DNA of 64,000 nucleotides, from NCBI GenBank assembly GCA_035578175.1, contig JAQMRL010000005.1, forward strand, positions 60,121,722 to 60,185,721, read 5' to 3'. Positions 1-64,000 of the stretch are shown piece by piece (the first letter of the stretch is position 1; each line of letters starts with the position of its first letter). Origin of the DNA: Catonia carolina. Taxonomy: Eukaryota > Arthropoda > Insecta > Hemiptera > Achilidae. The position numbers were made by a program, and so were the translations under genes. The notes beneath the pieces are model-generated. The model was not told the DNA's origin, ran no database searches, and worked only from the letters and a program-made list of their open reading frames with translations.

Positions 1-415
1 TTCATTTTAATATGTATATTAAGACCGCAATCTCAAACCCATTTTTACTACAAAAGATCAGGTCCCCACGAATTTAAGCAAACATGGTTTTCAATGATTG
101 TGACCTTAATTATATGCGTTTTAAAGCAAAAATTTGTATAATTAGATTTTTTAAAAATTAAAAAACTTACAACTTTTATTCAAGCTGGTTTTTGAAGAGC
201 GTACTTTAACGTCAATTGATGATTTTCAAATTTTTCTCATTGAAATCAGTAAAAAAAAAACATAAGAACATTAAAAATATAAAAATTATATATAAAGAGT
301 TATTTTAGGTTATGTTTTTCATTTCACATTGTTTACTCATGATTAAACAGAGGTTATATTTTTTCATGATTTACATTGACAAGAGTAAGTCATGAGAGTG
401 TTTTACTTAAGATAT
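1..415 (+). repeat. Repeat R fragment
   Basis: Diverged copy of the dispersed repeat best preserved at 35.65-36.65 kb. Shared signatures are 'ttaagaccgcaatct', 'ctacaactttta'-like and 'agtttagcgtcaatt'-like blocks, followed by the 'tgtttactcatgattaaa' and 'aagagaaagtcgtg'-like end. It has no coding capacity. The left end lies outside the window. Confidence 0.6.
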
Positions 416-927
416 AAAAATAAATATATTTTTGGGATAAAAAATACTATATAATTTTATAATTAGATATAAAATTAAGGTTTTATAATTAATAATAAAA
501 AATAGCTATATATAAAAAATGTAATAGAAAATATATTATATTTTTGTGTACAGTGAAGAATTTGAGTGCAATGACTTCTGATGTTACATAAAACAATGAT
601 TAATATACAGGTATATATATTAATGAAAACGTAGCGGATGTGATTGCTACTGGAAATTTCATTTGATTTGGGAATTAAGTGAGTGTTAAACGCTTTGTAA
701 TTAGAGGGCTCTTTCAGGAAATGAAGGAATGATATTCCTAACCGATGGTAAGCTATGGAGGGAAGGAGGTTATTTTCGACTCAGTAACGATAAGACAAAT
801 TCCTCTCTCCGCTGATACACCTCTCAGATTGCATACTCGAGTAGATGAAATGGTACTTACTAGGACATACAATTAAATGCCCCATCTTTCCTTAATCAAT
901 TTAACTTTAATTGTTTTCCTCATCATT
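416..927. other. Unassigned AT-rich stretch
   Basis: No ORF, RNA gene or clear repeat seen. A slightly GC-richer patch at about 700-860 was not matched to anything else in the window. Confidence 0.4.
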
Positions 928-1327
928 TTATAAATGTTTAGTACCGGCTACAGTAATTCCCTGTTTACATCCCATTAACCACCATATGTTTTTCATTTTA
1001 TATTGTTTACTAATTAAACATTGGTATGTTTTTCGTTATTTACATTGGCAACGAAAAGTTTTGTAAGTGTTTTTTATAAATGGTGAGCACTGAGTACAGC
1101 AATTCCCTGTTTACATCGATCTTTTTAACCACCATATATATTTAATAATTTATATTGTTAAGTTACCTATAATATTGGTATATTTTTCATTATTTACATA
1201 AGTAAAGAAAAGTCATGTGAGTGTTTTTATAAATGTTTAGTACTGGCTACTACAGTACTCCTCTATTTACACCAATCCCATTTATCAACATTTATGTTTT
1301 TTATTTTACATTGTTAACTCAAAAAAA
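928..1327 (+). repeat. Tandem repeat, ~150-bp unit, about 2.7 copies
   Basis: Three successive diverged units begin near 928, 1078 and 1231. Each starts with an 'aaatgtttagtactggctacagta' type block, continues through 'ccctgtttaca' and 'accaccatat', and ends with a 'ttatttacattggcaa...gagtgttttta' block related to the right part of repeat R. The last unit is cut by a SINE-B insertion at 1329. Confidence 0.6.
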
Positions 1328-1328
1328 T

Positions 1329-1706
1329 GCCCATCAGTCAGGTAAAGTGTTAAATTATTTGCACTCTATTCAGGGCTACAAAAAATAGTTCTGTTTCTTA
1401 TCACATGGTCACCCAATTATGTGACTGAAGCATTTAAGAACAGAAGAGGTACCGGTGTTAAAAACTCTAGTGACAGTTGTCTCTTCTGAGAGTAATGCAT
1501 TTTATTATTCAGACCCTGTGATGAATGAATTGAAAATGTAATTTGCAGGGTGGAAAGTTGATGCTTTTCAGAGAGCCTGGCATGCTGATAAGCATACTTT
1601 TACACTCAGTGAGGTAGGAATTGGTAAACCACCTCACTTCTCATTTTATTTAGCAAAGCCTCTAGAGGTTGAAATTAGCGTTTTAGTTGATGACCTAAAC
1701 AACAAC
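1329..1706 (+). mobile_element. SINE-B copy 1
   Basis: Member of a ~380-bp retroposon family found eight times here. It runs from 'gcccatcagtcaggt' to a 3' (AAC)n-like tail, 'ctaaacaacaac'. Flanks 'aactcaaaaaa' and 'aactcataaaa' look like a target-site duplication of about 11 bp. It is non-coding; frames across it are incidental. Confidence 0.7.
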
Positions 1707-1715
1707 TCATAAAAC

Positions 1716-2354
1716 ATAGTGTCACCGTCGTCCCCTTTGATTAAGTACAGTGCTGCCGGCTACAAAGCTTCCAACGTAGTGACAGAGGGAACCGCCAATA
1801 GTTCCGTAAGGGGCGGTACACCTGTGGCGGGGTACCAATAGAGACCTTTGTCACCAAGGCCGAGCCAATAACCGCCCTCTACCACAGCGCTCTCGCCAAC
1901 TGTATAAAGAGCGCTGCACTAAGCCTGGAGATTTAATTCCGATCCAGACAGCAGACAAGACATCCACCATTGGCACACGGCTACCGGACTCCAACAAGAG
2001 CTCATCGACGACCCCGTAAGAGAGAAGATGATGCTTCAACTCGCCGACCCAACAGCGTAAGCAGTCGACCGGTTCGTCATCGCCCACTGCCGCGAGCGAT
2101 GCCCACAGCGGTCCCTCGACCGAGCCTAACGCTCACCGGATCCGACGAAGCAGCCATCGACGCACTACTGCGAGGAAAGAAGATGATGTCTCCGCTGGAC
2201 GACAATACGCCGTGTCGCCCAGCTCCTCGACCGCCACGACTACTACGACCGATGCTTTCCATCAAGATGACCATCGCTTAAACGGCCCTATTCAGTGCCA
2301 CCAAAATGCAAAGGTTTCAACTCGCCGTTTAATGTACCCATCCGGTGACAATAG
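1716..2354 (+). mobile_element. Solo LTR (copy 1) with 4-bp target duplication
   Basis: A GC-richer 631-bp block (1720-2350) begins TGTCACCG and ends CGGTGACA, the TG...CA signature of a long terminal repeat. ATAG flanks it on both sides (1716-1719 and 2351-2354). A TATA box (TATAAA, 1903-1908) lies between inverted AGCGCTCT and AGAGCGCT, followed by an initiator-like region near 1930. No retroviral-type coding region adjoins it, so it is a solo LTR. The 4-bp duplication fits a Gypsy-type element but does not prove it. ORFs on both strands here are frames within the LTR. Confidence 0.85.
1903..1908 (+). promoter_or_regulatory. LTR TATA box inside a hairpin
   Basis: TATAAA is bracketed by AGCGCTCT (upstream) and AGAGCGCT (downstream), an 8-bp inverted repeat. 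The same arrangement is kept in the LTR at 27.66 kb. It is presumably the core promoter of the parent retrotransposon. Confidence 0.6.
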
Positions 2355-2429
2355 GTTATGTTTTTCATTATTTACATTAATAAAAGAAATTTATCTAGTG
2401 CTTTACACTAGATTTGTATTTCTTATTCT

Positions 2430-3761
2430 TAACTATACAATCAGCTGACTAGAAACTAGTATTGGCGTGAAATTTAGAATCACTGTACAATAATAAGAAC
2501 CAAGATCATAGAATAGGATGTAGATTTATGTGGAATGATAATTAAGTGGGAAAAATTGGCGATTTAAGTATGTGCACAGTAACTATATTTCTATACTACT
2601 TGCACGCACACACGCACGCACTTTATCTACTTTACTTACATTGCTGAGTTGTTCAAAACATCTAATGCTTAAAACTTTGTCTTAAGTTTCTACACTTGAA
2701 CGTTACATTGTAACTGTGCTACCTTAATCTTGTTAGTTATAGTTTGCATTCAAAAATTGTTAGCACGGATTTTGAAAGTTTAAATGTTATACGTATATAT
2801 TTGTAGTACTTGTTAAAACTAAAAATATTATTGTTGTGAAATTTCGAGACATGTTTTACACAAACATAATTTGTGTAAGTTTAAAACATGTTTGTTTTAT
2901 ACAATATCTAATTCATACGTAAAAATATTTGTATAAAAACTTGTGTGGTTGCCTTAGTATGACCGAGAAGGTTAGTTTAAGAAAAGTAAAGATACCTCTC
3001 CAAGGTAATAGGTTCAAAGACGTTCACGAAAGGGGAAAGAACTGTTCAAGAAAAACTACTATTAGAGTAGATTAGAAAATGACGATTAAAATTTAGTATG
3101 GATGACAAACTGTTGATGAAACACATTTATACTAAATAAAAAGACCCACTAAATAAAAGACCTAAAGTGACGGTTAAGTAGTTTAAAGAAGTCAGAAGGG
3201 ATATTGAGAAAACCTGAATACACCAATAATGGATCAAACCCAATTCAGATAACCTGATTACTAGTGATAAGGGCTTCCATGAAGATTAAAAATAAAACAC
3301 CAGGTAGAAAGGATAAAATCCCTGTTAAGTATAAAACTGGTTTTACCAACCAAACACAGCAATCGCATTGACTTTAATTCACACTGTTTTATTATTGACT
3401 AACTGACTCGTTAAAAGGTGACTGATTTTATTATTTTTTTGGAAAACAATTTATTCCCGAAAAACACACAAAAGAATGCAAGAAAACCCTAAAAAATAAT
3501 AGAAAGACCATAAAGGAATACAAAAAAAATTAACTAGAAAAACAAATAGAATACCTAATGGCCAAATTGAGTACAATCAAATCCTACCTATTGTAGAAAG
3601 GAAGCAATTAGCCGCACGTCCGACAATAAACTGCTCCCGACAAAACCCAAACAAAAGTTATTGTCATTTTGTCACTATGTTTATATAAAATTGAGAAATT
3701 TTGTTAAAAATTTCAACTTGTTTTTGTTCTTCATTCATTACATAACAAAACTGACTGATAG
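2430..3761. other. Unassigned AT-rich stretch
   Basis: After about 70 bp of repeat R (2351-2420), no gene or recognised repeat was seen. There is a short CA/GC-rich simple stretch near 2602-2622. Confidence 0.4.
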
Positions 3762-3910
3762 ACCGCCTCCGTGGCTCAGTGGTTAGCGTTCTACCTGCAA
3801 AACGGAAGTCCCGGGTTCGATTCTTGGCTAGGGTCTGGAAAATTATTACAAGTTTAAACTCACCGTTCCTCAATCCAAAGTAGTCGCTAGTAATTAAGAT
3901 ATTTATACGG
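3762..3910 (+). mobile_element. SINE-C, tRNA-derived
   Basis: The head has a tRNA-like A box ('tggctcagtggttagcg') and B box ('gggttcgattctt'), followed by the family body 'ggctagggtctggaaa' and 'agtagtcgctagtaat'. The body after the B box shows it is a SINE, not a functional tRNA gene. It is one of about nine related copies in the window. Confidence 0.75.
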
Positions 3911-4659
3911 CTTAAAAGATACTATAAAAAATTTAATGAAATCACTTACAAATTAAATATTTTTGATTAGCTTGCAAAGTTTTAGTTATACAAGCAACAG
4001 ATTAGTTGGTTCTATTTTAATTGCGCGTCTTGGTAATGGTTATACGTTTCCCTAATGATCAGCGAGGATATTAGTGCATTTTACCAACCAATTTTATAAA
4101 CTTTGAATTTCATCATAGTATAAAAGTTTTCAATGCGATACGAAAAGAAAACCGTAGAAAATAAACACAAACTCTTGAATGAAAAACACGTTTTTACCTT
4201 CTAGGGATCATAAAACTTGACGATACGTTGAAATTGAGGTACTAAATATGTTTTTCACGATCTAGTACTTTTTCTATCATATAAACTTAAGAAAAGATTA
4301 GATCAAATAGAATGATAAGTAAAAGTATATGTAAAAAAATGATGCTGTTAGATATTTTGTAAATTTTATGTTACTGCGTTGTACGTGCAGTACAAAAGAG
4401 AATCAAACTTCACTTATTTTATAAGATGAGCGGTTTTAAAATATTTATAGCTTGAAGGTTATCGCATGTTTTTCTTGGGTACTGGGTGTCTAAAATAGTT
4501 TACGTCTACTTTAGTTCATAAAAATTCTAATGGAATTTTATTTTACTAGCGAACCAACATGCTCACATTATCAGTAGTCTGAACTTAATTCGATAAATTA
4601 TGTTTTCTTAGTTTATTTCAACTTTTTCAATATTGTTACATGCTTTTCTAAACCGCTTA
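3911..4659. other. Unassigned AT-rich stretch
   Basis: No gene seen. It may be a heavily diverged continuation of the reverse-oriented repeat R that begins clearly at about 4660. Confidence 0.35.
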
Positions 4660-5130
4660 TCCAAAACCGTAGGTCTAATGATTAAAAATGAAAAATATAA
4701 CCTAATTTTAACCATGAGTAAATGGCACTAAATTAAGATCCACCTCTGTTGGGCTTTGATTTTCATGAGAAAAATCTCTAATGGTAGGTTTCTAATTTTC
4801 TATAACTTTGATTATAAAAATATTATACACTCATGCTCTTAAAACGCACAATAAAGCTGAAATCTTAAAAGAATTATTAATACCGATTTCAATGAGTAAA
4901 ATATGAAAAAAACACTGATTCACCATAAACTAACTAACATAACTCGTTAGAAAAAATTTTTGAAATAAAAGTTGTTGGTGTTACCATCACCGCCCTAATT
5001 CACTACAGTGCTGCCGGCCGACAAAGATTCCAACAATACCGACAGATAGTGCTTCCGACAATACGGAGAGGCAAAATCCGAAAATACAGAGGCGTGTAAC
5101 TACCTCATTCATGCTCTGTACATACTACAT

Positions 5131-6357
5131 ACCGTGCATCCCAACAAATCTGACGTATAGCGAAATTAACATTGGACAATGTACTGTCTGCCCATAATGG
5201 GCTGGTGGAATGTTAAATTAATTGCACTCGATCTGCTAGATCCAAAGCTACAAAAAATAGGTCTGGTTCTTATCACATAGTTAGCCAATTATATGACTTA
5301 ACTATTCAAGAACAGAAGAAGGAGAGGTGTAAAGGATACCAGTCAGAGTTATCTCCTCTGAGAGTAATGAATATCACTATACAGCCAGACCCTGTGGTGA
5401 ATAAAGTTAAGGTGTCATTTACAGGAAAGAAAGTGGGTGCTTTTCGGAGGGCCTGGCATGCTGATAAGCATACTCTTTCAACTCCGTGAGGAATACAATA
5501 GTAAACCATCTCACTCCTCGTTTTTACTTAGTAAAACCTCTAGAGGTTCAAACCTCTGTTTAGTAGCTGTGCGCGTTTAGACGTCAACTGGCATTTTACT
5601 TTTGATATCGTACAAGAGTAGTGAGTTCAAATCCCACTCTTAATACAATATTTTTTTGCTTTTTTTGCTAAAAATGATTATTGATTATTTTAATTAAATA
5701 ATGAAAAATATTTAAAATTATAAATTGCAATTTATAAAATATTTTTTTATTTGATTTTTCTCTCGTATAGTAAACGTCACACAATGTTAACAATACCTCA
5801 CTTAAAAACCAATAAAAATGTTGCTAAAATACTTCTAAATCTGACAAACTACAAAACATCTCGAAAATAACTTATATAATATAAAAAGTTAACAGAAATA
5901 CATTTTACTTTTTGATTGACAAGTAATCAAATTGGATGAATTAAGTCAATAAATTATTTTTAATATTTTTGATAAAATTATTTAGCAAAGAAATAAAAAA
6001 AAATAGTTAGTGTCGGATTTGAACTCACGACTCTCGTGCATTAATACAAAAAGTAAAATATTATTAAGTGAAGTCTAAACGCGCACAGCTACTGAACAGA
6101 TATGAAGTAATGCAAAAATTTTCTTATGAATAGTACCACGCTATATCGAAATTGAAAAACTTTTTTATTATTTTTATTAATAATTAAATTATTAGCTATT
6201 AAAATCTTTTCTCTAGATTCATTTTTATTCAATTTCAAAAGGATTTGAGTAATAAAAGTAAGATTACACCTGTATAATAAGTATAATGTTGACAGTATAT
6301 TGTCCAGTGTCAATTTCCCTGTACTGTACTTCAAATTTGCTGGAACGCACGGTATAA
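5131..6357. mobile_element. Palindromic element P (copy 1), interrupted by SINE-B
   Basis: The ends read ATACCGTG and CACGGTATA, with inverted arms. The left arm is cut at 5187 by SINE-B and resumes at 5554. A tRNA-like segment (about 5566-5640, B-box-like 'gagttcaaatccc') recurs inverted at about 6008-6085. The outer right arm (6080-6357) matches the arms of P copies at 9.4, 39.3 and 53.6 kb. There is no coding capacity; the 177-codon minus-strand frame across it is incidental. Confidence 0.7.
5188..5553 (+). mobile_element. SINE-B copy 2 inside element P
   Basis: Begins 'gcccataatgggctggtgg' and ends at the B-box-like 'gaggttcaaacc', so its 3' (AAC)n end is missing. It has replaced part of the left arm of P. 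Confidence 0.7.
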
Positions 6358-6860
6358 GACGCTGTGATTTGAGACTGATAGTCATTCCATTTCGCTTTAC
6401 AGCTCCGATCAGGCACAAACCATCAATCGACACACGGCTACCAGACTCCAAGAAAACAACCCGTTGATGACCCGTAAGAGTGAAGATGATGCTTCCGCTC
6501 ACCGACCGAACACCGTAACCGTTGTCCGGACCGTCATTGCCTGCTGCTTCGGCAATGCCAACATTGGGCCTCACCCAAACGTTATACCCACCAAAGATGA
6601 CGTCTCCGCTGGACGACGACACGCCGTGTCGCCCACCTCCTCAAACGTTACAACAACTACCACCACCACAACCAACCGACTCATCTCATATTGACACACA
6701 CACTTAAACCGGCCCGTCCCAGGGCCCCAAAATATTTAAGGTTTCCCCACACAACTTATGTTCACCATCTAGTGATATAGGTTTTTAAAATATTCCTTTA
6801 CTTTTATTCTATACATTTTTGAAGTGATAATGTACGTAAAGCAAAATACTTTTTTCAAAT

Positions 6861-9427
6861 TTAAATGTTCGCAATCAAAACACTAGAAACAAAATTAATA
6901 ATCAGTATGAACGAAAACCAACTAACGCCGGGAGAAAATCATCAACCACAAACTTTAAAAATTTGTGGTAATATGTATTTTTGTTTAGTAAAAGCTAAAA
7001 AAATACTCGTTGATTAAACATTTTGTAGCGTACGTATAGAGTTCTTGTCTTAGTTTTTATAGTTTTTCTTGTGTTAAAAATACATTTCTAAGTAAATGCT
7101 GAGGTTGATTGTGTATTATTAGGTAAAAATTATTACACCACACGCTTCTTGAATCAACCAATAAGTATTAAGAAATATTAAGCAATAAAAATGAAATAAT
7201 TGTAACGTGGTGTTATTATTTAAGGCTTACCAACTATTGTCATGATATTCCTATATTCCTTTTCGGAGTCTCCAGGGTGCAATTAACAAATAAAAATTAA
7301 ATACTTGTTTAGTGTGTTGAAAGTTTGTGTTTGTCATTTATTCTACGCAGATTTCTGAAAATGTTTATTGTCATGTTCTTATCTTTTCCAATAACAGGCC
7401 GTTTTTATCCAACTTGCGTAGGATCTTCCTCTCTAATTTCTTCGATTCATTTCTTGATCATTATAAAGCTATTAAGTACAGACACGCAGTTTTATCTCAA
7501 TATTATAATTTCGGACTTTTGAGTGTCTCAGGACTGCTTTCATGTCGTACAGGTTGTGGCTCTGAAAACTTTTCCTTGGCTGCTGTTGTTTGTTACTTTT
7601 CATTGGTCTCCGGCTGTTGTATTTTTGTAAGTAATTTACTGTTTATTCACGTAAATTTAAACCACACTTTTTTGACATATTTTATGTGGAAGCTCTTTTT
7701 GCTGCCAACACTTTTAACATTCTTTCATTGTAGGTTTTTCCTTCTTCCACCCATTCAATATTTCATTTTTGTTCTTCATGACAGCTTTTAGTCAGTAAGC
7801 AGTTGTATAATTTTGGTTTAAATTTTTTCAAAAATTTTAAATTTCCTTTCTAGGTTCTATAAAGATAACCCACTTATCACACACACTAATTCTATAGTTT
7901 AGTGTCTTAAAAAATTGTTTTGTCAGTATTATTATAAAATAATAAAAAGGTGTCCGTAGAATAATTTATTTTAATATTAGTTTTTTTATAGTTTCCATTA
8001 ATTTATTGCTTTCCTTGTGCAGTTCTTCTTATCCTTGTAACCTGCACTGTCTTACAAACTTGAAACTCACTATTATATGAAAGATTTTTTTCTCAATTTT
8101 CTATCCGTCTCTAAGACTAACCTTTCTTATCATTCCATAAAATTAAAAAGCAGGGTTTTTTTACAGTATTTTAATGTGTGATCTTAGCTTGTTTAGTGTT
8201 CTTTCTTTTTATACTAATTGTGTGTTCCTCAGAGTGTAACGGCCATCTTTCCTTGCATGCTGTTGCTCAGTTCCTCTTCGCTGACCTGCCGATGTATTAT
8301 CTAACCACGAAGGCGTCTGAGGGGAGATAATGAGCCCTAATATGTGCAAAAAGAGTTCTAAGTTACCCCCTCACTACTTTACATTACGTATTAGTTCCCT
8401 TTATTGGTATGTAGAATCTAGCCTCGCAATTTCAGCCTCGTTTTGAGGTCCCGGTTCTTTGCGTTTCTTTTAGCGAAGGTTCAAAAACGAGTAACCGGGG
8501 TGTAAATACTTCTATATATTCATATAAAATTAAACCAAAGTTTAATTTTTGGAACACCTTGTAAAAATACATCGACACGTGCATGGTTATCGTATACTGT
8601 ACATGTTTTCTATAACGCCATAAAATGTGTTACGGTAATATGTATAACATTTTATTTTTAATATTATGGGTTAGGTTAAATATAATAAAAACCACACATG
8701 CGCGTAAAATAAATATGTAAAAAAGTACGTTCAAAATTCACGTCAGTGTATGTTTTTATAATATGAAATTTGTAGCGTTTAAAGGAACTAAACGAACCAA
8801 CACATCAAGCTGCTGTCGACAAGCGTACGCTCCTTAACTTTAACTACAAGTACATTTTCTTCGTATCCCTTCCAACGTTTTTATGTTCTGTTTCACTTTA
8901 CCCAGAATCTTTAGTACAGATGGAGAAAGCATTACAATATTTAAAAAAATAGTTGGAAAATCGTACTTACTTTTATACCAATATTCATGCAGAAGGTTCA
9001 TGCTATAAGTTTAGTTATTTTTCAAATAAAAATACATTTAATTTAATTTTATTTTTATGCTATAAATAACTACATATAGTTATTTTAAAACACAGGAAAC
9101 GATGTGATGATTTCTGCAAAGAATCATGAGCACAGGTAAAATAATTTTTTTATTCCAAGATCTAAATGTTCAACAATGATCGTGCCTTTCAAATTATCCG
9201 AAAAAAATATTTGTAACATATTATATCGGAAAATATTAAATCTATTCTTCCCTGAGTTGCGCACTCAAAAGATTAATTCCTAAAAATCTGAAATTTATTT
9301 TATTTTCAAGAAATTAAGAGCATTGCTTTATTAAAGAACGTTAAAAACTAGCACCACGCAGTTTCCACAATTTTACCTTTACCTCTTACCTTTGTCTTCT
9401 TTTTTGAAACTTTTTTATACAAGAGTT
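6861..9427. other. Unassigned stretch with one weak exon candidate
   Basis: Mostly AT-rich with no confident gene. About 7690-7800 resembles about 16370-16500 ('agctctttttg..gccaaca', 'ctgctcttcatga'), so it is a dispersed repeat. A GC-richer patch at 8225-8515 is unassigned. A weak small ORF at 7361 is listed separately. Confidence 0.4.
7361..7522 (+). CDS. Possible small secreted ORF (weak)
   Basis: A 53-codon ORF starts at an ATG 10 nt after a plausible splice acceptor ('tttattctacgcag', AG at 7349-7350), the same acceptor-then-ATG arrangement as the W genes. The first ~13 residues are hydrophobic and end in a small-residue site (ITG), like a minimal signal peptide. It has no visible paralogue and lacks the Trp/Gly or Cys signature. 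An overlapping 154-codon frame is also open, so chance in AT-rich DNA is a real possibility. Confidence 0.2.
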   Translation: MFIVMFLSFPITGRFYPTCVGSSSLISSIHFLIIIKLLSTDTQFYLNIIISDF

Positions 9428-9432
9428 TACTT

Positions 9433-10078
9433 ATACCGTGCTTTCAAACAAATCTGACGTATAGGGAAATTAACATTGGGCAATGTACTGTCAACATTAA
9501 CCTTATTACAAGGGTGTAATCTTACTTTTATTAGGCCTACTCCAGTCAATGGGAAACAGAATAAAAATGAGTCTACAAACGATTTTAATAGCTAATAATT
9601 TAATTATTAATAAATAAACACATGCTATTCACTTTCGAAGTAGCGCGGTACTTTCATAAGAAAAAATTCGCGCCCATGGTTGACTAGCCTAAACATTAGC
9701 TGGGCGTTAAAAACTGGCAGTTTGATTCTATTTTTGATATTACCGTACGAGAGAACGTGAGTTCGAGTCCTACATTCTACTTTTTGTTTTTTTCTATGTT
9801 AATTAATAAATTGATTATAATTAAATGAAAAAGAATTAAAATTTTTAATTCAACAAAATATAACTAACTAGTAAAATTTTACTTAAATTTAAATTAATTA
9901 ACAAGTTATTTAATAATAATTTTAATAAAATTATTAAGTAAAAAAGTTTAATGGTGTGTGGGATTCGAACTTACGGCCTCTCGTACGGTAATATAAAATA
10001 TAAAATATTTACTGTCGACTTTACAAACCCGGCTAATGTTCAGACAAGAACGTACGTAAAATTTTTTCCTTATGTAAC
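9433..10078. mobile_element. Palindromic element P (copy 2), right end missing
   Basis: Begins ATACCGTGCTTTC, with the shared arm 'aaattaacattgggcaatg'. A tRNA-like segment (about 9690-9780, 'gagttcgagtcct') is followed by an AT-rich spacer and its inverted partner (about 9960-10060, 'gggattcgaacttacgg'). The outer right arm is absent beyond about 10078. Confidence 0.7.
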
Positions 10079-10186
10079 TACCGCTTAGTATTTATTGTAT
10101 TACTGATTGTTGTCAGATGGTTACGTGTCAGTGCACTATACATTTCTCTGCGGTGTGGTATTGTAAGTGCAGTTTTTTTATTTAAA

Positions 10187-10452
10187 ATGCCTTGTTCAAT
10201 TCCGGAGAGGATAGCTTTAATTGAGGCCTATATTCGTTTTCAATAGTGTGAAGGAACACGAAAAGAATTCGTAGAAAAATTTCCAAATGCAAGTATCCGA
10301 CGAAAGCATACACAATTTTAGTTAAAAATTGGCGTACAACAGGTTCGGTTACAAATGTAAAACGAAATAAACAACTATCAGTTAGGACTCCACAGGCTGT
10401 TGTCGACTTTAAAAGGAGAATTACAAATAATCCAAAAAATCAGCACACATAA
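10187..10452 (+). pseudogene. Broken transposase N-terminus (IS630/Tc1-mariner-type helix-turn-helix)
   Basis: ATG at 10187 opens a frame beginning MPCSIPERIALIEAY with FVEKFPNAS further on. It is interrupted by an in-frame TAG after RFQ. A frameshift then leads into LVKNWRTTGSVTN... RTPQAVVDFKRRI, ending at TAA 10450-10452. The pattern (ERIxLIExY, F-x-x-x-FPNAS, NWRxTGSV, then R/K-rich VRTP) is that of the N-terminal helix-turn-helix seen in many insect transposon proteins (DUF4817-like). The catalytic domain is absent. It is a dead fragment; the family assignment is by motif recall only. Confidence 0.55.
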
Positions 10453-10574
10453 TCATCTGTTTACAATCAGTAGCAATGCACACACACAGTATTACCACTA
10501 CTCGCAAGTAAAAACATAGTAGGGTAGCGGTTACGTAATGGGTTCGGTTTTATGTTGCTCACCCAATAGGTGCA

Positions 10575-11540
10575 CTTAACAAGAAAGTAAAAAAAATTCT
10601 GTTTGTTACTTCTCTTGCCTATCTGAATATAAAGGAAGGAAAGTATTGTTTTCATGTCGATTTTTTGAAAGCGAATTTTCACCGGATATACACGTTTTCA
10701 GAACCAAAAAACATATTTTTAGTGATGGTCTATGTGTAAACAGAATATCTCAAGAATGGAACATAGTCTAAATTGAAACTTGAAACTTAAGTCAGACACC
10801 CTTAAGAAACCCGATACGAACATTTTCATCAAAATCGGTCAATCGAAAGTAGTAGTTTATTCGTGTAATTTTTCATTTTTTCGCGATTTTGTCAAAAACT
10901 GCTCCTACGATTTTTTAAAACATTGCTTAATTTATTACAGTTTTTATGCTCTAAAAGATAGGGTAGGCGATAGTATTGTCTGCTGAAATTCTTAGGGAGA
11001 CTGTTCTCTCGTAGAAAAAATAGTTGATTTTTTAAGATTGCGGCCTTAATACTAATTTACGGCAAAACTTATATAATACAAGTTGCAGACAATTTAAAAA
11101 TCTACAACTTTTATTTCAAACATTTCTTGGTACATATAAAATCTTAAAATTCTTAAAATCTTCATGAAAAAATGGGTTTTTTAAGATTCGACCTTAGTAT
11201 GCATTTTACCACAAAAGTGTATATAATCTAATTTATAGAAAATTAAAAGATCCACTACTTTTATTTAGAGAATTTGCTCTACAGAGGTAAGTTTAGCGTG
11301 AAAGAGTGATTTTATGTATTTTTAAGCCAAACTGAGGTTGATTTTCATTTTGCTTCTTTCACTCATGATTAAAATTAGGTTATGTTTTTGAGATTAGTTT
11401 TGTTGTTTATTTCTAATGTGTACTAATTTTAGGTTAAACTGTTTATTATGACATTGGTAAGAGAAAGTCTTTGAGTGTTCACACCAGATTTTTCACTATT
11501 AATTTGTATCACAAATTTTCTACTAGTCGGAAGGAATAGT
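10575..11540 (+). repeat. Repeat R (forward), long copy
   Basis: Runs from 'ttacttctcttgcctatctg' through 'gaaacttgaaacttaagtc', 'aagattgcggccttaat' and two subrepeat blocks to 'agagaaagtctttgagtg'. It is collinear with the copy at 35.65 kb. The ORF at 10780-10986 has a counterpart in that copy but no independent sign of coding. Confidence 0.75.
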
Positions 11541-12820
11541 AAATACTATAATCAAGCGTAGACAATCTAACTCTCTAAAACTTTTATTTTAAAAACATTT
11601 TAGTGTATACTAACAGTTTTCCGTTTTTCTCTTGTTACTTATATTCTTTTAGGTTACTTTCTTATCTCTTGTTCTTTCGCACTCTTTGAACTTCGTCTTC
11701 TACCGTTCTTCACCTCCTTATCAAGACATGCACGCTTCAGTGCTTTAACTCTTTATTTTTACTCCATCTGAAGTTTCTCTTTCACTCCAAAAACCACTTA
11801 TCTGTTTCTTTTACAGTTCTATTAAACACAATAACAAGTAGGATGGCAAATCGCACTAACTTCAAACAGTTGTATTCCACTTACGCAATCTGTTATAGTT
11901 GATTATGAATTTATTACAGCTGTTATAATTTTATTGGGTCAACAAAGTGGAAATAACATTCAACACGAAAAATTTGGAAACGGGTTCTTTAGACGTTTTC
12001 ATTTCGCTGTAACTTCTGTTATCTACATTTTTGTTGTAAATTACTTGTATTTTATTGTTTTCTTGTTCTTTTTCTCATTTTTTTTAATTTTTTTACTTTT
12101 TTCTTATCTTTTTCTAGGTATTTTGACTGGTCCACTTCTTACAAAGGAGCCTTACAACAGTAGTAGCCAATACTTTTTTACAGTCAAACCTGCCCTCTCT
12201 TTTGGAAGATATATGTTATGAAGAAAAGTTAGAGATATTCTTTAACCATGATGGGAACTGCATGTTGGGAATTGAACAGAAAGGAGGCAATATGTAGGCC
12301 AAATAAGCAGCACCTCTCTATTATCATTAATTCTTCATTGTTTTAAGATTTAAATGAAATTAAAGGTTTTTTCCAATGTTTGAAGAAAATGATTCTATTC
12401 TTTTAAAAAACAGTTAATTTTTTATCAATTTCATTTGGTTTTGTTATTAATGGAAGTCGTTATTTAATATCTTGCGTTAAATGTTTTGCTTCTTATATTA
12501 CATAACTTTTGAAATAAACTAATTTTCTACGTATTGAACAAAAAAATAAATAAATACTTAGTTATACATATTTAACAAAAGTATTTTAAGTTAAACCCAA
12601 AAAATTTCGTTTCGATCCATAATTTTGGTGTTTTTGTCTGATATCTTTAAAACTATGAAAGGTAAACTACTGGGACCGATTGTATTCAATCTTTCAGGTT
12701 AAAAACCATAAGATGGCATCAAGTTTACCTCATAGTAGAAAAGTTTAAAGTTTAATTTTGGCCTAATTTTGTTGGGGGTGACTGAATTGTAGCCAAAATC
12801 TTTTGCCAACCGTAACTCAC
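11541..12820. other. Unassigned, T-rich, with a strong acceptor-like site
   Basis: About 11580-12117 is T-rich, ending in an excellent splice acceptor-like run ('cttatctttttctag', AG at 12116-12117). A 34-codon open stretch (ILTGPLLTKEP...) follows to a TGA near 12221. No start, donor or paralogue was found. It could be a last exon or chance. The rest holds nothing recognisable. Confidence 0.3.
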
Positions 12821-13207
12821 TGTTGTTTAGTTAGATTATCAGCTGACTGATTTGAACCTCTGATTTGAACCTCTAGTCTTTTTGAGTAAAACAAGGTGGT
12901 TTACTCTGCCTATCTCACTGAGTGGAAAAGTATGCTTATCAGCAAGCCAGGACCTCTAAAAAGCATCTACTTTCCACCCTGTAAATGGCACTTTTACATT
13001 ATTTACCATATATGGTCTGGCTGTATAATTCATTACTCTCGGAGGAGATAACTTTGACTAGTGTCTTTTACACCTCTTTCTTTTCTGTTGTTAAATGCTT
13101 CAGTCACATAATTGGCTGATCTTATGATAAGAAACACGGCCATTTTTTGTAGCCCTGAAACTAACAGATTGATTACAAATAATTTAACACTCCACCTGCC
13201 TGTTAGG
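12821..13207 (-). mobile_element. SINE-B copy 3
   Basis: Reverse-oriented member from 'tgttgtttag' (tail complement) to 'ccacctgcctgttagg'. A short internal duplication of 'gatttgaacctct' is visible near 12850-12875. Confidence 0.7.
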
Positions 13208-13214
13208 CAACAAA

Positions 13215-13325
13215 ACTCACTACGGAAGCGATTCCAGATCCATGTTTATATGAACTATTTTTACATTTAGCTATACAATTACTTCCTAGAGTTTGGCCTC
13301 ATATTTTAAATCGACCTTTTATAGA
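13215..13325 (+). repeat. Fragment shared with the S1/S2 duplication segments
   Basis: 'gcgattccagatcca...acatttagctatacaatta...gagtttggc' matches the blocks at about 57735-57825 and 61890-61970. That part of the duplicated segment is therefore also dispersed. Confidence 0.5.
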
Positions 13326-13333
13326 TGTAAACT

Positions 13334-13450
13334 TGGTCAGCCCGTGGTGCATTGGTCAGCACAACAGGCTTCTATGCCGAAGTCCCGGGTTTTGATTCCC
13401 TAGCAGGTCTTGAATTTTTCATCTTTATGTCCTGTCGTTAACTACGCATA
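13334..13450 (+). mobile_element. tRNA-derived SINE (SINE-C-like, variant)
   Basis: A-box-like 'gtggtgcattggtcagc' and B-box-like 'gggttttgattccc' are spaced as in a tRNA. The downstream body differs from the main SINE-C type. Confidence 0.55.
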
Positions 13451-13505
13451 AGTCAAAGCTTATGTACACATCATTACTCAATAAAATAAATAAAATAAAC
13501 AAAGA

Positions 13506-13660
13506 TCACCTCCGTGGTATAGTCACTAGCACGCTAGCCTTCCCGGGTTCGATTCCCGGCTAAGTTCTGGAAATTTTAACGCATTAAAACCCATCGTTAA
13601 TGTACAAAAACCTATAATAATTGCTAATGACCAAGCTCGATACGACTTAAAATAAACAAG
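13506..13660 (+). mobile_element. SINE-C, tRNA-derived
   Basis: Head 'cctccgtggtatagtcactagcacgc' (A box), 'gggttcgattcccggctaa' (B box), then body 'gttctggaaattttaacgc...aaaaccc'. About 60 bp from the preceding SINE, a small cluster. Confidence 0.7.
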
Positions 13661-13970
13661 TAAGCTGAGATTAAAAAAAGCACTAAAGAAAACTAAGATA
13701 GGACTAAAAAAAAATTAACAAGTAAGCTACCCTATTCCGTAAGCATCATTTCTAAATCTTCTGTTCCTATCACTGTTATCCATTCCTGTACATTGATCCA
13801 ACTGTTTTACTGACAACTGTTCATTGTTTAAGGCTTTCAAAATGTAATCGAAGAACATAATATAATGATATTTTGGGCCATTAAAATTACCATTTGACGA
13901 TGGTGAAAACCCTTTTCACCTACTTATGGAAGTATTAGGCCTAAGTTAATATTTCTAGTGCTTTTCTTAT

Positions 13971-14182
13971 ATTTCTAATTTGTGTACGTTGGAATCTGTT
14001 TAATTCAGAACAATAAGCAACCCAATAACCCAATGAGGTGAGGATGATGTGTATGACGTGTAAATGAAGTGTAATGTTGTACAGACCAAGGCCGACCATT
14101 CCTGAGAAAGTATGGTTAATTAAACCCCAACCATAAAAGTACACCGGTAACCACTGTCTAGTATTCAAATCCGTATAAATGT
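13971..14182 (-). mobile_element. SINE-A (5'-truncated, reverse)
   Basis: Body of the ~330-bp SINE-A family: 'acaccggtaaccactgtctagtattcaaatccg' type sequence on + and 'agattgcaacgtacac' type on -. It lacks the tRNA-like head. A long open frame through it recurs in other copies and reflects the family consensus. Confidence 0.7.
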
Positions 14183-15395
14183 AGGGCTGTAATATTTTGA
14201 ATGTCTTTGCTCTATAGGTAAAATCTCCTTCGATAAATCGTGGGAAAATAAGAAAAAAAATATTTTGACTGAATTCAGAAAACATTATGTGAAGAATAAG
14301 AAAACCGTATGGTCTGAATAATGGTACCCTAATGTACAAAAATAACGCATAACAGTAAAAAGTATCTTGTAGATATTATGAAAGGCCTAAATGTGGAAAC
14401 ATTTTGAAATATGGGATGTTTTAAATAAATCGACATCTTATGTATTCCATCAGTCATGTTTAAGCCTAGTTTTAAATTTGAGCGAGGGACATTCCATAAA
14501 AAACTGCTTTCCTGTTATCTAAAAGAGGACCATTATTTCCAAGCGTTCTTAGTCTAAATAAATGATCTACTATTTTTTACAAAACGCCTACTAAACAAAT
14601 GATCATGGACCAAGACCCAGTCTCTTGAGAACTTAAATTTTTAAAAAACCTAATTCAGTATTTCACTTTTTCTTAAATAATATTTTTGTACTTTTAAATA
14701 CCTGATAAAAATCTGATCAATCTTTCTTGTCTTATCTATAATGTTCTTACACTTAAGCCTAGTTGCGTTTGGGATCTGTGTGTAACAAATAGTAAATACA
14801 GTTCCTATAGTAAATACAGTACAAGATTATAAATTATAAATTTTTATGCATACACTACCTAAAGAATTACGACGCATTATTTGCCGAAGAAGAAAGACTC
14901 AAGGACAATAAATAATGTCACCTAATTTTAAGTAATTATTCGAATTTTTAAGGACTATTTTTATCAACAGCATTCAGAGCTGCAAGAGGACTCGGGACGT
15001 GTTTTGCCTACAAACGAATGTCTGATAGTTTATTCAAATAAAATTTCTGTCTGATAATATATAGTATTACAAACAGGGTCAAAATATGACATGTTTTTAT
15101 GTCACGAACTGCTACAACACGGTGAATTTGCGATTCATGTTACTGAACTAGGTTTGAGTGGTACGTACCAGTTGTAAAGCTAGCGCAGCAAGAAAACCGT
15201 TTTCTATAAATTGCTACGGTAGCGTGAATCTGTTGTAGTGACTACTAATTCCCAATAAAACTTGGGTGCACCAGATCTGTGATAAGACTTGTCTAAAAAA
15301 AGTGGTTCCCAAACGCTACATGGGGTAATTGGCAGGGAAAATTCGCTTTGTATCAAAGCGGTAAATCTTTAAAATTCGGGTTACATAAAAAATGT
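14183..15395. other. Unassigned AT-rich stretch
   Basis: No gene or RNA seen. A short direct repeat 'tagtaaatacagt' occurs near 14791-14820. Confidence 0.4.
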
Positions 15396-15763
15396 TTGTT
15401 GTTGTTTAGGTCATCAGCTGAAAGGCTGGTTTGAACCTGTAGAGGTTTTACTAAGTAAAACGAGGAGTGAGTGGTTTACCATTATCTTCCTCACTGAGAA
15501 AAAAGTACGCTTATTAGCATGCCAGGCCTTCTGAAAAGCACATGTTTTCCACTCTGCAAACGATACCTTCACTTCATTCACGACAGGGTCTGGCTGTATT
15601 ATGAAATTCATTACTTTTAAAGCAGATAACTCTGGTTAGTGTCTTTTACAGCTCTACCTTTTATTTTCTTAAATTATTTTTTCATTTAAATTGGCTGACC
15701 ATGTGATAAGAAACAGAATTATTTATTTTAGCCCTGCAACGAACAGATTAAGCGTAAATAATT
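15396..15763 (-). mobile_element. SINE-B copy 4
   Basis: Reverse-oriented copy from 'gttgttgtttaggtcatcagc' to 'agattaagcgtaaataatt'; the terminal 'cacctgcc' end is missing. Confidence 0.7.
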
Positions 15764-17549
15764 AATAAAAAAGATTTTTATTGTATATTATTTCCGTCAA
15801 TCACAAATTTGGAAATTATATCGACGGGGATGCTAAAACTGAACGTTGTAGTTTCATTTTGAATAAAAGGCAAATCGAAATTAGTTCAGTGGAAGCTGAG
15901 AACAACCTGAGAAAACCAATATCTTTTAAAATATATTAGCAATACCAATCTTAAAAATATATACACCATACTTTCCTTACACCCAATTAATAACAATCAA
16001 TTTATTAACAGAACTATTAAAAATCATTAATTTTTTTATTAAATTTATGAAGTGTCATTAATTAATAAAAACAAACTTTCACAATATTAATTTAATTGTA
16101 AACAACAAATCACTGATCTTGATGAAACATTAAAATTTATTTGCGTATAAAAACAAATTGAAGTTAAAATTAATTTTAACTTGAAAATTCGAATTTTTAA
16201 AAAAATTTCATGGAATGAAACTTAAAATGATTTAAAAGCACTAATGACATATTCTTTCCAGTTTTAATTTGGACACAGGTATGACCAAATTCCATTATAA
16301 ACTCATTCGTTTAATTATATAATTTTCTTCTCTCGTGTAGGGCCAATTTTCAACCACGTAAGATGATCTTAGACGTTTCTGAAAGCTCTTTTTGTAGCCA
16401 ACATTCTCAGCATGTGTTTACTGTGCGCTTTTCTCCTTTCTCCTGTCAACCTGTTAATCTGTCTCTGCTCTTCATGAAAGACCGTAATTAGTTGTCTGCA
16501 TTAAGTTCGGTTTTTTTAGTTTTCTCAATTTATTCCGATTTTTTTCAATATCCTTTCCGACTTCTTTAAACTATTTACCCGACACCTTAGTCTATTGTTT
16601 AATTCTTAAAAATTTGTTTTATCAACCGGTTGTAAAGTTATTTATTATTTATAACAAGTTGACTCCCATGAGACAGGTATACGTCTCTCACCAGATCTGT
16701 AAAATTTACTTTAGAGATACTGATTCGTCTCTCACGTAATAGTGTTTTTAATAGAATTGTGAGACGGATTTGATATTCGTTTGCATTAAATCATTTACTG
16801 AGCTGTTAGAAATAAGTTCAAAAAATATTTCCCCAGTCATGGTTCGTGATTTTACTTGATCCGGTCGAGTCAAAAATGGGTCGGTGAAAATTGACAGCTA
16901 ACACATTATTGAATTAAAATTTCTATGTTTCTGCTATTCTGGTGGTGACATTGCAACGTCATTTTGTTTTGAAGGGTCGCTATGGTGGCGAAAATTGTTT
17001 ATATAAGCGCATTATCTTATTTCATAAATAACACTGGCCCAAAACATCGAAGAAAAACACTGTAACTGTTAATGTACTGTGTTTTAAAATTTATTTTAAA
17101 GAATAAATTGGTATTTTTTTAAAAATTTATTTAACGTCGCATCAACTGTAACGGTCATTAGCGATGACGTTGGGGTATTATTATTATTAGTACTATCATT
17201 AGTATTGGTATTATTATTTGGATTAATTTGCAGGGTTTATATTCATTTATTTACAACTGTAAATTCACAACCAGTAAATTTGATAAAATTGGAAAAATTA
17301 ATAAACTTAACAACATAATTCTTAAAAGTAAAACTCCGACGAGTTAAAGATTAATTTCTTTACAAGGCATATTTATAAAAAAACAACCATTTGGTCATAA
17401 AAAATTATTTGTTAAAAACATTTTTATTGCCGGTTTTAGTTTTACCTAAAAAAACAACTTAACTTTTCTACATAATCTCCATTTACTTCTAAACACTTTT
17501 CCTAACGCCACAACAGCTTTTTTACCCCTCTACGTAGAAAATAACCGCC
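15764..17549. other. Unassigned; contains a short dispersed repeat and ATT-rich microsatellite
   Basis: About 16370-16500 resembles 7690-7800. A degenerate (ATT/AGT)n tract lies at about 17170-17222. A TATATAAG motif occurs at 17000-17007 (see findings). No gene seen. Confidence 0.4.
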
Positions 17550-17730
17550 CGGGAATTGAATCAGTTTAGCAATCCCTTGAGCCAATGAGATGAGGATGAT
17601 GTATATAACGTATAACTCAGATGTAGTCTCGTACAGATTCTGGCCGACCATTCCTGAGAGAGGATGGTTAATTAAACCCCGATAATCTAAGTACACCGGT
17701 AACCCCTGTCTAGTTTCAAATCCGTGTATG
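17550..17730 (-). mobile_element. SINE-A (truncated, reverse)
   Basis: Matches the SINE-A body from 'ttgaatcagtttagcaatcc' to 'gtctagtttcaaatccgtg' (reverse). Diverged and headless. Confidence 0.65.
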
Positions 17731-18526
17731 AAAACTATCCTTACTTTAGTCAATTTCACGTTCGGAATGCAGTACGGGAAGTCCGTAAGTAATGTATTTC
17801 AGATGGGAGTTTGAGCGCTACTACACTAAGTAAAAATATCGACTCCGCGCCACAACACGTTCTTATTTACAAACTCCTTACTGAATAACGTAATACGAAA
17901 ACATGCTTAATATTTATATCGTTTTAAAGATCAGGTGCCGCCAACTATTGTGGTAATGGAATAATTTATCAATTTTGTTGGTTTTTTAATCATTTTAAAT
18001 TAAAGAATCGTTGTTGTTTAAATCTTGTTTGAATAACAGTCGTTAATATTTCGTAAAGGTCTAAAAATGGTAATAAAATTACGCTGGCCAAACAGTGAGG
18101 GTGACGAAGAGAGAGACGTCATGCTTTTTTCTCTTATACGTACCTACGATCTCTTATTTAAATATCAGAATATAATAATAACATTTACAGCGCAATAAAA
18201 TACGATTCATTATGAATTGAAAGAATTTTTTGATTAAAAATGAGCTTGTTAGAGCGTGGTAAGCGAAACTCCAAATATTTCTTCCCGTGACCTTCGGATT
18301 GTGTCGGCGGAGAATGGTTATTGTATTAGCTGTGCCATATATTTTCCGTACGCCTGATGACACGACACGTTCTCAGACGAGCTGTACTGAATTTTGAAAG
18401 TGAAATAGAGTATAGGATTTGAACCAGGAGCCGTCGTTGCAAAACAGTAAAAACCGTACACAAAGCATATACAATCAATATTATAAAAATTAAATTAATA
18501 TAGATAATTAATATTAATTAGATTAT
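17731..18526. other. Unassigned AT-rich stretch
   Basis: No gene, RNA or recognised repeat seen. Confidence 0.4.
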
Positions 18527-18690
18527 GGCCGCGTCCGTAGCGTATTGGAAGCGCGCTAGTCTACAACACGGAGGTCACGGGTTCAATTCCCAACTATGGT
18601 CTGGAATATTCACAAGTCAAAACCCATTGTTACAGTAAGATAACCCCACCGTAGTCGCTAGAAATCAACCTGTTGATGAGAATTTAAATA
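18527..18690 (+). mobile_element. SINE-C, tRNA-derived
   Basis: A box 'ccgtagcgtattggaagcgcg', B box 'gggttcaattccc', then 'atggtctggaa...aaaaccca...gtagtcgctag...gttgatg' and an (AAAT)n-like tail. One of the more complete copies. Confidence 0.75.
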
Positions 18691-18699
18691 CCTAAATAA

Positions 18700-18814
18700 A
18701 TAAATAAATTTATATTTTTCATTATTTACTCATGATTCGTCATAGATTGTTTTAAGTTATTTTCATTTGCAAGAGAAAGTCGTATGAGTGTTTCACAACA
18801 TATTTTTAGTTAGG
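18700..18814 (+). repeat. Repeat R fragment hosting SINE-B
   Basis: 'ttatttactcatgattcgtca' and 'tttgcaagagaaagtcgtatgagtg' are right-end R blocks. SINE-B copy 5 is inserted directly after it. Confidence 0.6.
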
Positions 18815-19196
18815 TGTTGTTGTTTAGGTCAACAGCCGAAAGGCTGGTTTGAACGTTTAGTAAACACGAGGAGTGAGGTGGTTTACAATTGCCTTCCTCA
18901 CAGGGTTGAAAGAATATGCTTATCAGCATGCCAGGCCCTCCTTAAAGCACCCACTTTTCACCCTGCTTTTCACACCTTCACATCATTCACCACAGAGTCT
19001 GGCGGTATGGTGAAATTCATTTTTCTCAAAGGAGATAACTCTGACTGGTGTCTTTTACATTTGTACTTTTTCTGTTCTTAAATAGTTCAGTCATATAATT
19101 GGCTGACTATGTGATAAGAAACTGAACTATTTTTTGTAGCCCTAGAATTAACATCGAGTGCAATTAATTTAACACTCCACCTGCCCGTTATGGACA
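18815..19196 (-). mobile_element. SINE-B copy 5 with an 11-bp target duplication
   Basis: The element runs from 'tgttgttgtttagg' to 'ctgcccgttatgg'. TTTTAGTTAGG precedes it (18804-18814) and follows it (19197-19207). A duplication of this length indicates retroposition by LINE machinery. It lies about 70 bp upstream of the W1 splice acceptor, so it would be inside the W1 5'UTR intron. Confidence 0.85.
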
Positions 19197-19297
19197 TTTT
19201 AGTTAGGTATGCAGTCGAAAAAATGTTATACAAATAAAAATTGAATTTTTTTCTTTTGTTTTAGGTAGTTTTAAGCAACAAAAAATATTTGGGAAAA

Positions 19298-19624
19298 ATG
19301 AATACTAGTAAAAGAATGAAACGCACAATACACCAACTGGTATTGATAACAACTATTCTAGCACTTTCAAACTTTGGACCTTGGATGTGGAATGGTCTGG
19401 AGGCGGGCTACCGATGGGGTAATTTGAACGGTTGGGGTGCTGGAAATACTGGTGGAGTTTGGGGTTGGCACAAATTTTGGGATAGATTGTTCGACAAACC
19501 TACGTTTATGAGTGTCGTATTGACAACACCAACACCCTCCAGTAAAACAACACCGCCACCAACACAAAGTACTTTACCACCAAAAACTGCACCCATGACA
19601 GAATCGACAGACGACCCTAAATAG
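19298..19624 (+). CDS. W1: Trp/Gly-rich small secreted peptide with Thr/Pro tail
   Basis: A 108-residue ORF with no recognised family. The N-terminus is basic (MNTSKRMKR), then a hydrophobic segment at about residues 13-25 looks like a signal peptide. The mature part opens with GPWMWNG and has seven Trp in about 38 residues, mostly as GW/WG. From about residue 75 a Thr/Pro/Ser-rich tail (TTPTPSS, TTPPPTQ) could be O-glycosylated. A splice acceptor-like 'tttttttcttttgttttag' ends at 19264, 33 nt before the ATG, so the whole protein probably lies in one last exon behind a 5'UTR intron. The motif GPW-x-W-[ND]-G is shared with W4. A polyadenylation-type AATAAA lies at 19939. The ATG is preferred over an in-frame TTG at 19289. 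Secretion and paralogy are inferred; function is unknown. Confidence 0.7.
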   Translation: MNTSKRMKRTIHQLVLITTILALSNFGPWMWNGLEAGYRWGNLNGWGAGNTGGVWGWHKFWDRLFDKPTFMSVVLTTPTPSSKTTPPPTQSTLPPKTAPMTESTDDPK

Positions 19625-19938
19625 AAAATCCAAATTTATTTATTAACAGGTTGACTGATGTGATACTTTTTTTGTGCCGTAGTTCATGTTGCAAGATACG
19701 CTATGAGACACATATCAGTGTTTTATCACTTTTATGTCGTTTTTGACTTTAACTGGTATTAACAGATATGGTGATTTCAGCAATAACCTATAATTTTTTG
19801 TAGGTTTTTATTATGATGTCATTTTATATTTGGCATTGATTTTTGCACTTTTTTCAATTAGCCTATAATTTGTGTTAGTTTTAAATCAATTACAATTACA
19901 ATAATGTTTTTTTTGAATTGACAGCATAGTTATTTTGT

Positions 19939-19944
19939 AATAAA
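19939..19944 (+). terminator. Candidate poly(A) signal of W1
   Basis: First AATAAA downstream of the W1 stop, 315 nt away, just before a SINE-C. AATAAA is common in AT-rich DNA, so this is weak on its own. Confidence 0.3.
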
Positions 19945-19956
19945 ACTTAATGTTTA

Positions 19957-20085
19957 CTGTGGTTAGTACGCTAGCTTACCAAACGAAAGGTCTTGGGCTC
20001 AACTCCCGGCTAGTTTTTGGAAATTATTACAAGTTAAAAGCCATTGTTTCATATCCCAAAGTAGTCGCTACAAAGATATTGATAA
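19957..20085 (+). mobile_element. SINE-C (5'-truncated)
   Basis: 'gtggttagtacgctagc' (A box part), 'gggctcaactcccggctag' (B box), then the body 'tttttggaaattattacaagtt...gtagtcgct'. Confidence 0.7.
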
Positions 20086-20454
20086 TGCTTACAAATAAAC
20101 TAAAAAAATCATGAATAAAAGCACAGAATATAGCCTATATTTTCTGTTATAATTTAAGTTACTCACAGGTTATGTTTTGAACTTTATTACACGACATTAT
20201 TTGTAAATTTCATATGTTTAAAATTATGCACGACTTAATTTTTTTTAAAAATAACATTATTTGAAATCAGTTTCTTAAAAATAAACTATAAACAAATCTT
20301 TTCAATTTTATAGTTGAGGCCTCATTACCCTGAGTATCTCTCATTACATCAATTATTCATTATGTTAAAAGAGAAAATTACTATGTACAAAGATATTTAC
20401 ATTTTACAATATGGAATACTTTTCACTATAATTTTATGTACATTTAAGCTCTTT
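20086..20454. other. Unassigned AT-rich stretch
   Basis: No feature seen. Confidence 0.4.
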
Positions 20455-20885
20455 CAGACAAATCCAAAACATGGTAACGTTTCAGGCGACTAACTTCTTC
20501 TGCATTGTTTAGAAGATTTATTATGGCTAATTCGTTTTCGTGACTTTCAAGTCTCGCCTGATATTTTCTATTAAAACACCTGACCTTGTCTATTAAATCA
20601 GGAAGGTTGCAATATTGTTGTATTTAGGCATTCCTTGCAAACCATAGTACCCTTGTTATAGCCCAAAGAACCTTATTCTGGAACCTCTATGTTATTTCTG
20701 CTGGTAGTTCCCCAAAGTTCAACGCCGTACAACCAAACAGGTTTAAGTAACATTTTGTAAAGCAGCAACTTATTCTCAAGCGAGAGTGAAGAGTTCCTGC
20801 CAATCAACCAGTACATCCTTTTGTATTTCAGATTTAATTCATTTCTCTTCATTCTCATATTTTTGAGACATATTTTTTGTCTCAA
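20455..20885 (-). mobile_element. Jockey-like non-LTR retrotransposon, C-terminal RT remnant
   Basis: The minus-strand frame from 20885 reads LKYKRMYWLIGRNSSLS, then LLYKMLLKPVWLYGVELWG. After two stops and small shifts it continues LPDLIDKVRCFNRKYQARL and RLKRYHVLDLSERA near 20460. This order (K-x-LYWL-G-SLS, NKLLLYK-x-xLKP-W-YG-x-LWG, RLKR-x-x-x-DL) is the end of the Jockey-clade reverse transcriptase ORF. It is truncated at the 5' side and carries stops, so it is dead. Confidence 0.75.
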
Positions 20886-21437
20886 TTGTTGTTTTTTATA
20901 ATGAAAAAATAAAAGAATTAAATTTTTTGTTACTAGTAACTGATTTTTATATACTATACTGCATGAAAATGGGAAAAAACCATTTTAGCGTCTGTGGCAA
21001 GACTACTCATCATTCCAAAAGCAATCAACCGGTTAAGAAACGAATGTTTATTGATAAATAATGTAATCTGGTGGATTTGTTTCTGGAATTTTGAATTGGA
21101 AATTGAACGAGAAGATAAATGTTTAAATTGTTGGCAAAAAATTAATCAAAATTTTTATAAAATTATTCATTACGAACCAAGTAATTGAGATGAAAGTTGA
21201 AACTTTCAGGAATTGGTATCTCATTAAGTTGGTACAGTGCGCAATTCACTACACCTAACGGCTTATTGTTAAGGAAATCGATATTCTCACCTCAAATCGC
21301 TCCTTGAAAATTCTTTTTAAAGCGAGGGTCTCCAAAATGTAATTTTGTTTTGTTAAAAATTAGTGAAAAACTTGTTTGTTTGAAATACAGCTGTTATTTT
21401 TTTTATTGAATTCTGATTACAAATTAATTAATTAATC
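20886..21437. other. Mostly unassigned; holds an orphan exon-like ORF
   Basis: Apart from the exon-like ORF at 20989-21188, listed separately, nothing was recognised. Confidence 0.4.
20989..21188 (+). CDS. Orphan exon-like ORF, Trp/Cys-containing (weak)
   Basis: Follows an acceptor-like 'ccattttag' (AG at 20987-20988) and stays open to TGA at 21186. The peptide includes NNVIWWICFWNFELEI and a CLNCW motif: four Trp and four Cys in about 65 residues, a composition recalling the W and S genes. There is no in-frame ATG (only GTG at 20994) and an upstream in-frame TGA at 20964. If real, it needs an upstream coding exon. The acceptor's pyrimidine tract is poor. Confidence 0.2.
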
Positions 21438-21733
21438 AATCAGCTGTTTAACAGCTGATTTTTGGAGACGAAGGTTCCTGGTTCAAATCCTAGTAAAGGT
21501 AGTTACTTTTATACGAATTTGAATGCTAGACAGTGGTTACCGGTGTACTTTTATGGTTGGGGTTCAATTAACCATACTCTCTCAGGAATTGTCGGCCTGA
21601 GTCTGTACAAGACAACACCTCATTTACACGTCATACATATCATCCTCATCTCATTGGGTCATAGGGTTGCTTATTGTTCTAAATTGAACAGATTGCAACG
21701 TACACATACTAGGATTAAAAAAAAAAATAATTA
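21438..21733 (+). mobile_element. SINE-A (nearly complete)
   Basis: Starts in the head hairpin 'atcagctgtttaacagctgat', then B box 'ctggttcaaatcctagt' and the full body to 'gattgcaacgtacacatactagg' with an A-rich tail. The front of the head (A box) is missing. Confidence 0.75.
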
Positions 21734-22579
21734 AAAATTTTACATCTCCAGTGATCAGATTACATGATCTGGGATTTTTGTTTTATTTTATATTTATAAT
21801 GCTACGTTTTAATCTGTTTAGTTTCTTTGAACAATAAATAACTAATCTGGCGGAAAAGTGAAAAACCTAACGTATATCCATCGATGTTTATAAAATATGC
21901 TATGTGACCTCTCTGATGTTTAAACATAAAAAAATAGTTTTAAAATTAAATTCGGCCTTCGGGCTAGCCCATTCAGTCAGTGTAATAAAGTCGCTATTAT
22001 TTGTTAAGTAACACTAGTTGAGCAAACGACCTTGTTTGATGACCAGCTGACAGCCATTCCTGAACAAACTCCACTAGGGATCCTTGTTTAAAAATTCATG
22101 ACGAATAACGTCAATAAATAAAGCGAAAAGCAGCAATAAAATTAAGTGGTTGTCAATAAAGTACAGTTCGCAATAGCTAAAAAAAAATCAAAGATTATTT
22201 CAAGTAAACAACAGACAAAACAATTTAAATTGATATAACAATTTTATTAACAATTTATATAACAATTTTAAATTTATATAAATTAAAGTAAAAAAAAATC
22301 TAAGATAATGAATCGTTCAATGTAAATCGTTATTGTAAACCTACATTATCGTTATTGTACGCTACATTATCGTAATCTTTTTTTTATGTTACTCGTTTTT
22401 ATTTCGTAATGAGGTTGCTAAAAACTAAAACTGTTCATGCAACCATTATAAACTAATTGTAAAAAAGTAAATAAATTAAATAATATTCCAAAAAAATAAT
22501 TCACATTTTCCATTCATTTTTGTACACACATCCATTCCATTCTAATAATCGAGGTAGTGGAAATAACTCATCCAACTTT
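21734..22579. other. Unassigned AT-rich stretch
   Basis: No gene seen. Short direct repeats of 'aacaatttatata' (22237-22279) and 'ctacattatcgt' (22342-22374) are present. Confidence 0.4.
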
Positions 22580-23440
22580 GGATAAAAAGCTGACGCAGTT
22601 GCTAACTGAGCAGTATTGCTTTGGGCATATTTGACGAGGTTCAAACTTTATGAAGTACCGAAATGTCGACTGTGCGACAGTGAAGAAGAGTCCATTGCGC
22701 ATATTTTTGAAAGATGTCCCTGTTTTGGCCTTGATAGAATGGAGACAGCTGAGAAGATACTCGTTGCACAGTGGATTCCAGAAAGAGTAGGGGCAGCGAT
22801 GCTGCGGGATGAGGAGAGTTGGAAGTTGGTCGCTCAGTTTGCGGTGAGGGTGGTCGGGAGACACCCCTCCCGATCACCTCCGGGGTTGCGGAGGGAGGAG
22901 ACATATGGAGATTAGCGGGATCACCCTCTCCCATAGTAAATCAATCCTGTACCGATCTCAGTAAATAAGGTAGGCAAACTAATTTCCTGAGCTGGTGATG
23001 AAAGAGACGAATGAAAGTGAAAGAATGAGCGTTGGTCGGTGACAGCGAGAGGGGAATTAGGCTACGGTTCCTTTCCACGCCCCACTCACAGTATGTAAAT
23101 TTTTTAACCTAACATTTCCCTTGTACTATTACATAAACAGTTTCGAGGGAGGTGGAGGGTTGTTTGCTGATGTCGGATCAAGTGGCCAGGCGGCGGGTTT
23201 TTGGTTGGCAAGGCGGTTGTGGCCTACCTGGAGCTGGAAGAGGACGCCTCAATTGAGTCCAACACTACTTCCATATCGTAAGGGAGTGAACATGAGTTTT
23301 TCTCGCCGCCTCGGATATATATCAAAACTTTGGTTAAAAATACATGTGCAGGATATGTACAAAAAAATTTTACTAATCTTTAAACTATTTAGCCCAAAAA
23401 TATGGTAAAATAATTTTGAATGAATAAAATAAATAAATAT
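22580..23440 (+). mobile_element. R1-like non-LTR retrotransposon 3' remnant
   Basis: The frame at 22616-22915 carries the C-terminal zinc-knuckle-like motif C-x2-C-x8-H-x4-C (CRLCDSEEESIAHIFERC), preceded by YLTRFKLYE. This arrangement ends the ORF2 of R1/Jockey-group non-LTR elements. Downstream (22916-23300) is GC-rich, probably 3'UTR. Then comes an A-rich AT tail near 23400-23440. The reverse transcriptase part is gone. The 23121-23408 frame (Gly/Trp-containing) lies in this 3' region and I do not count it as a W-family gene. Confidence 0.65.
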
Positions 23441-23635
23441 ATAAGAATATTAAATCTACGCTAAACTTTGATTACGATATCGAGAAGGCAAGTAAAAAAC
23501 TTAAATTTCACTAACCTTGAATTTAGATTTATACTATTGGTTAATAAATTGATTGCTAAAAAGTTTAATGTTCATAAAGTTTGAAAAAAAATTAATATTG
23601 AATTTTGAAATATTGTGTGTCACTGTGTTTAAGTT

Positions 23636-24007
23636 GTTGTGTAGGTTATCAGCCGAAAGGCTGGTTTGAATTTCTAGAGGCTTTACTAAGTAAAACGAAG
23701 AGTGAGATGGTTTACCATTGTTTTCCTCACTGAATGGAAAAGTATGCTTATCAATAGCCCAGGTCTTCTAAAAAGCATCTATTTTCTACTCAGAAAATGA
23801 CACCTATACTTCAATCACCTCAGGGTTCGGCTGTATAATGAAATTCATTACTTTCAGAGGAGATAACTGTGATTAGTGTGTTTCATAACTCTATGTCTTC
23901 TGTTCTTAAATGCTTCAGTCATATATAATTTCTGACCAATTTTGTAAGCCTGGAACTAGGAGATCTATTGTAAATAATTTAACTTTCCACCTGCCTTTTA
24001 TGGAGAA
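23636..24007 (-). mobile_element. SINE-B copy 6 with an 11-bp target duplication
   Basis: GTGTTTAAGTT flanks the element on both sides (23625-23635 and 24008-24018). Full length, reverse orientation, from 'gttgtgtaggttatcagcc' to 'ccacctgccttttatgg'. Confidence 0.85.
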
Positions 24008-24261
24008 GTGTTTAAGTTAAGATCTCTATAAATTAATTTCTTGTTTATATACCAGGATATATTTAACACGTGTCTGATGGTCTGTGACTGGAATCACTCT
24101 AAGATCTCGATTTTGCAGATGTACCTTAAAGTTTTATTCCATATCAGAATGGGTTTCAATATTGATTAATTGATTTTAATTTTGTTAGATTTCTTAGGAG
24201 TGATTTATAGGCCAAAAGCCATTACATTTTCTACAATTTAAGTTTAGTAGTTTTCTTTTGA

Positions 24262-24960
24262 TAGTTAGTGTTGTTTCCATGAAAGGCAACGATCTATGAG
24301 AAGTTCCAGAAATCTGACAGTGCCACAATATGAAATTAAGTTGTACAGCTTTTATGCAAGACAGTTGCCTATCCTTAAACTGAATGTAATGTGTACAGAT
24401 TTGATATCATTGATTTGTATTCTCCAAGTGTCTAACCATTTTTTAAGTTTATCTAAATATATTTCGTAATAAATCTGATGAATCGGCAGAATTATATAAA
24501 TTATAAAAAAAGGTCTAAGAGCACTTCCTTGAAGGAAACGTGAATTTATAAAAAAATAATAGCTTAGATAGAATGTCAGAGAACTTAATTTGGAGAATCT
24601 ATAATATAATTACGAAGAAAGTATATAACTTAAAATAATGTGGAAATAGTTTTTTCAATTTATATTTCAAACCAAAGTGCCAAACCTTGTCAAACGGATC
24701 GTCCAGGAAAGACGCAAAATCACTTTTTTTCTTCAAAGGCAGATATAATTATCTTGGTTAACTTATTGACTCGTGCTACTGTTGCATGTCCTTTCGAAGC
24801 TAAATTGGGTAGGAAAGTTATGAATAAAATCTGAAAGAATTGGTTTCAATCTTTTTAAAGAAAGTTTTTCAAAGATTTTGCATGGATTTTACACATTGAA
24901 ATGCATGATAACAAATCACACGGGATGATAACAAATCTGTTCCAAGTTTGGGAGTGACTA
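24262..24960 (-). mobile_element. Jockey-like reverse transcriptase remnant
   Basis: Minus-strand frames contain GHATVARVNKLTKIII, then SFLDDPFDKVWHFGLKYKLKK (equivalent to the FLDxxxAFDxVWHxGLLYKL block), and finally KWLDTWRIQINDIKSVHITF, ending with a GTVRFLELLIDRCLSWKQH-type block. These are consecutive Jockey-clade RT motifs. Many stops and frameshifts, and the YADD region is degraded. With the 20.5-kb fragment it shows Jockey elements were active in the lineage, but both are dead. Confidence 0.7.
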
Positions 24961-25018
24961 TAATCTGAGATTTTTCTACAGTTAGGGAAATAACCAATAC
25001 GAAAAATAACATTAAATA

Positions 25019-25946
25019 TGAGGTGTGGCTATTAAATAACGAGACTGACGTAAAAAATTTAATTTTAATTTTATGCATAATCACTTATTGTCACCTTCAA
25101 TATACACTCCTTCTCTATCCTTGCAACACTCCATGCAAATTTTCCGTCGTTGGAAAAAGTGCTGGAAGTCATCTTCTGTCAGCTCCTTCGGACATGTGCC
25201 GCTTTCTCTTTTACAGCTTCTACAGACCCAAATCTTGTCCCTTTTAATGCAGATTTCACCTTAGGGAATAGGTAGAAGTCACATTGTGCAAGATCTGGTG
25301 AATAAGGTGGATGTTCTAACACTGAGATGCTGTTCTTGGCTAGGAACCTCTTGACAGATAACGCGAAATGAGCTGGAGCATTGTCTTGATGGACGACCCT
25401 TGATTTGTCCTTCCACTTTTCGCGGCGTTTTTTCCTTACGCTTTGACGTAGTTTAGAAAGTACCTCAAGGTAGTAATAGTGATTAATTGTTTGACTTTCA
25501 GAAACCCAGTGAAGGTACACAATCCCATAGATATAAAAAAAAACAATCATCATTGCTTTAAATGTTTACTTGCTCATTCGAGCTTTTTTGGCTCTCAGTG
25601 AAGTTCGGCTCTTCGAGTGCATGGATTGGCGTTTCATTTCCGAATCATAAAAGAAAATCCACGTTTCATCTCTTGTAATTTTCTTCTACCTGTTCCTTAA
25701 GGTGAAATCTGCATTAAAAGGGACAAGATTTGAGTCTGTGGAAGCTGTTAAAGAGAAAGAGGCACGTGTCCTGAAGGAGCTGACAGAAGATGACTTCCAG
25801 CACTGTTTCCAACGATGGAAAATTCGCATGGATCGTTGTAGGGATAGAGAAGGAGTGTACATTGAAGGTGACAATAAGTGATTATGTATAAAATAAAATT
25901 AAAATTTTTTACAGCATCAGTATCGTTATTTAATAGCCATACCTCG
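25019..25946. mobile_element. Fold-back mariner derivative 1 (928 bp, TA-flanked)
   Basis: The ends are mariner-type imperfect inverted repeats (shared core ATTAAATAACGA) with TA at 25017-25018 and 25947-25948. The minus strand carries the transposase catalytic part (DETWIFFYD near 25660, HQDNAPAH near 25385, HPPYSPDLAQCDFYLFP), frameshifted before its C-terminus. The + strand at about 25694-25881 carries a second, inverted copy of the C-terminus (KVKSALKGTRFESVEA ... DDFQHCFQRW). The two C-terminal ends form arms of about 245 bp. The N-terminal DNA-binding half is missing, so it cannot be autonomous. Confidence 0.8.
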
Positions 25947-26076
25947 TATAGCGGTGATACAAGTAACACACTCTTTTGGTAGCTCTTTTAATACTTTTCC
26001 CGTAATTATGTCTGAGGATTGATTCCCTTTTTTATGACATGTTTTACCCCATTTAGACTAAAACTTTTAATTTGTA

Positions 26077-26412
26077 ATGCCATTTAAAAAGAAGATGATA
26101 AAAATACTTTTATATCTTTCTCTATTTTATTTTGACCTACTTTTGAAGGAAATGGACATAAACCGGTTGAAAAATGTTCTGCGAAGATGTGAGCTTTCTC
26201 TTCGTTACTTCTCGCCCAGTTGCCATCGGCTTGACGAAGAGATGGTATGTTTACTTAAGAACTTTTAAAATCCCTTGTAAGCTTCCATAATGAATAATCT
26301 GTCACTGATAAATTTGAATACATTCTTAGCATTATATTATTTATTTTATTTAATCTGACGCCATTTCTTCTGCCAGTATTGTGTAAGGTTCAGGTGGTCT
26401 TACAGTTGCTAG
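26077..26412 (+). CDS. Two-exon small cysteine-containing secreted peptide
   Basis: Exon 1 coding part is 26077-26244, then a canonical donor (ATG|GTATGT). After a 132-nt intron, the acceptor 'catttcttctgccag' leads into a 36-nt last exon, 26377-26412, ending TAG. The splice is in phase 0. The predicted product is 67 residues: basic start MPFKKKMIK, hydrophobic stretch at about 8-22, a charged probably helical middle, and four Cys (two in exon 1, two in the short exon, YC...SC at the end). An upstream acceptor (AG at 26055-26056, 'tgttttaccccatttag') sits 20 nt before the ATG, the same 5'UTR-intron layout as the W genes. Without splicing the frame would run to 26268. The family is not recognised. 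Basis: three consistent splice sites, an even Cys count and a signal-like start. Confidence 0.5.
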
Positions 26413-26570
26413 TTATTATTCTAATATTATAACTTTAAAATTTTACCATAATTTAGCTGGGAATTTCAGCATAACAATTACGTTTATCTAAGATTCAATC
26501 GATAATTACTTGTATTAGCTATTATTAGTATAGTAAAATTAATTAATTGAGATTTATTTATATCTACTTA

Positions 26571-26804
26571 AGGTAGTTGCTTTTAAAGATTTGAATACTA
26601 GACTAAGGTTACCGGTGTAATTTTATGTTTGCGGTTCAATTAACTATACTATTTCAGGAATAGTCAGCCTGTGTGTGTACAAAACTACATCTCATTGACA
26701 AACCTTATACATCATCGTCATCTGATTGGGTCTTGGGGTTGATTAGTGTTCTGAATTGAACAGATTGCAACTTACATTACCTACAAAAAGGGATAAAAAA
26801 AATG
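26571..26804 (+). mobile_element. SINE-A (diverged, headless)
   Basis: Body from 'aggtagttgcttttaa' through 'ggttaccggtgta' and 'gattgcaacttaca' to an A-rich end. Old copy. Confidence 0.65.
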
Positions 26805-27479
26805 TATATTTTTTACTTAACACAGCGAAAAATTAAATGTAACATAAACAAACTATTCAGAGAACATTTTATCGGAAAAAGAAGTAGGACATAATTGCCC
26901 ATCATTAAAAACAATTAAATTTTCATACAGCTATAAAAATTTATGCGTTTATTATTGCTGTAATTAGATATTTAAAGCATAAACAAATATTTATTACTTC
27001 CAACTACAGAAACGGCTTTGAAGTGCGTTTAATAAAGCTAACTAAAAATTAAAAGGTATAATATTGAATATAAAATTAATTTTATAAGATCAAATTCAGG
27101 TATTTAAATAAAAAATATTATTAAACTTAATTTTATAATAAATAAAAATTTAAGTAACCTAATGAAATTAAAAATATTCACGGGAATGTAGACCATCTCG
27201 CACTCAAAATTTTAAGGAATATTTCTTTTTTTCTCCTTTCAAAGTACTTTAGAATTTCTCTAAAGGCCATTTCTTATTTCTGATTAATATGTAGGTGTTT
27301 ATAGAATGAAATATACATTTCTGGTAGCTTATAAAAATTATTTTTACAAGTTAAATTATAAATAAAATATTTCTTTTGGTTTGTATCTATAAATGTGTTT
27401 GTAACACGACAGTTATCAGTACGGTAATCGAATTCTCGAATTCATCCCAAATGTATGCTATTATCGGTAGAACAGAGAC
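26805..27479. other. Unassigned AT-rich stretch
   Basis: No gene or recognised repeat seen. Confidence 0.4.
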
Positions 27480-28440
27480 TTTTGTTGCGTCAACTTTGTC
27501 AAAAAAAAAATCATGAGTGAATGACGCAAAATGAAAATCAACCCCTATTTGACTTAAAAATACATGAAATCACTAGTTGACTAAACTAAGCTCTGTAGAC
27601 AAAAAGATTTAAATGGAAGTTGTAGGTTATTTTGTTTTCTATAACTTTTATTGTATTACACTGTCACCGCCACCCTTTCTTATTAATAATTTACTGTGTT
27701 GCCGGCCTTCAATACTTCTTCCGGCCCTTTGGCGGCGTACCGACAAACCCTTTAGCGGCGCACCGACAAAACTTTCGGCTGCGCGCCGACAGAGTCATTT
27801 GTCATCAAGGCCGAGCCAGTAGCCGCCCTCTAGCACAGCGCTCTCGGCAACATATAAAGAGCGCTGCACTGAGCCGAGGGATTCAATTCCGATCCAGACA
27901 CAGAGAGATTCACTTCCACCAGTCTACAGCATCGACAAGACGTCCACCACGGCACACGGCTGCCGGACTCCAGCGAACACTAATCGATGACTCCGCAAGA
28001 GAGAGGATGATGCTTCCGCTCGCCGACCCGTCACCGTAAGCCGTCGACCGGACCGTCATCGCCCGCTGACGCGACCGATGCCCACAGCGGTCCCTCGACC
28101 AAGCCTTACGCCCACCGGATCCGACGAAGCAGCCATCGACGCACTACTGCGAGGGAAGAAGATAATGTCTCCGCTGGACGACGACACGCCGTGTCGCCCA
28201 GCTCATCGACCACCACGACGACTACCACCGACGCTGCACATCAAGACGACCACCGGTTAAAGTCCGTTTTCAGGGCCACCAAAATTAAAGGTTTTAACTC
28301 GCTACTTAATATCGCCATCCGGTGACAACACTTTAGTCGTAAAAATGCATAATAAGGCCGCAGTCATGAAAAACCCATTGCTTTACAGATTTTGATAAGA
28401 AAAATTCAGAAACTCACTATTTAACGTTAAACTACAAAAT
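27480..28440 (-). repeat. Repeat R (reverse), split by a solo LTR
   Basis: R reads from 'ttgtcaaaaaaaaaatcatgagtga' to 'ttttattgtattacac' (27661) and resumes 'tttagtcgtaaaaatgcat' (28332), matching other copies that read 'tatacacttttgtcgtaaaatgcat' without a break. Confidence 0.7.
27658..28331 (+). mobile_element. Solo LTR (copy 3) with ACAC duplication
   Basis: The LTR is 27662-28327 (666 bp), TGTCACCG...CGGTGACA, flanked by ACAC on both sides. It has a TATAAA at about 27853 inside the same AGCGCTCT/AGAGCGCT inverted repeat as copy 1. A perfect 15-bp palindrome CGACACGCCGTGTCG lies near 28182. The GC-rich reading frames at 27613-28260 belong to the LTR. Confidence 0.85.
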
Positions 28441-29079
28441 TGAACCGTTGTTAGTTTGCTCTTACTGTCAACAAACAAAAGCCACCTACTACAGGGTGCA
28501 CGCTAGAGTCCGCGACTTTACGGATGTCGTATTCCTATTAAGTCGTTTCCTATTTTGTCGTTTTCCTATTTTTTTAAATTATAAGCACTTAAAGTACTAA
28601 AAACATCAGTCATGATATGATGTAGGCCTAACAATTTCATTTAGAGAAATACTTTTAAAAGTATTTTGTATTTAAATACTTTTGAAAGTATTTTCTTGTT
28701 ACTTTTTAATCACCGTGGACACATTTTGATATAATACGCATGCTCAGTGACGTCATTATTTGTTTACATTAGGAGCAAACTAAGAGAGGCTGGACTATAA
28801 GTGTTCTAGAAAATCATACCGTGGCATTTTGAATCAATTTTTATATTTAGGCCTATGTAATTTAGAGAACCTCATTTTGGAGTAAATACTAAAATTGAAG
28901 AAAAAATACTAACAAAAATTTATAAAAAGACAGCCTACTTACAGTAGCGTGGTAATAAAGTTCCATAAAATATATTACGTAATTCACCAGCTTACCTGAA
29001 ACAAAAGAAATAAAATAATTAACATAATACTTAGAAATAGATTTTATTCACTGGCTAACAAGTGTGTAATGAAGTTAAT
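28441..29079. other. Unassigned, with a double hairpin
   Basis: Two adjacent near-perfect palindromes, AAATACTTTTAAAAGTATTT (28648-28667) and a close variant (28674-28694), could form hairpins. Otherwise nothing recognised. Confidence 0.45.
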
Positions 29080-30125
29080 AAAAATTTTACGCGAAACAGT
29101 CGTTGCACAGGACATTCTCTTGCAAACGTAATTTATTAAAATATAATCTATGTTTAATCATAATTAAAAATGTACAATGAAAAACTGAACGTAATTTTTA
29201 CCATGAGTGAATAGACCCTTTATGAAAATCAATCTCTGTTGGACTTTGATTTTAATGAGGAAAATACGAAACATTATTTCACGCATAAACGCTGTAGAAA
29301 AGGGTTCTTGAAATAAAGTTTGTCGAATTCCTAATTTTCTATAACTTTAGTTACATAGGCATTTGCTCTAGAATTAATACTAACGCCACAATAAAAAACG
29401 CTTAAAATAAAAGTTATAGGTTTTTAATTTTCTATAACTTAGATTATAAAGCACATTTGCTTTCTAAAAACATATTAAGGTCGGAATCTTAGGAAATCTC
29501 ATTTTTTCACCGATTTTAATGAGCAAAATAAAAATAACCATTGATTGACGCTAAACTAAGCAATGTAAGAACGCTTAAAAATAAGTTATAGGTTTTTAAA
29601 TTTTCTGTAACTTGCATTATATAAAATCTTCTTGTAAATGTATGTTAAGGTCAAAATCTTAAAAAAAGTTGTAGAGATTTTCATTTCCTTTAATTTTTGT
29701 ACACTTTTCCCCTTAAATTTATATTAAAACTGTAAACTTAAAAATATTTTTTTTTAATATGAGACAAGAGACTTCATGAAATTACCACCGATTTACCGCT
29801 TACTCCCCATCTTTTAGAGCATAAAAATATTGTAAATTGGTGATTTTGAACAAAATCGTAGAAGTTTTTGAGAAAATTGCACGAATAAACTACACCTGTT
29901 AACTGAATTTAATGAAGATTTTCGTGATTTGTTCTCTTATGGTGCCTAACTTAATTTTCAAGTTTCAACTTCGTACGATATTCTGATCCTCAGATATTTG
30001 TTTATACACATACATATACCCACACATCAATTGGTGAAAATATGTTTTATGGTACTCGAAAACGTGTACTTCAGTGAAAACTCAATTTCAGAAAACCTAC
30101 AAAAAAATAACACGTACTGTCCTTC
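29080..30125 (-). repeat. Repeat R (reverse), long copy
   Basis: Contains reversed R landmarks in order: 'cattctcttgcaa', 'taatcataatt', 'gaaaatcaatctctgttgga', two or three 'aaagttataggtttt' subrepeat blocks, 'aagtttcaacttcgtacga', and the 'gtgaaaactcaatttcag' end. Confidence 0.7.
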
Positions 30126-30329
30126 AATTTATTTCATATAGTTTAAGAGAAATTATTGGCCCGTACACAGTTTCATGAAACATAGTTCAAAACTCGTCTT
30201 CTTTAGGGCAATAACGAATGTGTTGTAGAGTTTCACAAATAGTTTCTGCACCCCATATTTATATTTACGTTTATTAACTTTTTTAATGTCCATACGTATG
30301 CCGAAGAGTATTAAAAAAGAGTATTAAAG

Positions 30330-30615
30330 AGAGAAAAAACATATGGGTGTAGGAGAGAAGATCGTTACAAGTTTAGTACCGAGATAAGGAAAGAACTCAA
30401 CATCTTCTCTACAAACGACAAGGTATCTCAGAACAGAATGCAGTGTTTAGAGCATGTAAACAGCATGCGGAAGGATACAGGATCCTAAGCAGATACTGGG
30501 CTATAAGCCGGAGGGCAGAAGAAAACAAGGACGCCCGAGAAAGAGATGGGTAGATTTGAGAGGTTCGGAACAGGCAGAGATGCCTAATCCTTCAAAGGCA
30601 GAAGAAGAAGAAGAA
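30330..30615 (+). mobile_element. RTE-like non-LTR 3' end with (GAA)n tail
   Basis: Frames contain RMQCLEHVNSM then GYKPEGRRKQGRPRKRWVD, the common C-terminal GRRxxGRPRKRW block of RTE/craft-type non-LTR ORFs. The copy ends in (GAA)n at about 30598-30615. 5'-truncated, with stops. Confidence 0.6.
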
Positions 30616-31744
30616 CTTTTGTAATATTGTGAAACGTATATTCATCACCAAAAACTAGGCTATAATAAAACCACTGTCATTTCCAACACGTTCCTGCATC
30701 CCCACACAAAATCTTCACGTACAAATTTATTGTCGACATTTATAATTTGTAATAACTGTAACTTAACGAGGAATTATTTTCAATAGCTGTTTCTCCAAAA
30801 TTGTTCACACAGTTACTTAAGGGTTTCGTAATACTTACAATTAGGTTACAATAATATAAACCTGCATCTATTCGATTGGCCTGTGCTGCATTGGTATACA
30901 GGCTGACTGTAAAGTCGTGCAAACCCAACCTACAAAAATTGTTTTTAGAGTATCTTTTCATTTTTTTAAACTTCCTATATTTCAAAATAACATGATTATT
31001 TGCATTCTAAAATTATTTATTGATACCGCACAATTTTACAGTCACCCTGTACATTGCTGACACATTAAAACAGGAGGGTTTCCAAGCAGATTTCTGTTTA
31101 CACAGATACCCTATGTTTTTGAACAGTGTTTTCCTGTTGTAGATTGATTATCTGTTTGGTGGTGGTTTACGCATAAACTTGAACATTATCAACATAATCA
31201 CACATATGTATACATTTTTAATCACTTCACTGCATTAATTAGCCAACACGTATACAATAAACGCTAATTAGCCAACACGTATACAATAAACGCAAGCCAT
31301 ACTGATTTAGCCGGCCACCTGATGTCATTCTCCTTCCATTACCTCATTACCTGGAAGTAGAGTACGCCCTGCAACAGTACGTTTCTGAATGTAAATACTT
31401 TTGGCACCTTTGACATTGAATGGTTTTTTCAGTGTACAGAAGTTAAAACCCGAATTTTTTCATTTAATATAAAAAATATTGTACGTTGAAAACATTTTTC
31501 TTGGTCAGATTTACTACCAGGTCTATAAAAAACGTAACCAGAGGCTCTTTGGTGAAGTGAGTTTCTAATATTAGGAATTCCGGTCATTATTTTATAATCA
31601 GTTTGAAATAATCCACGTTTCTTAGGACCACACGAAAAAATGTATTCTTAGTAAGCTGAAAAATATGAATTTTACAGTAAAGTTTAAAAAAAATCGGAAA
31701 ATAACTTTACATTTAAGATAAATTTTTGTTTGTTTATTTTTTAG
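30616..31744. other. Upstream region of W2, otherwise unassigned
   Basis: Holds a perfect 29-bp tandem duplication at 31236-31293, about 450 bp before W2. The frame at 30740-30985 has no supporting feature. The region ends in a pyrimidine-rich tract and the W2 splice acceptor. Confidence 0.45.
31236..31293 (+). repeat. Perfect 29-bp tandem duplication
   Basis: The unit starting TAATTAGCCAACACG and ending CAATAAACGC occurs twice without a mismatch (31236-31264, 31265-31293). Recent slippage or duplication. Confidence 0.95.
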
Positions 31745-31745
31745 G

Positions 31746-32000
31746 ATGAAACTGTTGAAGAAATTTAATAATAAAAAACTGAAGAACATATTGAGACAAG
31801 TTTTACCAATAATTATAATCACAGCATCATTCCGATGGAATTATGGAGCAGGATGTGGTGGCCATTGGGTTTGTGCGACATCGAAAGATTTCAAAGAACC
31901 AGATTGTGGGCATGATTGGGGTTGGACTAAACCACGATGCGGGAAACCTAAAAAATGGAGAGATTGGAGTGGTTTTGGAAGCTGGATGTGGTGGGGTTAA
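31746..32000 (+). CDS. W2: Trp-rich, four-cysteine small secreted peptide
   Basis: An 84-residue ORF of an unrecognised family. Start MKLLKKFNNKKLKN is strongly basic. A hydrophobic segment (about 16-27, LPIIIITA) acts as signal or anchor. The mature part begins RWNYGAG, has nine Trp, four Cys (CGGHWVC ... DCGHDWGW ... RCGK) that could form two disulfides, and ends SWMWWG. It is also Lys/Arg/Asp-rich, unlike W4. The ATG lies 1 nt after a good acceptor ('gtttgtttattttttag', AG at 31743-31744). The first downstream AATAAA (32223) lies in a SINE-B inserted 158 bp past the stop. It shares the I-x-T-A-[SF] signal end and early W-x-x-G-A-G with W4. Role unknown; extracellular location inferred. Confidence 0.7.
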   Translation: MKLLKKFNNKKLKNILRQVLPIIIITASFRWNYGAGCGGHWVCATSKDFKEPDCGHDWGWTKPRCGKPKKWRDWSGFGSWMWWG

Positions 32001-32158
32001 TGATATAACAGTGTATTGAAAAAGTATGTATTGTTGACTCTTGGTATCCGTAGATTTTATAGTCCGATATTTTCTGTAAATTTGATCCAGTTTTTAGATT
32101 GCCAATCATAACACATCTCCAACGCCTCATATAATATTGTAGCTATACTCCCCTTAAT

Positions 32159-32552
32159 CTGCCCATAGCAGACAGGTGGAGTGTCAAATTATTTACACTC
32201 AATCTGTTAGTTGCAGGGCTGAAATAAATAGTTCTGTTTCTTGTCACATGGTCAGCCAATTAAATGACTGAATCATTTAAGAACAGAAGAGGTAGAGGTG
32301 TAAAAGACACTAATCAGAGTTATCTTCTTTGAAAGTAATGAATTTCATTATACAGCCAGACCCTGTGGTGAATGAAGTGAAGGTGTCATTTGCAGAGTGG
32401 AAAATATGTGCTTTTCAGAAGGCCCGGCATGCTGATAAGTGAACTTTTCCATTCAGTGAGGAAGGCATGGTAAACCACCTCACTCCTCGTTTTACTTAGT
32501 AAAACCTCTACAGGTTCAAACCAGCCTTTCGGCTGATGACCTAAACAACAAC
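32159..32552 (+). mobile_element. SINE-B copy 7 with a 12-bp target duplication
   Basis: ACTCCCCTTAAT flanks both ends (32147-32158 and 32553-32564). Full length: starts 'ctgcccatagcagacaggtgg', ends 'ctaaacaaca'. Lies in the putative 3'UTR of W2 and contains the nearest AATAAA. Confidence 0.9.
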
Positions 32553-32699
32553 ACTCCCCTTAATGGGGTTTGGCTTTGCTCTCACACTAATCCAAATCAA
32601 ATTAATAACATTATCATAATCATAATAACAATATTATTGTCTTCTCTTATTCAGTCTCTTCCTTCATATTACCTTAAGGTGAGATCACACCGAAAATTC

Positions 32700-33560
32700 G
32701 ATGCTGTAAGTAATTTATTTTAGTACATTGGTCTTTGTAATACCATAATAAATAGTTTCACCTTTGGGAATTATTTTACTTTATTTCTCAGGACTCCAAT
32801 TTCCGCGAGTGATCTTCTTACCTCTCCTGGATCCATTCCGTCAGTATTCTATTCCTTTGGAACCCTTCAAGTTTCTTTTTTACTTTCGGTGTGAATGTTC
32901 CTCTATTCATAATTTCATGGGCTTTTATTCCTTCCTTCACATCCTATCTGACTTGGCTAAACTGTTTGGTAGTTGTTTTTTTACAGTTTGAAAAATGATA
33001 ATTGTTCCAGCCAAATTTTTTATACATTCTTATGATATGTCTACAGAATGCAAGTCTACGTTTTTGAGTACAGCTGACAGCCTGTCTACCTAACTGTTGG
33101 TAAAGCTCATAATTCTTTCTAGCTTCCATCTCTCCTTCATCCTTCTTGGTCCCGGTATTTATTTTAGTACACTTCATTCAATATTTTCAAATTTATCCTT
33201 TTCTCCATGGTTTTCTCCTTTTCTCTACGGTTGCGCTTTCAGCTGCATACAGTAACTGAGGTCTAATCACTGTTGCGTAGTGCTTCAGTTACCGCATCCG
33301 TAAGTCATCTCAAACTCTTTTAAACATTTTGTAATTTTATTATCTTCTTTATCTAACCGATTTGGGTGCATTACATCTCCAATATACTTGAAGCTGTTAG
33401 CTCTTTTCTTAATTTTACCATATCTGTTTTGGAATGTTTGGGTGATTATTTGTTATGAATTCTGTCTTTTCAAACAAAACTTGTAGAACCCTGTTCTCTA
33501 TACTTTTTCTTTCAATATAGTGTTATAAAAATTTCTTATATCTTCTTCCAAAATTCCAAG
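32700..33560 (-). mobile_element. RTE-like non-LTR remnant
   Basis: Minus-strand frames read FKYIGDVMHPN, then a TYGCGN stretch, LKHYATVIRPQLLYAAES, YELYQQLGRQAV, and KRRLAFCRHIIRM. This is the order found in the C-terminal part of RTE-type reverse transcriptase ORFs (FKYLG, PExLYAxE, RRLxFxGHIxRM). Several frameshifts and stops, so not functional. Frames at 32764-32991 and 32944-33177 are parts or shadows of it. Confidence 0.65.
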
Positions 33561-33874
33561 GTCATCCGAAATACCAAGTAACTATCCGAAAACCCTTTCT
33601 CCTTGGTCCCAATCGTACTTTACTCTATTCCATTTTATCACATTTTTTCCATAATACCCTAATATTTTGAAGTTTATCGAATACTAAAATTTGAAATTAT
33701 GTTTAATTTAGTGTAGCCTATATTTTATATTTAGGCCTATGCAATATTTAAAACTAATTTTAATAACTACTTTTAAATTTGTAATTTCACACAATCTAAA
33801 GTTTTCCGACATCATTTTAATTTAATAATTACTAAATTCTTATTATATAGATTTTTTAAATTATATAGATATTA
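33561..33874. other. AT-rich flank of the mariner
   Basis: No feature seen; this is the 5' target flank of the mariner element. Confidence 0.4.
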
Positions 33875-33876
33875 TA

Positions 33877-35224
33877 CGAGGGTAGGCTGATAAGTAATGC
33901 ACACATGCTTGTAGAAGACAACTAAATAAACTTCAGTAGCGCGCCTGGTGGCATGTGGAAGTACTATTTCTCCTCTACAAGCCTGCGCAGTTTGAAGGCG
34001 TTGCTTTCATTCAGTTTGTTTTGAGTAGTGGAAGTATGGCGTCGTGTTCTGGTGCTATGTCAACGAGAATTAAACAACGCGCTGTTATCGAATTTTTAAC
34101 TGCTGAGAAAGTGAATCCTAGTGAGATTTATCGTCGTTTAAAGGCTGTTTATTGTGACGATACTGTTGATAGGTCTACTGTGAATCGTTGGGTAATAAAA
34201 TTTCGTGATTGCCAACCTGGAAAAGCCTTAATTGTTGACAAAACACGCAGTGGACGACCAATCACTGCCTCAGACGATAATCGTCGCAAACTCATCGATG
34301 ATTTGATTCAAAATGACCGGCGAATCACTCAACAGCGTATCGCAAACCAAATTGGAATATCTAAGGAACGTGTTGGCTTCATTATTGAACAATTGGGATA
34401 CCGTAAAATCTGTGCACGATGGGTACCACGCCGTCTGACAGACGAGAATAAACAGCGTCGATTGGAATGCTGTGAACAACTTTTGAAGCGCTACCGTGAC
34501 GAAGGAGACGACTTTCTTTTGAATATTGTGACGGGGGACGAGTCATGGGTTCATCATTACGATCCCGAAGAAAAAAGGCAGAGCGCTGAATATCGTCATC
34601 CACATTCTCCTGTTGTGAAAAAGTTCAAAACACAACCGTCCGCAAAAAAAATTCTTTTGACTGTGTTTTGGGATGCTCGCCGAGTTTATGTGACTGATTA
34701 TCTGGAACGAGGGGCAACGGTAAATTCTGCTCAGTATATACAGACTCTGAAACACCTCCGACGTCGAGTTTGTCGTGTTAGAGGCAACCTGGCGCCAATA
34801 ATTTTGCAACACGACAATGCTCGTCCACACACTTCGCGTGCAACTGGAGAGGCTCTGAGAAACCTGAAGTTTCAACCAATTTTACACCCTCCGTATTCTC
34901 CCGACCTTGCGCCTTGCGATTTTTATTTTTTTCCTCTACTGAAGAGAGACCTTAAGGGTAATCATTACAGCTCGGACAATGAGGTGAAGGCAGCTATTGC
35001 GTCCTGGGTTCGAGGAAAGTCGGAAGAATTTTTCAGTGACGGAATGAAAAAACTTGTTAAACGTTGGGAGAAATGTGTAATGCTTAACGGTGACTATATT
35101 GAAAAATAAATAGATAATTTGGTAGGTTAAGATTTGTACTTTAATTTGTTATTTACCCCATCTTGCTATTTCTTTTTGTTCGTCTTCTACAAGCATGTGT
35201 GCATTACTTATCAGCCTACCCTCG
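33877..35224 (+). mobile_element. Complete mariner element, 1348 bp
   Basis: Perfect 43-bp terminal inverted repeats (33877-33919 and 35182-35224, beginning CGAGGGTAGGCTGATAAGTA) are flanked by TA at 33875-33876 and 35225-35226, the mariner target duplication. It encloses one intact transposase gene. No mismatch between the ends and no ORF damage indicate recent insertion and possible activity. Confidence 0.95.
34036..35109 (+). CDS. Mariner transposase, DD34D, apparently intact
   Basis: Cut-and-paste DNA transposase that binds the element's inverted repeats and inserts at TA. From the Met at 34036 it has 357 residues, close to the ~345-350 usual for mariners. Alternatives are Met 34057, or 33955 in the longest frame. 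An N-terminal helix-turn-helix half (about 8-120; FLTAEKVNPSEIYRRLK, IANQIGISKERV) leads to the linker WVPRRL (about 129-134). The catalytic triad follows: D168 in TGDESW, D260 in QHDNARPH and D295 in PDLAPCDFYFFP, with exactly 34 residues between the last two. No stop or frameshift. Minus-strand ORFs at 34270-34875 are shadows. The gene is unrelated to the degraded mariners at 25 and 60 kb except by family, since its ends differ. Confidence 0.92.
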   Translation: MASCSGAMSTRIKQRAVIEFLTAEKVNPSEIYRRLKAVYCDDTVDRSTVNRWVIKFRDCQPGKALIVDKTRSGRPITASDDNRRKLIDDLIQNDRRITQQRIANQIGISKERVGFIIEQLGYRKICARWVPRRLTDENKQRRLECCEQLLKRYRDEGDDFLLNIVTGDESWVHHYDPEEKRQSAEYRHPHSPVVKKFKTQPSAKKILLTVFWDARRVYVTDYLERGATVNSAQYIQTLKHLRRRVCRVRGNLAPIILQHDNARPHTSRATGEALRNLKFQPILHPPYSPDLAPCDFYFFPLLKRDLKGNHYSSDNEVKAAIASWVRGKSEEFFSDGMKKLVKRWEKCVMLNGDYIEK

Positions 35225-35226
35225 TA

Positions 35227-35647
35227 TTTTAATTACTCTGCATATATTATCTAAAAGGCTGTGGAATAAAATTTATTCTCTCCTTCTTACTGGTTTTGTT
35301 TTTACATTGTTGAACAGCGGAGAAGCAGTATAAATTAAAAAAATTCTAATTATATTTAAGTAAACTGACATTTTTAAATTTGTTATTATATTCTTACTTT
35401 TACCATTTGAAACATTTGTTTTTTTCTGACAAAAGACCCATTTTCTAAAAAAAAACGAAATACATTGCAGAACTTGGTAGTCATAACTTTACGGATACTA
35501 ATAATCAACTGTAGCAAGTATATTTATACTAGTACATCGAGTATTTTGAAATACCATCCAAGTTTTTATAACATTATGTAAAAATAATAAAATTTATTAT
35601 CATTAAATTCACTAGTATTTGTTTATGTAGTTCAACTTCCCATTGTT
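35227..35647. other. Unassigned AT-rich stretch
   Basis: No feature seen between the mariner and repeat R. Confidence 0.4.
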
Positions 35648-35793
35648 TTTTACTTTCTCTTGCCTATATGAATATATAGGAAGGAAAGTATTGTTTTCAT
35701 GTCGATTTTTCGAAATCGAGTTTTCACCGGATCTATACGTTTTCAGACCCCCTGAACCCAACAAAACATGTTTTTAGCGATTGGTCTGTGTGT

Positions 35794-35832
<39 letters not shown>

Positions 35833-36645
35833 TGTGTGTCAGTGTGTCTGTGTGTGAACAGAATATCTCAAGAACGGAACGTCGTACGAACTTGAAACTT
35901 GAAACTTAAGTTACATACCACTACCGGATGCGACATGAACATTTTCATCAAAATCGGTCAACCGGAAGTAGTAGTTTATTCGTATAATTTTTCAGTTTTT
36001 TGTGATTTTCTCAAAAACTGGTCCTACGATTTTTTTAAAAATCGCCTATTTTACTCAATTTTTTATTCTCTACAAGATAGGGTAGGCGCCATGTTTGCTG
36101 AAATTCTCGGTGAGGCTGTTTTCACGTAAAAACGTTGTTTTTTTAAGATTACGGCTTTAATATAAATTTTAGCGCAAAAACTTATATAATAAAAGTTGTA
36201 GAGAATTTAAAAACCTACAACTTCTGTTTCAAACATTTTTTTGTATAACGCTTAGTTTAGCGGTAATTAGCGATTTTCTGTTTTTTTTTCTCACGAAAAC
36301 GTGAGAAAAATCGATTTTTTTAACAATTCGGTCTTAGTATGCATTTTACGACAAAAGTGTATATAATAAAAGTTATAGAAAATTAAAAGATCTACAACTT
36401 TTGTTTAGAGCATTTTTCTCTACAGAGCCTAGTTTAGCGTGAAAGCGAGATTTTCCGTATTTTTAAGCCAAACTGAGTTCGATTGTCATTTTGCGTCATT
36501 CACTCATGATTAAAATAAGGTTATGTTTTTGAGGTTAGTTTTTGTTTATTTCTAATATTTTATTAATAATGTTAGGTTTATTATTAATCATTTGCATTGG
36601 CAAGAGAAAGTTGTGTGAGTGTTTCACACCAGATTTTTTTCAAAA
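35648..36645 (+). repeat. Repeat R, reference copy (forward)
   Basis: The best-preserved copy, about 1 kb. It starts 'ttactttctcttgcctata', has a (TG)n microsatellite at about 35788-35860, then 'gaaacttgaaacttaagtt', two tandem subrepeats of about 180 bp (about 36147-36325 and 36325-36476), and ends 'ggcaagagaaagttgtgtgagtg'. An inverted 'ctttctcttgcc'/'ggcaagagaaag' pair lies near its two ends. No transposase or RT seen; class unknown. The ORF at 35899-36129 is a repeat frame. Confidence 0.8.
35788..35860 (+). repeat. (TG)n microsatellite in repeat R
   Basis: Alternating TG with occasional TC interruptions, an expansion of a shorter TGTG stretch present in the other R copies. Confidence 0.95.
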
Positions 36646-36804
36646 TCTTACTTTTCAACACTACTAGTTTGTATGTTACGGAAAAATGTGATATACTCAT
36701 ATTTATAACTACTAGTACTGCACCAGAACAGGAATTTATTTCTAGTACAATTTGAAACAAGTACTCAACGATATTGATATTCAAAGTTCATAAATGAGAA
36801 AACA

Positions 36805-36930
36805 TAAGACACTTATCAGGTCGGTTGTCGTATACTATGGTTGTGAAGCATGGACAGAACAAAATAAAAGATAATATTCAAAAATATCTGAAAGAAAAGT
36901 CTATGAAAAATTTTATTTAGGAGAGTGCTA
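36805..36930 (+). mobile_element. RTE-like scrap between two R copies
   Basis: A frame reads LIRSVVVYYGCEAWTEQ and then KISERKVYEKFY, the VxxYGCEAWT block of RTE-type RT. Very short. Confidence 0.5.
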
Positions 36931-36961
36931 CATGCAGAATCAGATATAATAAACAAAATAT

Positions 36962-37700
36962 GGTGTAAAACATTAACACAACTTTCTCTTGTCAACCTGA
37001 GAAATGAAAAATAAAATCTATATGTTAATCATGAGTAAAAAATACGTTAAATTAGAAACATAACCTAATTTTTATCACGAGTGAATGACGGAAAATGAAA
37101 ATCTACCTCTGTTGGACTTAAACGTACTGAAAACCACTAATTATCTCTAATTTTATAAGCTCTATTGAAAAAACCTAAAAAAATAAAGTTGTAGGGTCTT
37201 TTTATTTTTTTATAACTTTAGTTATATATTTTTTTGTCGTAAACCGCATACGAAGGCCGTAATACTTAAGAAATTTGTTTTTTTACCGATTTCAATGAGA
37301 AAATACGGAAAATCACAAATTGACGTTAAGCTAAGTCTTATATAGCTAAACATGTTCCAAATAAAAGTTACAGATTTTCTAATTTTCTGCTTCTTTTATT
37401 ACATACTTTTTCTCTACAATGCATATTAAAGGCGTAAACTTAAAAACAGAATTTTACGAGAGCACTGCCCCAAGAATTCATCTTACCCTACCTTGTAGAA
37501 CTTGAAAAATTTAGTAAATGAGGCGATTTTTGAAAAATTGTAGGAACCATTTTTAAGAAAAGTGCAGAAATTAACTGCTACTTTAGGTTGGCCAATGTTA
37601 GTTAAAATGTTCGTGTTGGGTTCCTTCATAGTTCTGAACTTAAGTTCTGAGTTTCAAATTCGTGAGATTTTCTATTTTTCAGAAGTTTTGTTCACATGAG
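36962..37700 (-). repeat. Repeat R (reverse), partner of the 35.6-kb copy
   Basis: Reversed R from 'acacaactttctcttgtcaa' to the 'gaacttaagttctgagtttcaaattcgtgag' block. Together with 35648-36645 it makes a large inverted pair around about 320 bp. Confidence 0.7.
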
Positions 37701-37859
37701 TAGTTAGATAAGATATTAAACCAGGGATCTAGTGCAAATCATCAAGTTTCAGCTAATACTATGGTTAGTTTACAAGGAGTGAATGTACGAATGGGGTATG
37801 CCAAAGGTACTAAAGGCTCTGTTTTATGGTATCAAAGAAAGGTTATGAACTAAAATCAG

Positions 37860-38215
37860 ATGACTTTATGACCTAAATAAGGGCCTTCAAAGAATGGCAT
37901 AAGAGACTAAAGACGGCGAGGAATAGAGGATGTTCGGGGCCAAGGCCAACGTTGAGCTGTAGCGCTGGAGAAGGAGGATAAGGATGTAGAGAAAGATAAA
38001 GAAAGAGAAGAGGAAGAGGAGGTGGAGGTAAAGGAGGAGGAGAAGAGGAAGCAGAAAAGGAAACGAGGAGAAAGAGATAGAGAAAGAAGGTGGAGGAGGT
38101 GGGAGCAGGGGGATGTATAGTAGGATGAGGAGGCCGAAGGATGTGGTGGAGGTGGAAAAGGAGAAGAGTATGAAAAAGAGAGGAGGAGGTATGAAGAAGA
38201 AAACCAGAAAAAAAT
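37860..38215 (+). mobile_element. Non-LTR 3' end running into a polypurine tract
   Basis: 'RLKTARNRGCSGPRPTLSC'-type coding remnant (about 37899-37960) of the kind that ends some non-LTR ORFs. It is followed by about 240 bp of almost pure purine (GGA/GAA/GTGGAG, about 37970-38215) on the + strand. Other non-LTR fragments here end in (GAA)n, so the tract is probably an expanded, mutated tail. The 134-codon minus-strand frame is low-complexity and not a gene. Confidence 0.55.
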
Positions 38216-38989
38216 TGTGAGATTTTCTGTGAGATTAATCTGTTTTTGGGGCACGTTTGTAACTGATCTAATGTTTCGTCTCCTACGATTAGTTCCTTCA
38301 GTAGTTGTCACCTCTCCTTAACACTTTTTTGAATTTAAGAGGTTACGATATTTGAAAATAAATAATTGAAATTGAACATGGAAAAATAATTTGGTTAAAA
38401 TACTATTTCAGTCTAGACTACAGATAGATTACAGTGATTTTATCCATGAGAAAGCAAAAAAACCTAATATATTGTAGAAAAATCATTTGCATAAAACGTA
38501 AATCGAATAGGCTTTTTGTAGGAGTTTAATCTTTTGGAAATATAAATATTACGAATCGATAATTTTATGTTAAAAAATGATATATAAAATTTTTTGATTT
38601 AATACGGTTAATTAATCATTATACAATTAAATTCGGGTAATAAATATGTAAAATTATATAAACATGCTTCATGAGTTTTGACAAACTTTTACATTATGTT
38701 GATTAGTTCGGCAATATCCGTTATCATACATCATTTTATCCTCTATAAGAAAATTTCAATATAATTGTATGAAAGATAATATTTCAATCACACTGGTTTA
38801 CTTATACAATTTTCATTGTGAAGGTGAGTTGATTTAATAATTATGATAATCATTGTGCATAATACAATAATTGACAAGTTGAGTGGATGAAGGTGTCATA
38901 ATGTGATCACCTCCCAGCATTATTCGACACAGATACAGGAAAGTTACGATTAAAAAACACACAAAGCCACAGGTAATGTTGACAAAAAT
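38216..38989. other. Unassigned AT-rich stretch
   Basis: No feature seen. Confidence 0.4.
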
Positions 38990-40750
38990 CTAGTGTGAAA
39001 CACTCACACGACTTTTTCTTGACAACGTAAATTTAAATTGTATAACCTATGTTTAATCATGTGTAAACAATGTTAAATTTAAAACATAACTTACAGTATT
39101 TTTAATCATTAGCGAATACCACAAAATGAAAATCAACCTCAAACGGACTTAAAAATACGAAAAATCTTTAATTGACACTAAACTCTGTAGAAAAATATCT
39201 TAAAATAATATAAAAGTTTTCGGTTACTCAATTTTCTATAACTTTATTTATATCCTGATTCCGAACAAATCTGAATTATAGGGAAATTAACATTGGACAA
39301 TGTACGGCCAACATTAATCTAATTACAAGGGTGTAATCTTACTTTTATTACTCCTTTGGTTAGCAAACAGAATAAAAATGAGTCTACAAAAGGTTTTAAT
39401 AGCTAATAATTTAATTATTAATAAATAAAGGCAAAAATGTTATACAATTTTGATGCAGCGTGGTACTTTCATAAGAAAACATTTCGCTAGTGTGTGAGAT
39501 TCGAATTCACGGCCACACGTACTGCAATATCAAAACATGAAAATAAACTGACCACTTTACATGCCCAGCTAAAATTCAGACAACAATGGAAGCGAAAATA
39601 TTTCTTATGTATAGTTATCAGACGAACTAATGTCCCATAGCCGAGCGTGTGAGAGTAAGATATGTAGCATAACTACGCATGCGCTCGAAGGTCTTTACCG
39701 TTATAATCCAAATCTGAAAACATACTACAGTCGTTATCTTACTTGTTAGTTTACTGCATGCATAAACGCTTGCTCACAACAATGAATAAAATTCAAGACA
39801 ATGTTATTGGAACAGCGCGTATGGCTTGTGCGAGTGAGAGCTTTATGCATTCTCTCACTCCTACGGCTAGGGGACATTAGTTCATCTGAATACTGTACGT
39901 ACCGCGATATAATGAAATTGAATGACATTTTTGTCGTTATTTATTAATAATTAAATGATTAGCTATTAGAATCTTTTTTAAACTCATTTTTATTCTGTTT
40001 CCTAACGAATGCAGTAATAAAAGTAAGATTACACCCCAGTAATTAGATCAATGTTTACAGTTCATTGTCCATTGTTAATTTCTCTATACGTCAGATTTCT
40101 TGGGAAACACGGTATACACAATTACCCTAAAATTCGTACTAAGGCTGCAATCTTAAAGAAACCCTTGTTTTACCGATTTCAATGAACACATATACAAAAT
40201 CACTAGTTGACGGTAAATAAAGTACCGGGGAAAACAATGCTTGATATAGAAAATTTTACTTTTTTAATCTTTTTTAAATTTTGATTGTAACTACACTTTC
40301 GTCCTAACATGCATATAAAGATCGCAATATTAAACAACATTTTTTTACAACGAGAGCGCAGTCCCTAAAAATTTTAGCAGAATTTTACCTTTACTTATAA
40401 AACATCAAAAATGCAGTAAATGAGGGGAGGTTTTTTTTTAAATTATAAAAGCCATTTTTCAGATAATCGCAAAAATAAAAAAATTTAACGAATAAACTAC
40501 AACAGTTGACAAATTACGATGACAATGTTTGTGTCTGGTTTCCTAGTGTTACCAACCTTAAATTTCATGTATCGATTTCGTTCGACATTCTTGAGATACT
40601 ATGTGTGTGTGGGCACGTGCACCCACACACACAGACCAATTGCTAAAAACATTGTTTTTTAGTTCAGAGTACTCAAAATATTCATTTCCGTTAAAAACTC
40701 AATTGCAAAAAATCGACATGGAAATAGTAGATTCTTTCTTTCTCTATACA
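38990..40750 (-). repeat. Repeat R (reverse), split by element P
   Basis: R runs from 'gtgtgaaacactcacacgac' to 'ctataactttatttata' (about 39252) and resumes 'aattaccctaaaattcgtactaagg' (about 40118), ending at the 'aactcaattgcaaaaaatcgac' block. Confidence 0.7.
39256..40115. mobile_element. Palindromic element P (copy 3)
   Basis: Left arm 'gaacaaatctgaattatagg...aacattggacaatgta'. The right arm is its inverse, ending 'gaaacacggtata'. Only the inner inverted tRNA-like segment (about 39487-39585, 'gagattcgaattcacgg') remains; the forward partner is deleted. A stretch of about 300 bp (39600-39900) carries a shorter near-palindrome ('gaactaatgtccc' / 'ggggacattagttc'). Confidence 0.7.
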
Positions 40751-42589
40751 TTTGTATAGGTTACGATAAAGTAAAAATGTTATATTCCCACGAAATCGTT
40801 TAAATGAATTTTCCCACAAATGGGCAACAAACTTTTAAGTACAAAGGATTATAAACTATGGGGATGTGTAGACCTAACAGTACAAATTACAAAAAAAGAT
40901 ACAGGAGATGGTAAGTTGACAAAATAATTTTTACCATTCATAATGTATTTTTGTTCCTTGAATATGGAAACCGAATATTAAAAAAGAAAACATTACATTA
41001 CCAAAGTGGGTAGTCCAATGAAACAAATAATTAAACCTTAACTGGAGACATATTATTTTCTCATACTAAAATATCAATCACTAGAATTAAGGATTTGAAA
41101 CCAGGAATCTAAGCCCTAGAAAAAATATATCTAATATTAATAACTTATAGAAAAAAAACAGAATTTTTTTTTTCAGTTAATAAAATGTAATAAATATTAT
41201 CTTTTGTTGATCAATTATACAATTTGTAAATCAATTACACAATTGTAAATTTTATAAGTTACAAAAATATACGATTTTAACAAAATCAGAAGAATTTACA
41301 TAAAATTAATTATGATTCAAAAACGTTAAATAAAATTATTCATTAACAACAAAAACAGACAAGCTAAAAATGAGCAAACAAGGTAGACCAAAACAAAGAA
41401 ATAACAGAACGAAGTTCGATACTACCTTTGTCAAAAAATAAAATAAAATGAAACAGCTAGATCGAAATTTAACAACCATATCGTGAAAATAAATACACTT
41501 AGCTAAGATTGTTGCAAACTTACCACGTAAAAAGCCAAAAAAACCTACAACTTACCTCATACAAAAAGATAAAACCAAACACAAGAATCATAAGAAAATG
41601 TTTTTCAAAACTCTAAAACAGTCTGGTATAGGCTCCCGACATTCAAAATGACAAAATAAAATTTTTTAATTTAAAGAAATACGGAGCAAACGTAATCTAC
41701 AACTATCCTCTTCAGAAAATAGTAGGCCTACCAGATTGAGACTCGGAGTCAAATAGTTTTCCAAACAACAAAAAGCGAAGAACATTCTAAAGCCATCATA
41801 ACCTGAGTATTGCAATAAACTGTCTGCAGTAACAGACAAGTGAAAAAAGTAAGACCTTCATCCACTAAACTTAATAGGCCTATAAAACCCTCTCTTTTGC
41901 TGCGTACCTTTCCTTTATCAAATTGTTGCAACTGAATCTTTCCTCTTCCATTCTCGTAATACTTCAATATTACTCGTTCTGTCAATCTATTTCTTATTTT
42001 TTGGGTACCTTTTCGTAACGGATATTGGCGATCATAACAGCAAGTTTTATTTTTACATTTTTAACACTGCTGTTTTGTATAGTTCCACAGAGAAACAATA
42101 ATACTAATCTCGCAGGTATTCTTCCTGAGTTTCTCCCTTTTGCTACTTTTTCTTTTATAATAACTTTTTTGGTAATTGGGAGAACTATGGTAGGGCATCA
42201 CAAGAATATTGCACCTTGTTAATTTGAGTAATCACTTATATAGTCACATTAAGAAGAACAGAAGTTTTTTTCATTTTGTTGAAAGCTCCTCCATTTAAAG
42301 TTTGGAGGTTTGAATTCTCTAACAAATATGTAAAAACAAATTATTAACAACTACAGAAATGAGTTTCTGGAGAAATTATCTGTTGATTGCGATAGATCAA
42401 CTCAGGAATGATGTGATTTTAAAGAAAGTGGATAAATAAATTTTTATTAATGGATGAAACTGAAGAAAAATAACTCATCTGGTTCAGTCATCGGCAAGGA
42501 GGAGGATAGGTTGTTAACAGAAGATCACATCAATTCTCATGTGTCCATAGAAAGCAAGAGTTTGTTATTTTATTACATCTGATAACGTG
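40751..42589. other. Unassigned AT-rich stretch
   Basis: No supported gene. Frames at 41749-41985 (-) and 42025-42222 (+, hydrophobic, no ATG) have no splice-site, paralogue or motif support. Confidence 0.4.
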
Positions 42590-43330
42590 TTTACCTGTTT
42601 TTTTCGGTCTCAGTATTTTCCTTTCAGTATTTTCTAATTTATTAATTTATTTTTCGTCTACGACTGAACTTCCATGTAGTTGTAATATGAGGTCGCATAG
42701 TGCTTCAGTTTTCCACAGAATGGGGAAACCGAAGCACTACAAACCATTTCTTTTTACGTGATCTTAGTCATCCCAAATGCTTTTAAAAGTTTTGTCCTCC
42801 TAATTTTACTTGCTTTTTAATCCAATCCATTGGATTTTATTACATCTCCAAGGTACTTTAAGCTGTTACCTACTTATAAGAGAGACACTAGTTGTCCTTG
42901 AAAGATGCAACCACTTCTCTCCACCAATCAGTCTTGAGCAGCCGCTTGGCAGTTTCCTCCAATCAGGTCCCCAACACCATCAAACCACTTCTTCCTGTGT
43001 CTTGCTCCTCGCCTTGCACCATGTACTTTCATAAGCAAAGCTTCCTTGATTTTGAATTTTCATCCGCTCTTTGCATATGCTCATATTCTTCCATATGCCA
43101 TTTTAACTATTTTTCTGTAGTATAATTCCTTTAATTCTAAATTATTCCTTATTCTCCATTCGGTTGTATTAGTGTCCCTAATAGGTCCATATATTTTCCT
43201 TGGTACGTTATTTAAAAATATCCTAAGCTTTTCTTCCTGTACCCCCATGCTTCACACCCATATAACATGGGAATATTATTGCCTAATATAACTGGATATT
43301 TTTTTCTTTCTTAATACTTTTCATTTTCTC
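42590..43330 (-). mobile_element. RTE-like non-LTR remnants
   Basis: The minus strand reads GCEAWGYRKKSLGYF, then in another frame KIYGPIRDTNTTEWRIRNN with ELKELYYRKIVKMAYGRI, and KRLLKTDWWREVVAS. Further on is LKYLGDVIKSNGLD with LKHYATS, similar to the 33-kb fragment. These are RTE-type RT and C-terminal blocks, probably from two overlapping insertions. Multiple frameshifts. Confidence 0.6.
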
Positions 43331-43334
43331 TTCC

Positions 43335-43795
43335 CCTATATTTTTTATAAGGAAGGAAAATATTGTTTTCATATTGATATTTTGAAATCGAGTTTTCACC
43401 GGAAATGCACGTTTCCTGCTTAGTTTAGCGTCGGTTAGTAATGTTCTGTATTTTCCCCATTAAAATCTGTAAAAATATTGGATTTTTAAAGCTGTGACCT
43501 CAGTGTACATTTCACGACAAAGTGTATAAAACAAAAGTTATAGATAATAAAAAATCTACAACTTTTATTTTAAACCCTTTTATCTACAGAGCTTAGTTTA
43601 GCGTCAATTAGTGATTTTCCGCATTTTCGTTCTACAGGTTGATTTTCATCTTGCATCATTCACTCATGATTAAAATTAAGTGTTGTTTCATTTTAAATTG
43701 TTTATAATGATGAATCATAAGTTATATTGTTGATTATTTACATTGTCAAGAAACGTTGTGTAAGTGTTTTTACACCAGATTTATTTAAACATATT
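43335..43795 (+). repeat. Repeat R (forward, internally deleted)
   Basis: 'aaggaaggaaaatattgttttcat' joins directly to 'gcttagtttagcgtcggttag', skipping the middle of R, then runs to 'aagaaacgttgtgtaagtg'. Confidence 0.7.
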
Positions 43796-43918
43796 AACTT
43801 TTGCAGAGCATTTATTACTTTTCATTGTTATTTCCTTTAGTTAACTACTGCTGTCATGCTTTTGTGTTATTGTTATTCTCAAGTTTCCTTAACCTTCTTA
43901 TATTCAAAGCTTCTCCCA

Positions 43919-44310
43919 TGACAGGCAGACGGAGTTCTAAATTACTTACACTCGATCTGCTAGTTCCAGGGCTACAAAAAATAGTTATGTTTCTTATCAT
44001 AAGATCAGTCAAATAAATGACTGATCTATTTTAAGAACAGGATAGGTAGAGGTGTAAAAGACACTAGTCAGATTTATCTTCTATGAGAGTTATGAATTTC
44101 ATTACACCGCCAAACCATGTGGTGAATGAAGTGAAGATTTTATTTTATTTAGGGTGAAAAGTAGATTGTTTTCAGAGGGCCTGGCATCCTGATAAGCTTA
44201 CTTTTCCACTCGGTGAGGAAGCCTGGTAAACCACCTCTACTCCTTGTTTAACTTAGTAAAACCTCTAGAGGTTTCAACCATCCTCTCGTCTGAAGACCTA
44301 GGCAACAATC
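43919..44310 (+). mobile_element. SINE-B copy 8
   Basis: From 'tgacaggcagacggag' to 'gacctaggcaacaa'. Full length, about 300 bp upstream of the W3 acceptor. Confidence 0.75.
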
Positions 44311-44399
44311 TAAAGCTATTATTATCCAGCTCTCTCCCACCACACTTCATTTCCTATTTATCCTCATATACTTCTCCATGTTGATCTCTAATCTTACCC

Positions 44400-44530
44400 T
44401 CTTACTTTTTTCTCTAGTTTAGTGGCCAATTCTTTGAGATCTTTTTCATCTTCATTGAAGCTGTTAGCTCTCTTAATTGTAATATAACTTGTTTTGAAAT
44501 GTTTGGGTGCTTTTTTGTATTGTTTTATTA
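44400..44530 (-). mobile_element. RTE-like fragment
   Basis: 'gaagctgttagctctctta' and 'tgttttgaaatgtttgggtg' match the RTE remnant at about 33385-33445 in the same orientation. Confidence 0.5.
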
Positions 44531-44630
44531 AATATATTTTCTCATAACAAAAAAAAATGCTACATCTTTATTGTTTTTATTGTTTATTAACAATTTATTC
44601 TGTAAATATATCTAGCATCGGTGAATATCA

Positions 44631-44888
44631 ATGGACAAGAAAAATAATTGCGAATGGATTACTATGACAAATATGAAGAGACCATTTAAAGGCGTATGGT
44701 TAATTACTTTGTTTATTATATTTATGAAACTTGAAAGAGGAGAAGGCTGCTGCAACAATGGTGGATGGTCTAATTGGATTAATTATTGGGTAAATTATTG
44801 GGAGAGTTGGGGGCGTTGGGGTGGTGTGGCGGGGTGGTTCGATTGGAATAGCTGGGACAATTGCAATAAATGTGATGAGTGGTGGTAA
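44631..44888 (+). CDS. W3: periodic Trp-rich small secreted peptide
   Basis: An 85-residue ORF of an unrecognised family. Residues 1-21 are polar/basic, and a hydrophobic stretch (about 22-33, VWLITLFIIF) is signal-like. The mature part starts near GEGCC and is strikingly regular: Trp every 3-4 residues (SNW-INYW-VNYW-ESW-GRW), then AGW, FDW, NSW, and a CNKC pair before a terminal EWW. About 11 Trp in the last ~45 residues. Four mature Cys. A modest acceptor ('ctgtaaatatatctag', AG at 44614-44615) lies 15 nt before the ATG, with an in-frame stop between, so this ATG is the start. Poly(A) signal AATAAA at 44929, 41 nt past the stop. The 3-4 residue spacing could put all Trp on one helix face (inference). 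Confidence 0.68.
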   Translation: MDKKNNCEWITMTNMKRPFKGVWLITLFIIFMKLERGEGCCNNGGWSNWINYWVNYWESWGRWGGVAGWFDWNSWDNCNKCDEWW

Positions 44889-44928
44889 AATAATAATAAT
44901 AATAACACAAAAGCAGTTGCACAATATA

Positions 44929-44934
44929 AATAAA
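44929..44934 (+). terminator. Poly(A) signal of W3
   Basis: AATAAA 41 nt after the W3 stop codon, within the normal range for a compact insect 3'UTR. Confidence 0.5.
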
Positions 44935-45105
44935 TATTTTATATCAAAATTATATTTTGTTTTGTTATTGTTTATTAGAAGTATATTTTTATTAAATAAA
45001 TAAATGATTTCAATACAAACATTGATTTATTTTTATATTACCTGAGAAAAATTTGTCTGAATTGCATTTTATTTAATATGATATACTCAATGTTAACTGT
45101 ATATT

Positions 45106-46146
45106 AACCCACCAGGTTGATTTAACGGTAAAGTCGTCGCCGCGAATCAGCTGTTTAAGGGGAGATGGCACGATGTTTTAACTCAAAATTTTGATTTTTG
45201 GTTTTTTATGTTTTTTTGTTTTTTTTATGTTTATGTTTGGTGTTTTATGTAGATCTACCAAAAAAACATTAAATTACGTCAAAAAAATTAACTTTTTTAT
45301 TAAGTTTACACAGAAAATCATCATGTTACCAAGAACGAATATTTTTCACAATTTTGTACAGCTCATTTTAGTGCAAAGAGAAATTTTAATTTTTAAAATA
45401 TCTGCACCACTGTTTTTTGTACTCTCAGCTGTTGGTTCAGGTTTCTAAACAAGTGTTAATGGGAAATTTACTTGTTTATGTAAATTCTGTTTTTGATTTG
45501 TGCCTTCCTGTTTCTTGTATTTTCCCGTAAATTTAGATTTTTAACACTAGGTACATTTTTCTCAGAAACCAATAAACCTACCAGGCTGAAATTTTTACCA
45601 GTTAATTTTCTTGTATATCCACATATACCAACATTTTTATGACTTCCTCAGGTGCTCCATAATATAGTAATCCGCAAAAAACATAGAAATCAATTTTTAA
45701 AAATTTTATGTAATTCGCAATTTAAAAAAAAAACAATGGTATGGTCCAAAGTTTAAATTGACAAAATGTCAGTAGCTCGAGGAGAAACCCGACACCTATA
45801 GTGTGTAAAGTTTATATTCCCTATATTTTACCAATCCTATGAAAAATGTACCTAAAAATAGCAAATTTAACATTGGCGGGTTACAAAGTACAGTCTACCC
45901 TTACGAGTTTTTGGAAACGAAGGTTCCTGGTTGAAATCCTAGTAAAGGTAGTAATACTAGACAGTAGTTACCGGTGTAATTTGATGTTTGGAATTTCTTT
46001 CTCGCGAATGGTAGGTCTGAGTCTGTACAAGACTAAATATCATTTATACGTTATACGTATCATCCTCATCTAACTGGGTCATGGGGTTGCTTATGGTTCT
46101 TAAATTGAACAGATTGCAATTTACACATATTAGAAATCAAAAAAGG
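45106..46146 (+). mobile_element. SINE-A split by a ~745-bp insertion
   Basis: The SINE-A head (45106-45158; A box region 'gttgatttaacggtaaagtcgtcg') breaks in the head hairpin and resumes at 'tttttggaaacgaaggttcctgg' (45908), then continues to the tail at about 46146. The inserted block (about 45159-45907) has weakly matching inverted ends ('aaggggagatggcac' and, reversed, 'aagggtagactgtac'). No ORF of note; the 45191-45448 frame lacks an ATG at its start. Confidence 0.6.
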
Positions 46147-47227
46147 TATATTAGTGAAAAAATATGTTATAAATATTTAAAAGGTATTGAAATTCCCAGA
46201 TAGGCACCTATTAGCTCCGATCCACCCAGAAAAGCTATTGGAAATTACTCGTATATGCTAGGTGGAAAACGATTTATCTTCTACACGTTCCGTCTACTTC
46301 AATAAAATTTGTATTTATCTTCGCAGTAATGACTTTAGACATGGTGGAAATAGTTAGATAGGTGTGCCGCAGTGGCTACAATAAATCAGCTATTCTGTGA
46401 GATCACACTATTGGAAAACCGCCTCAATTCACACAACGTAAGGTTTGGATATTAAGTGTATTGTACAGATAGGTCCACATAACAACCGGGATGTGCAACG
46501 TTATAGCTTTAGTATACTACCATGAACAAAAACATTTATCGCAACTCGATGTACCCTTTCGTACACCGCTCTTCGTCCTTCTCCACGCTCTCTCGCTCTA
46601 TCTATTTTCAAGAATTGAAAAGAAGCAATACGCACACCACAGACCACACACACGCACATGCGCAAATATGTTAAACTTATGCTTTTCTTTTGTTATTGTT
46701 ATACACTTTTGGTTTGCTTGATACAATTATATTTTTGCTGTTTTTATTTTCTAATTCATATACATTTTTTGCCTAATAATACATATACAGATACAATTAT
46801 ATATTTACTGTTACTATTAACTTGTTTTTCTAAAGAAATGAGAAGGACGGGAGTCGTAGGACCATTAATCTAATTAATAACTAATATATTACTAATAGTA
46901 ATTACCGTAATACTAAAACTAGTAATACTAATTAAAATTAATAAATAAGAAAGTTTTCTAAATAACTAAACTAAGTAAATCTAAATAAATAAATAAAATA
47001 AATTTGTAAGAAAACGTAAGCTACAATTTAACTGAAATTATAAAAAAATAACTACTATTGGTATAAGAATCTAAACGGCCGAAGAGAAAGAAAGAGACGA
47101 AAGAGATCAACAGCTAGGATAGCACTGACAAGACAGTGACAACAACAATGGAAGTCGGAATGTGTTAATAGCGGAGCAGAGACAATGTTTTCAGGAACGC
47201 GCGAAACTGCAGTCATAAAATACTTCT
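46147..47227. other. Unassigned AT-rich stretch
   Basis: No gene seen. A TAATA/CTAATA-rich simple stretch lies at about 46865-46960. A GC-richer patch at 47080-47215 was not identified. Confidence 0.4.
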
Positions 47228-47560
47228 GACCCACCGGGTTGGTCTAGAGGTAAAGTCGTCGCCAAAATCAGCTGTTTAACAGCTGATTTTCGGAGACGAA
47301 GGTTCCTGGTTCAAATCCTAGTAAAGGTAGTTACTTTTATACGAATTTGAATACTAGACAATGGTTACCGGTGTACTTTGATGGTTGGGGTTTAATTAAC
47401 CATACTCTCTCAGGAATGGTCGGCCTGGTTCTATACAAGACTACACCTCATTTACACGTCATCCACATCATCCTCCTCTCATTGGGTCATGGGGTTGCTT
47501 ATTGTTCTAAATTGAACAGATTGCAACGTACACAAATTAGGAATAATAATAAAAAAAAAC
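47228..47560 (+). mobile_element. SINE-A, full-length
   Basis: Complete copy: A box 'ttggtctagaggtaaagtcg', head hairpin 'atcagctgtttaacagctgat', B box 'ctggttcaaatcctag', body, and A-rich tail. Best reference copy of this tRNA-derived family in the window, with that at 63287. Confidence 0.85.
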
Positions 47561-47630
47561 TTTTACTCCTTTCTTTCCCCTAGTTTGTAGCGGTCATTCA
47601 GCCCGGTCGTTACACGGGCGTAGCTATAAC

Positions 47631-47920
47631 TCACCAGAGTTAAAGGAATGGTCTAGTGATAAATTCGTCTTCTTGAGTCAGCTGTTCAACAGCTGATTTC
47701 GGATATGAAGGAACTGAGGTTCAAATCATAGTAAAGATTACTTTTATTGGTATTTGAGTACTAGATATAGCAGTAAGAAATGGTCGGTGTGAGTCCGTAC
47801 AAGAATACGCCGCATTTACACGTCATACATCATCATCTCATTGGGTGACGAGGTTGCTTATTGTTCTTAATTAAACAGATTGCAACGTAAATACATTAGG
47901 TAAAAAATAAATAAAAAAAT
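47631..47920 (+). mobile_element. SINE-A, diverged copy
   Basis: 'ggtctagtgataaattcgtc', 'gtcagctgttcaacagctgat', 'gaggttcaaatcatagt', then a body with a deletion around 'accggtg'. Only about 70 bp after the previous copy, same orientation. Confidence 0.75.
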
Positions 47921-48368
47921 GAACTAATGAACTCAATCTTACTTTAATGTATTTTTTCTCATAGCAAATTATTTTTTTTACATTATTATTTTTGTGTTGG
48001 TTTCTGTATTTTGTAGTTTTAAAACTTTTCCTTTGCGTATTTCCTTCCTTGTTATTTAATTTAATCACAACACTGCATGATGGAATGGAAATCAATTATT
48101 ATTAATTTTATTATTTTTTTATGAACAGGACTATTATCTGAAAGTTCACTGTAACTGGAAAGTTTTCTTCCGTTCACAAGTTGATTTTATAAAGTTACAT
48201 CTTCCATTGACTATAAAGGACTGCGACATTTCAGTTAACAGAATAAACTGATTAGCAGTAATTAATCACAAAAAAATATTGCAAGCAGTTTGCTGTAACT
48301 TGGCGTATGCTGCATTTCATGAAAGGGTCAGTACATTTTATACTCTTTATGCTATTTCATACAGAAAA

Positions 48369-48485
48369 TGCCGGCCGCATTAGCGTAGTTGGTAACGTGC
48401 TCGCCTCTTATCATGCGATCTTGGGTTTGAATCCCATTCAGGCACGGCATAATTATATACGTTACAAAAAATCATTTCATTCTTC
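48369..48485 (+). mobile_element. SINE-C2, tRNA-derived
   Basis: A box 'gcattagcgtagttggtaacg' and B box 'gggtttgaatccc', body 'aggcacggcat...tacaaaaaatcatttcat'. Same subfamily as the copy at 60062. The ORF at 48307-48675 spans it and is not a gene. Confidence 0.75.
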
Positions 48486-48623
48486 ACCATCTGCATTATC
48501 AGTAATTGCAGAACAGTCGGACGTTAAACAAAAAAAATCATATACAAACATAATTCGCGTTAAACTTATTAAAATTGTAACTCAAAATGGAAATTCACAA
48601 AATTTACCACTTAAAAGGCAAGT

Positions 48624-48942
48624 AACCGACCGGGTTGATCTAGCAGTAGAGCCGTCGTCAAAATCAGGTGTTTAACATCTGATTTTCGGAGACGAAGGTT
48701 CTGGGTTCAGATCCTAGTAAAAATAGTTACTTTTATACAGATTTGAGTACTAGACAGTGGTTAAAAATTTCCTTGACGGTTGAGGTTCAATATAATCTCT
48801 CAGGAATGGTCGGCCTGAGTCTGTACAAAATTACACCTCATTTACACTTCATACATATCATCTTCATCTCTTTAGGTCACTGGGTTGCTTATTGTTTATA
48901 ATTAAACAGATTGCAACGTATACAAATTAGGGATTGAAAAAA
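48624..48942 (+). mobile_element. SINE-A, full-length but diverged
   Basis: 'gaccgggttgatctagcagtag', head hairpin 'tcaggtgtttaacatctga' with compensating changes in both arms, B box 'gggttcagatcctag', body and tail. Confidence 0.8.
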
Positions 48943-50689
48943 TGCAAGTAATTAACCTTTAAATGCACGGAGTATGCTTGTTATTGAAAGCTATTTATTA
49001 ACACGTTCAGCACGGCGGCTAGAATCACAGGTGCCTCGCTACGCCGACCCACCATTGCAGTAAAAATATACAATGCCGCCTTAAGGCGGCCTTCGGCCAC
49101 GAAAACGACCTTACTTATTTGCTAATCTACTAACCGGCTAAATATAGTACGGTATTACACGCTTTTGTTGTTTCTACGAAATTTATATTTTATTTTTTAG
49201 ATTACATTTTTCTTATCCAAGGGCGGAAAACGGCGAAAATTTGCTAAAGAATATTGAAACAGTATGTTTAAAAGTGCTTAATCCGCAGTAACATGTCTCA
49301 GTAAGTTGAATAGGTTAATTTGGGCAGAAAAAATTTCACTCCACAAAAAATAAACAAAACTTACAACTCATGCGGTAAAGTGACGTTGACGGCGTACTGG
49401 GACTCGCAAAGCCCAAGTTTTTGTGATTTTAAAAAAATCAAAGCACGGTAAATACTGAGAGCTATTTTTACTTGTTTCAACAGAAAGTTCAGCTTCTGTT
49501 AAAACAAGTAATAAATCCTCTTTGTGACGGTTTCAAGTTTTTATCTGCAACCCCATAAAATATAATCTACTCGTTTCAAAAATCGCGATAAATCTGAAAT
49601 TCTAAATTTAAAAGTTTTATTGTAAAATGGTAAACCAGTTTATAGGTCAATATTTTTTTATTAAGTAGCCTATACGTACTTCTAGATATTTGTAAACAAA
49701 TACAAATTCCTTGTAGCCTAAAAATTTCCTTTACTGTAAAAAAATCTAAACTGTATAAAAATCTTAAAGATGGCCAAATTTAAAATGTTCAAGTCAAATT
49801 TAAAGTTAAAATTTGATATGTTTGCTTTAAATTTAATATTGCAATACCACACCTTTGATGTACCCCAGAATTTGTCAAATAACATTCAAGTTTCCATGGC
49901 AAACTGGAAAACAGTTATTGCATTTAACAAAACAGCTTGCAAACGTAAATATCAAAATGGCCGTGAATTTTAAAGCAAAAAAAAAACAACTATATATTTA
50001 AATTATTCTACCATTAGGGTCATTCCATTAAAAAACTAAAACAAATAAAAATAAAAAGGATGCAGCAACTAATTTATTTATTTTTGGATTACTTAATATA
50101 GATTACCCATTACAGTTGTTTTCTTTGTTTTCGATGAAATCAAATCGTTCCGGTAAATCTGAAAATCATCAGCTGTTCGCAGACTCGCGTGGAAATTAGG
50201 AATTTTTACAGATTTTTAAAATTAGAAAAAGAAAAACTCTTCTGAGCCCATGACTTGGAACCCCTATCTTAAATAAATGGACACAGTAATTTCAAATTCA
50301 AGGGTCCTTGTATCGGTTCATCGATCTCATTTTCAGATCTACGTAAAATATAAGTTCAATAAAAAATATTTTTTTAGTTCTCTGGAGGTTAGTTTGCCTA
50401 ATTTTTCTTAGTTGCGTTTGGGATTGTCTTTTGTCCATTGTTTATGGATTTTTTATTCTTATTTTCTAATATTAGCTACTGACGACGTTCTTTTGATTAC
50501 ATATAACAGATCAATAATTATTTTGTTAATTGACATACCATTGCAAAATGTACAATTGCACACACAATGGAAGTTATGGTGATTCCCAATTTCTATGACT
50601 TCCATTATTCTGTAACAACCCATAAGTTGTAAATATAGCCAACGGTCCACCATCTGATTTTGTTTAGACGGGTGTATTTATCCTTCTGT
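48943..50689. other. Unassigned stretch
   Basis: 'ttaacacgttcagcacggcgg' (49000-49020) looks like one end of a TTAA-type DNA transposon, but no matching inverse end was found. The AT-rich ORF 49770-49973 is built on internally repetitive 'aaatttaaa' sequence and is not supported. No gene seen. Confidence 0.35.
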
Positions 50690-50960
50690 GTTTTTGGGCC
50701 TTTCTTTCACCTACCAACTTTCAGCCAACCACTGGGGTAGTTCTCCTTCCCGTTAGCCCTCCAGGTTGGTTGAACAATTGGTGGGAGAGGGAGGCTTGTC
50801 AGCCAGAGGTTTTCTGGTTCGAACCCAGGGAATTTACTATCAGTTCCCTTGGAACTTAAGAGAGAAACGGTAGTTAAGAAGGATCAGAATTTGAAGAAGA
50901 GACTAGGAAAACGAGGAGTGACCAGGAGAACAAAGAGAAGAAGAAGAAGAAAGGAGACAC
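50690..50960 (+). mobile_element. Unclassified retroposon with tRNA-like B box and (GAA)n tail
   Basis: GC-richer block with 'ctggttcgaacccag' (B-box-like) near 50820 and a (GAA)n-rich end at 50933-50952, like the tails of the RTE-type fragments here. Confidence 0.4.
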
Positions 50961-51414
50961 ATTCAATTTGAGGTAAATACATTCGTGTATTTATTAAGGG
51001 TTTCTAATTTTTTGTTTTTATATTAACATCGCAATATTATTGTTTTAATTCACATTTAATATTTCCCCACCGGTTGAAGTCAATGGGGGTGCATGGATTA
51101 GCTTTCCTGCTGCCTTACTCATAAAATGTTTTTGACTACAATGGTCTAAGTAACCCTTTGATTATGTTAAACCCAAACGTATTACAGTCTCTCTGGTATT
51201 AACAATAAGCAAGCATATAATGTGAACTTAATTGCTAGTAAAGGTTATAAATATGTCAAATTGCCTTCTCATTAGTTACTGCGTTATTGCCAGATAATGC
51301 TGTCAGACAAATACTGACAACGCTTCCAAAAAAATGCCAATATAGCAGAGAGCTTACTAAACCACTCCTGCTTTTTGATTAGTGCATAAGAAGAATTCGG
51401 TTCTGGTTTCATTT
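50961..51414. other. Unassigned AT-rich stretch
   Basis: No feature seen. Confidence 0.35.
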
Positions 51415-51689
51415 TACTCGCTCTACAACTCCGACCAAGACTAACCATCGGGACATGGCTACCGGGCTCCGACGAAGATACATCGACGACGCCACTGAAG
51501 AAAAGATAATACTTCCGTTCGCTTACCCGATACTGTAACCGTGTCGCCCGCGCCACGAGCAATGTCCATTGTCACCCTTTGACCGAACAACTATTAAATT
51601 CCAAATAAATTAAATCTCAAAAGTATCAATTCTCATCATCTTACCAATACATTTCTGAATTAATATCGGGTTAAATCCCGAATTATGAT

Positions 51690-52100
51690 AATTTCGGGAA
51701 TTAGTATCGAGTTAAGTAAGACGGGTTTTATAAGACGGTGGCAGTTCCAGCCTCGACATGTGGCAGTGAAACATGTGTAATGAGAATAAGGATGGAAAAA
51801 ACATCCAAACTGCAGAAATAAAATTCTTAAGGTCGGTCAAGGGTTGCACAAGACTAGACAGGATCAGAAATAAAGATATATGGCAAAAATTGGGAATTAC
51901 TCCACTCAATAAAAAATAACATTATATCGTGCTCAATGGGTCAATCATTTAAAATGAAATGCCAAAAAGCCGCTTGCTTAGTGTAGCGAGAAGATACAAA
52001 CCTGTGGGGAGTAGAGGTATTGGCAGGCCGAAGAAAAGATGGGAGCCGGAACAGATAGAAATGCCTACCTTGTGAAGAGAAGAAGAAAAAGAAGAATATC
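51690..52100 (+). mobile_element. RTE-like non-LTR 3' end inside the LTR
   Basis: Frame pieces resemble VPASTCGSETCVM, a LRSVKGCTRLDRIRN-like block (degraded), WVNHLK and AGRRKDGSR, then a (GAA)n tail (52078-52098). Several stops and shifts. Confidence 0.5.
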
Positions 52101-52155
52101 GGGTCCCGACGAAGCAACCATTGACGAACTACAGCGAGGTGACTGAGTCTAAAGC

Positions 52156-52517
52156 GGACGCCAAATAAGCTTGCCTGTGTAGCTGCGCGTAAAATTCGGA
52201 TAAGTCTGTTGGCTTCGTGTCTTAGTACCAAACTACCTATTAAATCACTGGTGCTGAACGATGAAAATTATCATCTAATAGCGACGTTGAAAACATTCAA
52301 TTGTAAACATTGTATACAACAATAAACTCCTACCACGTACAACACATTACAGACTAATGTTTTCAGGTTAGCTGATATATACCGTTGTGGAAGTGACATG
52401 ATTCTGACCACAGCTGGTACAGCACTGCCCCTTCCACTCGCTGAGGCAACCGAGCGTGCAATTACCAAAATAAATCTTTTGCACACTTAAGAAAATCGGC
52501 AAGCTTATTTGGCGTCC
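52156..52517. mobile_element. MITE with perfect 20-bp inverted repeats
   Basis: GGACGCCAAATAAGCTTGCC at 52156-52175 is exactly inverted at 52498-52517. It is 362 bp with no coding capacity, inserted in LTR sequence. No target duplication was identified, so the superfamily is open. Confidence 0.8.
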
Positions 52518-52783
52518 TTACTACCCACCTAGGCATACACACTTAAACTACTTTTTTTCAGGACTACCAAAAATATTTAAGGTTTCCTCACACCACTCAA
52601 CGTTACCAACGGGTAAAAATAGTTTTGGTAAAATTATTCAATACCCACTGACGAAAGATGCTAAAAAATCTACTTCTGGTAACTTTTGCAATGCACATGC
52701 CTACTGAATTACTTAGATTTACTGTAAAAATCGATGGTCTAAAGTTGTTTATTTTTTAATTTCTTCATTTTTAGGCTGTGAGA

Positions 52784-53005
52784 ATGAAGAATATCTTCAT
52801 CAAAAACGTTTTGAGGATGAAGTTTTTCATTTTGGAAGCATGGATAGTGACGATGATAATAACAGCTTTCGGATGGGGTCCTTGGGCATGGGACGGCGCC
52901 GGTGGCGATTATGGGAACTGGGGTGGATGGATAGGTTGGGCACCATACTGGCAGAATTTTGGTGGCGATTGGAGTAATTCTTTTTCGTCCTTTTTTAAAA
53001 AATAA
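52784..53005 (+). CDS. W4: Trp/Gly-rich small secreted peptide
   Basis: A 73-residue ORF of an unrecognised family. Basic start MKNIFIKNVLRMK, hydrophobic segment at about 14-30 (FFILEAWIVTMIITA), then the mature part FGWGPWAWDGAGGDYGN. The Trp/Gly pattern continues (NWGGWIGW, PYW, GDW), with nine Trp in total and no Cys. It ends in a Ser/Phe stretch and KK. A strong acceptor ('tttcttcatttttag', AG at 52773-52774) precedes the ATG by 9 nt. An in-frame GTG at 52778 is not needed. Poly(A) signal AATAAA at 53060. GPW-x-W-[DN]-G followed by Gly and Tyr aligns with W1, the clearest evidence that these ORFs form a family. Minus-strand ORF 52739-53008 is a shadow. Confidence 0.75.
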   Translation: MKNIFIKNVLRMKFFILEAWIVTMIITAFGWGPWAWDGAGGDYGNWGGWIGWAPYWQNFGGDWSNSFSSFFKK

Positions 53006-53059
53006 CAATATATCAAGAAAATATCAAGAACATTGTTGGATATTATTGTAGTGTTTTTC

Positions 53060-53065
53060 AATAAA
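53060..53065 (+). terminator. Poly(A) signal of W4
   Basis: AATAAA 55 nt after the W4 stop, followed by a T/GT-rich downstream region. Confidence 0.55.
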
Positions 53066-53308
53066 TCTACTTTGTTTACTTGCTGTTGATTATTGAATTA
53101 TTTAACCCTATAAACAAAAAATTACTACCTTTTCACCAACAATATTTTTGTAATATCACCCCTATCACGGTTCGGCCTTTACTAGACAATCTTAAGAATT
53201 TTTATGACTGACTTTAGGAGGCTCCAAAAAGGGTTTATAGGACACGTCAAGATACTACTGATAACTATAAAAATATTAACCATAGTACTACGATAAATTC
53301 ATTATTTA

Positions 53309-53506
53309 GTGGCTACCGGTGTACGTTTATGGTTGGGGTTCAATTAACCATACTCTCTCAGGAATAATCGGCCTGGGTCTGTACAAGACTATACCCTAAC
53401 TCACTTACACATCATACATATTATACTCATGTCATTGGGTCATGGGGTTGCTTATTGTTCTAAATTAAACAGATTACAGTTTACAAAAATCAGGAATAAC
53501 AAAAAG
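53309..53506 (+). mobile_element. SINE-A (headless)
   Basis: Body from 'agtggctaccggtgtacg' to 'caggaataacaaaaag'. Confidence 0.7.
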
Positions 53507-54452
53507 AATCACTTACCGATTCATTTCTTACCACTACTTACTTCCTTACTTTAATTAGCGTGTAATCCAATATTTTTTATCAGACAATTTGCCTCAGCGT
53601 TTACTAAGCAACTAAGTAACCTATTTAGAAAGTAATTCTTGTACCGTTATTCCCAAAAAATTTGACGGATAAGGAAATTAACATTGGTCAATGTACTGTC
53701 AACAATTATCTTATTAAAAGGGTGTAATCTTACTTTTATTACTACAGTCGTTAAGGAAACAGAATTAGTCTAGAAAAGATTTTAATAGCTAATAATTTAA
53801 TTATTAATAAATAATGATAAAAATGTTCTTCAATTTCGATATAGCGCGGTACGTAGGCCTACGTAAGAAAAAATTTCGCTTTCATTGTTGTCTGAACATT
53901 AGCCGAGCGTGTAACGTGGTCAGTTTATTTTCATTTTTGATATTACAGTACGAAAGGCCGTGTGTTCGAATCACCACACACTTGATTCTTTTTTTGCTAA
54001 ATAATTTTATTAAAACTATAATATAACTTAATAAAATAAGAAGACACTTTACTAGTTAGTTGTATTCTGTTGAATTAAAAATTACAATTATTATAATTTA
54101 AAATATTTTTAATTAATCAACGATCAAACAAAAAGGAGAAAAAAAGGTTAATGTGTAGGACTCGAACTCGCAGCCTCTCGTATGGTAATATCAAAAATAA
54201 AAATAAACTGACCACTTTACACGCCAGACTAATGTTTAGACAACAATAGACGCGAAATTTTTTCTGAAGTAAGTACCGCGCTATAACGAAATTCAATAAC
54301 ATTTTAGTCTTTATTTATTAATAAATAAATTATTAGCTATTAAAATCTTTTGTAAACTCATTTGTATTCTGTTTCCTAATGACTGGAGTAAAAAAATTAA
54401 AATTACACCCTTATAATTAGATTAATGTTGACAGTGCACTTTTCAATGATAA

Positions 54453-55013
54453 CCCTTTCAGTACCAACGTCCGGAAAACTGGACATCAATATCTTTTACG
54501 TAGTTATAAATCCGGTTTACCGGACGTCCGTACGTTATGCATAAAGTAGGCCTACCTCTGTCCGGATAACCGAACATTTCCAAAAAAACTTTTAAACAAT
54601 ATAATTAATGGAATATTGTATTTTGAAACCGCCTCTCTGGTGTAGTGCCTAGTATGCTAGCCTACAAAGCGAAAGGTCTCGGGTTCGATTCCCGGCTAGG
54701 GTCCGGAAATTTTAACACGTTAAAACCACCATTGAGCTATCCATTAGCTATTTGTTTATAGATTAAAATAAATTTAAAAAATCTATTTTGAATGTTATTA
54801 GTGTTAAAAAAAATTATTTTTTTTATGAACACAATAAAAATACATTTTTAACAGGACATTTTATTTTTCTATAACGTTAAAATTACGGTCGGCAATGGCA
54901 GGTTTATGCCAGTTAAGTTTTCAAAATAAGGGCTGGCACTTTTTGTACAACCTAATTCAAATTAAATGGCACTTAAGATTAAACTTTTAAATATTGTTTT
55001 AGTACTGAAAGGG
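54453..55013. mobile_element. piggyBac-like MITE, 561 bp, TTAA target
   Basis: Ends CCCTTTCAGTAC and GTACTGAAAGGG (12-bp perfect inverted repeats). TTAA follows the right end (55014-55017), and ATAA, a one-base change, precedes the left. Uninterrupted P copies read 'ttgttaatttc' at this point, confirming a TTAA target. It has short internal hairpins (CCGGTTTACCGG near 54513) and no transposase. Confidence 0.8.
54627..54765 (+). mobile_element. SINE-C inside the MITE
   Basis: A box 'ctctggtgtagtgcctagta', B box 'gggttcgattcccggctag', body 'ggtccggaaattttaacacg'. The third nesting level at this site. Confidence 0.8.
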
Positions 55014-55045
55014 TTAATTTCCCTATACGTCAAATTTGTTCGGAA

Positions 55046-55771
55046 GTTTTGTTTGTCCCTTATGCATTCCTAAACTGTTGACCAATTTAAATCAAATTTT
55101 ATCTAGATTACTCAGTTTCTGGAGCAGGTTAAAAGCTTTTGAAGTTGATCTGTTTAGTAAAAAGTAGTAAGGGTCTTTAAATGTTGTTTTTGTGCTTTAG
55201 AAAAAGTCAGATGTTCGACTTCTAAAATGCTGTGTTTAAAACAAAGGCAAATAAATTAAAATATTTTCGTTCAAACAGATATTTTTTTAATAAAAAAAAT
55301 TAGCACAGATTTGTTATAACGAGGTCTCTTTAAATTCGATTTTTGTAGGCATAGCTGTTCGCGCTAAATTGATTTTTAGGAATGACGTAAGATGAATCAA
55401 AGGCCGGTAATACTAATGAAGAAGAAAACGTTAAAATATGTCTGATGGTACAGGAAGAAGGCTGATAGCTCTGAAAGACGAAGTAAGTAGAGTGGGCTTG
55501 TTAGGTATTGTATAAATAACGATGACAGTTAATTTTCATTGAATTGGAAAGTGTGATGTACGGAGAATTGCGTTAAAACTGAATTGAAGTAATTCAATTC
55601 CAGAGTGGGGTGATTCTGTACACCTCACATTTATCAGGTTAAAGTCAAGAGAATTTTTTCGAGGTTGAAATTCTATAATGTTAGTGACTTCGCTAAATGG
55701 TACAGTAAATGGTGCAGTCGACAATGATAATTGTAGTGGCTGTTTATTTTAATGAAATAAATTTCAATGAG
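55046..55771. other. Unassigned stretch
   Basis: No gene or recognised repeat seen. The frame at 55536-55724 has no support. Confidence 0.4.
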
Positions 55772-55945
55772 TTGCCTCCGTTGTGTAGTGACAAGCGCTC
55801 TAACCTAGAAAGTGGAAGATCCCGGATTCGATTCCCAGCTTGGGTCTGGAAATTTTAACACGAAACCCGCCATTACAATACCAAAACCCACAGTTCTCAG
55901 TAATGACGACCAACGCTGTTGATGCGACTATAAAATATAAAACTA
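55772..55945 (+). mobile_element. SINE-C, tRNA-derived
   Basis: 'gcctccgttgtgtagtgacaagcgc', B box 'ggattcgattcccag', body 'ttgggtctggaaattttaacacg', 'acgctgttgatgcgac' and an A-rich end. Near full length. Confidence 0.75.
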
Positions 55946-58042
55946 AAAAAATCCTATTCAGGAGGATAATAATGGTCTATCAATAATAAAAATAGCTGAT
56001 GAGTTTTCACACTCAATCCGTTACAAAAAAATAAATAAAAAAAAATTAAAAATTTCGACACTAATGAGAAAAAATCAATTTCGATGCTTTTTGAAGCGTA
56101 AAAAATAATTAAAATATAATAAAATAACGAAATCAAGTAATTAAATGAAGTGTGAAATTACATTTGTATAAAATACATCCTTGTAAACCTTTTATTTTGA
56201 GTGACACAAATATTATGACAACTTAAAATCGCATAGGTAAGTGCAGTATCACAATTTGTTGCCAATTTAGATTTATTTTGGATAAATTTAGAAAAATAAT
56301 TTTTAATCTAGGATATTTAACGTATGTTTCTTAGTTTCTTGGAGTGCCCCAAGGAGCAATTCTTTCCCTCTTCTTTATACATTTTACGGCTGACATACCA
56401 GTTCTTCCCATGAAGAACTGAGATATTTTCAGGCCCCCTGAACCCAAGAAACATATTATTTTCACCCCTTAATCTGTGTGTCTTTACAGACGTTAACAAA
56501 ATATCTCAGGAAAAGAAATATCGTACGAAGATACTTGGAATTAAATTAGATTTACGTGGAGAACCGGCACAAAAATTTTCATCAATATTGGACAACCAGA
56601 CGTAGGTAGTAGTTCATATTATGTGCAACATCTTATTTCAGTGCGATTTTCTTAAAAAAATGACTCCTGTCTGTTTAAAATCGTCACATTTCGTACGTTT
56701 TTTCTGCTCTACAAGGTTGCTTAAGCGCCATTGTATGCTGAAAATGTGGGGGCTGTGCTCTTGTGGTAAAAATTGAGTGTATTAGATAATTTTTTTTTCA
56801 TGTAACTATATCGACTGAAATCTACGTACACTGATAATTTCGTATATTATTTTCTTTCATTTCTTGTACAAGAAAAATAGTTTTAGTAGGTTAATTTTTT
56901 TCCTTAGGTTAGGTAAAAGTGTAATAGGGCTAGGAATTAAAAATAATGTAATAAAGTAATTAGTGAAAATGTGAAACTATCACAAAGCGAAAGCACTGTT
57001 AGAACCATTCAACAAAAAATATTACCGTATATCTTGAAGCCAATTTGCCAAAAATTGGTTTTTTCAGATTAAACGTTCCTTTTTGAGACTTTAGTGAGAG
57101 GTGAAACTTTCCAGATATGTACTTCTAGTATAGTTCTACAAATTAATAGAACAGTTTTTGAATTTATTTTTGTACTTTTAGAATTATTTTCAAAAAAATC
57201 CATCCAACGGATTGGAAAAAAAAATTAAAAATATCAAACAAAAATAAATAACGAAAATGATAAAAAATACTTCCGTTAATTTGTAAATGAAAGTGTACTA
57301 TTGTAAATAAAATAAAAATCTGCAAAGTCCTATCTGCAACCAGAGCGTCAAAAAGGAATACCAAATCTAACATTCCATGTATGGGCTCTTCCGAGTCCCC
57401 TAAAGTCAAACAGAAGTTTATAATTATCAAGAGCAAATTACTCATCATTTAAATAAGGAAAAGTTTTATTAAACGTAGCCTAATTTACTCATTATTTAAC
57501 AAAGAAATATTTTTAACTGTTTACATAGCAAGGCAGAGGTCTTGTAAGTGTTCCACACCAGAAAAAACCTGAAATTTCCGATGAATATTTAATCTGGTTT
57601 TGTTGATAATAAAAGATCAAAACTGATAGGATGCCATGCAATTTACTTCGTAATTTAAGGCAAAAAAAAAAACTGGTAGTGTCAATTCACTAGAGTAACT
57701 GATTATTAGGCAAAATGTTTAGCTAGCAGTAAAGTAACGAAGCGTTTCCAGACCTAATTTTATACGAACATTTTTTCTTATATTTAGCTGTACAATAACT
57801 TTTTTTGAGTTTGGCTTTTATTTTTAAAGCTTTTATCCTGTATAACGATCTAGTCTTAAGACAGTTTTTTAAATTCTTACCTAAACTACTGTTTACAATA
57901 AAATAAGCTTACTACTACAGAGAAGCTCAAAAGAACTTGTTATCAATTTAAAATAACACAATGAAGCCTGAAACTTCACTGTATTGTGCACTTCAATTTA
58001 TCACAAATTCTAGTCGGATACTAACGATACTCCGCTATCAAT

Positions 58043-58168
58043 CTAACACTGACAATACACAAGCTTAGTTGTTTCTTTGTTTTGACTTAAGTGACAAACT
58101 TTCCTATTCCCGAAACCGTGTGAACCGTCACCCTTGCATGTTTTTACTAAAAATTGAGGTGCAGATAC
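58043..58168 (-). CDS. Candidate last exon of a Cys-containing peptide (weak)
   Basis: On the minus strand an acceptor-like 'tttttttcctcataatccatcag' leads into a 41-codon open stretch ending TAG at 58043-58045. The peptide starts VSAPQFLVKTCKGDGSHG and has Cys in a C-x(n)-C-x(n)-C-x-C pattern, ending CQC. No first exon was found. The duplicate at about 62997-63090 keeps an open frame but has lost the acceptor and the Cys. Could be a decayed small secreted gene on the opposite strand to S1/S2, or chance. Confidence 0.25.
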   Translation of the reverse strand, partial: VSAPQFLVKTCKGDGSHGFGNRKVCHLSQNKETTKLVYCQC

Positions 58169-58272
58169 CTGATGGATTATGAGGAAAAAAAGATTCAACT
58201 CATTAATTGTGTAAATAACGACATTACACAAATTTCATTTTCTCATATCGCTTTCACTTTCAGTATTGTGTT

Positions 58273-58418
58273 TGACGTCAGAAATATTTTACCTTATCTT
58301 TCATCTTGAACTTTTTGTTTTACGTCAAAATTATTTAATTCTCTTTCATTTTTCACTTTACGTCAGAAATATTTTACCGTTTCTTATATCTTTGACTTTC
58401 ACTTCTTGTTTGACGTCA
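58273..58418 (+). promoter_or_regulatory. Four TGACGTCA/TTACGTCA motifs in tandem repeats
   Basis: TGACGTCA at 58273 and 58411, TTACGTCA at 58320 and 58358, each followed by a 'gaaatatttta'-like block. TGACGTCA is the CREB/ATF consensus. The array is about 280-430 bp upstream of S1. Regulatory function is inferred. Confidence 0.4.
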
Positions 58419-58700
58419 GAAATATTTGACTTTTTATTTCAGCACACGCTCTCCCTGAAAAGTTGGTAAAAAATAAAAACTGTAAGTTTTCTTGTAGCTC
58501 ATTTTCAGGAGCTTTGTAGCGAGCCACGTCTTCAAAAGTTTGATTCCTGATTCAGAATGACTCCGTAGAGTCATTCAGTTGTCCTTAGTGTTTTGGATTC
58601 TAAATAATAATGATAAGAACTTTAATAATGGTATTGTTTTTTTGGCAAGGTGTAAACGTACAGGAACTATTGACGTAACGACGCAAGATATATTTGGAAA

Positions 58701-58871
58701 ATGAAGAATATCACATATAAAGTACGGGTGATCTCATTTTTATTTTTATGGTGGAGTTGCTCTATCTACAGTGGCTCTTATGGTTGTAATTCCCGCTCCC
58801 ATTTGGCCGATTTTGGGCGCAGCTTTTCTGGTTTCAACATGAACAACTTGAATAGAAGTGATGAAAAATGA
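58701..58871 (+). CDS. S1: small secreted peptide, 56 aa
   Basis: An ORF of 56 residues starting MKNITYKVRVISFLFLWWSC. The hydrophobic segment (about 10-23) followed by YSGSYGC reads as a signal peptide with cleavage near the GSYG. The mature part (about 28-30 residues) is Ser/Asn/Arg-rich. AATAAA at 58897, 26 nt past the stop, makes a compact 3' end. Paralogue S2 starts 695 bp downstream in a tandem duplicate that also shares flanks, so the start and frame are supported by comparison. A conserved CAG 40-45 nt upstream in both copies may be a 5'UTR splice acceptor. The family is not recognised. It is shorter than the usual ORF cut-off and easily missed. Confidence 0.6.
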   Translation: MKNITYKVRVISFLFLWWSCSIYSGSYGCNSRSHLADFGRSFSGFNMNNLNRSDEK

Positions 58872-58896
58872 TTTTCAAATTTAAATATTTTTATAT

Positions 58897-58902
58897 AATA
58901 AA
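58897..58902 (+). terminator. Poly(A) signal of S1
   Basis: AATAAA 26 nt after the S1 stop codon. Confidence 0.5.
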
Positions 58903-59395
58903 TGCCAAAAGTATAATTTCTTAACTATTTTATCTTTTCATTATTAAAGACCGGATCCTTTTCTATCGGTTCACACATAGTTGTAATTGCGACCCATAAA
59001 AACAATCAAAAGAAATCCGTTTTCGTCCAATAAAATTATAGCTACCATTTCCGACTCGAGTATGGAAATTTCTTGATTTTCTTTAAATTTTTTGAACTAT
59101 ATACGAAATATGGGGATCAAAGATATAGATTTCATGTTTTCAAACGAAAATGGAATTTCGTTTGGTCGTTTATATGGAACGTCTTCAAGATTTCAATTCC
59201 TGATTCAGACTTCTACGTACATTTTATATTTCATCAATACTCGTTTGAAATCCGTAGAGTCATTTTGTTGTCCATAGTGTTTCAGATTATATTGTACCAA
59301 TTACAAGAACTTTAATAATGGCATTGTTTATTTTTGACAAGGTGATAACACACCAGATTAAACGACTACAAAACGAAGCAAGATATATTTTAAAT

Positions 59396-59545
59396 ATGAA
59401 GAATACCATACAAAAAGTACAAGTGCTATCAATAGCAATTTTATGGTGGAGTTGCTTCTTCTTTAGTGGCTCCTATGGTTGTGAATTTCAATCTCAGATA
59501 GTAGAGTTTAAAAGGAGCGTTTCCGATTTTGACGAGAAAAGCTGA
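59396..59545 (+). CDS. S2: small secreted peptide, 49 aa, paralogue of S1
   Basis: Starts MKNTIQKVQVLSIAILWWSC and continues FFFSGSYGCEFQ, closely matching S1 through the signal-like segment. The mature parts differ at most positions. S2 ends DFDEKS at a TGA where S1 reads TTG, so it is seven residues shorter. An in-frame upstream ATG (59318) is possible, but its S1 counterpart is blocked by a stop, so the ATG at 59396 is preferred. Flanks on both sides are also duplicated (about 58540-59050 and 59230-59740). Function unknown. Confidence 0.6.
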   Translation: MKNTIQKVQVLSIAILWWSCFFFSGSYGCEFQSQIVEFKRSVSDFDEKS

Positions 59546-59777
59546 AATAGTAACGATAAAAATGATGTACAGATTTAATATTTTTCTGTTATAAAATTTT
59601 GAAAATATAAATTTTTAATTATTTTATCTTTTCATTATTGAACACTGGATCCTTTGATATCAATGTACATAACAGTTGCAATTTTGTTCCTCGTTTCAGA
59701 AAAACGATCAAATGAATTCCATTTTTTGTCCCGGAAAACTGTTTGTATTGTAGGTAAAATATCGGTAAAATATAAAC

Positions 59778-60304
59778 AATCATCATTGCTTTAAATTTCG
59801 ACTTCCTCATTCGAGCTTTTTTGGCTCTAACATGTTATTATCTTCTACCTGTTCCCTAAGGTAAAATCTACAGTAAAACGGACAAGATTTGAGTCTGTGG
59901 ATGCTGTAAATGAGAAAGCGGCATGTGTCCTGAAGGAGCGGGCAGAAGATGACTTCCAGCACTGTTTCCAACAATGGAAAATTTGCATGGAGCGTTGTAG
60001 GGATAGAGAAGGAGTGGATATTGAAGATGACAATAAGTGATTATGTAGCCTATAAAATAATATTGGCGCAGTTGGTAACGTGCTCGCCTCTCCTCATGCG
60101 GTCCTGGGTTTGAATCCCACTCAGGCATGGCATATTTTCATAAGTTACAAAAAATCATTTCATCCTACATTACATACAGTTCCACCCCAACGTCGTCGCT
60201 AAAGACCTCAGTAGTTGATGCGACGTTAAATAAAAAAAATAAATAAATAAAAATAAAATAAAATTTTTACAACGTCAGTCTCGTTTTTTAATATCTACAC
60301 CTTG
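59778..60304. mobile_element. Fold-back mariner derivative 2, with a SINE inside
   Basis: Shares 'aacaatcatcattgctttaaat' and 'cattcgagcttttttggctct' with derivative 1, and the identical junction 'ttctacctgttcc..aaggt' between the catalytic part and the inverted C-terminal copy. The + strand reads TRFESVDAVNEKAACVLKE. The left end is truncated. The right TIR ('gtctcgttttttaatatctacacc') ends at about 60304 before TA. A SINE-C2 is inserted near the right end. Confidence 0.7.
60062..60256 (+). mobile_element. SINE-C2, nearly full-length, in mariner derivative 2
   Basis: 'ggcgcagttggtaacgtgc', B box 'gggtttgaatccc', body to 'agtagttgatgcgacgttaaat' and an (AAAT)n tail. The mariner sequence 'ataaaataa' is found on both sides, a possible target duplication. 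Confidence 0.8.
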
Positions 60305-60749
60305 TATTCATATATAGGGCAAAAAGTAAAAAGTAGAAAGTAAAAGTAACTAAAAAGTTTACACGATAAAACTCTTGCAATAATCGCAAAACAAACTACG
60401 GTACACTTGTGAAGCATAAAAAATAATTAAAAGAAAGTAAAAATATTTATTGTATTTATATCTAGTGTAAAATTACATTTGTTTAAAATTAAATCGTAAA
60501 CGGCTGTTTACGAGTGACACAAATATAAATAAAAACTCAATTATTCATAAAATTTCATAGGTGCTGTAGATACCACAATTAGTTGCCAATTTAGATTGAT
60601 TTCGGATAAATTTAAAAACATAATTTCCAATCAAGCATTTATTACAAGTATGTTTCGAAGTTTTTTTTGAGTGCCCCAAGAAGAAATTTTTTCCTCTTTA
60701 TTTATTTAATTTTCACGGCAAACATTATTAGTTCTTCCTACTATCTTGA

Positions 60750-61274
60750 CAGCAACTTTAGCTGATGACGCTGCCACTATATACAGGGTGTATTTTAAAG
60801 GTAAGGCCTAACTCATATGATTGTATAGCTGAAATAATGTCATATTATAAACATCCAGAAACACTTCTTTAGCAAGATAATGCTTGCTAAAATTTCAGAT
60901 AAAATTCAGTTATCCAAAAAAATGAATCCATAGTAAAATTTTTACGGGTTTTATTAAGAAGAAAACGTAGAGGAAACCTATGTTTTTTAACCAGGAATTT
61001 GATTTAGATCTTAGAAACTGTATCTCACATAGTTTAAAAGATATCTTACATAAAACACAAATTTAAAAGTCAAGAATAATTTCAGTTTTAACTTAAAGGA
61101 ACTTCATTAAATGTTCAATTGTCATTAAGATTCTTAATAAAATTCTGTAAAATTTAAGTAAATAAGGAGGTAAAAATAAATATGTGATATTGAAATCTGA
61201 TTTTTATTATTAACGAAACCAGACTAAATTATTAGAACTAAAAAAACTTTTGTTTTTCTAGAAAATGATTAATT
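60750..61274. other. Unassigned insertion in duplication copy B
   Basis: AT-rich sequence absent from copy A; no ORF or clear ends recognised. Confidence 0.4.
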
Positions 61275-61735
61275 TTTACTTTCTCTTGCCCTACAAATGA
61301 ATGTATAAGAAAAAAGTATTGTTTTCCTGTAGTTTTTTAGAATAATAAAGTTTTCACCGTACATACAGGTTTTCAGTGCCCCTGAACCTAAAAAAACATG
61401 TTTTTAGAGATTTGTCTGTATGTGAAGAAAATGTATCTCAAGAGCGAAACATTGTTTTCGCTTTACTATATAATAGGAAAGTTATATAAAATAAAAACGT
61501 CATTTTTTTGTTTCATGCATTTTCTTTCACAGACATTAGTTTAGCGTAAATGAGGATTTTCTGTAATTTTCTCATGAAAATAGTAAAAAATTAATTCTTT
61601 TAGATTGTGGCCTTATTACACATTTTACGACAAAAGTTGTAAACTTTTTTGTATATAATCAAAATATAGGTAATTTAAAATCCTACAACTTTTTTTAAGT
61701 ATTTTTTTCTACAGAGCCTATTGTAGATGGAGGCA
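61275..61735 (+). repeat. Repeat R (forward, deleted)
   Basis: 'ttactttctcttgccctaca', 'gtgcccctgaacctaaaaaaacatg', 'tattagtttagcgtaaat'-type blocks and 'aagattgtggccttattac'-type subrepeat sequence. Confidence 0.7.
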
Positions 61736-62115
61736 ATAACTAATTTTCCGTGTTAAGATGAAGAGAGGTTGATAAGATGCCATGAAATTTGCTTAGTAAT
61801 TAAAGCCGTAAAAATTTTTGTATGGGTTCATCTTACAGGGGTACTGAATTCTAGAAGAAATCTTTCACCAGCCGACACTCGCTAACGTAGTGTTTCCGAA
61901 CGAATGCTAATATGAAAATGTTTTCTTATTTTTAGCCGTACAATGACTTTTTTGAGTTTGACTTTAATTTAAAAAACAGCCTAGTAAATAGTTATAACAC
62001 ACTAGGATTAATTTTTTACGTAGGGTAAATTACTAATTACAATAGATGCTTTTTTCTACAGAGTGTCTGAGCCGAACCTATTTTATTAATCTAAAATAAC
62101 ACAATATGTACAGTG

Positions 62116-62884
62116 TGTGGACTACAGCTAGGCGCACCGCAGCCGTCGCCATACTAGTCTCTTCAAAAACTTTGACTCCACATAATACATACGCCTAAGC
62201 ATTTACTCAAATATATCACTTTAAATTAATGCATTTATTTGTTTTATTTACTTGAATACCTTCGCTCAGTTATTTTTTGTTACAATAAATCAATTAATAC
62301 GTGTGGTCAATTGCAAACAAATAAAATTAAATATTTACATAAAGTAGCGCTACTGTTCAAATTTGATTTAGTTCTAGTATATTAAATAAAAAAAATCTTG
62401 CAAATTTATCAGGTCGGCGCTCTAATTATAAAACTACCAAACTTGCAACTAACATTTTATTTTCTGACATTTTGCTTGAAAAAGTGAATTAAAAAAGGGA
62501 CCACACAATTGACACTTAATACTTGTACGTAAGTACCTGAAATATAGTAACAAATCACACGTAAAAATTCACTTTTATAAATACTACTATGAAAATGCGA
62601 GAGAAAGGAATTTTAGACCTACGATATTGACACTACAACTGAAGTAATGATTAAATATTACACACAATAATAAAATCAGTTTAACTTGAACGTTCTAATG
62701 TTGTAATCAATTTTTGTTTTGTTTATATTTCTATGTGTGGTACATGACATAATCAGTTTATAATTTACTCGAACAAGAACAGCGTGTGTTGAGTTTTTAA
62801 AAGAGCAGTGAAGTGTGACTCATGTTTTTGAAAATGCATGATACGGCGTACACAAGGTCGTGTGCAAGCTAGAGTTCCACACTT
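62116..62884. mobile_element. Possible DNA-transposon insertion (~770 bp)
   Basis: Interrupts the duplicated segment, with imperfect inverted ends ('gtgtggactacagctaggcgcac' and, reversed, 'gtgtggaactctagcttgcacac' type). No transposase; target duplication unclear. Confidence 0.45.
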
Positions 62885-63185
62885 AGTACAAGTATACGTA
62901 TATTGTGCCCTTAAATTTAACACAAATTTTAATGGCTTACTAACAATGCTCTGCTTTCAATCTAACACTGACACTACACCATATTAATTCGTTTTTCTAT
63001 TGTACATGCACGACTGAAACTCTCCTACTCCCAAAACCTTTTAAAACATAGCCGTAGCTAGTTTTTTCTGAAAATTCACGTGGATTTAAGTAATGGATTA
63101 TGTGAAAAGAAGGTTCATTAAAGGTAAAACATGATGTAACACATATTGTACTATACCTTATCGCTTTCACTTTAAGTATTTTGTT

Positions 63186-63245
63186 TGACGTCAAAAATAT
63201 TTTACGTTATCTCTTACTTTAACATTAGTTTTTTGTTTGACGTCA
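63186..63245 (+). promoter_or_regulatory. TGACGTCA motifs in duplication copy B
   Basis: TGACGTCA at 63186 and 63238, in the same repeat context as at 58273-58418. A degenerate TGACGACA follows at 63692, after the SINE-A insertion. Confidence 0.4.
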
Positions 63246-63286
63246 GAAATATTTTATTTTCTCTTTTATCTTTCACTTAACATTTT

Positions 63287-63620
63287 GACCCACCGGATTG
63301 GTCTGGAGGTAAAGTCGTCGCCGTGAGTCAGTTGTTTAACAGCTGATTTTGGAGACGAAGGCTCCTGGTTTAAATCCTAGTAAAGGTATGTAGTTACTTT
63401 TATACGGATTTGAATAGTAGACAGTGGTTGCCGGTGTACTTTGGTGCTTGGGGTTCAAGTAACCATACTCTCTCAGGAATGATCAACCTGGGTCTGTACA
63501 AGACTACACCTCATTTACACGTCATACACGGCATCCTCATCTCATTGGGTCATGGGGTTGCTTATTGTTCCGAATTGAACAGATTGCAACGTACACATAT
63601 TAGGAATAAAAAAAAAGAAA
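63287..63620 (+). mobile_element. SINE-A, full-length, inside duplication copy B
   Basis: A box 'ttggtctggaggtaaagtcg', head 'gttgtttaacagctgat', B box 'ctggtttaaatcctag', full body and A9 tail. It split the TGACGTCA repeat array after the duplication. Confidence 0.85.
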
Positions 63621-63779
63621 ACTTTAAATTTTTTGATTTGATTTCAAAAATTATTTATTTTAATTATTTATTCTTTAAATTTACTTTTGTTTGACGACAG
63701 ATATATTCAATTATATATTTCTTTAATCGTAGCCTGTATATGATCAGTTGGAGAAACACAAAGAAAGCAAGTTTCCTCG

Positions 63780-63920
63780 CAGTTAATTTCAGTACTTGTA
63801 GTGAGCCTCGTTTTCAAGATTTTGAGCACTGATTCAGAATATATAGCATATATTATACTTGAGTCAGTACAAGTATGAACTCCGTAGTGTCATTTGGTTG
63901 TCCCTGGTGTTTTGGATTCC
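63780..63920 (+). other. Third copy of the S-gene 5' flank
   Basis: 'agtgagcctcgttttcaagatttt', 'tccgtagtgtcatttggttgtcc' and 'gtgttttggattcc' match the flanks before S1 (about 58515-58600) and, for the last part, S2 (about 59240-59290). A third gene would lie beyond the window or has been displaced; 63921-64000 shows no coding match. Confidence 0.55.
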
Positions 63921-64000
63921 ATGGTAAAATTTTTTTTAAATATATTTGTCAGGGCTCCCAAACTCCCCTACACCCTGCTTTCTCCTCCCACATAGCGGTT

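Follow-up and report, generated by a model that had tools for sequence, protein, structure and literature searches.

Several described systems combine a secretion signal with unusual or divergent mature proteins. The small secreted salivary gland proteins of the Hessian fly (SSSGP-1 and similar) are encoded in tandem clusters in which signal and UTR are conserved and the mature part is diversified, with positive selection as a feature (PMC2955719). The pea aphid KQY/KHI cassette effectors join a common secretion signal to divergent coding parts; of the 37 exons of KQY1a 33 are tiny, and most of the loci are scattered (PMC7495047). The HyCWR peptides of Hydra are predicted to be secreted, Trp-rich and lineage-restricted, with several paralogues at one locus; they contain six Cys, and their C-terminal part is strongly basic (PMC10945409). 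The brochosomins and brochosome-associated proteins of leafhoppers are orphan, secreted, coat-building proteins, some of them Gly-rich (PMC10607721, PMC12119089).

The locus compared here with these systems was analysed over a window (the whole stretch of DNA under study, 64,000 bases) and 100 kb on either side of it, i.e. 264 kb of a large host genome, probably an insect's, of 1.47 Gb.

A same-strand cluster of Trp-rich and other small ORFs

Ten same-strand ORFs for small predicted secreted proteins (W1 to W5, C1, C2 and X1 to X3) lie within 65 kb, each running from ATG to stop in a single open frame. Of the X ORFs, X1 and X2 fall within the window; W5, a fifth Trp-rich ORF, C1, C2 and X3 lie past its end, and the cluster continues as far as roughly 84.3 kb on the scale of the window. 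The sequence-only reading, which knew W1-W4 and gave the array the span 19265..53065, had therefore made it too short, while its positions, strand and lengths (73-108 aa) for these four ORFs were confirmed (Table 1).

Table 1. Features of the locus in window numbering.
Feature	Position	Strand	Length (aa)	Description
AG of acceptor-like site, W1	19263..19264	+		TAG, 33 nt 5' of ATG; 14/17 pyrimidines
W1	19298..19624	+	108	Basic start, hydrophobic segment, Trp/Gly core, then Pro/Thr/Ser-rich tail
AG of acceptor-like site, W2	31743..31744	+		TAG, 1 nt 5' of ATG; 14/17 pyrimidines
W2	31746..32000	+	84	Basic start, hydrophobic segment; mature part with 9 W, 10 G, 4 C
W3	44631..44888	+	85	11 W, 6 G, 4 C in 46 aa; five WxxW
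AG of acceptor-like site, W4	52773..52774	+		TAG, 9 nt 5' of ATG; 14/17 pyrimidines
W4	52784..53005	+	73	8 W, 11 G in 44 aa; C-terminal FFKK
X1	58701..58871	+	56	Secreted-like, LWWSC-x8-C; absent from the earlier reading
X2	59396..59545	+	49	Tandem relative of X1
X3 upstream element	63809..63926	+		75% match to 59180-59296, 5' of X2
X3 frame	starts 64382, past window end	+		Third short X ORF

Similarity in the start segment or in the 3' flank ties most of the ten ORFs together, and their mature parts are very unlike, some being loaded with Trp. The comparisons support a diverging, same-strand array of predicted secreted peptides comprising W1-W4 and enlarged by W5, C1, C2 and X1-X3. These additions make the case for the array stronger than it was from W1-W4 by themselves. 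The links of W2 and W3 to it are weak. Tryptophan is not what defines the family, since it is not abundant in the mature parts of C1, C2 or X1-X3. A composition-blind filter, with thresholds chosen once the genes were already known, kept 18 secreted-like ORFs in the 264 kb, seven of which are W1-W5, C1 and C2.

Among the 67 ATG-ORFs of at least 50 aa in the window, W1-W4 are the top four in Trp (W3 15.3%, W4 12.3%, W2 10.7%, W1 6.5%; next-best ORF 5.6%). After the hydrophobic segment W1, W2, W3 and W4 have 7, 9, 11 and 8 Trp respectively, in agreement with the 7-11 first counted. The core of W1 holds 7 W and 10 G per 42 aa, and Pro, Thr and Ser make up 26 of the 42 residues of its tail. An ORF of at least 50 aa with at least six Trp and at least 8% Trp appeared in 0/200 third-order Markov windows; three of the four clear this bar and W1 falls below it, and Trp-rich ORFs of this kind are beyond chance. 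The Trp/Gly-rich ORFs W1-W4 are real and base composition does not explain them. The basic start and single hydrophobic segment noted earlier for all four are not rare alone, a similar test being passed by 10 of 62 other ORFs. W3 would have a more typical signal if it began at its inner Met (44673). Two AlphaFold models were too poor (mean pLDDT 57 and 50) to indicate a fold.

An acceptor-like site had been described 1-33 nt before each ATG. Defining a strong acceptor as YAG preceded by at least 13/17 pyrimidines, we find one in front of W1, W2 and W4, compared with 3.4% of 963 ATGs, but the site of W3 (15 nt from the ATG) is weak, with 10/17 pyrimidines. These acceptor-like sites make a 5'-UTR intron plausible in W1, W2, W4 and W5, and the first exon would be mostly noncoding. 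Upstream 9- and 10-mers common to W1-W4 show no excess over controls, which overlapping stretches may have inflated.

Kinship of the ORFs and searches for relatives

The similarity of W1 and W4 is matched by 0/10000 shuffles and the pair are clear homologues. Their codon positions 1 and 2 are better kept than position 3 (p 0.024; the same test gives p 0.076 for X1-X2 and 0.70 for W3-W4), and they have the reported GPW-x-W-[ND]-G in common. The W-x-x-G-A-G ascribed to W2 and W4 is not found in W4, which has W-D-G-A-G (W-x-G-A-G). The W5 signal resembles those of W1 and W4 (0/5000 shuffles each) and W3 (8/5000); over the whole length the counts are 6/5000 for W1 and 27/5000 for W4, and W5-W3 is not significant (1784/5000). 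W3 is weakly tied to the family by sequence.

W2 is the weakest link and is barely tied to the others by sequence. As many as 8787/10000 shuffles reach its score with W4 and 7004/10000 that with W3; with W1 and W5 the counts are 222/10000 and 96/5000, i.e. about p 0.02. Its 5' flank resembles that of W4 (5/1200 controls), maybe by chance among 45 pairs, and it fails the remaining pair tests. When each ORF was held out from a hand-aligned signal profile, W1, W5, C1 and C2 ranked first, W3 third and W4 182nd; W2 was not recovered. We infer the membership of both W2 and W3.

C1 and C2 are ORFs of Cys/Gly/Ser repeats that share their signal-like start with the Trp-rich ORFs; C1 contains 18 CGG units together with a pair of G(S/A/P) runs. 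A search of 6091 frames with C1 returned C2 (E 4e-24) and W5 (E 8e-6); W5, C1 and C2 are homologous over signal and mature parts. The signal codons are under constraint in C1/C2 (dN 0.16, dS 0.71) and W5/C1 (dN 0.20, dS 0.79). The mature parts diverge faster than the signals (dN 0.32 and 0.87 respectively). X1/X2 codons 1-46 give dN 0.31 and dS 0.84 (Fisher p 0.01). Mature dN/dS is 0.45 for C1/C2, 0.75 for W5/C1 and 0.73 for X2/X3 (10 codons); it never exceeds 1 in the computable comparisons, which are short and averaged over sites, X1/X2 and W1/W4 being near or at saturation.

Ten of the 45 gene pairs have a 3'-flank similarity reached by less than 1% of 1200 same-region controls. They include C1 with X1, X2 and X3, W5 with X1 and X3, W5-C1 and C2-X3; no pair containing W1, W2, W3 or W4 passes, and W1 and W4 have no conserved flank in common. 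In the 264 kb, the hits of an X1-X3 3'-flank profile outside its own model have C1 first (E 2e-4), W5 third and C2 fourth, each with its start no more than 8 nt upstream of the stop codon. W5 and C2 are both outscored by an unrelated site (E 0.17), and C2 leaves the best nine matches when C1 or W5 is put into the model. These comparisons show a common 3' flank in W5, C1, C2 and X1-X3 despite unlike mature parts. Such flanks can recover gene links after the proteins stop aligning. In C1/C2 the flank is 70% identical and the mature coding part 81%, with many gaps; for W1/W4 the values are 58% and 72%.

Pfam, searched with all ten ORFs, gave no family at E<=1 for W1-W4, X1 and X2 and none for W5, C1 and X3; the single hit of C2 (E 0.22) is far under the family cut-off. 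The protein set, PDB and viral contigs were searched with part of the ten. In the protein set the W1-W4 profile had 30 candidates, none at E<=0.1, and W4 alone and the X1/X2 alignment had zero; in PDB nothing matched the W1-W4 profile and C2 had one match at E 0.42. The viral contigs held no confirmed relative of W1, W2, W4, W3 minus its first 15 residues, or a mariner transposase, and none of 581 pattern matches to C2 in prokaryote contigs was confirmed. Genome-wide searches covered W3, W4 and W5, and at E<=1e-3 W4 matched itself only (4 candidates scored). Rfam, at its gathering threshold, and a tRNA scan returned nothing. Among Trp/Gly-rich secreted families in the literature available no match was found, HyCWR being nearest, and a published one may exist. 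We read the cluster as lineage-restricted and tandem, presumably arisen by tandem duplication.

What the cluster may encode

The explanation we favour, tentatively and at slightly short of even chances, is that W1-W4 belong to a ten-ORF cluster with a common chassis whose mature modules have diverged or been exchanged and self-associate into secreted material. The chassis would be the signal peptide and UTRs, reused for unlike mature modules. In W1-W5 Trp and Gly would act as "stickers"; in C1 and C2 CGG repeats would form disulphides and be joined by GS linkers. The product of their association outside the cell may be a coat, gel or adhesive. A self-associating material of this sort would accord better with the Trp/Gly stickers and CGG/GS repeats than would a single cationic antimicrobial design. 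Low complexity by itself is no proof of a structural role. It is possible, if rather doubtful, that the locus goes further as a module exchanger, its single chassis secreting low-complexity modules of unlike chemistry, namely Trp/Gly stickers, CGG disulphide repeats, GS linkers and short WWSC peptides, that make a new multi-component biomaterial in one lineage.

It is unlikely that the ORFs are secreted effectors, e.g. salivary, selected to vary, with conserved signal and UTRs and variable mature parts reflecting a host arms race. In two of the three X pairs conservation is lower in the mature coding part than in the 3' flank (X2/X3 65% vs 85%, X1/X2 59% vs 80%; X1/X3 79% for both), as is reported of salivary genes in the Hessian fly (PMC2955719). 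However, the short, site-averaged dN/dS values do not exceed 1, W1 and W4 lack a conserved flank, and repetitive CGG, GS and Trp/Gly sequences would suit a material better than specific binding.

An antimicrobial role, with Trp inserting into bacterial membranes, is quite unlikely. Antimicrobial families are usually small lineage-restricted secreted clusters, which counts in its favour, as does the high Trp density. Cationic Trp-rich antimicrobial peptides of the indolicidin kind have a net positive mature peptide. Mature charges across the cluster run from -3 to +15: W2 (+4), W5 (+7), C1 (+15) and C2 (+3) are cationic, but W3 (-3), W4 (-1), W1 (+1, core 0) and X1-X3 (-2 to +1) are not notably so. 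This range speaks against one cationic antimicrobial design common to the cluster, and the net positive charge of the indolicidin kind, seen among the Trp-rich ORFs in W2 and W5, is not a trait of the family. A helical Trp face was no better than chance at 100 degrees in three of four cores; the nominal values of W4 (p 0.04 at 100 degrees) and W3 (p 0.048 at 120 degrees) are uncorrected for 16 tests. Cys/Trp-rich candidate peptides at shared loci are described for Hydra (PMC10945409).

That the ORFs arose by chance or are dead, e.g. decayed transposon pieces, is very unlikely: repeats abound in the window (22,536/64,000 bases in self-matches), but all ten ORFs are clear of sequence with at least four self-matches in the 264 kb, shuffled windows yield no such Trp-rich ORF, and dN is below dS in the C1/C2 and W5/C1 signal codons and in X1/X2 codons 1-46. 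Dense C-mannosylation, which would make the peptides unusual glycopeptides with sugar-modified Trp, is highly improbable: the consensus WxxW (its sugar is present on a stick-insect neuropeptide; PMC12990085) occurs ten times in W1-W4 against 5.7 expected (nominal p 0.03; W3 five, W4 three, W2 two, W1 none), an excess that is not significant after correction because this is one of 12 spacings tested.

The locus among described systems

If expressed, the self-associating modules proposed above would show a single duplicated scaffold yielding unlike structural modules, and would be a source of short natural Trp/Gly sequences for self-assembly work; about 24% of one peptide is Trp, and its neighbours carry CGG/GS repeats.

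Like HyCWR the Trp-rich ORFs are predicted secreted and lineage-restricted paralogues at one locus. In contrast to its six Cys and basic C-terminal part, the mature parts of W1-W5 have 0, 4, 4, 0 and 3 Cys and differ in charge, and they were rejected as HyCWR. The pea aphid cassettes offer the same pairing of signal and divergent coding parts; here the ten ORFs are clustered, and their single open frames do not point to miniature coding exons as in KQY/KHI, though further coding exons may exist. The tandem arrangement with conserved signal resembles the Hessian fly SSSGP genes, but in this cluster conservation of the flanks is partial and does not extend to W1-W4, the mature parts consist of Trp/Gly or CGG repeats and, averaged over sites, no dN/dS exceeds 1. 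The leafhopper proteins, set against the cluster by description alone, are brochosomins of 21-40 kDa and brochosome proteins rich in Gly, Tyr and Pro, and they resemble it as orphan, secreted, in part Gly-rich proteins. A constant signal with a variable mature part is known from secreted-effector clusters; in this locus the variable parts resemble building material.

Trp-rich ORFs of the window and their setting

The ORF calls bear out the places and the single strand proposed for W1–W4, the Trp/Gly-rich, secreted-like ORFs of the window (C91:60121722-60185721 in a 1.47 Gb genome). They are the top four in Trp content among its 67 ORFs of at least 50 aa, with cores of 16–24% Trp and 13–25% Gly. 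Not a single ORF with at least 6 Trp at 8% or more was found in 200 third-order Markov windows (0/200), in line with the sequence-only reading that such density would not arise by chance four times, although W1 (6.5%) falls short of the 8% bar. Of W1–W5 only W1 carries a tail rich in Pro, Thr and Ser (26 of 42 residues, window 19496-19621), which would fit mucin-type O-glycosylation.

Signal peptides were assessed from hydropathy and charge only. A basic start with a hydrophobic segment is not rare in itself, since 10 of 62 other ORFs have both. The acceptor proposed near each ATG is strong and within 33 nt for W1, W2 and W4 (background, 3.4% of 963 ATGs), but weak for W3. Polyadenylation signals within 60 nt after W3, W4 and the short secreted-like ORF X1 say little because 22.5% of random positions have one. 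The open mariner frame is Mos1-like (PDB 3hos, E 8e-52); retroelement-like frames, recognised by eye, are also present, and the CpG observed/expected is 0.93. Taken together, these three features suggest an insect host.

Features of the window and its downstream neighbourhood (window numbering, continued past 64,000)
Feature	Position	Strand	Description
Repeat	18709-19200		up to 7 self-matches in window; upstream of W1
Mariner fragment, second	25179-25553	-
Repeat	32158-32554		up to 7 self-matches in window; downstream of W2
Mariner transposase	34036-35109	+	open frame, 357 aa; Pfam Transposase_1
X1	58701-58871	+	in window; tandem relative of X2
X2	59396-59545	+	in window; tandem relative of X1
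Upstream element of X3	63809-63926	+	in window
X3	from 64382 (L012:382-558)	+	just past window end
C1	69303-70001	+	232 aa; repeats of CGGNNPCGGSN type followed by GS repeats
C2	74656-75072 (L013:656-1072)	+	138 aa
W5	84054-84320 (C91:60205775-60206041)	+	Trp-rich, small, secreted-like

Kinship within and beyond the window

Signal and mature parts were permuted separately in 10000 rounds. The W1/W4 score of 93 (shuffle mean 34.6) was never equalled (0/10000); the other scores were equalled or exceeded 222 (W1/W2), 272 (W1/W3), 1038 (W3/W4), 7004 (W2/W3) and 8787 (W2/W4) times. At the DNA level W1/W4 is prominent (0/2000), as is W1/W3 (13/2000), but the latter alignment changes reading frame; the other four pairs are not prominent. 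Thus, as judged from sequence, W1 and W4 are homologues, and these tests do not link W2 to the others.

W5 is the only additional small Trp-rich secreted-like ORF in 100 kb either side of the window. It matches C1 and C2, which have the same signal-like start and Cys/Gly/Ser-rich mature parts; C1 combines CGG repeats with runs of GS, whereas W5 has a hybrid make-up. The last two residues of W4, W5, C1 and C2 are KK. The C2 C-terminus is M-G-K-K, which, by a rule of thumb, would signal amidation and basic trimming. Genome-wide searches covered W3, W4 and W5. Among the best candidates scored, W5 had no matches besides itself, C1 (E 0.002) and C2 (E 10). W3, searched with the first 15 residues removed, matched nothing but itself at E<=10, and neither did W4 at E<=0.001.

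The three tandem X ORFs have a core of LWWSC or IIWWSW ... SGSY, a conserved signal segment and a variable remainder. The stretch from the upstream element to the coding part is ~400 bases longer in X3 than in X2; the extra bases may be an intron or an insertion.

Flanks, signal profile and codon constraint

The 3' flank of X1–X3 matches those of C1, W5 and C2. Overall, 10 of 45 gene pairs fall under 1% of 1200 same-region controls (~0.5 expected), none of them involving W1–W4. A profile built from X1–X3 alone and run across 264 kb gave, outside the model, C1 at the top (E 2e-4); an unrelated site came second (E 0.17), ahead of W5 (E 0.42) and C2 (E 0.55); the matches in C1, W5 and C2 each begin at most 8 nt before the stop. 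With C1 or W5 added, C2 was absent among the nine matches listed. On the 5' side just 3/45 pairs pass (C1/C2, X1/X2, W2/W4), so the W2/W4 similarity, equalled in 5/1200 controls, may be chance.

A 20-residue signal profile was aligned by hand and 6085 frames were ranked with each member left out in turn. W1, W5, C1 and C2 rank first, W3 third and W4 182nd; W2 was not recovered among these frames. The link of W4 to the family, on sequence grounds, is via W1 and W5 instead.

Counts being small, dN and dS are 0.16 and 0.71 (C1/C2) and 0.20 and 0.79 (W5/C1) for signal codons, 0.32 and 0.71 (C1/C2) and 0.87 and 1.16 (W5/C1) for mature parts, and 0.31 and 0.84 for X1/X2 codons 1–46. A composition-blind filter for secreted-like, non-repeat ORFs, its thresholds chosen with the genes already known, retains 18 ORFs in 264 kb, 7 of them W1–W5, C1 and C2.

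Possible function and known systems

From composition, we infer self-association into a secreted coat, gel or adhesive, in which aromatic stickers and disulphides would hold these proteins together extracellularly. The products may instead be secreted effectors. They may also be antimicrobial peptides, but a net charge from -3 to +15 across the ORFs does not suit a single cationic design.

A constant signal/UTR with a diverged mature part has already been described for Hessian fly SSSGPs (PMC2955719). Positive selection, also reported there, was not seen in our computable comparisons, a weak test. Pea aphid cassette effectors likewise have a common signal and divergent coding parts, but their typical tiny exons are not apparent here (PMC7495047). 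The HyCWR peptides of Hydra are Trp-rich too, but six-Cys (PMC10945409). Orphan secreted proteins that serve as material have a precedent in the brochosomins, likened here by description (PMC10607721, PMC12119089).
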